The notes beneath the pieces are model-generated. The model saw nothing but the letters and a program-made list of their open reading frames with translations. It was not told where the DNA came from and made no database searches. The position numbers and the translations under genes are program-made. From Chloranthus sessilifolius (Eukaryota > Streptophyta > Magnoliopsida > Chloranthales > Chloranthaceae), in assembly GCA_021018995.1 (NCBI GenBank), contig CM037587.1:61726104-61790103 (forward strand): DNA of 64,000 nucleotides. The letters run 5' to 3'. This document shows positions 1 to 64,000 of this stretch, piece by piece (the first letter of the stretch is position 1; every line of letters begins with the position of its first letter).

Positions 1-1
1 T

Positions 2-835
2 TATTTCCCAAGCCCAACACCTCAAGCAGCACCTCTAGATTTGACGTGGTATTTTTCCACACCCACGCCCGTTTACCATGTGCAGCCCAATCTTACCCCA
101 CCTCCGTAGTATCAATCCTATCTGACACCAACCCCCATAAATTACATGGTGCCCAATTTTACCCCACCTTCAAAATCAGCTCCAACCTCCTACAATTGCC
201 CCAACTTCACCACATGCCCACCAGTATATTCACCTCCAACACCAACCCAATACAGTTGGCCCAATTTTGTTCCACCCTCAATCAATCTACCTCCAGCACT
301 AATCCATTACAACGGAACCAGTTTCTCCTCACCCTCAATAGTCAACCACATTTGGCCCAGCATCACCACACCAACCCGGTCGGTCCAATCATACCCGTCA
401 TCTCCATCCATTCCCTTCCAGATCCTCGGACCAACATATAATCCCCATCAAGTCGCACTCGACTATAGTCAAACAAATGCCAATGCTAGCAGTAGCAACA
501 CAAAGGAAGTCAAGTTTATTACCCGATCAGGAAGGATCTCAAAGCAACATGAGGCACCGTTGCCTGCCCAGCCAGAAGAAAGAAGAGAACATACAACGGT
601 GCTCCTATTGGAAAAGATGAGAAGAGAGCGCGCATTAGAAATACAACCTAAAAGAACGCCAGCTCACATCACCCTATGGGACTTACTCATGACTTCTCCA
701 CTTCACTTCCAAGCTCAGATGGGAGCACTAAAGGATGCTCATGTATTAAATAAAGTATCTCCAAATGAAGTGGGACGGATGATAGGACAGGTGTTGGCTT
801 CCAATGCCATCTCATTTTGGACGCTAATCTCCTAG
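2..835 (+). pseudogene. gag: gag C-terminal / gag-pol linker, Tat type
   Basis: One frame is open from the left edge to the stop at 833-835 except for a TAG at 107-109. The first part is very rich in Pro, Tyr, Asn and Ser (positions 2-460), with repeated PNFxPP-like motifs. It is followed by the motif FITRSGRI (about 508-540) that precedes protease in many Tat polyproteins, and then by a helical stretch with LLMTSPLHFQAQMGAL. In the family this linker joins nucleocapsid to protease. No CCHC knuckle or capsid domain is visible, so those must lie further left. The reading continues into protease in the adjacent frame, so a frameshift lies near 820. Confidence 0.7.
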
Positions 836-839
836 AAGG

Positions 840-1262
840 AGGAAACCACTCTAGGCCCCTCAATATCACACTTTAAACTGGGAGCTTGGTAATACCACTT
901 GTATTAATAGACAACGGTTTGGCATTGAACATATGCCCTCTAAGAAGCGCAACCAAGATTGGGGTCAACCTGTCTATGTTCTGACCGGCCAAGACAGGAG
1001 CCTAAGGGTTCGATAATACAAGGAGGGAAGCGATAGGAGAAACAGATCTTGAGCTCACCATTGGGCCAATAACCTTCTCAATCTCGTTCCAAGTCATGGG
1101 CATCAAGTCCTCCTTCAACTTGCTACTAGGGCGCCCATGGCTGCATGAAATTGGGGCAGTCCCCTCCACTCTACACCAATAGCTCAAATTCATCTTTGAA
1201 GAGAGAGTTGTAACCATCATGGGAGAGGGGAGAGAGGAAAAAGAAAAAATGGCCCACAGCAT
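840..1262 (+). pseudogene. retroviral-type aspartic protease remnant
   Basis: Conceptual reading gives SRPLNITL, a stop, then VLIDNGLALNICPL (about 898-945). This matches the family active-site segment LIDNGSALN, with Ser replaced by Leu next to the catalytic Asp-Asn-Gly. Further on come FQVMGIKSSFNLLLGRPWLH and a short GAVPSTLHQ segment (about 1089-1185), the usual C-terminal signature of this plant protease. Stops interrupt it several times. It would process the Gag-Pol polyprotein in an active element; here it cannot be made. Confidence 0.75.
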
Positions 1263-2289
1263 TTAAAATCTCAAAATGTTGGATGTCTCCCACATAGATA
1301 AGGACTCAGTGACTCATAGTTTTCAGTATGATGTATCAATGGTAGTGGCATCAGAACCCCTCGGAAAGGTCACTAAAAAAATTGGAGGAGGAATGGTTGC
1401 GCCAGTGGTGATGCTCTAGAAATGGGGCTATCAAAGAGGGAAAGGACTACGTCCCCGCCTATAAGGAAAAAGAGACCTAGTCAAGGCCAAAGACATCCAG
1501 CGAGTCAAATTCGGCTTATGCTATAAGCCTACAGAAGAAGAAGTTCAACAGGCCATGGAGAAATCCCAAACAATCGCTGCAGCCAGAGCCAAGAGGATAG
1601 ACCTAGAGGATGAGTCCCCTCCGCAACCACACATCAGAAGCACATTTGTAAGTGTCGGGGTCATTAAAATTGATCAAAATGGGGCAACACAACTGACCCC
1701 ACACAAAAGGGCCACTATCCACGAGACCAATCCCCACATCATTCCCCCATAGATTGAAATAGACCTGGCCTCACTTTCACTCTTCAAAGAACAGGTAACC
1801 CTACCTGCATAGCCACCAATTCTGAACCTTCCAAAACCCGTGCTAAGATTAGAAGACCAGGTTTAAGAAGAACCCATGGTTAATATGTTAGGGGCTGACC
1901 CTCAAAAGCCAGCTCAATCAGCCTCCTCCATAAAACAAGGTAAAGGTGCGGCACCTCAGGTGAGAAACTAGGCATCTATGCCTCTAACTCTGGATGCATC
2001 AAATGGTTGTAAATACGATACTAGCTTCCCAAAAAAAATTAAGCCATAAAAAGAGAGATTAGCCCTAGACAAGCAATGTCATGCATGTACAGAGACCCAC
2101 GTTGCCAAGGGCCAATTTCCGAAGAAAATAAAAATCCTAAAAAATTAGAAAAAATATATCCAAAAATATTATCTTTTAAAAATTTTGAGAAAAAGAAAAA
2201 TGATGCCTTAAATGAAAAACTCGCCCAATGTGAAGCCGACCTCTTTTCTATAGAAATACAAGAAGAGGTAGGAGTCACAGATCTAGATG
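1263..2289 (+). pseudogene. protease-RT spacer of the Tat element
   Basis: The same general frame can be followed with stops through this kilobase. Segments such as RGKGLRPRL (near 1440) and RVKFGLCYKPTEEE (near 1505-1545) resemble the poorly conserved linker between protease and reverse transcriptase in Tat polyproteins. A 65-codon open stretch (1555-1752) and a 74-codon Lys/Glu-rich stretch (2076-2300) lie inside it. I see no catalytic domain. An A-rich patch at 2030-2220 may be an insertion or local decay. Confidence 0.5.
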
Positions 2290-3292
2290 GCGAGGACTAA
2301 TCGAGGAGCTTCCCAATGAGCTCCTTGAACAATATGACGATTTTTAGCATGGCCCTACCCCGATCGTTGAAGAGACTGAAGATGTCAATCTGGGAACTGA
2401 GGAGGTCCCTAGAATCACTAAGATCGGAACATCACTATCTCTCGAGGAAAGAAAAGGCATGATTGACTTCCTTCGATCATACCAAGATATCTTTGCATGG
2501 TCATACGAGGATATGCCCGATTTGGACATCGATTTGGTGGAGCATGAGTTGCCACTGTATCCTGACGTTAAGCCAATCCAGCAGAAGCTGAGACACTTCC
2601 GGCTGGAGTGAATGTTGAAAGTGAAGGATGAAATCATCAACCAATACGATGTAGGGTTTTTCATGATCTCCAAATACCCGCAGTTATTAGCCAACATCAT
2701 CCCAGTACCGAAGAAAGATGGAAAGGTTCACATGTGCATTGATTTTAGATATCTCAACAAGGCGAGCCCAAAGGATGGCTTTTCGTTGCCACACATCAAT
2801 ATCTTGGTTGATAACACTGTAAGGCATGAGATGCTCTCGTTCATGGACAGATTCTTCGGATACAATCAGATCAAGAGAACAGAAGTGGATCGAGAGAAGA
2901 TAGCGTTCATCACTCCATGGGAAACTTTCTGCCACCAAGTCATGCCTTTTGAGTTAAAGAAAGTCGGGGCAACATATCAAAGAGCCATGACAACACTCTT
3001 CCATGTCATGATGCACCAAGAAATTGAGGTGTATGTAGACAACATGAACGCCAAGTCACCAGAGAGAGGTGACCATCTGATAAACCTCCAAAAGTTGTTT
3101 AAAAGGCTGAGGAAGTACAGGCTACGTCTAAACCCTCATAAATGCACATTCGGTGCCATGTCAGGAAAGCTATTAGGCTTCATCGTCAGCAGAAAAGACA
3201 TCAAAGTTAACCAGATCAAGGTGAAATCCATCGTGGAAATGCTGCCACCATCTTTCAAAAAAGAAGTCAAGGGTTTCTTGGGCAGAATATAG
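2290..3292 (+). pseudogene. pol: reverse transcriptase domain, decayed
   Basis: From about 2450 the translation follows the family: DIFAWSYEDMPDLD, then a stop at 2609-2611, then a 226-codon open frame (2612-3292) with IIPVPKKDGKVHMCIDFRYL, LSFMDRFFGYNQI and KCTFGAMSGKLLGF. The polymerase box reads EVYVDNM where the family has YVDD, so the second catalytic aspartate is replaced by Asn. FMDGFSGY is also changed to FMDRFFGY. Even without the stops the enzyme would be expected to be dead. It continues in the same orientation into RNase H. Confidence 0.9.
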
Positions 3293-3886
3293 TAGATCAG
3301 TCGGTTCATTACACAGTTAACTCCTATCTGCACGCCAATCTTTAAGCTACTAAGAAAATATTCACCCGTTGAATGGAATAATAATTGTCAAGTGGCATTT
3401 GATAAAATCAAAGGTTACCTTCTCAATCCTCTAGTTTTGGTACCACCAGTACCTGGGAGACAAATCCTAATGTACCTCTCTACAAGGGAATTTTCGATAG
3501 GATGTGTCCTAGGGCAGTATGACGAAATTGGAAGAAGAGAGTAGGTCATCTACTACCTGAGCAAGAAGTTCACTGATTAAGAGACACGCTATTCTCATCT
3601 GGAGAAAGCATGCCTAGCTCGCGTATGGGGTACACAAAGGCTTCGTCACTACTTGTTATCTCTGGCAGTTCTCCTGGCTCGAATGGAATCCTTGAAGCAA
3701 TTTTTTGAAAATTTGGTCCTTAATGGTCGAACTGCATGTTGGCAGCTCCTCTTATCGGAATTTGACATCACGTATGTCACCCAAAAGTCAATCAAGGGGT
3801 AAGCACTCACTGATCATCTTATCGAGAATTCCTTACCTAACTACGAGCCTCGGAGAATCAAGTTTCCTGATGAGGACATCTTATTC
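3293..3886 (+). pseudogene. RNase H domain (retroviral type) with connection region
   Basis: After the stop ending the RT frame, the translation resumes as TPIFKLLRKYSPVEWN, then FSIGCVLGQYDEIGRRE, a stop, VIYYLSKKFTD, a stop and ETRYSHLEKACLA. This is the conserved RNase H-like stretch that follows RT in Ty3/gypsy elements. It then reads LLLSEFDITYVTQKSIKG and ends near FPDEDI (about 3865-3885), the marker that precedes the second RNase H in Tat elements. At least three in-frame stops are present. Confidence 0.8.
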
Positions 3887-4375
3887 ATGATAGAAGATGA
3901 CACAGAGGAGACAAAAGAGTCCTGGGTAATGCACTTTGATAGGGCATCAAATGTTGAAGGTCAAGGTGTCGGCGTTGTTCTAATCTCGCGAAAAGGGTCC
4001 CATGTACCGGTCTCCATCACGCTCAATTTCCCATGCACCAATAATATGGCTGAATACAGAGCCTACATAGCTAGCCTACAAGCAGCTCTTGACCTAAACG
4101 TAACTCATCTCTGGGTGTTTGGTGACTCACAGCTGATCTTATGCCAAACCAATGGAGACTGGAAAACCAAGGCTGAGAAGTTAATCCCATACCATGAGCT
4201 CCTCGAAGATCGAATAGCATGCTTCGATGATGTCACTTTCTCCTATGTCCCGCGAGCAAGTAATCGCCTTGCTGATGCATTGGCCACCTTAGCATCAATG
4301 GTAGAAATTTGTTATGGCGTCGAAATGAAATCGATCATGATTGGACAAAGAAATGAGTTAACCTTTTGCCTCTAG
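3887..4375 (+). pseudogene. archaeal-type RNase H (aRNH) domain
   Basis: A 162-codon open frame encodes the additional RNase H typical of Tat elements. It shows WVMHFDRASN (family: W.myFDGASN), GVGVVLISRKG, TNNMAEYRAYIASLQAALDL, VFGDSQLIL and a C-terminal SNRLADALATLASM. These supply the DEDD-type acidic positions: Asp of HFD, Glu of AEY, Asp of GDS and Asp of ADAL. It is the best preserved domain of the element. The frame ends at 4373-4375 and the integrase follows in another frame. Gly to Arg in the FDGAS motif suggests decay. Confidence 0.85.
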
Positions 4376-5682
4376 ATCGAGGGATCCATAGAGTTAGATG
4401 ATGAGCCTCCATGGTTCTCAGATATCAAGAATTTTCTCGAAACTCGAGCTTTCCCTGAAGGTACATCCAAGATGGACAGGCAGACCATCCAACATTTAGC
4501 GAAAAATTAAGTCATTTGTGGTGAGTACCTCTATAAGCGATCATATAATAATATCCTGCTTAGATGCCTAACTGAAAGCGAGGCAGCCAACATCATGAAA
4601 GAAATCCACGAAGGAGTATGCAGGGCCCACGTCAATGGGCACATGCTTGCTAAGAAGTCCTACAGCAAGGGTATTTCTAGACCACCATGGAAACTAACTA
4701 TTGCAAGCACGTTCAAAAGTGCTATAAATGTCAAGAGCACTCCAGTCTGATACATTCTTCAGCCATAGATCTTCATAGCACGACCACTCCATGGCCATTC
4801 ACCACATGGGGCCTCGACGTCGTTGGAAAGGTCAACCCAAAAGCTTCTAATGGACATCAGTTCATCCTTATCGCCATCAAGTACTTCACCAAATGGGTAG
4901 AGGCAGCATCCTATATGAACATCACGGTCAGTCATGTCGAGAAATTCATCAAGAATAACATCATGTGTCAGTTCCGCATGCCCAAGGACATCATCACAGA
5001 TAACGGCACTAACTTTTCTAACAAGCGCATCAAAGCTTTATGTGAACAGTACAGAATCAAACATCATCGCTCATCACTATATCGGTCGTAAACCAATGGA
5101 GTCGTCAAAGCTACAAATAAAATAGTTATACGTATCCTTGAAAAGATGGTCGTCACCTATCGATATTAGAGTGAAATATTACCATTCACATTATGGGCCT
5201 TTCGAATGTCGATCCATACCGCTACAGAGGCAACACCATTTTCCCTTGTGTATGGAACGGAGGCCGTGCTACCAATTGAAGTTGACGTACCTTCACTCTG
5301 CATCCTCATCCAGACTGATCTGCCAGAGACCGATAAAGAGAGCCTGTTTCGAACAATTGAGCCTAATCTACGGAAAGAGGCTTCAAGCGTTATGTCACGC
5401 ACAGGTCTACCAAGGAAGGATCTCCATGCTTACAACAAGCATGTTCGCACTCGAGACTTAAAAGTGGGTGGCACGGTACTGAAGAAGATCTTTCCCTCTC
5501 TCCACGCTGATCCAAGGGGGAAATTCAGGCCTAATTGGAAAGTCCCTACGTCATCAGAGAGGTGCTCCCTGGATATGTGCTTTGCCTCACCACCATGGAT
5601 GGAGAGCACTTTCCTGAGTCCATCAACGCTAGATACATTCGACGATTCTACTCCTAGTCTCCCGCTGCAAGATAAGTATTGA
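4376..5682 (+). pseudogene. int: integrase, decayed
   Basis: The zinc-finger region starts near 4600 (HEGVCRAH, then CYKCQEH at about 4720-4742). The catalytic core follows: WGLDVVGKVNPKASNGHQF (first Asp) and IITDNGTNFSN (second Asp). The place of the catalytic Glu reads NGVVKATN near 5096-5119, where the family has NGAVEAAN, so Glu is replaced by Lys. The C-terminal part (5206-5682) shows ATPFSLVYGTEAVLPIEV and a GKFRPNWKVP motif. Stops and frameshifts split it into at least four pieces. It would have joined element cDNA to target DNA. Confidence 0.88.
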
Positions 5683-5689
5683 TAAGATG

Positions 5690-8356
5690 GATATGTGACT
5701 GCTTAAGGACCCCATAAAATACGCCATCATTTTAAAGCCAAGTATCCAAAAGCGTCCCTGAATGCTCATACCCTTTGCTATTCCCATTGAGAAATTAGCT
5801 TTTCTTTCATAAGCCCCTCCCCAGAAAAAGAAGAAATAAAAAGTGTATATACCAAACAAAAAAAAGAGCAAAAGAGTTACTATTAAAATAAAAAAAAAAT
5901 TCAGAAAAGTAAAATCCCAAAAAGAGGATGTCTGAAAAAAATCAAAAAGAACAAATAAAATAGAATAGAAAAGAGATAGAAAAATCATGGGGCATGTACA
6001 GTAAAAATCTCCCAAAAAAGAAGTGTATTATGGTAGTTGGAACCCAATCAACAAAAATCTTTAAACCCAAGAATACCTTCAAAATTCCTAACCTATTCCT
6101 TTCAAACCATGACCATGATACTTCCTTGAAGAAAGCCCTCTTTAAGGTCTATGAGCAATCATAGTATCTATTAAGTCATCACGAGCCAAGCTGAGAGCAA
6201 CACAGAACTTCATCCAGCCGTCTATGATGGAATTGACGTCCATGTTGTGGCTTTTGAAAAAGAGAAAGAAAATAATAAAAAATACGTGCTCAAAGCAAAG
6301 TAGATGGGGTGAAAACCCGCAAGGGCGCCACAGATAGTGAAAACTCGAAAGCGCGCTACGGGTAAAAAAGAGGGCGATGACGTATGATGAAAACCTATCT
6401 TGGGAGCTATGAGTAAAAAGGTTAGAAGAAAAAGAAAAAAAAGAGAGAAAAAACATTTAGTGACTCCTTTGATTACATTTTCGATTACCTGGTCGCCAAT
6501 CAGGCCACTCATTTTAGCTCAAATCAGGTTCTGATCAAGTGTATCTTCAGACTGCATTGTCAAACGTATGACCCAAGGTAGGGAGAAAAGGTTAACTCAA
6601 TCCAAAGGTATGGACGTTTCAACTTGGTAAAAATTCTGAACCTCACTTAGGTCCGACCGCATGAACAGGTTCGGCTATGCATAAAACGGGACCTACTACT
6701 TCACCTCATTGAATAAGACATTAAACAAAAAAACAAAAAAATAAGAAAAAACAATAAAAATAAGAAATCTAAAAAATCTAAAAATATATACTCCTTTTTA
6801 TTTCTATGTACATATTCATAGTATTGTACTTTAATCACAAAGAAGAAAGAGAAAAAGGAAAGTCCAAAAATATAAGTCTTAAAAAAAATGTGTAGGTAAA
6901 AGGTTGTTTCTTCTATTTATTAGGATGCATATTCGTTATCTATATAAACAAAAAAGGGACTAACATTTTCTTGAGAATGTGCAAGAACATCAAATGGCCC
7001 AAAGCCTCAAGATAGGCAACCTCTCGGCAATGGGCAGAGCAGAGGAAGCATCTCACAACTCACGTCGGTCTATTCAAGAAACAAATAGAAAAAGCAATCA
7101 TTAGAAAAAAGAAGAAAGAAATTTATTTTTTCATTAAACTTTTTTACACACGGCTACGCATGCTTCAATACGGTTAAATGTCATTATTTTATCGATAACG
7201 CAATTGTGCTAAATTAATGTCCTAAATCTAAGGTTCGCCTTAGATCTTTGGATCCTACTTTAAATAGGAGCAACAGTGTCAATCCTGATCAAACGGTCAA
7301 TGTTTCGATCGGTCCACTGCTAAACGCTTCATTTTTTGATTCATGTGAACTTAGGTATCTTATATTTCAAATTCTTCTAAAAAAGGTCAATGGTTTGTTA
7401 AGGCCAACCTGTCAAAAAGGAAATTACCTATCGAACGACTATGTTCAAATATGCGTTCAGAAGGGTTCATTCTAGGGTGCAAGCTTTGAAACCAGCATTC
7501 GTACGGTATCCCTGTAAAGTGTACGCCATGTGTCTAGGTATCTATTGGATGGTCATTTGTTCCCGTAAATAGTACTCAGACGAGATCTGGGTCGGGACTT
7601 CCATTTTCCTTTATTTTTATTTGCCCCTGATATGTGCATGTTTTTTACATAATTGTTCGTCTATAAGATCATCGTTGGCAGAGACTAAGATTGAGTTCCT
7701 CCTTTGATAGACACCCAATTTTAGTCAAATCTGTTCAGTATTATTTGAAGATTGGGTACTCTAGGACATGTTGATCTAGGGCACATTATCAAAAGTGGCA
7801 CACACTCCTAAAAGACGTTGCGATATCAATATTCGCTTCGCTCAGGTAGTTGTGCCAAATTAACTTCGAGGTCGATGAGTTCGCTCAAACACTCCAAACC
7901 CTACCTCATGTAGGGGCACCCGTGGCTGATCAAATGGGGCAATCAATGTCTCATAAGATTGGACACAAACTATTGGATCTCTGCGTCTTTGCTTTACGCT
8001 AATCTTTAAGTATCGGTCGATCACCCTCCCACTCGAGGGACTATTTTATTCAGGACAAATCTTGAACATTGAACATCATCAATCATTTCACCATCTCGAT
8101 TATGCCCAGTAATGTCGCTAATTGCTTAGGGACTGATAGTCTTGAGAAACAGAAGTTTTCCTAATCGTATGGGGCTTCCGCTACTTTTAATCTCGAGTGA
8201 CGGACGTTTTCCCAAGTTTTGGGCTTAAGTCACTCTCCATGTTTTTCCTTTTTTATGTTTAAGGTTCACTTTGAATACAGCAGACCCCTTAGCATTTGCC
8301 TTGGGCCTCTTCGGATGTCTCTTTCTTTGTCATACGATGATTAGTGATCGGATACC
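5690..8356 (+). other. long noncoding 3' region of the Tat element
   Basis: No domain-bearing reading frame is present between integrase and the polypurine tract. 5810-6000 and 6720-6900 are A-rich with homopolymer runs. 6290-6420 holds short imperfect repeats (GTGAAAACYCG...GGGCG...). 7700-7740 holds a segment (ATAGACACCCAATTTTAG) that resembles the start of a Tat LTR and may be a decayed LTR fragment. A long 3' spacer is usual for Tat/Ogre elements. Confidence 0.6.
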
Positions 8357-8365
8357 AAAGAGGGG
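8357..8365 (+). promoter_or_regulatory. polypurine tract of the Tat element
   Basis: The purine run AAAGAGGGG is followed by CATC and then by the LTR start at 8370. This is the usual position of the plus-strand primer in LTR retrotransposons, and its spacing fixes the LTR boundary. Confidence 0.75.
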
Positions 8366-8369
8366 CATC

Positions 8370-9085
8370 TATAGACACCTAAATTTGGCCCAAGGCTCGA
8401 TCGACACATACTTCGAGAAAGGCATACCCCCGAGCTTCTAAAAGTACTTTCCAAACCCTTAGAACTTAACCCAAACCCTTAGGAACCTGTCCTAGACCCT
8501 TAGGAATCAACCCTAACCCATAGAACCCTTCTCTGACCCATTTTGAACCCTCCTGAGTGGTGGATGGAAAAAGAAATGTCAAGATTTATAGACACATCTT
8601 CTAGAACTGAGTCCTATACCATTGGAAAGAGAATGTTCCTAGCTTTCTAACAAGTCAAGAATCACCTCAATCAGAGCTGTATATCAAAAGTTTGACAATT
8701 TGAAAATTGAGCAGAAACGTAGGAAATTACACTAGTGTGTATATTATATACGCTAGGCCTATTTTTGACAGAATTGGCCTTGCGTGTATATTATAAATGT
8801 AAGGAAAATTTGGCTTCTTCCTTAGGAATTGAGCTCTAGAATGGGCTCTGAACATCTCAAGGACACTGTTCCTTTGCCTAGCGTGTATAATATACATGCA
8901 AGGTTTAGGAATAGTGTTTTTTGAGAAAATGTCTGAGATTCATCTTTGGGGTTTGACTTTTTGACAACCCAAAGTTTGGGGTGGGTCTTTAGGACCCTAG
9001 TATCCTTACTAGCGTAAACTATAACTCTTTTGCCACCCACCCTATCATCTACCATTAAACCCAAGATCCCACCTATTTAAACCCT
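8370..9085 (+). repeat. 3' LTR of the Tat element, truncated
   Basis: It begins TATAGACACCTAAATTTGG, a one-base variant of the canonical TGTAGACACC start seen at 25612. The two copies align through the tracts of repeated 'CCCTTAGGAACCTG', the 'CAAGAATCACC' segment and 'GGGGTTTGACTT'. Three near-palindromes lie at 8732-8756, 8778-8804 and 8877-8903. Similarity to the solo LTR stops around 9070-9085, so the downstream half (TATA region to U5) is missing. Confidence 0.75.
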
Positions 9086-9524
9086 ATGTTGGTTTAAGAT
9101 TGGTTGTGTCCTTTTTATTATAAAAATGATGGAAATAAAGAATGGTAAAAAGAAGAACATATCAAAGGGAAAGAAAATAAAGAGATTATAACACAAGAGC
9201 AAAACAATCCCATAGTCCTGCAAGATCTAGGGTTGTTGTAGCAAGTTTTGATAAGTAAGAGTTTGTCCCACAGGGAGTGATGATCTAAACATAATGGTAG
9301 AATAGTAAACCTCGAGATCTTCTACAGATCAGGCAGCTCTAAACCTAAACTAGAAAGCACGGTAAAGAGAGGGTGTTTTTGGGTGTCACAAACTAAAATA
9401 AAAATAGGAATAAAAACTAGACTTAAAGAAAGGGAGTAAAGAAGAATAAAGGTGGTTTGGGAAAGTAAACAAAAACTGTGGAGAAGTAGGCAGTTATGGG
9501 CTAATCTTCACTACAAAATAGATC

Positions 9525-10155
9525 AAGAGATGGATCTGTAGCTGTCCTTCACTTGGCTACAAGCACAAGTGCAAGGTAGAAGAATCCAGCCTAACCCAGA
9601 GACATGAACTGATCTTAGGCCTATATTTTATCCACTTAAATGGTCATAGAATATCTCAGGGACTTCATCCAATCTAGGGGTTAAAGTTAAAACAAGAAAA
9701 CCATTGTTGATAGTATGTTTGCAAGGCTACAAGCTCATGCATCCATAGAATCCAACAATCCATGAATATCTAGTGAAGACCACAAGAAATCATAGATTTA
9801 ATGGGGCTTTAAAATCAGTTGGTCATTGCTACAAAGAGTCTTGCAATGACCTAGCTCAAGTCTGCAATCTCGGCAAGATCTCAGATCTATTCACTAAAAA
9901 TAGTGTTATAAAACAGAGGAGAAGTTGGATCTACAGCAGTCCCTCACTTGACTACAAGCACAAGTGCAGGAAAAAAGAATCTAGCTCAACCCTGTGAGCT
10001 AGACCAGTGTTAGGGCTATACCCTATCCATTTAAATGGTCACAAGGTATCCCAGAGATTAACCCAGATACAGAAGTTAGAGATAGAACAGGAATATCACT
10101 GCAGCCATTATGTTTGCAAGGCTACAAGCTCATGCATCCATAGGTGCAACAACCC
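9525..10155 (+). repeat. ~0.39-kb diverged tandem duplication inside the LTR-like sequence
   Basis: Positions about 9525-9760 and 9920-10150 share the same order of blocks: TTGGATCTACAGC-type, ACAAGCACAAGTGCA, CCACTTAAATGGTCA and GTTTGCAAGGCTACAAGCTC followed by ATGCATCCATAG. The copies are clearly diverged, so the duplication is old. Confidence 0.65.
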
Positions 10156-10473
10156 ATAAAAATAAAAATGAAAAATATAAGATGAATGTAGATTGAAAGA
10201 AGCATTAAAAATGGCTTTACATTGCATGAAAAGAAATTATAATGACTTGCCCTCAAGGCAACAGTCTCTGCAGAACTCCAAAACTGCTCACAATCCCATT
10301 ACAATACTCATTACAGCTCAGAATAAACCCTATCTGCGACAAAGATTTAGCCAACAATTACTGAGCTAAGAGAAAAAAAAGAAAATGAAAAAGAGAGGAA
10401 ACTAAACCCTAACCCTAATCCTAAAATGAGCACAGGCTAAGAATATTCTTGGCTGCCTGGCTATAAAATAGCT

Positions 10474-10476
<3 letters not shown>

Positions 10477-10519
<43 letters not shown>
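10477..10519. repeat. (AT)n microsatellite
   Basis: About 43 bases of uninterrupted AT repeat within the LTR-like sequence. Confidence 0.97.
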
Positions 10520-10522
<3 letters not shown>

Positions 10523-10938
10523 TCCATAAAGCAATGAAATGCTTTGGCCAATCAGAAATCAAAATTTTGAGAGCTGGTATCATGGCTCATTCTCAACCTA
10601 GTGTTGCCTCGAGATGTGGGGAATAGCTCATCACATTGGGATGTGTGCCCTAGGTGATGTGGAATCCTAAAAATATCCTTGAATTTTAAATATACAAGTA
10701 GGAACTCGTGGTTCGAGTGGATGGAGCTTTAGAATATAAAACTTGAGCGGTTCTCCAGTGGATAGAGCTTCAGGTGTTGAATCTCGAGTGGCTGCCGAGT
10801 GGATAAAGCTTTAAGTGTTGAATCTCGAGAGGTTCAGGCATAAGCTCGAGTGGATAACTAGCTTCAGCAATTGCAGCTCCACAGGATGAAGGTTTCAGCA
10901 GTGCAACTCGTGAGGTTCAGTGACTTCAGCACTACACA

Positions 10939-11095
10939 GCTCGACAGGTTGGTTTCTTTAGCAATATAACTCGAGTAGATGGTTTCCTTCAACAATGCCG
11001 CTCGAGTAGATGGTTTCCTTCAGCAATGTAGCTTGAGAAGATGGATTCCTTCAACAATGCAGCTCGAGTAGATGGTTTCCTTCAGCAATAGCTGT
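10939..11095. repeat. 31-bp tandem repeats with CTCGAG core
   Basis: Four or more units of about 31 bp (CTCGAGTAGATGGTTTCCTT plus CARCAATGNNG) are consecutive, with degenerate units upstream from about 10700. Related CTCGA-containing sequence recurs at 21110-21460 beyond the inserted element. Confidence 0.8.
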
Positions 11096-11164
11096 TCGAC
11101 CGGAACAATGGGACTGCTCGAGTTGATGAAGTGAAGCTATAACCTACTCGACAATTTTAGTGCA

Positions 11165-13111
11165 TGTTGAGACCTGGAAAATACCATTTTCCACCCCTTA
11201 ACCTGGGCCTTGATAGACCTTTGAGAGAACTAAATAAGTGTTCTAAGTGTTTATTTTACAGCTAACAATAAAGGCAGGCTTAACCCTAAAAGCAGCTTAA
11301 AAGTGTCAAAAAGATGATGACCCATCTTGATCTGTAGGAAGAAGGAAAAGGGGCAGCCTCACTGGCTATCAAAATGCCTAAACTAGAAGAGACAAAGGCC
11401 TGGTTTCAACCTGGAAATAGGTTTGGAGCTATTCGATAAGAAGAATGCACTAATGAATGCTATTCGAAAGGATTCTTGATCTATTCGAAAGGATTCCTGA
11501 TCTATTCGAAAAGAACCTAAACACTGCGAAAAGAACTAAAGCTCCAGGCTTGGTTTTCGAAGAGCACCAGATCTATTCGAAAGGTACCAAAATTGCTGAT
11601 GATCCTTTCGAAAAGAAGAAAACTCTTTGAGAATAGAGCTCCAGAAATTACTTTTCCTTTTGAAAAGACCTCCAATCTTTGCGAATAGAGCTCCAGAAGT
11701 TACTTTTCCTTTCGAAAAGACCCCCAATCTATGTGAAATCGAATTTTAAAGACCAGCATCTGCAAGGGTATTTTAGTAATCTCTGCATGCGTCCCAATGC
11801 ATTTAAAAACCCAGGAGCATTCTGGAGGATTCTGAGCATGAACCAGAGGCATATTCCACTCCATGTGAACACCAAAAGATGAAATTACTTGGCAGGAACT
11901 TCTAGAAGCTCAAATAGATTTTTGAATTAACTCACAGAATTCGATGCCTCTATCTTCTAAATGGCTGAACCAGATCAAGCAATTCTGATTGGCCAGAACA
12001 GATCTAGATCCTTGTGCTCGACTCCTATTAGTAGATATGGATCTAACCAATTCTGATTGGTTGATGCACATCTGAGCTGGACTTGGGGAAAACTATAAAT
12101 AGATGAGCTATTTGCCCAATTTAGGCATCCAGAATTTGAGTTTCATTCCTGCTGCCCCATTTTCCAATTCAGATTAAGAGAGCTTGTCTGAAACCTCTGT
12201 AATAGCCTAACTTTTGTCTGTAATTGAGAACTGTGAGAGACTTATGTAATTCAAGTTAGAATTGTATTCAAGACTACAAATCCGAGAGTTATTTTAAGCT
12301 GTGTTCTATAATTGTAATGGTGGATTTGAAAAGGTTGCTTTCATTAGTACGTTCTCAATCGGATCCATGTTGAGGGTTCATTGTGATCTCCTCACTCATT
12401 AGATTCCTTTAGATTTGCTATTTTTTAAGTAATTTCCCTTAATTCACTATCCCTGTGAGAATCTGTGTTTGTAACTTGGTTCTTAAAACATTTGTAGTGG
12501 TGCTTATGTTCTGCATCAAGACTTTGGATTGAAGAAGAAAACTATTGGATGATCTGTGTCCATGACAGTGGACAGATCATAGCCATAAGTTCAACTCAAT
12601 CCTAATCCTTGAATTGGATTTTTTTCTCTTACATCTGAGCTGTTAGCCAGATGAAGATTTGATACTTTCTCAACTGTGCTACACTATTTCTCATTCTGCA
12701 ATCAATTACTAAGCTTAAGTCAACTGTTATTTCTCCATTCTTATTAATTTTGCATCCAATTCCTCCAACTCGGATCTGGATCACTTAGTTTAAATTTTAC
12801 TTGTAGATAATTTAGTTAATGTGACAAATTCAACCTCTCATCTTACTTGCTTTGTAGATAGGATTAGAGGCCAGATCTGGTAGCTCAGATCTGGAGGTTT
12901 ACCATACATTTTAAATCAATTCTCAGTGGACGATCTTATACTCACTTACATTTAAAACTTGCAACAATTGGCTCTGATCTTGCAGGCTAATTGATTTCTC
13001 TCTGTGCTGATATTTCTTTCTTTTTCTAGTTTTCTATTCAAAGTATAATCCATCCTTTGAAAAATCTGTTTTCAAAATACAAATAAATCATGCACACTTA
13101 AGACGACAACA
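11165..13111 (+). repeat. LTR 1 of the composite element
   Basis: Starts TGTTGAG and ends GACAACA, with a 5-bp terminal inverted repeat TGTTG/CAACA. 11430-11740 carries repeated TTCGAA-centred motifs: CTATTCGAAAGGATTC in direct tandem, then inverted CCTTTCGAAAAG and GCGAATAG forms. A TATA-like CTATAAATAG lies near 12089-12098, consistent with the U3/R boundary. Confidence 0.9.
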
Positions 13112-13117
13112 AGTTTT

Positions 13118-13134
13118 TGGCGCTGTTGCCGGGG
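13118..13134 (+). promoter_or_regulatory. primer binding site, tRNA-Asp type
   Basis: TGGCGCTGTTGCCGGGG is complementary to the 3' end of plant tRNA-Asp(GUC) at 16 of 17 positions (from knowledge of the tRNA sequence). It lies 6 bases after the LTR end, as in Athila-type elements. Confidence 0.85.
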
Positions 13135-13156
13135 AATAGATTTTAAAATTGGTAGA

Positions 13157-13372
13157 CCTAAGTTTTTTTTGCGAGGGCTGATAGACTTGAAAAATATATT
13201 GGCCTCACCAGAAAGACCAAGTCTGAAGAGTACACCGAACTCCAAGCCACAATCCAAGAGAAAGCTAAAACAAGTTCAAACTCCAATACTGACTCAAGTT
13301 CAGACTCCAATACTGACTCCAATTCTGACCCCATTGAACCAACTTATGATACAGATTTTGACCCTAGTTATT
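13157..13372 (+). pseudogene. short acidic reading frame after the primer site, copy 1
   Basis: Without an ATG, the frame reads RADRLEKYIGLTRK, then EEYTELQATIQEKAKT, then a Ser/Asn/Asp repeat, and ends PTYDTDFDPSY with TAG. The same frame and stop are kept in copy 2 (17158-17367), which suggests descent from a real gag N-terminus. I cannot assign it to a domain. The ATG-started frame at 13169 is a shifted frame and is not meaningful. Confidence 0.4.
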
Positions 13373-15144
13373 AGACTACCTTGTAAATTTTTTATTTTTT
13401 GTTGTTTGTTTAGTGTTTAATTAATGTTTACTATTTACTTCTGTTGATTTGTCCATTACTGTGCAATTTTTTCTTTTCTCTCTGTCATTGTGCTTATTGT
13501 TTTTTTCTTTTCTTTTTGCTTATCCACTTCTGGACCAGTGAGGACACAGCTCCTCATAGGTTTGGGAGTGTGACAGAGATGCCAATAATTTAATTAACAT
13601 TAATGCAGCTTATGATCGGCAGAATTTTTGAAAATGAAGTGATTTCACACCTATTTTTGAAAAATGAGGAAGTTAAAACTTTTTAAAATTGATTTCTAGT
13701 GTAATTCTAATACTTTCATGAAGTGAATGTCAGAAAATTCCCAAAAGAAAATTGATGTTCTAGTAAACCTAAAAAGAGAGAAAACAGTGATGATATACCT
13801 CAGGAATTTGATAGGAAACCACACCCAGTGAGATTTGGGCCTGAAACGTATTCTTTGGAGGTATGAATTGGCAATTTTTTCTGCTCTAGGGACTGTTTGA
13901 ACCTGCTTGTTGTCACTAAAAGTTACACATATCCAAATTCAAATAGCTTGACAGCAATTGTGACATTAAAGACATTATGTAAGGCCTCCTTTTGGATAGT
14001 TCGAACTTCAAAAAGCCCCACCTTTTGAAACTGCCCTTGATACTCACCAGTTGAGCTTTATAAATACAAGATTTCTTTGAAACCTCATCAACCTCATTTA
14101 GCCTAACTCTCACTCTGAGAATTCAGAAGGTAAAGGAAAGAAAGCTAAAGAAAGATGAGTTGGGTAACAGTTTGGTAAAAGTAAAAGAAAAATAATTGAA
14201 GGCAATGATGTATCAGCAGAAGAAATGTGGCATTCCAGTCAATATTTCTTTGTTAAAATAAAAAAAATAAAATTAAAATTAAACAAAGGCAAAAGGAAAA
14301 GTCATTTCATTGGAAGTTTGAAAAAGGAAGAGAAAAAGATGGCCACTTTGGCTCTGAAAATTCAAAGAAGAAGATGAAATTGTGTTGAATTAAAGAAGGT
14401 GGGTCTATCACCTCCTTACCTTGACTGACTTCTCAATTTTGAACTCCATTCCACCCCTTTATTCTTAATAAATTTCACCCATAAGCCACATTACAACCCA
14501 AGTTAAAGTCCTTACTGATCAAAGATGGATTGAGCTGTCACATGGAGATAATGATTTGTGTAATCTATGGTGAAAAGAGCAGTAAATTCAGAACTAAAAA
14601 GCAATGCCTACGCTCTTGCTTACAGTCCTATTTGAGGGTTGTAACTGCTCTTGAGCTGTGTGAAATAGTACAACCCTCTTACTTGTATGATTGAGTGACA
14701 ACCCTTGTGAGAGTTGGGTTTGAAATCAACTTATTTGGGGTAACATCATAGCAGGATTCTCAAATAGAAGGAAAGCTTTTCATTAATTTTTCTTTTAAAA
14801 CTTTTTGACGCAAACTGAGTGAATGGTAAAAGAATTACAGCATAATTTCAGTTTTGAACTGATGTTTTCTTGAGAATCCTCTTACAGCTTGACTGATGCA
14901 GGTGTGCATAATCTATGATTTGATGAAAGTCTGTTGTAACAAAACTACATTAATATTAACTGATTTATTGGAGAAGTTTGTGGGTACCATCACTGAAAAC
15001 CCTCAGGAGACTTCACTCCTCCACTGGGGATCACCTAGGGGTTAAAAAGGCTTGTTGCATATGCTACATGCAACTGTGCTCCCTACAAAAGTGGCTTTTC
15101 ATTCTGTTTTTAATTTTGTCTTTGCTCAGGGACTAGCAAAGCTT

Positions 15145-15157
15145 AGGTCTGGGGGTG
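15145..15157 (+). promoter_or_regulatory. polypurine tract before LTR 2
   Basis: AGGTCTGGGGGTG directly precedes TGTTGAG of LTR 2. The equivalent before LTR 3 (19136-19148) is the decayed AGGTCTAGGGCTG. Confidence 0.75.
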
Positions 15158-17104
15158 TGTTGAGAATTGGAAAATACCATTTTCCACCCTTAACTTGGGC
15201 CTTGATAGACCTTTGAGGGAACTAGATAAGTGTTCTAAGTGTTTGTTTTACAGCTAATAATAAAGGCAGGCTTAACCCTGGAAGCAGCTTAAAAGTGCTA
15301 AAAAGATGATGACCCATCTTGATCTGGAGGAAGAAGGAAAAGGGACAGCCGCATTGGCTATCAAAATGCCTAAACTAGAAGAAACAAAGGCCTGGTTTCA
15401 ACCTGGAAATAGGTTTGGAGCTATTCGAAAAGAAGAATGCACTACAGAATGCTATTCGAAAGGATTCCTAATCTATTTGAAAGGATTCCTGATCTATTCG
15501 AAAAGAACTTGAACACTGCAAAAAGAACTAAAGCTCCAGGCTTGGTTTTCGAAGACCACCTGATCTATTCGAAAGGTACCAAAATTGCTGATGATCCTTT
15601 CGAAAAGATGAAAACTCTTTGCGAATAGAGCTCCAGATATTACTTTTCCTTTCGAAAAGACTTCCAATCTTTGCGAATAGAGCTCCAGAAGTTACTTTTC
15701 CTTTCGAAAAGACCCTCAATCTCTGCAAAATCGAATTTTAAAGATTCCCAGCATCTGCATGGGTATTTTAGTAATCTCTACACGTATCCCAATGCATTTA
15801 AAAACTCGAGAGCATTCTGGAAGATCCTGAGCACGAACCCGAGGCATATTCCACTCCATGTGAACACCCAAAGATGAAATTACTTGGCGGGAACTTCTAG
15901 AAGCTCAAACAAATTTTTGAATTACCTAACAGAAATCGATGCCTCTGTCTTCTGATTGGCTGAACCAGATCAAGCAGTTCTGATTGGCGAGAACAGATCT
16001 GGATCCTTGTGCTCGACTCCTATTGGCTGATATGAATCTAACCAATTCTGATTGGTTGATGCACATCTGAGCCAGACTTGGGGAAACTATAAATAGACGA
16101 ACTATTTGCCCAATTTAGGCATCCAAAATTTTAGTTTCATTCCTGCTACCCCATTTTCCAATTCAGATCAAGATAGCTTGTCTAAAACCTCTGTAATAGC
16201 CTAACTTTTGTCTGTAATTGAGAACTATGAGATACTTGTATAATTCAAGTGAGAATTGTATTCAAGACTACAAATCCGAGAGCTGTTTTAAGCTGTGTTC
16301 TATAATTGTAATGGTGGATTTGAAAAAGTTGCTTTCATCAATACGTTCTCAATTGGATTCATGTTGAGGGTTCATTGTGATCTCCTCACTCATTAGATTC
16401 CTTTAGATTTGCTATTTTTTAAGCAATTTCCCTTAATCCACTATCCCTGTGAGAATCTGTGTTTGTAACCTGGTTCTTACAATATTTGTAGTGGTGCTTA
16501 TGTTCTGAATCAAGACTTTTGATTGAAGAAGAAAACTATTGGATGATCTGTATCCATGACAGTGGACAGATCATAGCCATAAGTTCAACTCAATCCTAAT
16601 CCTTGAATTGGATTTTTGTCTCTTACATCCGAAATTTAGCGGATGAAGATTTGATACTTTCTCAACTGTGCTACACTATTTCTCATTCTGCAATCAATTA
16701 CTAAGCTTAAGTCAACTGTTATTTCTCCATTCTTATTAATTTTGCATCCAATTCCTCCAACTCAGATCTGGATCACATAGTTTAAATTTTACTTGCAGAT
16801 AATCTAGTTAATGTGACAAATTCAACCTCTCATCTTACTTGCTTTGTAGATAGGATTAGAGGCCAGATCTGGTAGCTCAGATCTGGAGGTTTACCATACA
16901 TTTTAAATCAATTCTCTGTGGACGATCTTTTACTCACTTACATTTAAAACATGCTACAATTGGCCCTGATCTTGCAGGCTAATTGATTTCTCTCTGTGCT
17001 GATATTTCTTTCTTTTTTCTAGTTTTCTATGCAAAGTATAATCCATCCTTTGAAAAATCTGTTTTCAAAATACAAATAAATCATGCACACTTAGGACGAC
17101 AATA
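15158..17104 (+). repeat. LTR 2 (shared middle LTR) of the composite element
   Basis: Colinear with LTR 1 along its entire 1947 bp. It ends GACAATA, one base from CAACA. The TTCGAA-motif block lies at 15420-15720. Confidence 0.9.
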
Positions 17105-19148
17105 AGTTTTTGCCGCTGTTGCCGGGGAATAGATTTTAAAATAGGTAGACCTAAGTTTTTTTTGTGAGGGCTGATAGACTTGAAAATTATATTGGCCTCA
17201 CCAGAAAGATCAAGTCTGAAGAGTACACCGAACTCCAAGCCACAATCCAAGAGAAAGCTAAAACAAGTTCAGACTCCAATACTGACACAAGTTCAGACTC
17301 CAATACTGACTCTAGTTCTGACCCCATTGAACCAACTTATGATACAGATTTTGACCCTAGTTATTAGACTACCTGGAAATTTTTTTATTTTTTGTTGTTT
17401 TTTAGTATTTAATTAATGTTTACTGCTTGTTTCTGTTGATTTGTCCATTACTGTGCAATTTTTTCTTTTCTCTCTGTCATTGTGCTTATTTTTTTTTTCT
17501 TTTCTTTTTGCTTATCCACTTCTGGACCAGTGAGGATACTGCTCCTCATAGGTTTGGGAGTGTGACAGAGATTCCAATAATTTAATTAACATTAATGCAG
17601 CTTCTGATCAGCAGAATTTTTGAAAATGAAGTGATTTCACGCCTATTTTTGAAAAATGAGGAAGTTAAAACTTTTTTAAATTGATTTCTAGTGTAATTCT
17701 AATACTTTCATGAAGTGAATGTCAGAAAATTCCCAAAAGAAAATTGATGTTCTAGTAAACCTAAAAAGAGAGAAAACAGTGATGATATACCTCAGGAATT
17801 TGATAGAAAACCACTCCCAGTGAGATTTGGGCCTGAAATGTATTCTTTGGAGGTATGAATTGACAATTTTTTTTGCTCTAGGGATTGTTTGAACCTGCTT
17901 GTTGTCACTAAAAGTTACACATATCCAAATTAAAATAGCTTGACAGCAATTGTGACATTAAAGACATTATGTAAGGCCTCCTTTTGGATAGTTCGAACTT
18001 CAAAAAGCCCCACCTTTTGAAACTGCCCTTGATACACACCAGTTGAGCTTTATAAATCTAAGATTTCTTTGAAACCTCATCAACCTCATTTAGCCTAACT
18101 CTCACTCTGAGAATTCAGAAGGTAAAGGAAAGAAAGCTAAAGAAAGATGAGTTGGGTAACAGTTTGGTAAAAGTAAAAGAAAAATAATTGAAGGTAATGA
18201 TGTATCAGCAGAAGAAATATGGCATTCCAGTCAATATTGCTTTGTTAAAATAAAAAAAATTAAAATAAAATTTTAAAAAGGAAAAAGGAAAAGTCATTTC
18301 ATTGGAAGTTTGAAGAAGCAAGAGAAAAAGATGGCCACTTTGGCTCTGAAAATTCAAAGAAGAAGATGAAATTGTGCTAAATTAAAGAAGGTGTGTCTAT
18401 CACCTCCTTACCTTGACTGACTTCTCAATTTTGAACTCCATTCCACACTTTTATTCTTAATAAATTTCACCCATAAGCCACATTGCAACCCAAGTTAAAG
18501 TCCTTACTGATCAAAGATGGATTGAGCTGTCACATGGAGATAAGGATTTGTGTAATCTATGGTGAAAAGAGCTATAAATTCAGAACTAAAAAGCAATGCC
18601 TATGCTCCTGCTTACAGTCGTATTTGAGGGCTATAATTGCTCTTGAGCTGTGTGAAATAGTACAACCCTCTTACTTGTATGATTGAGTTACAACCCTTGT
18701 GAGAGTTGGGTTTGAAATCAACTTATTTGGGGCAACATCATAGCAGGATTCTCAAATAGAAGGCAAGCTTTTCATTATTTTTCTTTTAAAACTTTTTGAC
18801 GCAAACTGAGTGAATGGTAAAAGAATTACAGCAGAATTTCAGTTTTGAGCTGATGTTTTCTTGAGAATCCTCTTACAGCTTGACTGATGCAGGTGTGAAT
18901 AATCTATGATTTGATGAAAGTCTGTTGTAATAAAACTGCATTAATATTAACTGATTTATTGGAGAAGTTTGTGGGTACCTTCACTGAAAACCCTCAGGAG
19001 ACTTCACTCCTCCACTAGGGATCACCTATGGGTTTAAAAGGCTTGTTGCATATGCTAAATGCAACTGTGCTCCCTACAAAAGTGGCTTTTCATTCTGTTT
19101 TTAATTTTGTCTTTGGTCAGGGACTAGCAAAGCTTAGGTCTAGGGCTG
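17105..19148 (+). other. internal region 2 of the composite element, noncoding
   Basis: Colinear with internal region 1. The primer site at 17111-17127 reads TGCCGCTGTTGCCGGGG (two mismatches to the tRNA-Asp complement). The short acidic frame is at 17158-17367 and ends PTYDTDFDPSY like copy 1. No other coding signal is seen. Confidence 0.75.
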
Positions 19149-21097
19149 TGTTAAGAACTGGAAAATACCAATTACCACCCTTAACCTAGGCCTTGATAGA
19201 CCTTTGAGAGAACTAAATAAGTGTTCTAAGTGTTTGTTTTACAGCTAACAATAAAGGCAGGCTTAACCCTGAAAGCAGCTTAAAAGTGTCGAAAAGATGA
19301 TGACCCATCTTGATCTGGAGGAAGAAGGAAAAGGGACAGCCTCACCGGCTGGCAAAATGCCTAAACTAGAAGAGACAAAGGCCTGGTTTCAACCTGGAAA
19401 TATGTTTCGAGCTATTTGAAAAGAAGAATGCACTACAAAATGCTATTCGAAAGGATTCTTGATCTATTCGAAAGGATTCCTGATCTATTCGAAAAGAACC
19501 TGAACACTGCGAAAAGAACTAAAGCTCCAGGCTTGGTTTTCGAAGAGCACCTGATCTATTCGAAAGGTACCAAAATTGCTGATCCTCCTTTCAAAAAGAA
19601 GAAAACTATTTACGAATAGAGCTCCAGAAATTACTTTTCCTTTCGAAAAGACCTCCAATCTTTGTGAATAGAGCTCCAGAAGTTACTTTTCCTTTCGAAA
19701 AGACCCCCAATCTGTATGAAATCGAATTCTAAAGATTCCCAGCATCTACAAGGGTATTTTAGTAATCTCTGTATGCGTCCCAATGCATTTAAAAACCCAG
19801 GTGCATTCTGAAAGATTCTGAGCACAAACCAGAGGCATATTCCACTCCATGTGAACACCAAAAGATGAAATTACTTGGCAGGAACTTCTAAAAGCTCAAA
19901 CAGATTTTTGAATTACCTCACAGAATTCGATGCCTCTATCTTCTAAATGGCTGAACCTGATCAAGCAATTCTGATTGTCCAGAACAGATCTGGATCCTTG
20001 TGCTCGACTCCTATTGGCTGATATGGATCTAACCAATTCTGATTGGTTGATGCACATTTGAGCTGGACTTGGGGAAAACTATAAATAGACGAACTATTTG
20101 CCCAATTTAGGCATCCAGAATTTGAGTTTCATTCCTGCTACCCCATTTTCTAATTCAAATCAAGATAGCTTGTCTGAAACCTCTGTAATAGCCTAACTTT
20201 TGTCTACAATTGAGAACTGTGAAATACTTATGTAATTCAAGTGAGAATTGTATTCAAGACTACAAATCCGAGAGCTGTTTTAAGCTGTGTTCTGTAATTT
20301 TAATGGTGGATTTAAAAAGGTTGTTTTCATCAGTACGTTCTCAATCGGATTCATGTTGAGGGTTCATTGTGATCTCCTCGCTCATTAGATTCCTTTAGAT
20401 TTACTATTTTTTAAGCAATTTCCCTTAATTCACTATCCCTGTGGGAATCTGTGTTTGTAACCTGGTTCTTACAGTGTTTGTAGTGGTGCTTATGTTCTGA
20501 ATCAAGACTTTGGATTGAAGAAGAAAACTATTGGATGGTCTATGTTCATGACAGTGGACAGATCATAGCCATAAGTTCAACTCAATCCTAATCCTTGAAT
20601 TGGATTATTTTCTCTTACATCTGAGCTGGTAGCCAGATGAAGATTTGATACTTTCTCAAATGTGATACACTATTTCTCATTTTGCAATCAATTACTAAGC
20701 TTAAGTCAACTGTTATTTCTCCATTCATATTAATTTTACATCCAATTCCCCCAACTCGGATCTGGATCACTTAGTTTAAATTTTACTTGTAGATAATTTA
20801 GTTAATGTGACAAATTCAACCTCTCATCTTACTTGCTTTGTAGATAGGATTAGAGGCCAAATCTGGTAGCTCAGATCTGGAGGTTTACTATACATTTTAA
20901 ATCAATTCTCTGTGGACGATCTTTTACTCACTTACATTTAAAACTTGCTACAATTGGCCCTGATCTTACAGGTTAATTGATTTCTCTCTGTGCCGATATT
21001 TCTTTCTTTTTTCTAGTTTTCTATTCAAAGTATAATCATCCTTTGAAAAATCTGTTTTCAAAATACAAATAAGTCATGCACACTTAGGACGACAACA
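19149..21097 (+). repeat. LTR 3 of the composite element
   Basis: Starts TGTTAAG and ends GACAACA. It is followed by ATGTA and then by CTCGA-rich sequence like that left of LTR 1, so it marks the right edge of the insertion. Confidence 0.9.
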
Positions 21098-22250
21098 ATG
21101 TAGCACTCTATGGACTACTCGAGTGCGCATTTGCTACAAAATTGAGTGTGACATGCTCGGGAGGCACGTGCTGCTCCACTCTACAGGTCGACAGGCTGCA
21201 TTTCTTCCGCAGTAAAGGACTTCAAGCGGATGGTTTCATCTCTAAAGTGCTCGAATGGTTACTATTTTAAGTCTCAACTGTTCGAGTGATTGTTGCACTA
21301 GGTGTGAGCTGCTTGAGTATCTTCAGCAACTGCTCGACAGCTTAGTACTTCAGCCATGAACCACTCGACAGCTTGGTACTTCAGCACTTGCAGCTCGATA
21401 GGATTGATGGAACTACTCTAGTATATACAACTGCTACTCGAGTTTTGTTTGCCACACACATGATGTGCTTGAGTGTGGACTTGCTATAATAGTGATGTAC
21501 CCCGCTACCACAATAATTTTATACCAATTCTATAGTTCTTTCTTCTCTCTCTTGAGCTTAGTCCTTTTAGAAAATTTGAGGTTCTCTCTGGGGCTCCCAA
21601 AGAAAGGTTTTGAGCTACTTTCTAGACTTCTAGAACTGCAGACTCTTCTCTAGGATCCCTAGGTAGTTAAGCTAGCGATACTGGCTAGCTAGCCCTGACT
21701 CTCAAAGTAGTATAGGTGGAATAAGCACCCTTAGCCTTAGATCTTTAGGAAACCCCTACCCAAATCCTTAGCCTAGTGCCAATTAGGTCCCTAACCTTTT
21801 TCAATTTTCTTGCCTTAGCCACCCGATTTGTCTAAGGGAGCTTACGGAGGGTACTCAAGAACGAGGCTGATCCTCCTTAGCATAGTTGGCCACAACCCCC
21901 TTTTTTAGATAGATTAGGAAAACAAACTAGATAGACCTTAGGTAATCTATAGTTGCTGAAGTCGGCCGGCCGACGCTCAGTAAAGGAGTTCAACTTGCAT
22001 CTTTGCGCATGATCAATGACGTATTGTAGGGTCGATAAATATCTGTAGCTGGCGATCGCATCAACCCAGGTAGTCTCTGTGTAAAATTCACCTTTTTTCT
22101 TTTTAATATTTAATATTTTTTTGTTCGTTGCTCACCGCCTTCTGCCAGAGTCCACGTGGACTGAATTGGGTCACTTCTTCTGGGGACTGAAAGGAACTTA
22201 GAAAGCGCACATACCAATACTCAAACCTGGCATTTATTCTGTTAAGCATT
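21098..22250. other. CTCGA-rich flank and unassigned repeat DNA
   Basis: 21100-21460 resumes the CTCGA-rich sequence found left of 11165 and is read as the other part of the interrupted LTR-like unit. 21460-22250 has no coding frame and no recognised motif. Either may be the 5' part of that LTR or debris at the broken end of the adjacent gag fragment. Confidence 0.35.
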
Positions 22251-22254
22251 TCAC

Positions 22255-23045
22255 CTGATTCCATTTCTTAAATCTGTTCACGATCCATGAGCTCTCCATA
22301 CGTTTCAATCTTCGTCACGGCTACCTTCTCGCGAAAGAATGGTCTCAAACCATTCTGAAATGCCAAGAGCTTATTGCCTTCATCTGTAATCAAATTCCCA
22401 ATAAATTTGGATGGCTGGTCAAACTTGGCCTCGTATTCAGCCACAGTCATGCTCTCTTGTCATAAGTCCATGAATTCCTTCTTCTTTTGAGCCCTGGTGG
22501 CTGCAGAGAAATAATTTTCGAAGTAAGCTTTCCTGAACTGCTGCCAAGTCTATTCGTCTTCATTGTTTCGATATGCGGCTCTCTTTACTACTTTCCACTA
22601 GTTCTCTACTTTCTGATCCAGATAGAACGCTGCCCACTTCACCTTTTCATATTCTACGGGTGAAGAGATCCTGAAGAATTTCTTAATTTTACTTATCCAA
22701 TCGTCAACAGTGATTGGGTTGAGCTGACCATGAAAATAGGGGGTCGAGCTCTGCTGAATACTTGAAATCCAACAGGTGCGTGGGATGGGTTCTCCTATCG
22801 AGGAGGTGGCTGACATTGATTGACAAGCTCTTGCATGACTTGTCTTTACTACTCTATTTGTACCTCCATCTCGTGTAGCAGTTGAGTCCTTTCCTGTAGG
22901 TGAGACTACGTTAGCTAGGTCATCTGCTAACTAAAAGTGGTAACCATCTCACATAGTAGGTGCATTGCTTCAGATTCTTGAGGACCTTCATGTAATGAAG
23001 CCTCGTTTACCTGAGATCTATTCGTTTCTCTGCGTCATGGAGCCA
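22255..23045 (-). pseudogene. gag: Ty3/gypsy gag (Retrotrans_gag family), decayed fragment
   Basis: On the minus strand, an ATG near 23045 (MAP, stop, RRETNRSQVN) leads into a Gln/Leu-rich N-terminus. It then shows VDDWISKIKKFFRISSP (near 22700), WAAFYLDQKVEN, WQQFRKAYFENYFSAATR and ESMTVAEYEAKFDQPSKF, then GLRPFFREKVAV. This order (W..KI.kif, F...yf, MTVAEYE.kF..Ls) is typical of plant chromovirus capsid. Two open pieces (22598-22816 and 22268-22450) are separated by stops. The fragment ends abruptly near 22255; no CCHC knuckle, protease or polymerase follows. Confidence 0.8.
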
Positions 23046-24528
23046 TCAAGTCCTATCCATGCATCTATGAAATAAAAATTGAACTTTTATGAAGGGTAAA
23101 ATGGTCCCAAACGTAAACTTACGAAAGTACCAAAAGCCTAAAATATGTCTCTCAACAAAAAGAAGAAAACTAGAGCGAAAGGGCTCTCAAAACTCATAAA
23201 AATTTGCTGGATCTACTTTCTCATCCGAGTGGTACCCAACATCCTCATCTACATAAGCCACCTCTGGTACAGCTCCCCCTACATCATCATAAGTAGGATG
23301 ATCGGAGTCTTCACCTGAAATTGTTAGATTTGGGAGGGGGTGAGAATACTCAGTGGGTTGCACAATCGATCAACCATAACTTACCCATGTGATAGTGTGT
23401 ACAATCGCTTCAGTTGTGATGCATTTTAAAAATAAAATAAGTATTTTAATAAGATGACAAAACTATCCATGACTCATAGCATATCATAATCAAAACTGAA
23501 AAGCATAATATAAAATGAATAGTGCATGATGGTTCTATTTTTAATTTCTTTTCCTATCTATCTCATCAACTTATCGTACGTGACATATCGCCAGTCTTAT
23601 TATTACTGCATATGCCTACACAACGTACTTCGTATCTTATCTTGATTAAACGACCTATGTCAGGATCATTGCCCGAGTCTAGCACGTGAGGTCCACGTAC
23701 AGATAATCACCTAACCTCCATATCATAACATAAACCACCATCCAGCCAGATGAGGTTGTGTCTATAGTAACCACAATGTCCCCTTAGTTTGAGACAAAGC
23801 TAACATATTAGCCTTAAGACCCATCTCGGCTACAGACGTTGGACCCTTACAGGAGCTCATAAGATATGACACGTGTAGAAACTTAATTCATATTCAGCTA
23901 GCCTTCATAGCGTCTTTTAACATATCATAATATTATTCGGTTATGGGCTTAGGTCCCGCCCCGAATTTATTTTTGACATGGGCGCTATGTATCGCCGTCC
24001 TCATTTAATATTTGTGTAGGCTTAAGTCCCCACTTTCTTAACATCTCGTATCTTATCATATTCATTTCTCATATTTTCTTAAAGGAAATATTTTGAAATA
24101 AAATGGGTGCCACACACGCTATTTTGCTTAGTTGTATGCCAACTCAGTCTTTTTCATTCAGTCATTAACGGAAGGTAACGGTAGGGGTTTAGTTAATAAA
24201 CTTAAGCATACTTTGGGTGCCTATTTGATATTATAAATAGTTTAGGTGTATTATTGATGGTGGGTTGAAAGTTCAGGGGTTATTTTGAAATTTTCTCTTT
24301 CTTAAAACATAATTAGAATGGGCTACAGTGCGTTAGGCTTCACTAAACTACGCTTTCCAAGGGAGGGGTTCCATAGTAACTTGAATGTACTTCATATGGC
24401 ATCCCATACTACCTTAGAGGGTTGCATCCGTACATGGACACCTACATTCTGAGTATTATGTGACTGAGAAAGAAATCCCACCGTAACGAAGGCTTATGTC
24501 ATGTGTCATATCTTAATTCTTAACTTAT
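23046..24528 (-). repeat. probable leader and LTR part of the chromovirus-like element
   Basis: Noncoding sequence upstream (minus-strand sense) of the gag start. The stretch at 23250-23350, read on the minus strand as GAGTATTCTCACCCCCTCCC and onward, resembles the R/U5 part of plant chromovirus LTRs (recognition from memory, not searched). No primer site could be found before gag, so the leader may be rearranged. The sequence is interrupted at 24533 by the next element and appears to resume at 32624. Confidence 0.4.
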
Positions 24529-25611
24529 CATGTTGATCATTTTTATTTCAAAACCCTACAAGTGCACAAGTTCGAATGTACTTGGGTGAGTACAAGGGTG
24601 TCGAACCACAGGGACTAGTCAATTATTTTAAACTAAAGCCTTATTTAGAATGGGGGTTTTTATAGAAGTAATTTTTTAATTATTTTAGCGAAGAAAACAA
24701 ATTTGAAAAATATTGAGAGACAAGCCTGGGATCTCTCTTGGATCTCAGATTCATAAATAATAAAACTCTATTTCTCTCCTATTTTGAATCTCAGGTACCC
24801 CCACTCCTAGCTATAAGATCAGTCACTTCGTATATGAATTAGAGAAACTTAATCACAAGATAGATAAATATAATTGTTGAGAACCATTGCACGAACCAAC
24901 AAAGACTATCCTACAAGGCCTAGTCCATCGGTGAATGTCCTATCTAGGCTAACCCCAATCCCTAAAAGGCTACTAAGATTATTCTAAATAAGATTACTGC
25001 GTTACCATTACATTCTTGATCTAGTCAGAACCTCAAACATGCAATCATACCATTAATGAAATCCAAAATAAAAGAGAAACAAAAATAAAACTATTTACTT
25101 ATCTTTGATCGTATAAGAGATCCCAAGCTTTGGGGAGTTTTAGCCGCACATTGTTGCTAAAATCTTCTTCATCGCTGAATCGATCATAGAACGATGAATA
25201 AAAAACCCTCAATCTCACAAACTCTCTTGGAGTCTTGAAATTTGGAAGAAATCAGTTATTCGTGCCTAAAAATCAGTAAGAAAGTATAATTTGCGCACCT
25301 GAAGATCCGCAGAAAATCCTGACTTCAATCGGTCGAGAATAGAGCTCGACCGGTCAAGATAATATATATAGGAAAATCCCTCTCTATTGTGTGGCTTGGA
25401 TTGGTCGAAATGGACATTTTGACCGATATAAAATCATATTTCTAAAGCTTTGAGGGGTTGGGGCAGTCCCAATTCACGTTCTGGAGATCTCAGATTTGAT
25501 CGGTAGAAATCCATTTTCGACCGGTTGAAACTGCAAATGCTGCACTTTCTTGCATTTTAGGGCAAACTTTAATTGGCAATAACTTTTGATCTTTAGCTCA
25601 GAATTCGGTAA

Positions 25612-27201
25612 TGTAGACACCCAAATTTGGCCCAAGGCCCGATCGGAACACATTTCGATAAAGGTACACTTTCGAGCTTTTGATGGCATGTATGAAACCT
25701 TTGGGAACCACCCTAGATCCCTTAGGAACCTGTCTCGAACCTTTAAAATTCAATCCTAACCCTTAGAACCCGTTCTGAACCTAAACCTAACCTTTCTGAG
25801 CCATGGGTGAAGAGGGGTGCACCGAAACCAGCTATGGCTATCTACTATGATCAAATCTTATATCATGAAAAAGTAGAAGTCGTTAGCTTTCCAACGGTCC
25901 AAGAATCACCCCAATCGGAGTTATACATAAAAAGATATGGCGGTCTGAACTCGGAGGACAAAAAAAATAATTTCAGGAGGGCCCCCCCTTGGGATTTGGC
26001 GCAACTAATAGTTGCGCCAGTTTTAATTTTACCTGGCGCAACTATTAGTTGTGCCAGGCCATTTTCTCAGAATCTAAGCCTGGCGCAACTAATAGTCGCG
26101 CCAGCATTAAAGTGGACCCCACCCTCGCGAGGCAACTTCTAAGCCACTGTTCAACACTGTTTTACTATACATTTGCCTGGCACAACTATTAGTTGTGCCA
26201 AGCATATGAATAGTAACTTTATCTTTTTGTCCCGAAATTCATGATTGGGGTTTGACTTGTTGACCACCTTGACCTTTGGGGTGTGTTTTGATAGTTCTGT
26301 TGCACCCTTCTACACCCTATTTGCAACCCATTAAGTGGCCTAAAGCCTCACCCTATCATCCACCATTAGAAGACCTTCTCCCACATTCAAAGGCTCAAAA
26401 AACCCTAGGAAACCTTAGATGTTACATTACTTAAATTTCTAATCTTGATTACCATCTAAACACCCTCCTAATCCACCAATTTCCTATAAATAGAGACCCC
26501 CACCCCTTGGTTTAGGGGTTGAGAATTTTGGTCAAAGAGAGAAAGAGCTTAAAGTGAAAAGATCTTTCTCCCTTTGGTGCACACTTCTCATACAGATTTC
26601 AGATTTCAAAAGGCTCCCTTAGGCCTTATCACTTCATGAAAAGCCTCTAGATTAGGTGTGTGTGATTCCCTAGCCTTCTTTCTCTACCCCTTAGCTTCAA
26701 GCCTTAGGAGTTAGAACTCCATTCCATACCATACAAGCCTTCAAGAACTCATCAAAAGCAATCCACACAAGGCTCTCCTACGGTGCTACAAGGCCCCGAG
26801 GGCTCCAGCTCTCCCCTTTCTTCTCCTATCTCTTTTTGGCTCTTCTTATCCTCCCATTTGTGTCGTTACGCCACTGAATTTTCGGTAGGAACGGGAGGCA
26901 CAAATAGGTTTCTAAGCCCTTTTGGGAAAGAGGAAGTCATTTTCTTTTCTTTTACTTTCTATTAGTAGATACCTCGTTAAGCAGGCTGATCAGGTGCCTA
27001 ACACCTTTCCGATCGATAACCAAAGCCTCTACCCAAGAGCCTTTGGTGTGGACCAGATTTAAAGTCATATTTTTAGTGCTGTGGTACTCATAAAAATTAT
27101 ATAGGTATCCCGGGACACCAAAAGATCCAGGTGGCATCTCTATACTTTTGTTAGCAACTGCATCGCCGCGATGGGATCGTTAAAAATCCCACGGTTGCAT
27201 A
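25612..27201 (+). mobile_element. solo LTR of a Tat-type element
   Basis: It begins TGTAGACACCCAAATTTGG, matching the 3' LTR at 8370, and ends GGTTGCATA. A perfect 5-bp TSD GGTAA flanks it (25607-25611 and 27202-27206), and the host LTR closes exactly across it when compared with 32320-32340. Length is 1590 bp. A TATA-like CCTATAAATAG lies near 26484-26494. Loss of the internal region by LTR-LTR recombination is the standard explanation. The 111-codon frame at 25807-26142 crosses the palindromes and is not considered a gene. Confidence 0.88.
25997..26200. repeat. four near-perfect palindromes in the solo LTR
   Basis: Positions 25997-26019, 26032-26058, 26079-26104 and 26178-26200 each have 11-bp or longer arms of the type TGGCGCAACTA / TAGTTGCGCCA around a single central base. 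Some carry compensating or single changes (GCGCAAC to GCACAAC with GTTGTGC). They could form cruciforms or RNA hairpins. Confidence 0.9.
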
Positions 27202-27476
27202 GGTAATTATTAGCTCGTTGGAAAGCTGAAAAAGTCTTCTTTCCAATGGTATAGGCCTTAGATCTAGAAGATCTATATATTAATTTTAGCACTCTTCTTT
27301 CTCTCTGCTATTCTGGTAGGTTCTTACCATAGCTTCAAGACTCTTAACTTTGCTCTTTTAGCCATATTTGTACTTTTAGGCCTTCAAAATTTGTTATATT
27401 CAATCTTGCACTAAAAGCAAACATTAGTAATTAAATGAGGCCTAATAATGCAGAGATTTGAGTTTAAGGCCGATTA

Positions 27477-27492
27477 CACCACCCCCAAACCT
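27477..27492 (-). promoter_or_regulatory. polypurine tract of the minus-strand element
   Basis: Read on the minus strand this is AGGTTTGGGGGTGGTG, directly followed by the LTR start TAATCGGCC. It closely resembles AGGTCTGGGGGTG at 15145-15157. Confidence 0.75.
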
Positions 27493-30400
27493 CAACTTTG
27501 CTAGTCCTTGAGTAAAAACAATCTTCAACTCCTACCCAAAAGCAAACTAATCTAATATTGTGCAAGCTAATCTATAAAAATAAGAGCCACTTTTATAGGG
27601 ACCACAATTTCATTTAGCGTATGCAACATGCCTTTAAACCCTTAGGTGATCCCTAGCAGAGGAGTTGTGTGTCTTGAGGGTTTTCAATGAAGATACCCAC
27701 AAACTTCCAAAACTGTTTTTGAAACCATCGGTAATAGAGTTTTCAAATTTTGATTTTCATATGAGATATACTTTTGAAAACAAAACCAGTAATTGCTTTA
27801 ACATGTGAGATTTCATTCTTAAATACTGATGCTATATTAAGCCTACTGTTGCCCATTCAAATTAAACCAATGCTCCGATCCTTGGATAAATCATTCATTC
27901 ATACCTAGAGTGTCGTGTGTGTGCTAACCAATGCTCAAGTCTTCCTATGTCGGGATTAATCCAAACAAAGAATTATCGGATCCGAAGTCTGACTCAATCA
28001 TCACCTTAGGTATACACTCCAAACAAATTCCTTCCGATGGATGGTTTACTTTTTCATAAATATGTGAGATGGAGTTACAATACAAATAAAAAAGTTCTCA
28101 TATGATATATGTAATACGGTGTATCAAAGAATTTTAAAAGAAATCTCATAAAGAATGATGTTTATCTCCTAAGCATGTTATACCATGACCCCATAATCAT
28201 TACATTATCACTCTCCACGGGGCATTTACCATCCGAGATCATATCACAAAGGTCTTTTTCAAGGTTGTAATGGGGCTCGGGTGAAGGTTATGGAAGAAAG
28301 GGAAATTGGATTCAAAAGTCTCTGAGAAATCAGAAAAAGATCACATTTGAATTTCTCATTTTCACAATCTTTTTCTCATTTTTCAGAATATTTCATTTTT
28401 TTTTTGCATTTTTCTCTCAACTTTCTTTTCTTTCTACTCCTTTTTTCTTTCATTTTGACATTACCTCATATTTTTCATTTTTCTCATTTTCTACCTTTTT
28501 CTCTTCTTTTTTTTCTTTATTTTTTTTTTTTCTTCCCCTTTTTCCTATAATTTTTTGTCATATGTTCTCAGTAAACATCATTCTCATGCCTCTCCACTTA
28601 CTCTCATCCCTCATTCCCAATTTCTGAAATATTGAAGGGTAAAGCTTAAATATTTAGAAATGGTGTCAAGGTATGATTAACATGGCTTATCAAGAAACAT
28701 ATAAAGGTAAAATTTTCATTAAGGCTCAAAAGGGGTGCTAAAAGGTAATTTAGTATGAGATGGGGCATTTTAAGCACAAGCGAGCCAAAGACGACCTTTG
28801 ATCATCTCCTCACAAGGTGGTGACGATGCCTATTTATTTCACGTTAAATAGCAATGTGTTCTAGTATAATGATACAAAACAATGCAAAGTAAATAAACCA
28901 AGTGAAGCATATGAGATTTAACAAGTACGAATCCTAAGATACTCCGAATTTATTTTAGCACTCATCAAAAACGAGGAAACAGCTCTAAAGCTCACCGATT
29001 ATAGTCTTTCTTAGGATCTTAAGACTCAAAATTCAAATTAATCCTTTGATTTCCAAACTTAAGCTTGGTAGAAGTGCAAAAAAAAATTTCTAAGCATTAA
29101 ATTCTGATCGATCTTTAGATGTTCACAATGGGACTAATAATCCTAAGCAACAGCAGTCCTAGCATGGCATAAATATTTTCAAATTTGAATTCACATGCAT
29201 CAACAATTACAGTTTGAAAACTATGACAAAATAAGCAATGATGGTTCAAAACTTTATTCACTTGCGGTATTGAGGGTGTATTAAATAGTGGTTTAGTAGA
29301 AAATGCAAAAAATTTTAAAATATAAACCACACATTAAGCACAACACCCCAAAACCTGAATGGTGCAATGCCCTCATTGCACAAAACAATATACATTAAAA
29401 ATAGGAAGAGGACAACCAAGGAAGAAGAAAGGATTCGGGGATTTGGGTTTGGGCCGGTCGAAAATGGAATTTCGACCGGTCACAGGTCTATATAAAGCCC
29501 TGAAACCTCATATTTCGATCGGTCGAAACCTTTTCAATTGGTCAAATTAATATAAATCCCTCAAAACAGCCTCTGTTCTGAGGCTACTTTCCAAATCCGA
29601 TCGGTCGCTCTTTATATTTCTGAGGCCTTCAACAGTTGGTACCTCCTCTGCTGCGTTATCCTAACCAGTCGAAACTTCAATTTTGATCGATCAAAATAAC
29701 CTTTTGGTGTATTCCTTCAATTAGTCTTCCTAGGCTTATGAGCACATCAATAGGTCGAAATCAGTTTCAACCGGTCAAAATCTGGTAGAGAGCGTGATTC
29801 TCTATCCAGATTTCAGCAATACACACCTAAACTTTATTTTATATATCTTTTTTTATTTTTTTTATTTTTGGTTTATACTCACAAACAAAAATCAGTACAT
29901 AAAAATCCTAATCTAATAATCTACAAGGGGCTTGGGTTGCTTCCCAAGAAGCGCTAAGTTTTGTTTTACGGTCTTCAGCCGAATCGCCCTCAAGTTTTAT
30001 TAGGAACAAAAAAGGGCCATTCATCTGGCATGTTTTGGTTGCCCCTTCTATGAATGAGGGATTTTAAGGCTTCTTCTGGGTGGACTGTGCATAGACACAT
30101 CAACCCTATAGACCATGACATATTCGAATTGAATGTGTGTTGGCAATTTAGGAGTACCAAATACATCATTGTTTAAAACGAATCGACTTGAGGATTTGTC
30201 GAAGCATTGTAGAAGCGGATCCTTAGGCACATAAGGAGCCTCAAATGTAATGCTCGGCTCCTCAGTCGATGTCAAACAAGGGCTCGTGTCCTCCTCATGC
30301 AATTATTATTGAGGTATTAGAGGAGTAACACAACTTGGTTGGCAATCTTCCACTGTTTCATTCATATATGGGCCAACACAATCTTCCACTGTTTCATTCA

Positions 30401-31058
30401 CATATGGGCCAACACAATCTTCCTTATAATCTACCTCATGCCCGCCCCAAAAGGTCATGGACTCATCCTCAAGCTCAGGGGCGGGGGTAGATCCTCCTCT
30501 CAACTCCTAGTCTTGCGAGATGCCTATAGAATGACTGGGTAAGGATTCTTCCTCCTTTGTGATAGCAGCGGCCGTCTGCCCCATTTGATATTTATTTCCC
30601 ACGAGAGACTGGATATGAGCGTGAATTCTTTCAAGGAAGTCTAAATCGAATAAGTCTACATCGATTTGGAGTTCTTCTTCCAACATAGCTATCCTCTGTT
30701 CTTTGGAATCAAAATCCCATGGGTCACACCCTTGATTTGGAACCCATCGATTAGGATCATTGTCCGTAGACTCATCCGAATAGTGGTATGGAGTCGCATA
30801 ATTAAACCCATCCAAAGATGGGGACATCAAATTTGTGAGAAACTCCATATCACAAAGACACAACTAAGACACAAAAATACAAAAATAAATCTAGATCTAA
30901 AATAAAGGTAAGTACCTTGGCCTCTCGCGGGCGTCCCCATCAAAGCTTTGATAGGAGCAAACCTCATTCTCTAAATCAGAGAAACAAAAATTAACTATAA
31001 TTAGACAACTTACTAATATAGACTACCTAAAAGGCAATAGCTCAAATAAAATTGTAAT
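27493..31058 (-). other. internal region of the minus-strand element, mostly noncoding
   Basis: 27493-29330 is noncoding, with a strong T-rich block at 28340-28555. 29446-29800 holds repeated CGGTCGAAA / TTTCGACCG motifs like those in its LTRs. 29930-29970, minus strand, reads AGCGCTTCTTGGGAAGCAAC, which often follows the last gag codons in Athila-like elements. The only coding-like part is 30048-30863. 30864-31058 is the leader. Confidence 0.6.
30048..30863 (-). pseudogene. acidic gag-like reading frame with two in-frame stops
   Basis: One minus-strand frame of 272 codons runs from an ATG at 30863 to the stop at 30048-30050, interrupted only by stops at 30507-30509 and 30306-30308. The N-terminal part is acidic (DESTDNDPNRWVPN and MLEEELQIDVDLFDLDFLER). 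The middle part has a direct 13-residue repeat (VGPYVNETVEDC / VGPYMNETVEDC). I do not recognise a domain. Position, just downstream of the primer site, suggests a leftover gag or an element-specific protein. No CCHC, protease or RT motif is present. Confidence 0.5.
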
Positions 31059-31075
31059 CTCCCGCAATGGCGCCA
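31059..31075 (-). promoter_or_regulatory. primer binding site, tRNA-Asp type
   Basis: Minus-strand TGGCGCCATTGCGGGAG matches the complement of the plant tRNA-Asp(GUC) 3' end at 14 of 17 positions. It lies 6 bases from the LTR end at 31082. Confidence 0.8.
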
Positions 31076-31081
31076 ACAACT

Positions 31082-32618
31082 TGATCGTAATAATTTTAAA
31101 ACCTTGCAAGTGCACAAGTTGGAATGTACTTGGGCGAGTACAAGGGTGTCGAACTATAGGGACTAGTCATTTATTTTAAAGTAAAGCCTTATTTAGAAAG
31201 GGAGTTTTTGTCGAAGTAATTTTCTAATTATTCTAGCGAAGAAAACATATTTGGAAAAGATTGAGAGACAAGCCTGGGATTTGTCTTGGATCTCAGATTC
31301 ATAAATAATAAAAACTCTATTTCTCTCCTATTTTGAATCCCAGGTACCCCCGCTCCTGGCTACAAGCTCAATCCCTTCGTATATAAATTAGAGAAACCTA
31401 ATCGTGAGTTAGATAAATCTAATCATTGAGAACCATTGCACAAACTAAAAAAGACTACCCTACAAGGCCTAGTCCATCGGTGACTATCCTATCTAAGCTA
31501 ACCCCAATCCCTACAAGGCCACTAAGATTATTCTAAATAAGATTACAGCGTTACTATGATGTTCTCGATCTAGTCGAAACCTCGAACATGCAATCATACC
31601 ATTAATGGAATCTAAAATAAAAGAGAAACAAAAATAAAATTATTTACTTATCTTTGATCATACAAGAGATCCTAAGCTTCGAGGAGTTTTAGCCGCGCAT
31701 CGTTGCTCTGATCTTCTTCATCGCTGAATCGATCATAGAACGATGTATACAAAACCCTCAATCTCACAAACTCTCGCAGATCTAAAATCTACTCCTAAAA
31801 CTATGAGCAAAAGTCCTATGGCAGAAAACTCTCTTTATTCCTAACCTAGGGTCCTTTTTTATAGATGTATAAGGCCCTAAAACATTGCTTTCTACTAGGA
31901 AACAAACCCTAGAACGAATCTAATCTAAATTAGGAAGGAAAGATCTCTTAGAGTCTTGAATTCCGAAAGAAACCAGTTGTTCACATCTAAAAATCAGCAA
32001 GAAAGTAGAATCTGCATGCCTGAAGATCCGCAGAAAATCTTGACATCGATCGGTCGAGAATGGAGCTCGACTGGTCAAGATAATATATATAGGGAAAGCC
32101 CTCTCTGTTGTGTGGTTTGGACTGGTTGAAATGCCCATTTTGACCGGTCCAAAATCATATTTCTAAAGCTTTGAGGGGCTGGGGCAGTCCCAATTCGCAT
32201 TCTGGAGATCCCAGATTCGACTGGTCGAAATCCATTTTCGACCGGTCGAAACTGCAAATTATGCATTTTCCTGTGTTTTAAGGCAAATTTCATTTGGCCA
32301 TAATGTTTGATATATAGCTTAGAATTTGGTGATTCTTGGCTCGTTTGAATGCTGGGTAAGTCTTCTTTCCGATGGTATAGGCCCCAGATTTGGAAAATCT
32401 ATATATTAATTTTGGTACACTTCTTTCTCTCCGCTGTTCTAGTAGGTTCTTGCCATAGCTTCAAGACTCTCTTAACTTTGTTCTTTTAATCACATTTATG
32501 CCTTTAGGCCTTCAAAACCTATTATATTCAGTCTTGCATTAAAAGCAAACAGTAGTAATCAATAAGGCCTAACAATGCCAAGATTTGGGTCTAATTTATA
32601 TAACTTTTAAGTCGATCA
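31082..32618 (-). repeat. 5' LTR of the minus-strand element
   Basis: 1537 bp with perfect terminal inverted repeat TGATCG..CGATCA. Inverted motif pairs based on GGTCGAAA/TTTCGACC lie at 32048-32076, 32119-32150 and 32218-32247. Confidence 0.88.
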
Positions 32619-33194
32619 CATGCTCATGCTCTAACGAAGTTTTCTTTATGATATATGTCATGATAATTGTGAAACAAATATCGAAAAGAAACTAAACATG
32701 CATCCTAAGCATTGGTATACATAAAGAAAATTGATAGGGAGCATAAGACATGAAGCATTGAAATAAAACAGAGAAGAAGAAATATTTATCCACATTTATA
32801 TTATGACTTAGTCAAAAATACTCTTCATTGGGGTTAGTTGTGTTTATGGAGCGTGGAGATTGATTTGTACAACAATCAGATTTGTTTAGAACTCTAAAAG
32901 GCATACCAATATGAACAAAAAAAGAGTGCAGTCCCAATGTAAGTGTGATGAAAGGTTCAGATTTTGACTTCACAGATGGCGTCAAAATTCGAAAGTTTAA
33001 TGCCAGTATGAAGATCACATCGAGGCGATAAAAATTGATATATAGTACATGATGATTGGACAACTACATAAAAAGATATGACGATTTCAAGTTAGATTTA
33101 TCATGACCAATCATGAATCACGATTTTACGAAAAGATGTCACGATTGAACATGACTGCACATAAAAGGGTTACGATTGCTTGCAGAGCGTCACG

Positions 33195-33345
33195 ATTTGA
33201 GTGATCAGTTCACAATTTGAGTGAACAGTGCCACGATTTGAGTGAACAATATCGTGAACACAGTGTCACGATTCGAGTGAACAGTTCATGATTTGAGTGA
33301 ACAGTGCCACTATTTGAGTGAACAGTGTCACGATTTGAATCGTAA
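33195..33345. repeat. ~20-bp minisatellite, CACGATTTGAGTGAACAGTG
   Basis: Seven or more imperfect, partly interspersed copies of a 20-21-bp unit lie in the U3-like part of the LTR. Single-base variants such as CACGATTCGAG and CACTATTTGAG occur. Confidence 0.85.
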
Positions 33346-33674
33346 CTATCAGAAAAGGTTATTTCGACCAATTGCGAGTGGATTTTTCAAGCATAGTTCA
33401 AGATTTCCAACTGCTACCTGAGATTTCTTTCTTCCCTAATCTTTCTAAGTTTAAATTTAGGGTTTCTTTATTTATTTAAAAAAAAATTAAATAATTTAAG
33501 ATGGATTGAGAGGCACCAACTGTTGAAGCGTGACTTGAATTCCATGACGATTTTGGTTGACGGTGATCAGATTCAGCGATGGTTTGCTCGAGTTATGTTG
33601 CGAGAATTCTTTCTCTTACAATAGAACCTTTGCAGCGATGAAGATCCTTGATGGGAAGGTGATTAGGCCTCAAA

Positions 33675-33826
33675 CACTACAAAAATAAGGGGGTTTAGCG
33701 GCACTTGTTGTTAAGGCAATTTTTTGTAGTAGCAGGACTAATAGCGACAGTTTTTGGTAGCGATAGGACTAATAGCAGCAGGTTTTTGTTAAAAAAATTG
33801 TCGTAATAGTCTTATTTGTTGTAGTG
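33675..33826. mobile_element. CACTA-type MITE 1
   Basis: 152 bp with termini CACTACAAAAA and TTTGTTGTAGTG, flanked by the 3-bp TSD AAA (33672-33674 and 33827-33829). The body contains repeated GCGACAGTTTTTGGTAGCGA-type sequence and has no coding capacity. The termini and 3-bp TSD are diagnostic of the CACTA (En/Spm) superfamily. Confidence 0.88.
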
Positions 33827-34556
33827 AAAACAAGATGTACGGATCGCCGATATGATGGTGATTTAAATTTGCAGCTTTGTACGGCCATGGATTTCTTTGA
33901 AGGGAGAGAGGTGGTACACGACGACTGTTTTCTTGCAAAGAAGAGAGAATTGAAGAGAGAGAGAGAGAGACGGCTAAGAGAGAAAAAATAATGTAGAGAT
34001 TCTAAACTCTCTAGGTTCTCTATATAAAGGCAATTTAGAGAATGAGTACCTATGGGAAAGTTTACTACGCTAATAAAAGCAAGAGTCCTTTAGAGACTCT
34101 AATTGATTTCCAAATCAAATACCATGAATAATGGGATTTAAATATTTTCCTTAATTGTTTTAAAGCAGGACTCTTTGAATTCTATCACAATTAGAGATTT
34201 TCTAATTTTTTTTTAAATGTGGGCCATGATACGGTGTGCGCACAAGCACTGGGTATTGGTGTTTCGCCCATCTATTACCATTAATTAGGGTCAAAAAGAC
34301 CCCGGTCATAACACATATAAAATAAATTAAACAAAAAAAAAAAGAGATAAAGGTTTTCTTGACATAATTAAATGAGTCCTTCCAGAAATTTCTAAGATAT
34401 GCTTGCAAAAGGTTCAACGCAGAAATAGAATCATCACTTGACTCTCAAAAGAGAACTAGCCTGGAGTTGAGTGGGTATTTCACTTTCTCTGGCGATCATT
34501 TATTGGTACTGTGAATGAGATTGCATAGGTAAGCTCTATGCAATCTCATAGAGTGG

Positions 34557-34693
34557 CACTACAAAAATAAGGTGTTTTAGTGGCACGTGCTATTAAGGGC
34601 CATAGCGGCAGTTTTTGGTAGCGATAGGACTAGTACGTAGCGACAGTTTTTGGCTGCCAAAAATTGCCGCTACTAGTCTTATTTTTTGTAGTG
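34557..34693. mobile_element. CACTA-type MITE 2
   Basis: 137 bp, termini CACTACAAAAATAAGG and TCTTATTTTTTGTAGTG. Its body shares TTTTTGGTAGCGATAGGACTA with MITE 1, so both belong to one family. Flanking trinucleotides (TGG and CGA) do not match, so the TSD has decayed or been rearranged. Confidence 0.85.
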
Positions 34694-36654
34694 CGAGTTT
34701 AAAATTGGATATATGGTGTAGGTGATGGAGACAACATTGACTTAGGAGAAGCGGGTACAGCAAATATATATGTGATAAAAAGTTTTTGTTTAGATTTTGA
34801 TCGTCTTTCTAGACATTATTGTAAGTTATATAGAGTGGTATAAAAGTCAAAGTTTATACTGATGCACTCACATCGGTCTTATAATCATACATGATTATAT
34901 GTTCAATCATCATCCCAGGGTATAAATCAAATCCTTCAAGGTTTGTGATCCTCCTTAAATATTGTGAAAATGCTATCTCTTGATATACTTGACATAGGAT
35001 ACTTTACATTTTAATACTTTATTTCGACAGAATTTTAGCATATAGTAACAACGTTTTGTTTGTGTACATGAAATTGTCTGTGTTGAAAGTTCCAATAGTA
35101 CTTAATTACAATCCTCATTAGTACGAATGAAAACACCATAGTTCCTATTATAATCGCACCATGATACGGGGAAGTACACTATTATTTCGTGTATAAAAAC
35201 TTTGAAAATTTTTCAATAGGTGAGAAGTGAAAGTGAGTGATGTAGGAGAAGGAAAGTGGCCTTGTAGAAATGCATGTGGGGCGGTTCTCCTTCTCCTCGC
35301 AATACCTTGAAGATATTATTCTCTAAAATTTGTATGATGTGTTGCCTTCTTTTCTGGCTTCCCCTATGTGCTTTTCTGATTTCTTCTCCAATATCGATTC
35401 TCTTGTGTCTTCATTGTGTGTTTCTCTTTACAATGTGCCTTTTTTATATTGAATTTTGGTATTAATTTCACATTCATGGACAATTCTTCAACGGCTGTCA
35501 TCTTCGCTGCGCATCTTGAATTTGCAATTCTACTTCATTGGCAGCCCCATGGATGCTCTACTTAGCTTAACCCTTACGGTCAAGCTAAGTAACTACATGC
35601 AAAACCACCTCTTGTACGCTGGTTTTAGCCGCTGGAAGTAAACCGCACGCTCGCCCTCTTTTGAAACTCCCTGGGGTTACGTGACTGTGGAATTCACGGT
35701 AACTCACTTCTTTGAAAACATTGACTACTATGCAATCTCAATTGTTAGATGCTTGTTTCAAAATTTTATCGCCAACTGCATTAAAAAATTAAAAAATTAA
35801 AAAATTAAAAAACATTTGCCGCCAACAGTGGCGTGCGGTAAGGGCTGGCCAACCTTGATGAGGGGGCCAAATTGGTCTTGTGGCCGCACTAAGGTTGATC
35901 TAGCGCTACTATTTCAGCACATGCTCCTATAGCGAATGCAACTACTATTATTAAGCTAAAAATTTCTTTTGCATGCAAACGCCAACGTCCGAAAACCCTT
36001 TAAGCACATTCACTCAAGATCAAAATTTTGGGTACAATATCTGTTTTGGCAAAGTCCGAAATCTATAATCTGGCTGAAATTTTAATTTTTTGACTGAAAT
36101 TTCAGCCAACAATTTTGGATTTGGCCGAAATTTCAGTCCCATTTTCTTTTTAAAAAAAAAACCAAAATAATAGATGAGGCAACAAATTATCGGGCCGATA
36201 ATTCCAAGTTATTGGCCAATAATTTGCAGCCTCATCTAAACATCCGATATATTCATCATATCGTTTCGGCCATGGACGAAACCGATACATTTCGGCAGAT
36301 AATTTGATTTATCGGCCGAAATTTTGAACCATGCATTGATTCCTTCAAATTAGATGATAGTGATCTTTCTCAACCCGAATCTTTCACACAATAGATCTTG
36401 AGAACATGATCTTACCATCAGACGATCAATTTTTTATTTCACATATCACAAATACAAAAAAATGGCCATAAAGCATCCTGTATGATCTTATGGCCACTTT
36501 TTTGGTACCCGTATGCTCATGGCCTTAAGATCCATTGGGTGGAAGATCGTGAAAAATGATCTCTACCATTTCATTTCATGCAGTTAATGTGTTTCAATGC
36601 GCGTTTCGGACGTTGGCGCATTTAGAAATGTGTTGGCATGAATAGAGGCATCCT
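34694..36654. other. anonymous sequence between MITE 2 and Mutator element A
   Basis: I see no gene. Short open frames at 35274-35465 and 35456-35641 have no recognisable domains. 35782-35814 is a short ATTAAAAA repeat. 36060-36340 is rich in GCCGAAATTT/AAATTTCGGCC inverted motifs and ends GCCGAAATTTTGAACCATGC; a related sequence in opposite orientation lies at 47752-47900, suggesting an unidentified dispersed repeat. Confidence 0.5.
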
Positions 36655-36663
36655 TTCTTATAT

Positions 36664-36763
36664 GGGAAATTTACCTGACCGACCCTGTCAGATGTACCTT
36701 TTGCTGCAGAGACCCTATAGTTTCACCTTTACCCAAATCAACCAGCTCGAAGCCGAGTCGACC
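36664..36763 (+). repeat. left terminal inverted repeat of element A
   Basis: About 100 bp, imperfectly complementary to 51673-51772; both read GGGAAATTTACCTGACC and then CTGTCAGATGTACCTTTT. Similar TIRs bound element B. Confidence 0.9.
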
Positions 36764-36859
36764 CTAAGGAGAATAAAAAGTCCATATTACCCCATTCTCT
36801 GACTTTCTTTAACCCATGAATACACCCCTTTTTCCTCATTTTAATCTGCGCTAGAGTTA

Positions 36860-37004
36860 CTAAGAAGTTAGAGGTGGTGAAGGTGACGACGTCTTCTGCT
36901 TCAGATCTGCTACCTGGAAGAAGAAAACAGAGGTTTGGGAGAAGAAGCTCCTGCATTTTGCCATTGGGAGTTGAAGATCCTGCGGTTTCCCATTTCGACG
37001 CGAG
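36860..37004 (+). other. transposase 5' untranslated exon (predicted)
   Basis: The stretch before 37005 ends CGACGCGAG followed by GTATGT, a good plant splice donor. The equivalent in B (about 52530-52675) is strongly conserved and also ends CGACGCGAG|GTATGT. The following intron holds the 22-bp palindrome array 1, and the transposase ATG comes at 37397. Start of transcription is not visible. Confidence 0.5.
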
Positions 37005-37077
37005 GTATGTTCAGATCCAGTGTAAACCATATCGAAAGTTATTTTGAAAATTTGATTTTATTGGATAAATATATACA

Positions 37078-37327
37078 AAGAGTCGATATCGATTGCATAA
37101 AATCGATATTGATTGTAAATAAAATCGATATCGACTGTTAAAAAAATCGATATCGATTGCTTATCCAATCGGTATCGACTTCATAAACAATTGTTACCGA
37201 TTGAGTATCCAATTGATATCGATTGTAAAGAGAATCGATAACGATTGGATACTTAATCGGTAACAATTGTTTATGAAGTCGATACCGATTGGATAAGCAA
37301 TCGATATCGATTGTGTATCAATTGTTT
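37078..37327. repeat. 22-bp palindrome array 1, with 58-nt perfect inverted repeat
   Basis: About 11 units with palindromic cores such as ATCGATATCGAT, TCGGTATCGA and TCGATAACGA lie in the transposase leader intron. 37145-37202 and 37255-37312 are exact reverse complements (58 nt) separated by 52 nt, which would give a long stable hairpin if transcribed. Confidence 0.95.
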
Positions 37328-37396
37328 TGCTACCAATTTGTCATTTCTTTTATTCATTCGTCCTATGACTCCTTCCTTCTCCTTCTTAAACAAGCG

Positions 37397-39891
37397 ATGT
37401 CTGGTGTGAAAATTCCTCTTCTCTGTCACTTTGATGGCCATATTGTAAACTATGATGGTTTGAATTAAGGTAGCCGCCGGAGGGTTATTACAATTTCGAC
37501 AAGTATATCTTATGAAAGGTTCAAAAGGCGAATTTCTGTTGTCAATTTTGCGAGAGCAGATGAAACAATTTCTATAAAGTTCTCTATGAAGATAGTGAAT
37601 ACCCTGTGCTTGCCGACGTTTTGGATTCGGATGATTTGGCCACCCTATTTTCGTTTTATAAATCCGGATCGGACATTATAAAGGTATTCATCATTAAAGA
37701 ACCATCCTCCTTCTGATTCGAAGTTGAACAAGTACCTCTAGGTGGGACTGATTTTGTGAGTAACCATTTATTTCAGCCATATAAGTTTGAGGAGGAAGGA
37801 CTTACATATGATACTATTAAGTTAGGCAATGACGGCGATTTTGCGGCAACCATATCCACCATGAAGAAAACTATTGATCTAAACCATGCCCCAGTTGAAT
37901 CATATGATGACTCACTATAAAATATGCATGGGGCACATTGTAGTCAAGAGTTAGACTACACGTCTCTAAGAGTGGGGGATGAAGACTATTTTCATCATAT
38001 CTTTCCCGGTGGATTCACAACTTGGCTGACTCACGAATTATGTTCTACTATGTCATAGATGGGGATTAACGAAGGAGCTCAACCCTATTTCCATACATAT
38101 AATCACCCCTTCAATGAAGGGCCTAGTCAACCATGTAAGAACACGTTCGGTGAAGGGCCTAGTCAGCCATGTCATGACCCGTTTCGTGAAAGGCCTAGTC
38201 AACCACATCAGAACCCCTTCGATGAAGAAGGATCTAGTCAACCACCTCAAAGCACTGCTACTGAAGAAAATGTCGAAGATTATAATGACGAACCGAATGG
38301 ATTTATAAAAGAGGATCCGAAAAATTTTGTGAGAGGCATTGATAATCCCTTAGTAGATGGAGCTTGCGAAGTGTCAGGGACATCAGACGAGTCTTCCGAT
38401 TAAGATGTAGAAATCGAATACCGGAATTGGACGTTTGAAGTTAGAGCAATCTTCAGAGACAAATAAATATTTTAAAGAGCATTAAAAGAGCAAGCGGTGG
38501 AGAAAAACTTTCAAATTCGGCCTTTGAAAACCACTAGTTATCGCGTGACAGCTGGATGCTACGAACCTGATTGTTCATGGTGAATACATGCGTCTAAATT
38601 AATTGGGCTCAAAACTTTCCAAATCAAGATGTTCAATAGTACTCACACACACGGGGCCGCTAAGATTGGACCGCACGGTTACCGTAATGTAAGAATCTCC
38701 TTCGTAGTCAACTATGTACGGGAGAAACTTATGAAAGGATTCGATTACACCCGGCGTCGATAATATTTGATACTGCAAAAGCTTATAATGTGCAAATCTC
38801 ATATGCTAAGGCTTGGAGGGGGAAAGAACTTGCCCTTAATGATATTAGAGGCAGTTAGGAAGGACAATTTGTGAATCAACTAGCCTATGTGAAGGAGATG
38901 GAGAGGGTAGATCCTAATGTACAAACATCCTTTTAACTAACGCTTGACGAAAAATTTTAAAGATTTTTTTAGAGTTTTAGCCCGTGCATCGAAAGCTTCC
39001 GCAATATACTTCGTCACACACTGCTTGTAGATGGCACACACCTATGGGGACGTTTTGAAATGATCCTACTTATTGTCTCGAGACAAGACGGTAATGGCCA
39101 TATATTACTGTTAGTATTTACCGTCGTCGAATTAGAAGAAGAGGATACATGGATGTGGTATCTTAAACGGGTAGGTGCGTTCGTGATCGATGAGTTTACC
39201 GAAGATTTTATTTTTATCACGGATAGGTCGAAGGGTTTAATTAAGGCGGTCAAACATATCTTCCCTAACGCACACCACAACTATTGCATGTGACATATGA
39301 CACAATTTGCAACACAAGTATCCCAAGAACAATGTGAAGGATTTATGGTGGTGTGCCGCACGTGCATATTCAGTAGAAAATTTTGATTATTTTATTAACA
39401 AAATGAAGGAAGATCCTACTGATCCTCAGGCCGTAGAGTATATTTTGAAAATAGACCCAAAGCATTGGGCACGCGCATATATGAAAGGAAGGTAATATGA
39501 TTATCTGACTATGAATAATGTCAAAAGCTTAAACAACGTACTAAAGATAGCTCGAGAGAGACCAATTTTGGACCTAATCAGAACTACTAGAGAGAAAGTC
39601 GTCGAACATTTTCAAAAGCGCAAACAGATATCTGAGAAATGGACCACCCTCCTCTGCCCAAAAGCAGATGGGCACATAAAGAAGGTGCTGCAATGGGCTG
39701 GTAGAAAGAGAGCTCAACCATACAGGCGCGATCAATTCCAGGTTAATTCTAAAAATTGTATTCATCACATCGACTTGGAACACAAGACATGTACTTGTCG
39801 CCGTTGGCACATTCATGGCTTGCCTTGCTCTCATGCCATGGCAGCCATCAATCGGAAAAGTTACGATTACCATAACTTCTGTGAGAAGTAG
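37397..39891 (+). pseudogene. MuDR-type transposase, element A
   Basis: The ATG at 37397 opens MSGVKIPLLCHFDGHIV, like the PB1-like N-terminus of plant MULE transposases. A Ser/Gln/Pro repeat of four ~12-residue units (NPFGEGPSQPC type) lies at 38100-38240. The MuDR DNA-binding region follows near 38430-38640 (FEVRAIF, EKNFQIRPLKTTSYRVTAGC). The catalytic domain contains LLVDGTHLWG (first Asp, ~39026-39055), then DTWMWYLKRVGAF and FIFITDRSKGLIKAV (second Asp). A SWIM zinc finger CTCRRWHIHGLPCSHAM is at 39790-39843, ending HNFCEK. At least eight stops or frameshifts are seen, and part of the frame between 38600 and 38930 is disrupted. Confidence 0.88.
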
Positions 39892-40283
39892 TTTTTTACT
39901 GCTTGCTTTAAACAAATATACGACGAATAATAGCTTCCTACCCTCGATAAAAGTCAATGGGCATTCCAAGCTCAGCAACTGCCTGAAAATATGAAAGTGA
40001 GAGCACCCTACAATTGTCAAAAGTAAGCCGGCCTTCCGAGAAAGAGAAGGATAAGGTATAAGGGTGAGGTTAGGGCCCTATAGTGTAGCAGGTGCAGTGA
40101 GTATGGTCACAATCGCAGGAGTTGGACGGTAATTGGGCCGATGGGTTGATACAGTACAAGAAGTCAGCTACATATTCAACTACACGCCACATTCCACTAG
40201 CTGTAAATTTTTCAAAAAAAAATGTAAAGAAGTATATTTTAATAAAACTTTTAAGCATTTCCAAAACGTTTTGTCAACACAGA

Positions 40284-40545
40284 CAGTCGATATCGACTGT
40301 AAATACGATCGATATCGACTATGAATACAGTCGATGTCGATTTTATAAGAGGTCGATATCGAGTACCTTTATAATCGATAACGATTCCTTATAAAATCGA
40401 TAACGATTGCGAATACAATCGTTATCAACTGCGAATACAATCCTGTTCGATTTCATAAGCAATCGTTATCGATTGTATTCGCAGTCGATAACGATTGCAT
40501 ATTCATTCGATATCGATTGTATTCGCAGTCAATATCGATTGCTTG
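40284..40545. repeat. 22-bp palindrome array 2, between transposase and Ulp1 gene
   Basis: About 12 units lie between the 3' ends of the two convergent genes. Cores include TCGATATCGA, TCGATAACGA and TCGTTATCGA, and spacers alternate GTATTCGCAGT / ACTGCGAATACA, so neighbouring units are partly inverted copies. Confidence 0.93.
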
Positions 40546-40781
40546 AACACTCTTTACTTAACTCTCTATATTTAGTCGATGACTATCAATAGGGTCTGCG
40601 ACACACCCAAAACCAGCTTATTGTTAACCAGCCTATATAAAAATTTTACATACTTGAGATTAAAAATTTCCAAAAAAAATTGAATGTTGTAAAAATTATA
40701 AATTTCATTTACAAATATCCTTACAAATATCCTTGAATGTTCTAAGCTACAACTACATACAATTTTAACTTTTGAAAAAAA

Positions 40782-41095
40782 CTAGGGTGCTGCATCAGTT
40801 GTAGGTTCTTCATCGGTGGCTTTCTCGGCTTCTCCATCGGCAATAAATTTAGCGAGCGCATGGCCAATTTCTGCCCTGATCTGACTCATATTGCCTTGGC
40901 TGAAATTGAATTTCTTCCCCATCATCAAGTACTCTATGTACTTTAAAACAAATACCCCACAGTCCCACCCATTGCTCTGTCGGGGTACAAATTTGACCCT
41001 ACAATCAGAACTTGACCACGAATAGGTCTCAGCATTCAATGCAGTGGAGTCTCCGTGTACATGTAAAAGCGCGGAAAGATATTTGGTCTGTTTTG
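40782..41095 (-). pseudogene. Ulp1 protease C-terminal exon (Gln/Cys box), element A
   Basis: The translation contains FVPRQSNGWDCGVFVLKYIEYL. The Gln (oxyanion hole) and Cys in Q-x-N-x-x-D-C-G are the signature of C48 proteases, and the F..N.sQIR..IG.AL tail is also typical. The frame ends with TAG at 40782-40784 after an acidic, Glu/Thr-rich tail. The acceptor is probably the AG near 41096. This exon alone looks intact. Confidence 0.88.
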
Positions 41096-41174
41096 AAAAG
41101 TGTAATGTCAGACAATGTTTGATAAGATAAGTAGCTAAGATAAGCAAACAAAGAAAATATTTACAGATAATGTT

Positions 41175-41350
41175 TAATCGATTGCCAAACAGTCGACATC
41201 GATTGTATAAGCAGTCGGCATCGACAGTTAAAACTGTCGTTAACGATCGTATAACCAGTCATTAACGATTGTATAACCAGTCGTTAACGATCCTATAACC
41301 ATTCGTTAACGACTGTTTTAACAGTCGATGTTGACTACTTATACAATCGT
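41175..41350. repeat. 22-bp palindrome array 3 (last intron of the Ulp1 gene)
   Basis: Eight units with cores TCGTTAACGA and TCGACATCGA and a very regular 22-bp period (for example AGTCGTTAACGATCCTATAA followed by CC). It fills most of the intron between the His/Asp exon and the Gln/Cys exon. Confidence 0.93.
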
Positions 41351-41405
41351 ATTCTGATGGCGTAAATTAGAAATTAATTGATTTGAAAGTATGGACAATT
41401 CTTAC

Positions 41406-41545
41406 CAGGACGTTAATTTGGATGGGATACTTCTCCTTAGAGGGCCTATCCAAAATTAATCAATGATCATTACCGTTCGTTCTAAAACCTTAACGATCGC
41501 AAGCACCCAATATAAAGGATCATGACTATGGACTGGGACAAATAT
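41406..41545 (-). pseudogene. Ulp1 protease His/Asp exon, element A
   Basis: 140 nt between TTTCAG and GTAAGA. Reads IFVPVHSHDPLYWVLAIVKV, then MIID before a stop. In the family the segment is HW.L.vi and then the catalytic Asp. Here the catalytic His position is Tyr, while B still has LHWSLVIV. A 1-nt deletion right after MIID relative to B shifts the frame. Confidence 0.75.
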
Positions 41546-41601
41546 CTGAAATGACTAATATATTAGAAGACACAATGGTAAAAATAATAAATAAAGTTTA
41601 C

Positions 41602-41902
41602 AGAGACCGTAATTTGCCGTGTTACATTGGTGAGCCCACAGATCCCTTTACCTATTGAAGAAGAAGTTTTTGAGCACCTTCTTGCCTGGGTTGGCTTCTT
41701 CCTTAAGGGCAGCCCACCGTTCAATTTACGTGGCCATCGGTTGGCGATTGAGTTTTTTAGTTTTAACAAAGAATCTGAAATCGTTATAATCTATGGCGAT
41801 ATATGCCAAACCGGTGGAGCTCATCAGGAAGAATTTATCCACAACTTCCGAATGAGCAGCGTCATCCATGACATTCAAAAGTCTTAGGTAGGCTCCAATT
41901 AT
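41602..41902 (-). pseudogene. Ulp1 gene exon 5 (upstream of catalytic core), element A
   Basis: Bounded by TTTCAG and GTAAAC. It reads IIGAYLRLLNVMDDAAHSEV and continues to ERWAALKEEANPGKKVLKNF, which resembles the N-terminal helices before the C48 core. A stop separates the two parts and another follows FFFNR. B keeps the same organisation (about 57330-57628). Confidence 0.65.
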
Positions 41903-41936
41903 CTGAAAGATAATAAATTTCAGTAATCGACTATTC

Positions 41937-42125
41937 AAAGAATCGTTATCGATTCTATACAGAGTCGGTATCGACTGTTAAGATGATCATTAATGATTGC
42001 CTAGATAGTCGGTATCGATTGTTAAGACGATCATTAATGATTGCCTAGATAGTCAGTATCGATTATTTTTACAGTCGTTATCGATTGTGTAAACAATCGC
42101 GATCTACTATCTGGGCAATCGTTCT
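41937..42125. repeat. 22-bp palindrome array 4 (intron 4)
   Basis: About nine units; TCGGTATCGA and TCATTAATGA cores alternate, and a 44-bp pair (AGTCGGTATCGATTGTTAAG plus CGATCATTAATGATTGCCTAGAT) is itself duplicated. Confidence 0.92.
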
Positions 42126-42232
42126 ATTTTTTTAATCAGTCGTTACTATTAGAAAATATTAAAAGAAAATAACATCTTTGAAAATAATTAAGAAATTGAA
42201 TATGAGAGATTTGGTTACTTATAAGATTGTCT

Positions 42233-42307
42233 AAGTATGCCTTGCCTTCCAAACATTTGAAAGTATGCATTCGAAGTGTATAATCACCCATGGAGCTTAC
42301 GTAGATG
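42233..42307 (-). pseudogene. Ulp1 gene exon 4, element A
   Basis: 75 nt reading SIYVSSMGDYTLRMHTFKCL and on to KAYLDNL, a small exon following TTATGCAG. Its donor reads ATAAGT where B has GTAAGT, so splicing here is probably lost in A. Confidence 0.6.
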
Positions 42308-42414
42308 CTGCATAAAATATAACGGTCAAGTTTTAATTCAAAACGAAATTAACTTCTAACTAACAACTAACTATCATCGGAAAAACGGACAAATTACGAA
42401 TATATGTAACTTAC

Positions 42415-42794
42415 TCAGCATCCTGTTCGAGAGCTGTCCAGATGGCATTCATGAACCTCTGCTCATCTGTCAGCTCAACCGTAGGAGGGGGCATCGTCTC
42501 GGTTGGAGGTTTTTTTATCGGCTGCTTTTTTTCGGTCCTAGGCTTCATGACAACATGTTTTACCTTAATCCTAGGCCTCCGGCGAGCATCAAATGGTTGC
42601 TCAGATTGCTCATCACCAGCCGGACCACCCTTATCATCATGATCGTGGGATTGGTTATCAGCTGCTGCCAACTCCTCTTGTGCGGGAGGAGCTGGTGCCA
42701 CATCTACTGATCCCCGATCGACTGGACCAGTAGGTTCTGGTCTCATATTGGCAGTGAGAGACATTTCCGATAACAACTTCGAAACAGCACCATC
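42415..42794 (-). pseudogene. Ulp1 gene exon 3, charged linker, element A
   Basis: Follows TGTTCAG and ends at GCTGA|GTAAGT. Encodes DGAVSKLLSEMSL, a Pro/Ala/Asp/His-rich linker, a basic stretch (RRRPRIKVKHVVMKPRTEKK) that could serve as a nuclear signal, and LTDEQRFMNAIWTALEQDAE. The last motif is conserved in B (LTAEQRYMNAIWTALVEDAE). The frame is open in A. Confidence 0.65.
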
Positions 42795-42867
42795 CTGAAC
42801 ATCGAAAGACATAAAATTGATAAATAAGAAGAACTGAGAGAATAGAATGACCTCTAAAAACAATTTA

Positions 42868-43138
42868 AATCGATTCTAAAACCGATCTAAACCGATCGTA
42901 TTTACAATCGATACCGATTATATTTATAGTCGATACCGACTGTATTTAAAATCGATGCCGATTTATTGTCCAATCGCTAACGATTGAATTTACCATCGAT
43001 AATGATTGTAAATACAATCGATAGCGATTGTACATATGATCGGTATAGATTGGACAATCAAACGGTATCGACTATAAATATGATCGGTATCGATTATAAA
43101 TACGATCGGTATCGATTGTAAATACAATCGTTAGCGAA
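42868..43138. repeat. 22-bp palindrome array 5 (intron 2)
   Basis: About twelve units including TCGATACCGA, TCGATAATGA, TCGGTATCGA and TCGTTAGCGA, with spacers TGTAAATACAA / TATAAATACGA. Confidence 0.93.
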
Positions 43139-43187
43139 TCAATAAAAAATTGAGTTAAACTAAAGCAGACTACACTGCCAATCATAC

Positions 43188-43753
43188 CTTGGGTGTCACC
43201 TCCAAGATCGTTTGAAGGAGTTCTAAAATTTTTCCTTGCTCTTTCTGGATCATCTTGTTGAAGTGATCCGCTGTTTGTAATTGAACATCCCTTGAAGTGA
43301 GCCGGTCTTCAAAGGAGGTGCATTGTGTCCGGAGGAGCCTATTCTCCTCCGCCAACTGCTTATTCCCTTCCACCAATTGGTTAACTAACTCTTTCAAATG
43401 GCTCGCTTTTTGGTTGATTTTCAAGTTATCCAACTCCAAACCATCAATCCTCCTCAACAACTCTTGATTAGAGGAGGTTGGTGTACTGCCGCTTGTCTTT
43501 GCGGCAACCCTTCTAGGCCGGTCTAATTAGACTTGGTCCTCATCTGACAAAGAGCCTTCGTCAGACGTTGTTTCATCCTCAAATTCTTCCTCTTCAAGTT
43601 CTTTGACCGAAATATAATTTCTTTTCTTCTTGGGTCGCAAATCAACTTCCACAGCTTTCTTGACCTCCTCAACCTCTTTCCTCTTCTCCGCTAATAATCC
43701 CTTACGAGGGGTATCTCCAACTCGAAGGTAACAGGTTCGAGGGGAGAGTAAAT
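43188..43753 (-). pseudogene. Ulp1 gene exon 2, acidic and coiled-coil region, element A
   Basis: Bounded by GTAACAG and GTATGA. Encodes RVGDTPRKGLLAEKRKEVEE, a basic RPKKKRNY motif, an acidic run (EEEEFEDETTSDEG), a TAA stop at 43528, then RPRRVAAKTSGSTPTSSNQE. It ends in a heptad-like stretch (LRRIDGLELDNLKI...LVNQLVEGNKQLAEENRLL) predicted to be a coiled coil. B retains the same layout (58640-59247). Confidence 0.7.
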
Positions 43754-43857
43754 CTGTTACGAAAAAGGACAGGTTGTAAAATAACATAGAAAAATTACAG
43801 AGAAAATTAAACTATCACTGTAATATAATGACTGCTTAATGACTGGAAAGCGATTTC

Positions 43858-43995
43858 ATCTACAGTCGATACCGATTGTGTATAAAGTCGATACCGATTA
43901 TGTAGGAAGTTGATACCGATTGCTTAATCAATCGATCCAATTAGATAGTCAGTCGATTCCAACTACGTAGGCAGTCGATATTGATTAATTTGGTA
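43858..43995. repeat. 22-bp palindrome array 6 (intron 1)
   Basis: Six units, cores TCGATACCGA and decayed variants (TTGATACCGA, TCGATATTGA), filling the middle of the intron. Confidence 0.9.
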
Positions 43996-44075
43996 ATCAG
44001 AATCCTCCACTTTACTTTTTAAAGTCCTTACAAATTTACCTTTACAAATTTGAATTATTTAAAACGACATCATAC

Positions 44076-44878
44076 CTTGCTCTCCACCATCTTCGCAAGA
44101 GTGTAGCCTTTAGTCCTCGTTTGGGGCTTCTCCGCCCACTTCAACAATCAGGGGAAAGGGTTTATCATTGACGTTCTTTGAGGTGAGACGTCAGGCAGTA
44201 TCTCATAGGCCCACCACTGAAGTACACACATACATCTATAAATATTATACAGCTTAAGGGTTTTATCGTTGTAGGAAGTCTTTCTATTTGCCACGCCCTT
44301 CTCTATATACTCCAGCAAGTCTTTGAAGACGTAGAGACCCCACGGGGTTTTCTTGAAGTTCTCCACGTCATTGATGAGTTCAACGTAGTCTTCCGACAAT
44401 TGATGATGGGACCCGGGAAAAAGGAATGTACATAGAACAAAAAGAAGAGCCAACTTGACGAAGTCATCATCACTTTGCGCTAGCCTCAATCCATTTTCAA
44501 TATGAGACCGAATAATTTTCCCGACCGGTAGTCCTCGAAAATATTTGTATCGAATGGTTTCCTCTTCAGGTGCTTTAATGGAAGGGGAATATTGTTGGGG
44601 TTCAACCACCACAAGGCCCAGTATTAAGGCAACGTCCATCTTTCGAAGATAGACATCTCTCCTCCAGATTTGAAAGTGGTTCTTCTCAACCCAAAAACTT
44701 AACATGGCATCCACAACCTCTCCAGCAAAACTAACACCCTTTGGCATTTGGAATATTCTCTCGAAAACTGATGCACTTAGCAACTCCTTCCGCTTCGGGC
44801 TAGCGTCATCGTAGATCTTCGAAATACTAGTAGGAGAACATTTGCCAACAACACGTTGTACAACCATTTTGCAAGCTT
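44076..44878 (-). pseudogene. Ulp1 gene exon 1, DUF1985 / plant-mobile-domain-like, element A
   Basis: Follows ATACAG; ATG at 44867 starts MVVQRVVGKCSPTSISKIYD. The 239-codon frame shows FQMPKGVSFAGEVVDAMLSF, then VALILGLVVVEP, RSHIENGLRLAQSDDDFVKL and a C-terminal ELINDVENFKKTPWGLYVF. This fold pattern (L..l...D..dF.kL.LLf.l...l, LindvenF...pWG) is that of DUF1985, commonly paired with Ulp1 domains in plant transposons. The stop after PFP replaces the Arg codon seen in B; the exon then continues to a GTATGA donor. Confidence 0.7.
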
Positions 44879-44936
44879 CTGTATATGAACTCTAATAAAA
44901 TTAAAAGAGATTGTTTATAATCAGGCTACATAAAAA

Positions 44937-45132
44937 ATTGTCGATTCCCTAGACAATCGTCATCGACTGATTACACAATCGTCATCGACTAATTACACAA
45001 TCGTCCTCGACTGATTACACAATCGTCATCGACTAATTACACAATCGTCATCGACTGTTTATACAATCGAGATCGATTATATGAACAATCGTTGTCAATC
45101 GCATTAACAATCGATATCGATCGTATATGCAA
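44937..45132. repeat. 22-bp palindrome array 7 (upstream of exon 1)
   Basis: Five consecutive units of CAATCGTCATCGACT plus RATTACA, then four others. The duplicated copy at 50527-50690 has three of the first type. Confidence 0.93.
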
Positions 45133-45420
45133 TCGAGCATGGATTAGGAAGATGGAAGATGAGCAGGTGGTGGATGGTGTGGGGAGGTGGGTGGTTCCGT
45201 CCCATAGGAACTGAAGAGGATCTAGTTCTTGTGGTGGTGGTGGGTCCTCCCATATAGGATCAAACTTTATTGGGTTATAGTAGGATTTAGGGGTTTTATC
45301 GTCGTTGTCTGACATTGGAAAATATGGGCTGATAGGGAAAATAGGGAATGATTTTACTGGTGATGGTGGAATACGAAGTGTTGTATTAAATTTTCTCATC
45401 CTTCCGAGCTTTCTTACCAT
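45037..45420 (-). pseudogene. unidentified captured exon, copy 1
   Basis: ATG at 45420 opens MVRKLGRMRKFNTTLRIPPS, then PYFPMSDNDDKTPKSYYNPI and DPIWEDPPPPQELDPLQFLW. The protein is Pro/Asp-rich with a basic N-terminus and is unlike the Ulp1 gene. Element B has no equivalent, so it may be a fragment of a host gene acquired by A or its ancestor. Relative to copy 2 (50690-51064), a ~106-bp deletion removes the segment after FLWDG. I do not recognise the family. Confidence 0.45.
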
Positions 45421-45602
45421 AATGGTTGAACAGAAGGTTAGTTGGCAATATATTAGATGTCGGCTGATATAAATAAAAACATCATATTCATTATGGGTGA
45501 AGGCTTTGAAGAGTTCATATGATGGGTCCTATCTTGACAGCTTGTTAAAATGAACAGTCTTATACTAACACCCATTGGTTAAATGTTAAAATAAACTGTA
45601 AT

Positions 45603-45768
45603 ATAGTCGATATCGATTGTATATATAGTCGATATCGATTATAAATCGATTGTGTTTATAATCGATATCAACTATATATACAATCGATATCGACTATAAA
45701 TATAATCGATGTCGACTATATATGCAATCGATATTGACTATATATACAATCAATATCGATTGTATTTA
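45603..45768. repeat. 22-bp palindrome array 8 (5' UTR intron)
   Basis: Seven or eight units, cores TCGATATCGA with CG-to-TG/CA variants (TCGATATCAA, TCGATATTGA). It recurs almost unchanged at 51250-51415. Confidence 0.93.
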
Positions 45769-45860
45769 TAAGAATATTAAAAATTATGACAAAATGGATA
45801 CCGATAAAAGAAGAAGAAAAAACTCAACAGCAATTAATGATAATTTTATTAGCTACTTAC

Positions 45861-46080
45861 AGGTTTGGTAGCTTGAAGATTGAAGAACCGAATGCTAGCG
45901 ACTTGCGACCGCCTCTCCACCAACTTCGAACGAAAAAGTAAAAAGTAAAAAGGTAAACAGTGAAGGGTTTGGTGAAGGCGGCTATTTATTACATTTTGGG
46001 TAAATCCGATATTTCCTAAAGGTGAAAGATGGCTCGACGCATAGCGGGTCGATTTGGGTAAAGGTGAAACTATAGGGTCT
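45861..46080 (-). other. Ulp1-gene 5' UTR exon and truncated right TIR, copy 1
   Basis: On the minus strand the sequence ends GCTACCAAACCT|GTAAGT, a clear donor (45855-45860). Its counterparts are 51510-51726 and, in B, about 60735-60830. The TIR is cut off at 46080, where B-derived sequence is joined. Confidence 0.6.
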
Positions 46081-46275
46081 CTTGACCTCTTCAACCCTCT
46101 CTTTCCTCTTCCCCCCAACAGCCTTTAGACCCCCTTGATAATCCCTTACGAGGGGTATCTCCAACTTGAAGGAAACGGGTTCGAGGGGAGTGTAAATCTG
46201 TTACAACAAAGGACGAGTTGTAAAATAAAATAGCAAAAATGATAAAAAGTCGAATAAAGAAAACTGAACTATTAC

Positions 46276-46522
46276 TGCAATATATCGACTGCTTAACAAG
46301 TCGATACTGATTTCATTTACAGTCGATATCAATTTTGTGGGAAGTCGATAACGATTTCCTAAGCAATTGCTATCGACTGCGTTCATAGTCGTTATCGACT
46401 ACGTACGCAATTGTTAACAACTACGTAGGCAGTCGATAATGACTACGCACGAAGTCGATAGTGATTACTTCGGAAGTCGATGAAGACTGCGTAGGAAATC
46501 GATATCGACTGGTTAAGGAGTC
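46276..46522. repeat. 22-bp palindrome array 9 (B-type intron 1 array, duplicate)
   Basis: Eleven units, nearly identical to 59325-59570. Cores TCGATAACGA, TCGTTATCGA and TCGATATCGA, with several decayed units. Confidence 0.93.
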
Positions 46523-47248
46523 GAAATCTTCCAATTTACTATTTAAATCGACAGCATACCTTCTTGTCCAGCATCTTCACAAGAGTGCAGCCTTTCGTCC
46601 TCATTTGTGGCTTCTCCGCCCACTTCAACAATCGTGAGAAAAGGTTCATCATGGGCATTTTTTGAGGTGAGATGTCAGGCAGCATCTCATAGGAGGGCAT
46701 TTCCTAAAGGAGGGCGACGGCTCGGCGTGCAGCCGGTTGGTTTGGGTAAAGGTGAAAATATAGGGTCTCTGACGTAAAAGGTACATCTGACAGGGTCGAT
46801 CAGGTAAATTTCCCTAGAAATATGCATCACCATTGATAAGGCCATGAGCGTTAGGAGCTTTCAGAGAATGACTGTCTCATAGGTGAGCCATGATAGGTGA
46901 GCCATGATCTCAAAATCTATTGTGTGGAAGAGCAGGCTGAAACACAATCTTCATTAACTGATTTGAAGCAATAAACGATTTTGAAGGGGTTTGAGACATA
47001 GGAGCTTTCAGAGAATGTGTGACCGCGAAAAGAGCCACCCTTAAATTATTATGAAAATAGGTATTGATTTGAAATATTTACCAAAACAGGTTTCTGGTAT
47101 CGAACTTGGTATCTAATTTCCAAAAACTATTATACCAAAACGGGAATATGATCCTGATTTGGTAAGTATTTAGAATTGATCCCTTGTTTTATAATACTTT
47201 GGAAATCTGTACTTGTGTTGGTAAATTTCCCCTTTTTTTTACAAGGTT

Positions 47249-48257
47249 TTTGAAAGTTTCAAATGAGTGACCAAAATATCTGTTCCAATTAAAGAATCGA
47301 GATCTAATAATGGCTTTCATCTATTCTCATCATTATGTTAAGCGTATGCTTCAATTTTCTTTACGCTAGAGAAGATAGCTATAGGCTCCGAACGTGCCAT
47401 ACTTGGCAGCAATTATAAGATATGACGGGCTGGGCCAGGGTCATCATTTCAGAACCCCGCCACTCCTAGTCGGTCACGCTGGGTTCTTTCAGCAAGTCAT
47501 GAGACCTATGTGGTCAGGTGGGCCTACAAATTTATAGGTTGGATTTGACGAAAGCCTCAACAGTCATCACAACTGGGCATGGGCCTTCAAATTGAAATCG
47601 CCTGGTCTGATGGGCCTTCAAATTGAAAAATTGGGCCTGGGCAGGTCTCAACACAGCTTCACAAGCTTGATAATCTTATGATGCCAGTAGCCCACCAATT
47701 TATGGTTTGCCACAATCATAGAATGGATCTGGTATTAGGTAAGAGACCCAAGCATGGTTCAAAATTTCGTCCCATAATTTAAATTATTGGCCGAAATTTA
47801 TCAGTTTCGATCCTCACCGAAACGAAAACAACCCCCAAAATTTCGGTCAATTTCTGTATGGCATTGAAGTTCTCGGCTGAAATTCAAATTTTCGGTGTCG
47901 GTCATGCCCGAAACAGAATACGAAGCAGCTATTTTGATCGGAGGGCCCAAGGTAGACTTAGTTTACAGGTCACTTTTGCAGTATGTGGCACATTCACTAT
48001 GTCAAAATGGGAAAAATACCACTGCAGCAGTATAAAATAAACCACTGCTTAAAATAGTGCTGCAATATACCATTGCCTAAAACAATATTTTTTTAAATTA
48101 AATAAGTGGTTTAATAAATGATTCTCCAATCACGTGCTATCATCACGTGTGAATCGTCGGGCCCAACCCCCCCCCCCCCCTCCCCACCTCTCTTTTCATT
48201 ATTTATCACTAAACACGGCTTTCTCTCTAACCCGTCTTTTTCTCATCGAAACCCTAG

Positions 48258-48308
<51 letters not shown>

Positions 48309-49078
48309 CGACAAACCCTAACCTCTCTCTCTCAATCGACAAACCCTAGCCTCTCTCTCTCTCGATCTCAACAAACCCTAACCTCTCTCTCTCGATCAAC
48401 AAACCCTAGCCTCTCTCTCATATTTTTTGCTTCTATTCTCAACATAGATCGAGCTAATGGTTGTCCCCTATTTTCATAGTGTCAGAGGTCCTAAGTTAGT
48501 TGCTTTCCCTCTCTGCTTCGCTGTCCACGACAGCGATCTCTCTCTGGCAAAAATCAGCAGAAATTTCTAGGATTTCCAGGTTACAAACTCTGCTCCTTGC
48601 AATTGATTCAAATCTTTGTTTCTTTCTTTTTGAATCTGTTGAATTGGTTTCTTCGTTAATTAGATCTTTGTAGCTCTTGAAACTCGTTAGGTTTTGGATC
48701 TGTTGAACTTGGAAGCTCTTAAATTTGTTTTATAGCTTGTTCTTTCTCTTCTGATGGATCTCCGTCTAGTTCAAATCTCTGTAATCTCTAAGGTTTGAAT
48801 GTTTTTTCTTTGTTGAAGAAAATTCAATATATAAGCGAAACTCGATTTGAAATACTTTTCTTCAAAGCACTGCAATCTCTAGGCTTTGATGTTTTCTTTG
48901 TTGGATAAAATTCAGTTTATAAGCATTGATTTAAGTCTGTCTCTTTCTTTTATCGCCGTTATTTTGAATCGGTTTCTTTCTTAATTAGATCTTTGTAGCT
49001 CTTGAAAGTAGTTTGGTTTTTGGTTTATGGATCCGTTGATGAAAACGATCATCACCGTCGATTTGATCATTAGGTTTA
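47249..49078. other. 1.83-kb segment with gene-like 5' sequence, absent from second copy
   Basis: No coding frame is convincing. 48167-48180 is a C14 run and 48259-48305 a (CT)n tract. 48250-48420 contains about four ~30-bp units of AAACCCTARCCTCTCTCTCT plus CGATCGAC, a composition typical of plant 5' UTRs. 48540-49070 is T-rich with repeated AATTAGATCTTTGTAGCTCT, like a leader intron. 47752-47900 is the dispersed AAATTTCGGCC-rich repeat. At 61441 the flanks are joined directly, so this piece was either deleted there or inserted here. Confidence 0.55.
48259..48305. repeat. (CT)n microsatellite
   Basis: About 47 bases of uninterrupted CT. The Leu-Ser repeat frames over it are artefacts. Confidence 0.97.
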
Positions 49079-50162
49079 CATTTTTCTGGTTGACGGTCCT
49101 AAATGGGAAACCCTAGCTAGTTCAAACCCATATAAAGTTTCAAACCCTCTCCACCCTACCAAATCGGGGAGATCAGAGAGCTTTCCAACATCAAAAACGT
49201 CGAAGCGAGGTACGTTTAGGGTTAGGGTTTCAGATTCTACAATTTTAGGGTTTGGGTTTTTGAATTCCAACTGATGATATCTGTGTTTGGTTTCCGCGAT
49301 TTGTTAGATTTTGTGGTTATTATCGTAACATATATCTGTCTAAAATAATATGAGATTTATAATTTATCTTTGATGTTCTTCTATTGATCTCTGTAGAATT
49401 TGAAACAATATAGAAAATAAAACTATTTTTTTTAAAGGTTTTCATTTTGCTGAACTCCCAAAATTTCCAATGGGTCTGTGAAAGATGGCAATCCGAATGC
49501 TCATATTTCTTTTTTTAGCACTTTCAAGAGACAAAAATCTATTATTTGTTGGAAAAAAATTTAATTTTTGCTGACATTTTTTCTGTTTTTTTTTCTTTAA
49601 TTTCTAATCTACTAATTGAATTTTTAGCAGCATTTATTTGTTTTTTTTTTGTTTTCCATTTCCATTTTAAAGTTGTTGAATTTTTGCAGTATTTTCCCCT
49701 AACTTTGCGTTTGAAAATTTTGGAGTAGCTCTCAAGCTATTACAAAGCACCTTTTTATAAACTTTCACTACAAATTTGGGTTTAGACTTGGTGCTGGCTC
49801 TCCCAGCAAGCTTTTATTTTGAAATTTAATCCTCACTCTTTCATCTCTATATCAACATTTGCAACAATTGAAGAGGTTTAGCTTCCTTGGATGTTAGAAT
49901 ACTCGTAGAGGGATGTAGATTGATAAGTATGCCTTGTCCTTTTAACTGATTATTTATTTGTTTAAACTAGTTGCAATTTTTTTTTGTGAATAGTTGAAAG
50001 AAAGCATAGAGAAGAAGATGAAAATTTTCTATTTATCCTTTCGGGTGTTGAAAATGCGCTTTTTTTTTTCTTTTTTCTATTGGGTTTTGGATTTGGGACA
50101 TTTCTTTTATGGCAATACACTATTTTTGCTTTATCATCTCTACCTCTAATAAAGATTGCAGA
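49079..50162 (+). other. promoter/first-intron-like fragment, copy 1
   Basis: A TATA-like CATATAAAG at about 49129-49137 is followed by a CT-rich stretch and GCGAG|GTACGT (donor near 49208), then an intron-like T-rich stretch to an acceptor-like AAAGATTGCAG at 50152-50162. This looks like the core promoter, short leader exon and first intron of an unidentified plant gene. The coding part is missing: the junction at 50163 replaces it with MULE sequence. Copy 2 is at 61442-62527. Confidence 0.4.
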
Positions 50163-50526
50163 CTTTAATGGAAGGGGAATATTGTTGGGGTTCAACCACC
50201 ACAAGGCCCAGTATTAAGGCAACGTCCATCTTTCGAAGATAGACATCTCTCCTCCCGATTTGAAAGTGGTTCTTCTCAACCCAAAAACTTAACATGGCAT
50301 CCACAACATCTCCAACAAAACTAACACCCTTTGGCATTTGGAATATTCTCCCGAAAACTGATGCACTTAGCAACTCCTTCCGCTTCGGGCTAGCGTCATC
50401 GTAGATCTTCGAAATACTAGTAGGAGAACATTTGCCAACAACGCGTTATACAACCATTTTGCAAGCTTCTGTATATGAACTCTAATAAAATTAAAAGAGA
50501 TTGTTTATAATCAGGCTACATAAAAA

Positions 50527-50690
50527 ATTATCGATTCCCTAGACAATCGTCATCAACTAATTACACAATCGTCATCGACTAATTACACAATCGTCATCGA
50601 CTGTTTATACGATCGAGATCGATTATATGAACAATCGTTGTCGATCGCATTAACAATCGATATCGATCGTATATGCAATCGAGCATGGAT
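50527..50690. repeat. 22-bp palindrome array 10 (duplicate of array 7)
   Basis: Same array as 44937-45132 but two 22-bp units shorter: three CAATCGTCATCGACT-type units in place of five. Confidence 0.93.
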
Positions 50691-51064
50691 TAGGAAGATG
50701 GAAGATGAGCAGGTGGTGGATGGTGTGGGGAGGTGGGTGGTTCCATCCTCTTTATTTTCTTTTTCTTTCTTTTCTTCTTTTTCTTTTTCTTTTTCTTATT
50801 CTTTTCTTCCTTCGCCAAAATTTTCATTACTTCATCGTATCCGTCCCATAGGAACTGAAGAGGATCTAGTTCTTGTGGTGGTGGTGGGTCTTCCCATATA
50901 GGATCAAACTTTATTGGGTTATAGTAGGATTTAGGGGTTTTATCGTCGTTGTCTGACATTGGAAAATATGGGCTGGTAGGGAAAATAGGGAATGATTTTA
51001 CTGGTGATGGAGGAGTACGAAGTGTTGTATTAAATTTTCTCATCCTTTCGAGCTTTCTTGCCAT
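50690..51064 (-). pseudogene. unidentified captured exon, copy 2 (longer)
   Basis: ATG at 51064 opens MARKLERMRKFNTTLRTPPS. After LDPLQFLWDG it continues YDEVMKILAKEEKN into a Lys-rich run encoded by a TTTTTC-type repeat (50750-50810), then PPTSPHHPPPAHLPSS and a stop within array 10. The Lys run and tail are probably intron or repeat read-through, so the true exon likely ends near 50815. Family not recognised; no equivalent in element B. Confidence 0.45.
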
Positions 51065-51249
51065 AATGGATGAACAGAAGGTTAGTTGGCAATATATTGG
51101 ATGTCGGCTGATATAAATAAAAACATCATATTCATTATGGGTGAAGGCTTTGAAGAGTTCATATGATGGGTCCGATCTTGACAGCTTGTTAAAATGAACA
51201 GAGTCTTATACTAACACCCATTGGTTAAATGTTAAAATAAACTGTAATA

Positions 51250-51415
51250 TAGTCGATATCGATTGTATATATAGTCGATATCGATTATAAATCGATTGTG
51301 TTTATAATCGATATCAACTATATATACAATCGATATCGACTATAAATAAAATCGATGTCAACTATATATGCAATCGATATTGACTATATATACAATCAAT
51401 ATCGATTGTATTTAT
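51250..51415. repeat. 22-bp palindrome array 11 (duplicate of array 8)
   Basis: Seven or eight units, the same order as 45603-45768 with a few substitutions. Confidence 0.93.
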
Positions 51416-51781
51416 AAGAATATTAAAAATTACGACAAAATGGACACCGACAAAAGAAGAAGAAAAAACTCAACAGCAATTAATGATAATTTTATTAGCT
51501 ACTTACAGGTTTGGTAGCTTGAAGATTGAAGAACGGAATGCTAGCAACTTGCGACCGCCTCTCCACCAACTTCGAACGAAAAAGTAAAAAGTAAAAAGGT
51601 AAACAGTGAAGGGTTTGGTGAAGGCGGCTATTTATTACATTATGGGTAAATCCGATATTTCCTAAAGGCGAAAGATGGCTCGACGCGTAGCGGGTCGATT
51701 TGGGAAAAGGTGAAACTATAGGGTCTCTGCAGTAAAAGGTACATCTGACAGAGTTGGTCAGGTAAATTTCCCTTCTTATAT

Positions 51782-52328
51782 TCCTTTAAAAAGAGTACGT
51801 CACGCAACATCATTGCATTCATGATAAAGTTGGTGGATCAACACTGCTGACCTAATGTTGCAATGAATTATTTATAGGGAGCCATTACTTGCACATGTTT
51901 TTCAAGTGATTATACCGAATTTAAAGAAACACTTAATATTTTAGGGACATGTGATATGTAAAAATGCAATATGTATCGTCCGATTTGAAGTTCATGATCA
52001 ATAGATCTCTTGTACATAATAGTGGAGCAAAACGCGATACTTGTCATATGATCTGTTATAGTCAACTGTTGAATTATATAATAGCCTTTGACTCCATTTA
52101 ATCAAATGATGAAAATCATATTTTGTTCTAATCTTTTGCAATCGATATCTTTAAATCATGGCCTTCAAATAAAACGGCTTAGATGATGTTTTCACATAGT
52201 AGAGTTCACCAAACTTGCAAGTCTTTCTTTTAAATTCGATGCAAACCGGTGCAATCACATGAAAAGCATGTGCAAGTAATGGGCCATCCTATGCCTTACA
52301 AGATGAATACTTATTCATAAAGTAAGCA
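51782..52328. other. 547-bp spacer between elements A and B
   Basis: No gene or repeat recognised; it is presumably the original target region of both elements. Confidence 0.5.
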
Positions 52329-52779
52329 TAGAAATATGGGAATTTACCTAATCGACCCTGTCAGATGCAGCTTTTACTTCAGAGACCCTATATTTACACC
52401 TTTACCCAAACTGATCAGCTCGAAGCCGAGTCGACCTTAAGGAGAATAAAAAGTCCAAATTACCCCCTTCTCTGACTTTCTTTAACCCACAAATGCGTCC
52501 CCTTCTTCCTCATTTTAGTTTGCTAGAGTTAGTAAGAAGTTAGAGGTAGTGAAGGTGACGACGTCTTCTGCCTCAAATCTGTTACTTGGAAGAAAAAAAC
52601 AGAGGCTTGGGAGAAGAAGCTCCTGCATTTTGCCCCTGGGTGTTGAAGATCCTGCAATTTTTCATTCCGACGCGAGGTATGTACAGATCCAGTGTAAACT
52701 CCATCAAAAGCATCTTAGAAGTATAAAAAATATAATTTTATTTCGGAAAATTAATTTTACTAGGTAAATATATCAAAAC

Positions 52780-52822
52780 AGTCGATAAAGACTTTATACA
52801 CAATTGATATCGATTGTTTATC
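52780..52822. repeat. 22-bp palindrome array 12 (remnant in leader intron of B)
   Basis: Only two units remain (CAGTCGATAAAGACT and CAATTGATATCGATTG) at the place where A has the 250-bp array 1, so the array size is very different between sisters. Confidence 0.8.
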
Positions 52823-52898
52823 AGTTATTTTGCTAACAATTTTTCATTCCTCCTTTTTGTCATCAGTCTTATGATCCCTTCCTTCTCCTTAAATAGGC

Positions 52899-55355
52899 GA
52901 TGTTGTTTGTAAAAATTCCTCTTCTTTGTCACTTTGATGGCCATATTATAAACGATGATGGTTTGTATGAAGGTGGCCGTCGGATGGTTATTACAATTTC
53001 GACGGGTATTTCTTATGAACGATTCATAAGGCGAATTTCTGCGGTCAGTTTTACGAGGGCAGGATAAAACAATTTTCATAAAGTTCTCTATGAAGATAAT
53101 GAATACCCCTGTGCTTGCCGACGTTTTGAATTCGGATGATTTGGCCACCCTATTTTCATTTTATAAATCCGGGTTGGACATTATAAGGGTATTCATCATT
53201 AAAGAATTGTCCTCCTTCGGAGTCGAAGCTCAACAAGTACCTCTTGATGGGATTGATTTTGTGAGTAATCATTCCTTCTAGCCATATAAGTTTGAGAAAG
53301 AAGGACCTATATATGATACTATTCGATTAGGCGTTGACAGAGATTTTTCGACAAATATATCGACCATGAAAGCAACTATTGATTTAAATGATGCTGCAGT
53401 TGAATCATTTGATGACCCACTACAAATTATGCATGAGTCATAACATTGTAGTCAGGAGTTAGACTTCACGTCTCTACGAGTGCGGGATGAAGGTGATTTT
53501 CCTCATATCTTCCCTGGTGGATTCACAATTTGGCTGACTCACGAATTATATTCTACTATGCCATCGATGGGGATTACCGGAGGAGCTCTACCACATGTCT
53601 ATACACATGAGCACCCCTTCGGTGAAGGGCCTAGTTAACCATGTCAGAACCCGTTTGGTGAAGGGCCTAGTCAATCATGTCATGACCCGTTTCGTGAAAG
53701 GCCTAGTCAACCACATTAGAACCCCTTCGATGAAGAAGGATCTAGTCAACCACCTCAAAACACTACTACTGAAGAAAATGTCGAAGATTATGATGATGAA
53801 CCGGATGGATTTATAAAAGAGGATCCAAAAAATTTTGTGAGAGGCATTGATAATCCCTTAGTAGATGGAGCTTGCGAAGTGTCAGGGACATCGGACGAGT
53901 CTTCCGACTAAGATGTGGAAATCGAATATCGGAATGGGACGTTTGAAGTTAGAGAGATCTTTAGAGACAAATAAATATTTCAAAGAGCATTAAAAGAGCA
54001 GGCGGTGGAGAAAAACTTTCAAATTCGGCCTTTGAAAACCACTAGTTATCGCATGACAGCTGGATGCTACGAACCCGATTATTCATGGTGAATACATGAG
54101 TCTAAATTGACTGGGCTCGACTCTTTCAAAATTAAAATATTCAATAGCATATGAGATTTGAAGCATATGAGATTTACATATTATAAGCTTTTACAATATT
54201 AAACATTATCGACGCTGGTGTGTAGTAGAATCCTTTCATAAGTTTCTCCCATACATAGTTGGCTACGAAGGAGATTGTTGTATTATGGTGACCGTACGGT
54301 CCGATCTTAGAGGCAGTTGAAAAGGATAATTTGTGGATCTACCGGCCTACGTGAAGGAGATAGAGAAGGTAGATCCTAATGTACAAACATCCTTTCAACT
54401 TACACTTGACGGTAAGTTTTAAAGATTTTTTTAGAGTTTTGGCCCGTACATCAGAAGCTACTGCAATACACTTCATCGCACATTACTTGTAGATGGCACA
54501 CACCTATGGGGACATTTCGAATGGATCCTACTTATCACCTCGGTGCAAGACGGTAATGGTCATATATTACCATTAGCATTTACCGTCGTCGAGTTAGGAG
54601 AAGAATATACGTGAATGTGATTTCTTGAACGGGTAAGTGCGTTCGTGATCGGTGAGTTTACCAAAAATTTTGTTTTTATCATGGATAGATCGAAAGGTTT
54701 AATAAAAGCGGTCAAATATGTCTTCCCTAATGCATACCATAACTACTACATGCGATATATGACACAAACATTTAGCACACAAGTATCCCAGGAATAATGC
54801 GAAGGGTCTATGGTGGAGCATTGCATGTGCATATTCAGTAGAGAGATTTGATTATTTATTAATAAAATGAAAAAAGATCCTGCTAATCCTCGGGCTATAG
54901 ATTATATTTTAAAAATAAACCCAAAGCATTGGGCACATGCGTATATGAAAGGAAGGCAGTACGATTCCCTGACTACGAATAATGCTGAAAGCTTGAACAA
55001 TATACTAAAGATAGCTCGAGAGAGATCAATTATTGACTTAATCAGAACTATTAGAGAGAAAGTCGCCGATCATTTTCAAAAGCGTAGATAGATATCTGAG
55101 CAATGGACCACCCTCCTCTGCCCGAAAGCAGACGAGCACATGAAGAAGGTGTTGTAATTGTCCGATAGAAAGAGAGCTCAACCATATGGGCACGATCAAT
55201 TCCAAGTCAATTTAAAAAATTTTATTCATCATGTCGACATGAAACACAAGACGCATACTTGCCACCGTTGGCACATTCATGGCTTGCCTTGCTCGCATGC
55301 CGTGTCGGCCATTAATTGGAGAAGTTACGATTACCATAACTTCTGTGAGAAGTGA
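52899..55355 (+). pseudogene. MuDR-type transposase, element B
   Basis: ATG at 52899 opens MLFVKIPLLCHFDGHI, colinear with A. The Ser/Gln/Pro repeat lies at 53600-53760 in a shifted frame. LLVDGTHLWG is near 54490-54520 and DRSKGLIKAV near 54685-54715. A 74-codon stretch (54867-55091) carries LKINPKHWAHAYMKG, and the SWIM finger (TCHRWHIHGLPCSHAV) is at 55257-55305. In the SWIM motif the first Cys of C-x-C is His (HTC), so the zinc site is damaged. The MuDR DNA-binding region is partly inverted or rearranged near 54130-54310 compared with A. Many stops. Confidence 0.85.
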
Positions 55356-55974
55356 TTTTTTACTGCTTGCTTTAAACAAACATAGATGATCAATGGCTTC
55401 CCACCCTCGATAAAAGCCAATGGGAATTCTAAGTTGAGCAATTGCCTGAAAATTTGAAAATTAGACCACCCTATAATTGTTAAAAGCAAGCCGACAGCCC
55501 GAGGAAGAGAAGGATACGGTCTAATGGTGAGGTTAGAGCCTTATAGTGTAGCAGGTACAATGAGTATGGTCACAATCGCAGGAGTTGCACCGCAATGGGA
55601 CCAATGGGGTGATATAATGCGTACCTCCTTCACATAATAAATCGCTGTAGCGTTCCAAGTTTTGTATCTATGATTTTGCTAAATTGCATTTTCAATTTTA
55701 GGAGTTTTGTAAGTTGCATTTTTCTATCTATGAACAAATGAGATTTTTTTCACACAGGTGTTGGAGATAGATCGCCATCTAGAAACAGTACAAAAAGTTG
55801 GATAGATCATACATACTTTAATACAAACACCTCACAGTTCATTAGTTATAAATTTTAATGTAATATATAAGTTGAATTTCCATTAAAAATGTAAAGAAGG
55901 GCATTTTAGTAGAACTTTCAACATTTTCTCAAAACTTTCAGTACATACAACTTTTAGCATTTTCTCATAACAGA

Positions 55975-56195
55975 CAGTCGATATCGACTGCTTATACAGT
56001 CATTAACAATTGCGGATACAGTCGATATCGATTGTATAAGCGGTCGTTAACGATCGAATAATCAGTTGTTAACGAATGCTTATACAGTCGATATCGACTG
56101 GGTCTGTAATCGTTAACGACTGTATAAGCAGTCATTAATGACTCCTTAAAAAGTCTGTATAAGCAGTCATCAATTGTCAATACGGTCAGCGGATA
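55975..56195. repeat. 22-bp palindrome array 13 (between the two genes of B)
   Basis: About ten units with TCGATATCGA, TCGTTAACGA and TCATTAATGA cores and TGCTTATACAGT / ACTGTATAAGCA spacers. Position corresponds to array 2 of A. Confidence 0.93.
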
Positions 56196-56727
56196 TAGTT
56201 GCACCTACTTAAGATTACAAATTTCCTAAAGCAGTCGAATGTTGCAATACCCATATATTTTTGTACGAAAATTAAAATTTTCATTTACAAATTTTCATGA
56301 ATGATCAGCTTACAACTAAATATAATTATAACTTATGAAAAAAACTAGGGTGGTGCATCAGTAGTATGTTCTCCATCGGTATTTTGCTCGACTTCATCAT
56401 CGACAGTGAATTTGGCAAGGGCCTGACTAATTTCTGTCCTGATCTAATTATTTTGTCTTCAATAAAGTCGAATTTCTTTTTCGTCATGAAGTACTCTACA
56501 TACTTCAACACAAACACCACACAGTCCCACCCATTGCTCTGTCGGGGTACAGATTTGGTCCAGCAATCAGAACTTGACCAATGATACTTCTCAGCGCTCA
56601 ATGCAGTGGAGTCTCCGTGTAAATAAAAAAGCGCGAGAAGGTAATGGGTCTGTTTTGAAAAGTGCAATGTCAGATAAGATAAGCAAACAATGAAAAAATT
56701 TAGTAAAACTTTCAGTATTTTCTCAGA

Positions 56728-56992
56728 TACCGATTATTAATACGGTCGATATCAACTTTATAAGAAGTCAAAATCAACTGTTAGTACAATCGTTAACGAC
56801 TGCTTATACAATCAATAACGACTGCTTATATAATCGTTGAAAGACTACTAATACAGTCGATATCGATTGTATAGGCAGTCGTTAATGATTGTATAAGCAG
56901 TCGTTAATGACTGCTTATACAATCGACATCGACTGTATCAACAGTCGTTATACAATTGAAATCAACTGTCTCTACAGTCGATATTGACTGTC
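56728..56992. repeat. 22-bp palindrome array 14 (last intron of B Ulp1 gene)
   Basis: About twelve units, cores TCGTTAACGA, TCGTTAATGA, TCGATATCGA and TCGACATCGA. Same intron as array 3 of A. Confidence 0.93.
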
Positions 56993-57647
56993 AATATGGG
57001 TGTATTTGAAAAGTGTAATGTCATATAAGATAAGCAACTAAGATATTAAAAATTTATAAATTCTTGAAAATATTAAAAATATTTATAAGATAAGGAGTCA
57101 ATATTAAAAATTTATAGATTCTTACCAGGACCTTCAATTAGACGGGATACTTCTCCTTAAAGGGTCTATCCAAAATAGGGTCAACGATCATTATCGATTG
57201 TTAGATAACCTTAACGATCACAAGCGACCAATGTAATGGGTCGTGGCTATGGATTGGGATAAATATCTAAAATGAATAATATAATATTAGAAGATATAAT
57301 TTGAAAATTATAAAAATTGTTGGTAGCAATCGTAATATACTGTGGTACATTGGGGAGCCCAGAGATCTCTCAACCGATTGAAGAAGAAGTTTTGGAGCAT
57401 CTTCTTGCCTGAGTTCATCTCTTCCTTGAGGGCAGACCACCATTTGATTTGCATGTCCAACGCTTAATCGTTGAGTTTTTCAGATTCAATAAATATTATG
57501 AATTCATTATACTCCATGGCCATATAAGCCAAAGTGGTGGGGCTCATAAAGAATAATTTATCCTTTACCTCAAGATGAGCAGTGTAATCCATGACTTCCA
57601 GAAGTCTTAGGTAGGCTCCCAATATCTGAAAGAAAAAAAAATTGAGT

Positions 57648-57856
57648 AATCGATTATATAAAAAATCGTTATCGATTCTATACACAGTCGGTATCGACTG
57701 TTAAGACGATCATTATCGATTGTTAATGCGATCGTTACCAACTATTAATACAATCACTACCGACTGTTAATACGATCATTACCGACTGTTAATACGATCG
57801 TTAACGATTGTTTAGAAAATTATTAGCGATTGTTTAGACAGTCATTTTTGACTATT
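57648..57856. repeat. 22-bp palindrome array 15 (intron 4 of B)
   Basis: About nine units, cores TCGTTATCGA, TCGGTATCGA and decayed TCATTACCGA and TCACTACCGA forms. Same intron as array 4 of A. Confidence 0.93.
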
Positions 57857-58441
57857 AAGGATTACTTACAATATTGTTTAAGTGTCCCTAGCTCTCTAAA
57901 TATTTGAAGGCATACATCCGGAGTTTATAATCACCCACGGTGCTTACGTAGGTGTTGCATATAAAATAACGACAAAAGTTTAAATTCAAAACGAAATTAA
58001 TTACTATCATAAAAAAATGGATAAATTACAAAAATAACTTACTCGGCATCCTCAACGAGAGCTGTCCATATGGCATTCATGTACCTCTGCTCAGCTGTCA
58101 GCTCAATCGTATCAGAGGGCATCATCTCTGCTGCAAGATTTTTTACCGGCTGCTTTCTTCCAGTCCTAGGCTTCGAGACACCAGTTTTTGTTTTAATCCT
58201 AGGCCTCAAGCGAGTATCCAATGGTTGGTCGAAATGCTCATCACCAGCCAGACCACCCTTATCAGCATGAGCCTGGGATTGATTGTCAGCTACTGCCACC
58301 TCCTCTTATGTGTCTTGCGGGAGAGGAGGTGGTCCCATATCTGAGGGTCCCTTATCTCCTGGACCCTCGATAACAACTTTGAAACAGTATCATCCTAAAC
58401 ATCGAAAGAAATTAAATGGATAACTAACCAGATATTAAAAA

Positions 58442-58605
58442 ATGATATCGACTCTATATACAATCGGAATCGCCTACAAATACAATCATTATCGATTGTG
58501 GATACAATCGGTATCGATTGTGCATGCAATCGTCATCGATTGTGGATACAATCGGTATCAATTGTGCATACAATCATTATCAGTTGTTCATATAATCGTT
58601 ATCGA
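58442..58605. repeat. 22-bp palindrome array 16 (intron 2 of B)
   Basis: Seven units; regular alternation of TCGGTATCGATTGTGCATG and TCGTCATCGATTGTGGATA types. Same intron as array 5 of A. Confidence 0.93.
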
Positions 58606-59324
58606 AATAATTCATAGCAGACTATATTATGACCCATACCTTAGGTGACACCTCTAAGATCGTTTGAAGGAGTTCAATAATTTTCCCTTGCTCCTTTCGG
58701 ATAAACTTGTTGGAGTGATTAATCGTTTACAGCTCTACATCCCTTGAAGTGAGACGGTCATCAAAGGAGGTGCTTTGTGTCTGAAGGACCTTATTGTCTT
58801 CCACCAGCTGCTTATTCTCTTCCACCAACCGCTTCACTAACTCTTCCAAATGGCTCACTTTCTGGTTGAGTTTCAAGTTCTCCAATTTCATACCGTCAAT
58901 CCTCCTCAACAGCACTTTATTAGAGGAGTTGGTGTACTGCCGCTCGTCTTTGTGGCATCCCTTCTCGGCCGGCCTAATTGGACGGGGACCTCTTCTGACG
59001 ACGAGTCTTCATTCGACGTTATTTCGTCTTCAAACTCTTCCTCGTCAACTTCTTTGATCGGAAGGTAATTTCTTTTCTTCTTGGGTCGGATATCAAATTT
59101 CACAGCTTTCTTGACCTCTTCAACCCTCTCTTTCCTCTTCCCCCCAATCTTCCCCCCAATAGCCTTTAGACCCCCTTGATAATCCCTTACGAGGCGTATC
59201 TCCAACTTGAAGGAAATGGGTTCTAGGGGAGTGTAAATCTGTTACAACAAAGGACGGGTTGTAAAATAAAATAGCAAAAATGATAAAAAGTCGAATAAAG
59301 AAAATTAAACTATTACTACAATAT

Positions 59325-59570
59325 ATCGACTGCTTAACAAGTTGATACTGATTTCATTTACAATCGATATCAATTGTGTGGGAAGTCGATAACGATTTCC
59401 TAAGCAATTGCTATCGACTGCGTTCATAGTCGTTATCGACTACGTACACAATTGTTAACAACTACGTAGGCAGTCGATAACGACTACGCACGAAGTCGAT
59501 AGTGATTACTTCGGAAGTCGATGAAGACTGCGTAGGAAGTCGATATCGACTGGTTAAGGAGTCGAAATCT
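59325..59570. repeat. 22-bp palindrome array 17 (intron 1 of B)
   Basis: Eleven units, nearly identical to the duplicate at 46276-46522 and in the same intron as array 6 of A. Confidence 0.93.
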
Positions 59571-60485
59571 TCCAATTTACTATTTAAATCGACAGCATAC
59601 CTTCTTGTCCAGCATCTTCACAAGAGTGCAGCCTTTCGTCCTCATTTGTGGCTTCTCCGGCCACTTCAACAATCGTGAGAAAAGGTTCATCATGGGCATT
59701 TTTTGAGGTGAGATGTCAGGCAGCATCTCATAGGCCCACCATTGAAGTACACACATACAACCATAAACATTATACTGTTATCATTGTCGACAGTCTTTCT
59801 ATTTGTCACGCTCTTCTCTATATACTCCAACAAGTCATTGAACACGTAGAGAGCCCACGGAGTTTATTTGAAGTTCTCGACGGCATCGACGAGTTCAACG
59901 TGCTCTTCCAACAATTGATGGTGGAACCCGGGAAAAATAAATGTACACAGAATAAATGGAAGACCCAACTTTACGAAGTCGTCATCACTTTCTGCTAGCC
60001 TTAATCCATTTTCTATATGAGACCGAATAATTTTTTCGGTCGGTAGTCTATGAAAATATTTGTATCGAATGGTTTCCTTTTCTGGTGGGTTAACGGAAAA
60101 GGTATACTGTTGGGGTTCAACCACCTCAAGGCCATGTATTAAGGCAATATCCATCTACCGAAGAGAGATATCTCTCTTTCCGATTCGGAAGTAGTTCTTC
60201 TCAACCCAAAAACTCAATATGACATCGACGACTTCTCCAACAAAGCTAACACCGTTGGGAATTTGTAATATTCCACCGAAAACTGATACTCTGAGCAACT
60301 CCTTCCGTTGCGGGCTTGCCTCCTCGTAGACCTTTGAAATGCTAGTAGGCGAACATTTGCCAACAGCCTGCTGTACAACCATCTTCACGACTTCTGTAAA
60401 TGAGCTGTAATAAAAGAGAATGTTTATAATTGAAAGGCGTGACTCGGATACTAAAAGAGATTGTTTATAATCAGGCTAGTTAATA

Positions 60486-60625
60486 ATAGTCATCGATTAT
60501 TAAGACAATTGATACCGATTGTTAAAACGATCGATAACGATTTCATACACAATCGTTATCGATCGCTTTAACAATCGGTATCGATTGCCTTAACAATCGA
60601 TAACAATTGTATAAGAAATCGTTAT
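60486..60625. repeat. 22-bp palindrome array 18 (5' UTR intron of B)
   Basis: Six units, cores TCGATAACGA, TCGTTATCGA and TCGGTATCGA. Corresponds to arrays 7/8 of A. Confidence 0.92.
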
Positions 60626-61015
60626 TACTCCGTTATTTTAGTATAAAAAAGAAAATTAATTCTAAACATAGACCGTCGAAAGAAGAATAAAAAATTCTAC
60701 AACAATGGAAGGTAATTTAATTTCTAACTTACAGATTTGGTAGCTTGAATATTCAAAAACGGAGCGCCAGCGACTACGAATCGACACCGTCTCTCCACCG
60801 ACTTCGAACAAAAAAGTAAAAAGTAAAAAAGGTAAACAGTAATGAGTTGAATAAAGGATGGCTATTTATTACCTTGGGGGTAATTTCGGCATTTCCTAAA
60901 GGAGGGCGACGGCTCGGCGTGCAGCCGGTTGGTTTGGGTAAAGGTGAAAATATAGGGTCTCTGACGTAAAAGGTGCATCTGACAGGGTCGATCAGGTAAA
61001 TTTCCCTAGAAATAT

Positions 61016-61441
61016 GCATCACCATTGATAAGGCCATGAGCGTTAGGAGCTTTCAGAGAATGACTGTCTCATAGGTGAGCCATGATAGGTGAGCCATGAT
61101 CTCAAAATCTATTGTGTGGAAGAGCAGGCTGAAACACAATCTTCATTAACTGATTTGAAGCAATAAACGATTTTGAAGGGGTTTGAGACATAGGAGCTTT
61201 CAGAGAATGTGTGACCGCGAAAAGAGCTACCCTTAAATTATTATGAAAATAGGTATTGATTTGAAATATTTACCAAAACAGGTTTCTGGTATCGAAGTTG
61301 GTATCTAATTTCCAAAAACTATTATACCAAAACGGGAATATGATCCTGATTTGGTTAGTATTTAGAATTGATCCCTTGTTTTATAATACTTTGGAAATCT
61401 GTACTTGTGTTGGTAAATTTCCCCTTTTTTTTACAAGGTTG
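61016..61441. other. right flank of element B, duplicated at 46824-47248
   Basis: No coding signal. Almost identical to the first copy; the shared block ends with TTTACAAGGTT, after which the two copies differ. Confidence 0.85.
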
Positions 61442-62527
61442 CATTTTTCTGGTTGACGGTCCTAAATGGGAAACCCTAGCTAGTTCAAACCCATATAAAG
61501 TTTCAAACCCTCTCCACCCTACCAAATCGGGGAGATCAGAGAGCTTTCCAACATCAAAAACGTCGAAGTGAGGTACGTTTAGGGTTAGGGTTTCAGATTC
61601 TACAATTTTAGGGTTTGGGTTTTTGAATTCCAACTGATGATATCTGTGTTTGGTTTCCGCGATTTGTTAGATTTTGTGGTTATTATCGTAACATATATCT
61701 GTCTAAAATAATATGAGATTTATAATTTATCTTTGATGTTCTTCTATTGATCTCTGTAGAATTTGAAACAATATAGAAAATAAAACTATTTTTTTTAAAG
61801 GTTTTCATTTTGCTGAACTCCCAAAATTTCCAATGGGTCTGTGAAAGATGGCAATCCGAATGCTCATATTTCTTTTTTTAGCACTTTCAAGAGACAAAAA
61901 TCTATTATTTGTTGGAAAAAAATTTAATTTTTGCTGACATTTTTTCTGTTTTTTTTTCTTTAATTTCTAATCTACTAATTGAATTTTTAGCAGCATTTAT
62001 TTGTTTTTTTTTTGTTTTCCATTTCCATTTTAAAGTTGTTGAATTTTTGCAGTATTTTCCCCTAACTTTGCGTTTGAAAATTTTGGAGTAGCTCTCAAGC
62101 TATTACAAAGCACCTTTTTATAAACTTTCACTACAAATTTGGGTTTAGACTTGGTGCTGGCTCTCCCAGCAAGCTTTTATTTTGAAATTTAATCCTCACT
62201 CTTTCATCTCTATATCAACATTTGCAACAATTGAAGAGGTTTAGCTTCCTTGGATGTTAGAATACTCATAGAGGGATGTAGATTGATAAGTATGCCTTGT
62301 CCTTTTAACTGATTATTTATTTGTTTAAACTAGTTGCAATTTTTTTTTGTGAATTGTTGAAAGAAAGCATAGAGATGAAGAAGAAAATTTTCTATTTATC
62401 CTTTCGGGTGTTGAAAATGTGCTTTTTTTTTTTCTTTTTTCTATTGGGTTTTGGATTTGGGACATTTTCTTTTATGTCAATACACTATTTTTGCTTTATC
62501 ATCTCTACCTCTAATAAAGATTGCAGA
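61442..62527 (+). other. promoter/first-intron-like fragment, copy 2
   Basis: Nearly identical to 49079-50162, including the TATA-like CATATAAAG, donor GTGAG|GTACGT and acceptor-like TTGCAG at about 62520-62526. Downstream (62528 on) the sequence does not open a convincing coding frame, so the gene, if real, is truncated or lies outside. Confidence 0.4.
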
Positions 62528-62590
62528 CTTTTTACTTCCTATAAATAAGGCCATTTAAGCTTGCTTGATAATGCTTCTCAGATGATTTAG

Positions 62591-62826
62591 GCCCTGTTTG
62601 GCAAAGTTGCTTCCGAAGAGCACTTTTCAGTGTAAAATATTGGGTGAGAAGGACTTTCCTCCCAAAGAATTGGCCACCTCTACCTGAAAATGGAGAAACA
62701 TCCTCAGGTTGCTTCTTGAAACACACCATTTTCAGCTATGTGGCCATATCCTTGGATGGAAAATGCTTCTCGTTCAATATTTTACCCTGAAAAGAATTTT
62801 TTGGAAGAAACTTTGCAAAACAAGGC
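62591..62826. mobile_element. fold-back MITE, hAT-like ends
   Basis: The 5' end GCCCTGTTTGGCAAAG and the inverted 3' end GCCTTGTTTTGCAAAG pair, and the complementarity extends about 90 bp inward (AAAATATTGRRYGAGAAG, TTGGCCAC). No coding capacity. The TSD was not found. The CCCTGTTTGG terminus is common in plant hAT-type MITEs. Confidence 0.65.
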
Positions 62827-64000
62827 GGTAATTACTTAGGTTGGTTTTTTTTTTCCAATCTGGGTTTTCATTTATTTTTTGAGCTTCAATTTAACATGGT
62901 TGTGTTGATATTGATGGACAAAACAGTTTTGAACAACAGGGTTTTGGGTCTCCTTTTTGACAACCCTATTTTACATTATTTGTTATTGTTGGGTTTTGTC
63001 GCATCAACCTGATGTTGTAAACTTGCTTTACAGACGCTTCTAAGTTTAGCTCTTAGCTCTTTACAACCAAAAATAGTCCCATACTAAAGTGCTCTGCGCT
63101 AGAGAAGAGAGCTGCTCTTTGCCTCCAAAGAGCAATCCCAACTACAACCTTAGAAACTACGTACTTGGTTTGGTTTGAGTTATGTGCAGTCAACTCAAAT
63201 GATTATTTTGTTTTGTCTAATCTTAGAGGAACAGGGCTCTATCCCTGTAGGTAGAGCCCTACTGCAAATGAATGGAACTATTGGATCACAATCCAATGGT
63301 GCAGTTTAGTTTCGGACACCCATCTTAGGGAAGAGGGAGACTCAAACCCGAAACCTGCCCATCTTTCAATTATTGACACTAATGCATATGAATTTTGATT
63401 GGTTCATTTGTATTTGTGGAAGATCGCGTGAGCATAATTGGAGCACATTTGACTGCAGTTGCCCAGGCCTCTGTCGATAGATACTTTTATTAATACTTTT
63501 ATAATATAAATTCTATACATATATATTAAAAAGAGGGTTGCCTTTTAAAGGCATAAAGTATATTGGGACTTGGTGTTTTCATTTCATTAATAGGTTTTGA
63601 AAACGGCATCAATTCGGTTAGATAGGGTTTGACTGGGTTTGGCCAGTCTGGTTTAAGAAGAGATTTATTAATACTTATTATGTAAGCTTTAAGCATGTAT
63701 ATTAAAAATAGTATTGTTTTAAAGAAATCAAGTATATTGAGACTTGTGGGTTAGGACTATGTTTTCATTTAATAAAAAGGTTTTGAGTTTAAATCCCCTC
63801 TCATAGTTTTGAAAAAATAAGAGGAAATGAAGCGAACTAGTTCATATTGAATCTGCGAGACTGCTAGTTTCATCGAAAACCGGGCTGGTCCACCAGTTCA
63901 ATAATAAAAAACCATATTTCTTGGTTTTAAGGCCAACTAGTTCAATAGACCTGCTGGTTCCGGTGGAACTAGCTGGTTCCGTTTTTAAAACATTGATATG
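62827..64000. other. anonymous repeat DNA at the right edge
   Basis: No gene seen. 63233-63260 is a 28-bp hairpin with 9-bp arms (AGGGCTCTA / TAGAGCCCT). 63489-63600 and 63666-63787 are a diverged direct repeat about 177 bp apart (TATTAATACTT...AAGTATATTGRGACTTG). 63835-64000 is rich in CTAGTTCAA/CTGGTTCC motifs ending GTTTTTAAAACATTG, reminiscent of plant non-autonomous element ends but not identified. Confidence 0.5.

Follow-up and report, generated by a model that had tools for sequence, protein, structure and literature searches.

Palindromic 22-bp arrays in a TIR-bearing Mutator family of Chloranthus sessilifolius are most likely landing sites for the element's own anti-silencing protein

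En/Spm TnpA and MuDR MURA bind sites that are subterminal or lie in the terminal inverted repeats (TIRs), not throughout introns. Both are element-encoded proteins acting on their own element, with a link to demethylation according to the available text of one account (PMC10398659), a likeness to the system described here, although they are different proteins from the accessory DUF1985/Ulp1 protein of Chloranthus. The closest described systems are the VANDAL MULEs of Arabidopsis, in which VANC, a DUF1985 protein encoded by the element itself, binds tandem short motifs (PMC5735166), so that the statement of an earlier note on this DNA, that no such MULE had been described, does not hold. The motifs of VANDAL21 (Hiun) are located mostly outside exons, in introns and in the intergenic and terminal non-coding DNA, and vary between families (PMC5735166). 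The related VANDAL6/VANC6 system has a DUF1985 protein and its own tandem motif, at least two bases off that of VANC21 (AGTTGTCC and AGTTGTAC, with a palindrome unmentioned). An Ulp1 domain in the VANC-like gene of a MULE is known from KIU (Kaonashi) and from Arabidopsis Ulp1-carrying VANC genes, and a 2026 review (PMC13317346) states that motifs in the non-coding DNA of KIU elements are recognised by the elements themselves. KIU are described as non-TIR MULEs, whereas the Chloranthus family has TIRs. The abstract of the 2022 work of Sasaki on KIU reportedly deals with motif sequence, density, helical periodicity and non-autonomous copies.

The locus analysed here, a window of 64,000 nucleotides, resembles VANDAL21/VANC21 in combining a MULE, an accessory protein with a probable DUF1985 domain and tandem motifs in non-coding DNA; as in VANC systems, these motifs are rare in exons and differ between families (one second family). 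It departs from VANDAL21 in that the VANC21 motif, YAGTATTAY, is non-palindromic and arrayed in one orientation, whereas the Chloranthus arrays repeat a 16-bp palindrome with a period of 22 bp, and from VANDAL6 in that the Chloranthus families keep the palindromic frame and change half-site positions. VANDALs, as far as the available text goes, have no TIRs or degenerate ones (PMC6446971, PMC10398659), whereas those of the Chloranthus family are of ~100 bp; some relatives in the VANDAL clade do possess TIRs (PMC6446971). We propose, with a probability of about 0.72, that the arrays serve a VANC-type anti-silencing system as its target sites in cis, with a predicted dimer readout, in a TIR-bearing MULE. 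This proposal is based on where the arrays lie, on their palindromic consensus and constant spacing, on their association with TIR/TSD-bounded elements and with relatives that have no genes, on the DUF1985 and Ulp1 matches, and on one second family that shares the layout but has a changed half-site. The features of the two elements, A and B, are the following (strand given where assigned):

36655-36663 and 51773-51781: TSD of A, TTCTTATAT, flanking the element
36664..36763, plus: left TIR of A (GGGAAATTTACCTGAYCGACCC...), inverted match 88.7% to 46718-46814 and 87.6% to 60910-61006
37100..37313: array, 10 units, transposase leader intron of A; whole array a 93% inverted repeat over 168 bp
37390..40100, plus: decayed MULE transposase gene of A, its ends set approximately by eye
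40284..40541: array, 12 units, between convergent genes of A
40782..45422, minus: VANC-like accessory gene of A, exon ends approximate, splice consensus at some exon ends
40782-about 41130, minus: its Ulp1 C48 exon (C48 7.7e-9)
41169..41380: array, 10 units, intron of A
41940..42152: array, 10 units, intron of A
about 42411-42802, minus: proline-rich exon of the accessory gene
42861..43140: array, 13 units, intron of A between the proline-rich and coiled-coil-like exons
about 43191-43740, minus: coiled-coil-like exon of the accessory gene, coiled-coil models sub-threshold only
43841..43987: array, 7 units, intron of A between the coiled-coil-like and DUF1985 exons
44148-44891, minus: DUF1985 exon of the accessory gene (Pfam DUF1985 5.4e-8)
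44932..45145: array, 10 units, intron of A upstream of the DUF1985 exon
45604..45762: array, 2 + 5 units (TRF period 33 bp), upstream part of the accessory gene
46083..50165: insertion duplicating the right end, TIR and flank of B, from sequence comparison
46276-46554: array, 13 units, within the inserted duplicate
50163..51772, minus: second copy of A's right part, with the TIR pairing with 36664
50522-50691, 51250-51287, 51305-51408: arrays in this second copy
52338..61006: element B, bounded by TIRs and by the TSD TAGAAATAT (52329-52337 and 61007-61015)
52779..52816: remnant array, 2 units, transposase leader intron of B
55975..56189: array, 10 units, between convergent genes of B
56721..56957: arrays, 5 + 5 units, intron of B
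57663..57854: array, 9 units, intron of B
58439..58608: array, 8 units, intron of B
59317..59595: array, 13 units, intron of B
60484..60631: array, 7 units, intron of B upstream of the DUF1985 exon

The assignment to the Mutator superfamily follows from the MULE domain (within 38973-39293, PF10551 1.6e-17) and the SWIM domain (within 39496-39891, PF04434 1.3e-9), both Pfam matches, together with the TIRs and a TSD of ~9 bp. The left end at 36664 had been paired with 46814, wrongly: its partner is the right end at 51772, with the 9-bp TSD on both sides. The duplicate inserted into A matches B and its flank at 95.8% (46080-46693 to 59109-59734), 99.3% (46696-47248 to 60888-61440) and 99% (49072-50166 to 61436-62531), 47249-49071 being its unmatched part. 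The TIRs are 88-89% alike between left and right ends, and the TSD is identical at 9/9 bases at the called ends of A, of B (left end set by eye) and of two further copies (L011 and L018), at 9/9 with a 1-bp shift in L012 and L013 (that of L013 being A-rich), and at 7/9 with shifts in L017, these being the loci with a scored pair of ends.

The 22-bp arrays reported earlier are real, since CARTCGNTANCGAYTG, with at most 2 mismatches, has 108 matches, where 100 dinucleotide shuffles of the window give 0.39 on average (largest shuffle 3). All 108 lie between 37080 and 60609, inside the two TIR/TSD-bounded elements; TRF detects period-22 arrays without use of the pattern, and the window outside both elements has no array of at least 3 units. 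As had been stated, the arrays occupy the leader intron of the transposase gene (A has 10 units there, B retains 2), the spacer separating the convergent genes, and the Ulp1 gene's long introns. Exons, said to be array-free, hold few units: in the fetched copies with exon matches, the 57,531 exon-homologous bases (of 212,474) contain 8 of the 1,200 units with a score of at least 13. No array was called in the 56- and 107-bp introns named by the earlier note.

The unit of this family (family 1) is the 16-bp palindrome CARTCG-N4-CGAYTG. The 21 merged TRF arrays (2,809 bases) contain 30 16-bp dyads with at least 7 of 8 pairs, above the Markov expectation (mean 6.7, and never more than 16 across 200 runs); most single units are therefore imperfect palindromes. 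The joint change of central bases on the two arms that had been suggested is absent beyond column composition: in 168 units from 22 arrays, pair 7-10 is complementary in 0.417 of the units, against 0.423 with columns shuffled, and the outer pairs alone exceed column shuffling (1-16, P=0.004; 2-15, P=0.008). The palindrome resides in the consensus, not in correlated variants. Per-column information, obtained from 149 TRF arrays phased by the pattern, with units not filtered by it, is 0.96-1.84 bits at positions 2-6 and 11-15, and 0.40 and 0.32 at positions 7 and 10 of the variable centre. Spacing between neighbouring units is 22 bp in 916 of 1,069 gaps of at most 80 bp, 21 bp once and 23 bp never; the sequence near the arrays has 0.066 gap events per substitution. 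Among the 153 gaps of other lengths, 72 are multiples of 11, so the helical register is not strictly kept outside the 22-bp step.

The protein that would read these sites is the product of the second gene, which appears to encode DUF1985, a coiled-coil-like exon, a proline-rich exon and an Ulp1-type end; in A there is also an N exon. Of the 10 family exons scanned, 9 match PF09331 (DUF1985), at 5.4e-8 to 2.1e-5, the miss being the 106-aa fragment of B, and all nine are under the Pfam cut-off (24.9-33.4 versus 35.1 bits, the A exon at 33.4). Ulp1 C48 (PF02902) is over its cut-off in both A (7.7e-9) and B (3.1e-5). The family exons are strongly homologous to other DUF1985 copies that exceed the cut-off: the family profile aligns to one DUF1985 copy (L049) with an hhalign probability of 97.6 (E 3.5e-12), and L049 to VANC21 at 1.4e-4. 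A profile of 14 DUF1985 exons from the genome has VANC21, of which the structures 9lnj and 9lnk are solved, as its sole PDB match (E 3e-10); the family-1 profile alone did not find VANC21 in the PDB, and a protein search of a 5.8-billion set with the DUF1985 exon gave no match. The dN/dS ratio is 0.41 over 36 pairs of nine DUF1985 exons picked for absence of stops. An AlphaFold2 model of the window's DUF1985 exon alone was discarded (mean pLDDT 38).

We suggest that a dimer of this protein would bind each 16-bp palindrome, with each subunit on one of the half-sites (CARTCG and CGAYTG, 4-bp gap), and that successive dimers may sit on nearly one face of the DNA, because a step of 22 bp amounts to about two helical turns. 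With sites packed densely into its long non-coding stretches, the whole element could then be covered and demethylated by the protein, and short relatives sharing TIRs and arrays would be covered and demethylated likewise, after which the transposase might act at the TIRs. Protein-binding sites stood in the earlier note beside hairpins and a selfish minisatellite, and are in general form the likely answer: the rows of palindromic short words are most likely landing sites for the element's own anti-silencing protein. CpG retention in the arrays (0.73-0.75) is no better than in the DUF1985 exon (0.81; 24 copies), and thus gives no sign of lasting protection from methylation. If the proposal is true, sequence-specific anti-silencing by DUF1985 proteins would extend beyond the TIR-less Arabidopsis VANDALs to a TIR-bearing MULE family whose motif sites number in the thousands in a genome of 2.2 Gb, and the palindrome would offer a testable hypothesis for how DUF1985 proteins read DNA, as dimers at fixed spacing.

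A satellite dispersed at random is ruled against by the clusters of exact motif sites in the first 6.09 Mb of C1 (C1:1-6.09 Mb): 13 of the 14 clearly belong to this transposon family and one weakly (L007, with a TIR 2 kb away from its arrays). Family transposase exons are present in 7 of the 14, arrays lie between family TIR ends in 6, which are short elements, and seven are short elements without coding regions; having been chosen by motif, these seven are no proof that short elements in general keep arrays. At locus L012, an inexact 3-unit array (8951-9010) falls outside the element. Among 30 family copies selected by protein match and not by motif, one being the window itself, a chain of 5-15 units directly follows the DUF1985 exon in all 30, and at least 2 units directly precede it in 29.

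Another palindrome in the same layout, GAAGCG-N4-CGCTTC, surrounds the same kinds of exons in L051, the one second DUF1985 family (family 2) from which the difference in motif between related families is drawn. It ranks first of 4,096 half-sites x 5 gaps in L051 (19, where the highest of 12 Markov runs gave 6), and has 1,484 sites versus 10 in the control. On C1, 6 of 8 family-2 copies are within 10 kb of a listed site of this motif, compared with 0 of 11 family-1 copies and 0.0075 at random. Among five other DUF1985 copies read, an enriched palindrome is absent in three. Arrays of TGGTGATCGATCACCA in another of the five, L052, were considered as a third motif (3,672 exact sites), but are confined to an apparent LTR insertion interrupting the DUF1985 gene, with a start that we take to be near L052:2648, and were therefore not counted. 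The C48 list, with 150 of 4,423 candidates scored, gave nothing usable on a link between family 2 and Ulp1. We put forward tentatively, and at somewhat less than an even chance, that these are two sister MULE families with separate private anti-silencing codes on one frame (16-bp palindrome, 4-bp gap, period of about 22 bp, DUF1985/Ulp1 dimer), in which the half-site change from CARTCG to GAAGCG would switch specificity, gene-less TIR-bearing short elements would ride along, and mirror-ordered arrays would be long hairpins feeding host RdDM. Sister families with changed half-sites would be a natural experiment on the joint change of protein and target.

The arrays could alternatively be internal transposase binding sites serving synapsis or transcription control, with the accessory protein irrelevant to them, on the model of the En/Spm subterminal repeats read by TnpA. 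The first and last arrays do lie some hundred bases inside each end, the outer TIR and the arrays are common to short and full elements, and the transposases differ between the families, so that family-specific motifs would follow likewise. However, the accessory gene's introns, in the interior of the element, hold the majority of arrays, and the precedent for intron arrays in a MULE is VANC, not VANA (PMC5735166), which makes this explanation unlikely.

An action of the arrays as RNA, transcribed introns forming long hairpins that give small RNAs or control splicing, is less probable still. The hairpin role listed in the earlier note finds partial support in 37080-37313, the sole array folded, which forms a single long hairpin (-153 kcal/mol, z -25); of 18 arrays with at least 5 units, 7 are, taken whole, inverted repeats beyond what permuted unit order gives (P<=0.015, 200 permutations), and VANDAL non-coding regions are RdDM targets in the available text of one account (PMC10398659). 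Against this, the other 11 arrays are not mirror-ordered beyond permutation at that P value, the pairing bases at the centre do not covary, the space between the convergent genes is also filled with arrays, and the 22-bp spacing and palindromic half-sites fit a DNA-binding dimer better.

A functionless intron minisatellite, multiplied by slippage and riding along, is the least probable explanation, since, although units per chain vary from 1 to 16 (30 loci), as slippage would give, and VANC targets evolve by slippage too, the half-sites are better conserved than the variable centre and the greater part of the spacer, 21- and 23-bp steps are nearly absent, each of the 30 copies found by protein has arrays in the same intron, and the second family repeats the architecture with a different word.

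Within family 1, the motif shifts modestly between copies, chiefly at the centre and the outer bases. Among the seven mirror-ordered arrays, two duplicate each other.

The two Mutator elements of the window, A and B, both bear TIRs and 9-bp TSDs:

Element A: left end 36664, right end 51772; TSD TTCTTATAT flanking both ends
Element B: 52338-61006; TSD TAGAAATAT flanking both ends

The transposases comprise MULE and SWIM domains, and the gene opposite has exons for Ulp1 C48 and for DUF1985. Since the reading frames of A are broken and B contains no open frame of 150 aa, both copies are decayed. Inside A, at positions 46083-50165, an unmatched stretch is bordered by pieces of the right end and flank of B (95.8-99.3% identity), and the right part of A recurs at 50163-51728 (91-97.5% identity); together these form a recent complex duplication. 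A 36-bp tandem repeat is present in the N-terminal part of both transposases (38115-38244 and 53613-53752).

The earlier note described arrays with a 22-bp period and a palindromic consensus, and both properties proved real. With at most two mismatches, CARTCGNTANCGAYTG matches 108 times in the window, always within 37080-60609, against 0.39 expected, and TRF, which is blind to any pattern, also called period-22 arrays in this region. The 21 TRF arrays remaining after merging (2,809 bases) contain 30 16-bp dyads with at least 7 of 8 pairs (200 Markov runs: mean 6.7, maximum 16), a density of 10.7 per kb, compared with 1.7 per kb for positions 1-36000; most individual units are imperfect palindromes. 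The suggestion that central bases change together on both arms was not borne out, the central pair being complementary in 0.417 of 168 units and in 0.423 after column shuffling; only the outermost two pairs exceed the shuffled level. Seven of the 18 arrays of at least five units show a mirror order beyond that of permuted units (P<=0.015), and two of these seven, 46276-46554 and 59317-59595, are copies of one another. The array at 37100-37313 forms an inverted repeat (93% over 168 bp), and the RNA fold of 37080-37313, the sole array folded, reaches -153 kcal/mol (z -25). A separate short tandem array of about 21-bp period (GTCACGATTTGAGTGAACAGT) lies outside the MULEs, at 33189-33338.

Among 1,069 gaps of at most 80 bp between one unit and its neighbour, counted independently of the array caller, 916 measure 22 bp, one 21 bp and none 23 bp; the remaining 153 include 72 multiples of 11 (33 bp, 27; 44 bp, 39; 55 bp, 4; 66 bp, 1; 77 bp, 1) and 21 gaps of 43 bp. 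Between a unit and the next, 5.8 of 22 positions differ, and within called arrays only 24 of 788 steps depart from 22 bp, the caller being restricted to steps of 21-23 bp; close to the ends of the same copies, gap events amount to 0.066 per substitution. Because units had earlier been picked by pattern, column information was counted again on 149 indel-free TRF arrays, phased by consensus with no unit-by-unit filter. It amounts to 0.96-1.84 bits at unit positions 2-6 and 11-15, 1.09-1.14 bits at the TA of positions 8-9, 0.40 and 0.32 bits at positions 7 and 10, and 0.21-1.04 bits in the spacer.

Array placement was followed in copies chosen by protein. A genome search with the DUF1985 exon gave 6,596 candidates, of which the best 150 were scored and 30 loci, the window being one, were examined. 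A chain of 5-15 units directly follows the DUF1985 exon in all 30 listed loci, and at least two units directly precede it in 29, the exception (L045) having one. In the fetched copies with exon matches, 57,531 of 212,474 bases are exon-homologous; 8 of 1,200 units (score >=13) fall there, and none falls inside the DUF1985 exon.

Exact sites of the motif of these arrays (motif 1; half-sites CARTCG and CGAYTG) number 6,898 in the 2.17-Gb genome, against 8 for the reversed pattern. Fifty listed sites on C1, up to 6.09 Mb, formed 14 clusters, all fetched with 10 kb around, and each contains at least one family TIR end. Family transposase exons occur in seven (L006, L008, L009, L011, L014, L015 and L017); in the other seven, none of nine query pieces has a match except in L018, where one to MULE (32%) lies outside the element. 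Six of these seven non-coding loci have their main arrays enclosed by a pair of family TIR ends, at a distance of 0.95-2.0 kb from each other; in the seventh, L007, 2 kb separate the TIR from the arrays, and these align to the interior of L013. The non-coding elements of about 1-2 kb (L005, L010, L012, L013, L016 and L018) possess inverted ends some 300 bp long and are 70-86% identical among themselves; what they have in common with A and B is mainly the 22-bp arrays and the outermost 100-140 bp. Having been selected by motif, they show that arrays are possible in short elements, not how frequent they are. L012 has a further array of three inexact motif-1-family units outside its TIR-bounded element (L012:8951-9010).

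A genome search with PF09331 returned at least 150 DUF1985 copies, all scored ones over the cut-off, and five were examined over 4.5 kb each. One of them represents a second family:

L051 (G000:C15:87959801-87964300): second DUF1985 family, bearing GAAGCG-N4-CGCTTC arrays (motif 2)

This palindrome ranks top of 4,096 half-sites and five gaps in L051, where 19 sites retain at least 10 of 12 arm bases (maximum 6 in 12 Markov runs). The arrays, with steps mostly of 20-25 bp, surround DUF1985, coiled-coil-like and proline-rich coding stretches, the same kinds of exon as in family 1, and weaker matches occur elsewhere in the locus. Its DUF1985 is 36% identical to that of the window over 148 aa. The proline-rich stretch contains 24-bp/6-bp tandem repeats. 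Genome-wide, motif 2 occurs 1,484 times in forward and 1,394 times in reverse orientation; for the control these numbers are 10 and 8. On C1, up to 147.36 Mb, a listed motif-2 site lies within 10 kb of six of eight family-2 DUF1985 copies, none of 11 family-1 copies and one of nine copies listed for PF09331, this one belonging to family 2; the figure for a random point is 0.0075. In L049, L050 and L053 the palindrome search gave nothing above the null. L052 contains arrays of the perfect palindrome TGGTGATCGATCACCA (L052:3402-3845, period 19-21), rejected as arrays of a DUF1985 gene since they lie inside an apparent LTR near L052:2648; 49 of 50 listed sites, from 3,672 exact sites genome-wide, are at 62-67 Mb of C1.

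Nine of ten family-1 exons scanned match DUF1985, every one below the Pfam cut-off, and the miss is the 106-aa fragment of B. The family-1 profile matches L049, a copy over the cut-off (probability 97.6, 179 columns). L049 alone finds VANC21 (9lnj, 9lnk) at 1.4e-4, and with a profile of 14 DUF1985 exons, nine of them from family 1, VANC21 is the sole match in the PDB (3e-10), whereas neither the window exon alone nor the nine family-1 exons alone find it; the link therefore runs through relatives. L051 alone gave 0.7. Among nine DUF1985 exons selected for absence of stops, dN/dS is 0.41.

VANC21, a DUF1985 protein of the MULE VANDAL21, is described as binding YAGTATTAY, arrayed in VANDAL21 introns and in intergenic and terminal non-coding DNA, and as removing methylation from its own family; VANC6 has a different motif, and VANC targets evolve as tandem repeats (PMC5735166). 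Ulp1-carrying VANC genes (KIU) were reported to recognise motifs of their own family (PMC13317346). Passages of PMC10714607 contained nothing on VANC.

The family-1 elements have the anatomy of a VANC target system and, given this anatomy, the arrays would most likely work like one. Against a VANC-type reading count the sub-threshold DUF1985 scores, the absence of CpG protection and the three DUF1985 copies without arrays. We do not class family 1 as a VANDAL or KIU element, because it falls outside on the TIR criterion. Judged by the descriptions consulted, published VANC systems differ in three respects: here the motif is a palindrome with a fixed 22-bp step, the TIRs are intact, and families 1 and 2 combine one common frame with differing half-sites. 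Literature searches of partial coverage, on palindromic forms and on papers about the VANC21 structure, yielded no description of a palindromic VANC-type target. The main text of PMC5735166 uses none of the words palindrom, Ulp1 and SUMO. The primary KIU paper (Sasaki 2022) has an abstract that reportedly addresses the sequence, density and helical periodicity of motifs.

Elsewhere in the window, a unit of about 4 kb occurs in three tandem copies (11165-21098), 94% identical and lacking an open frame of 150 aa, and 2612-4375 matches retroelements, with reverse transcriptase (RVT_1) and RNase H-like (RVT_3) domains.
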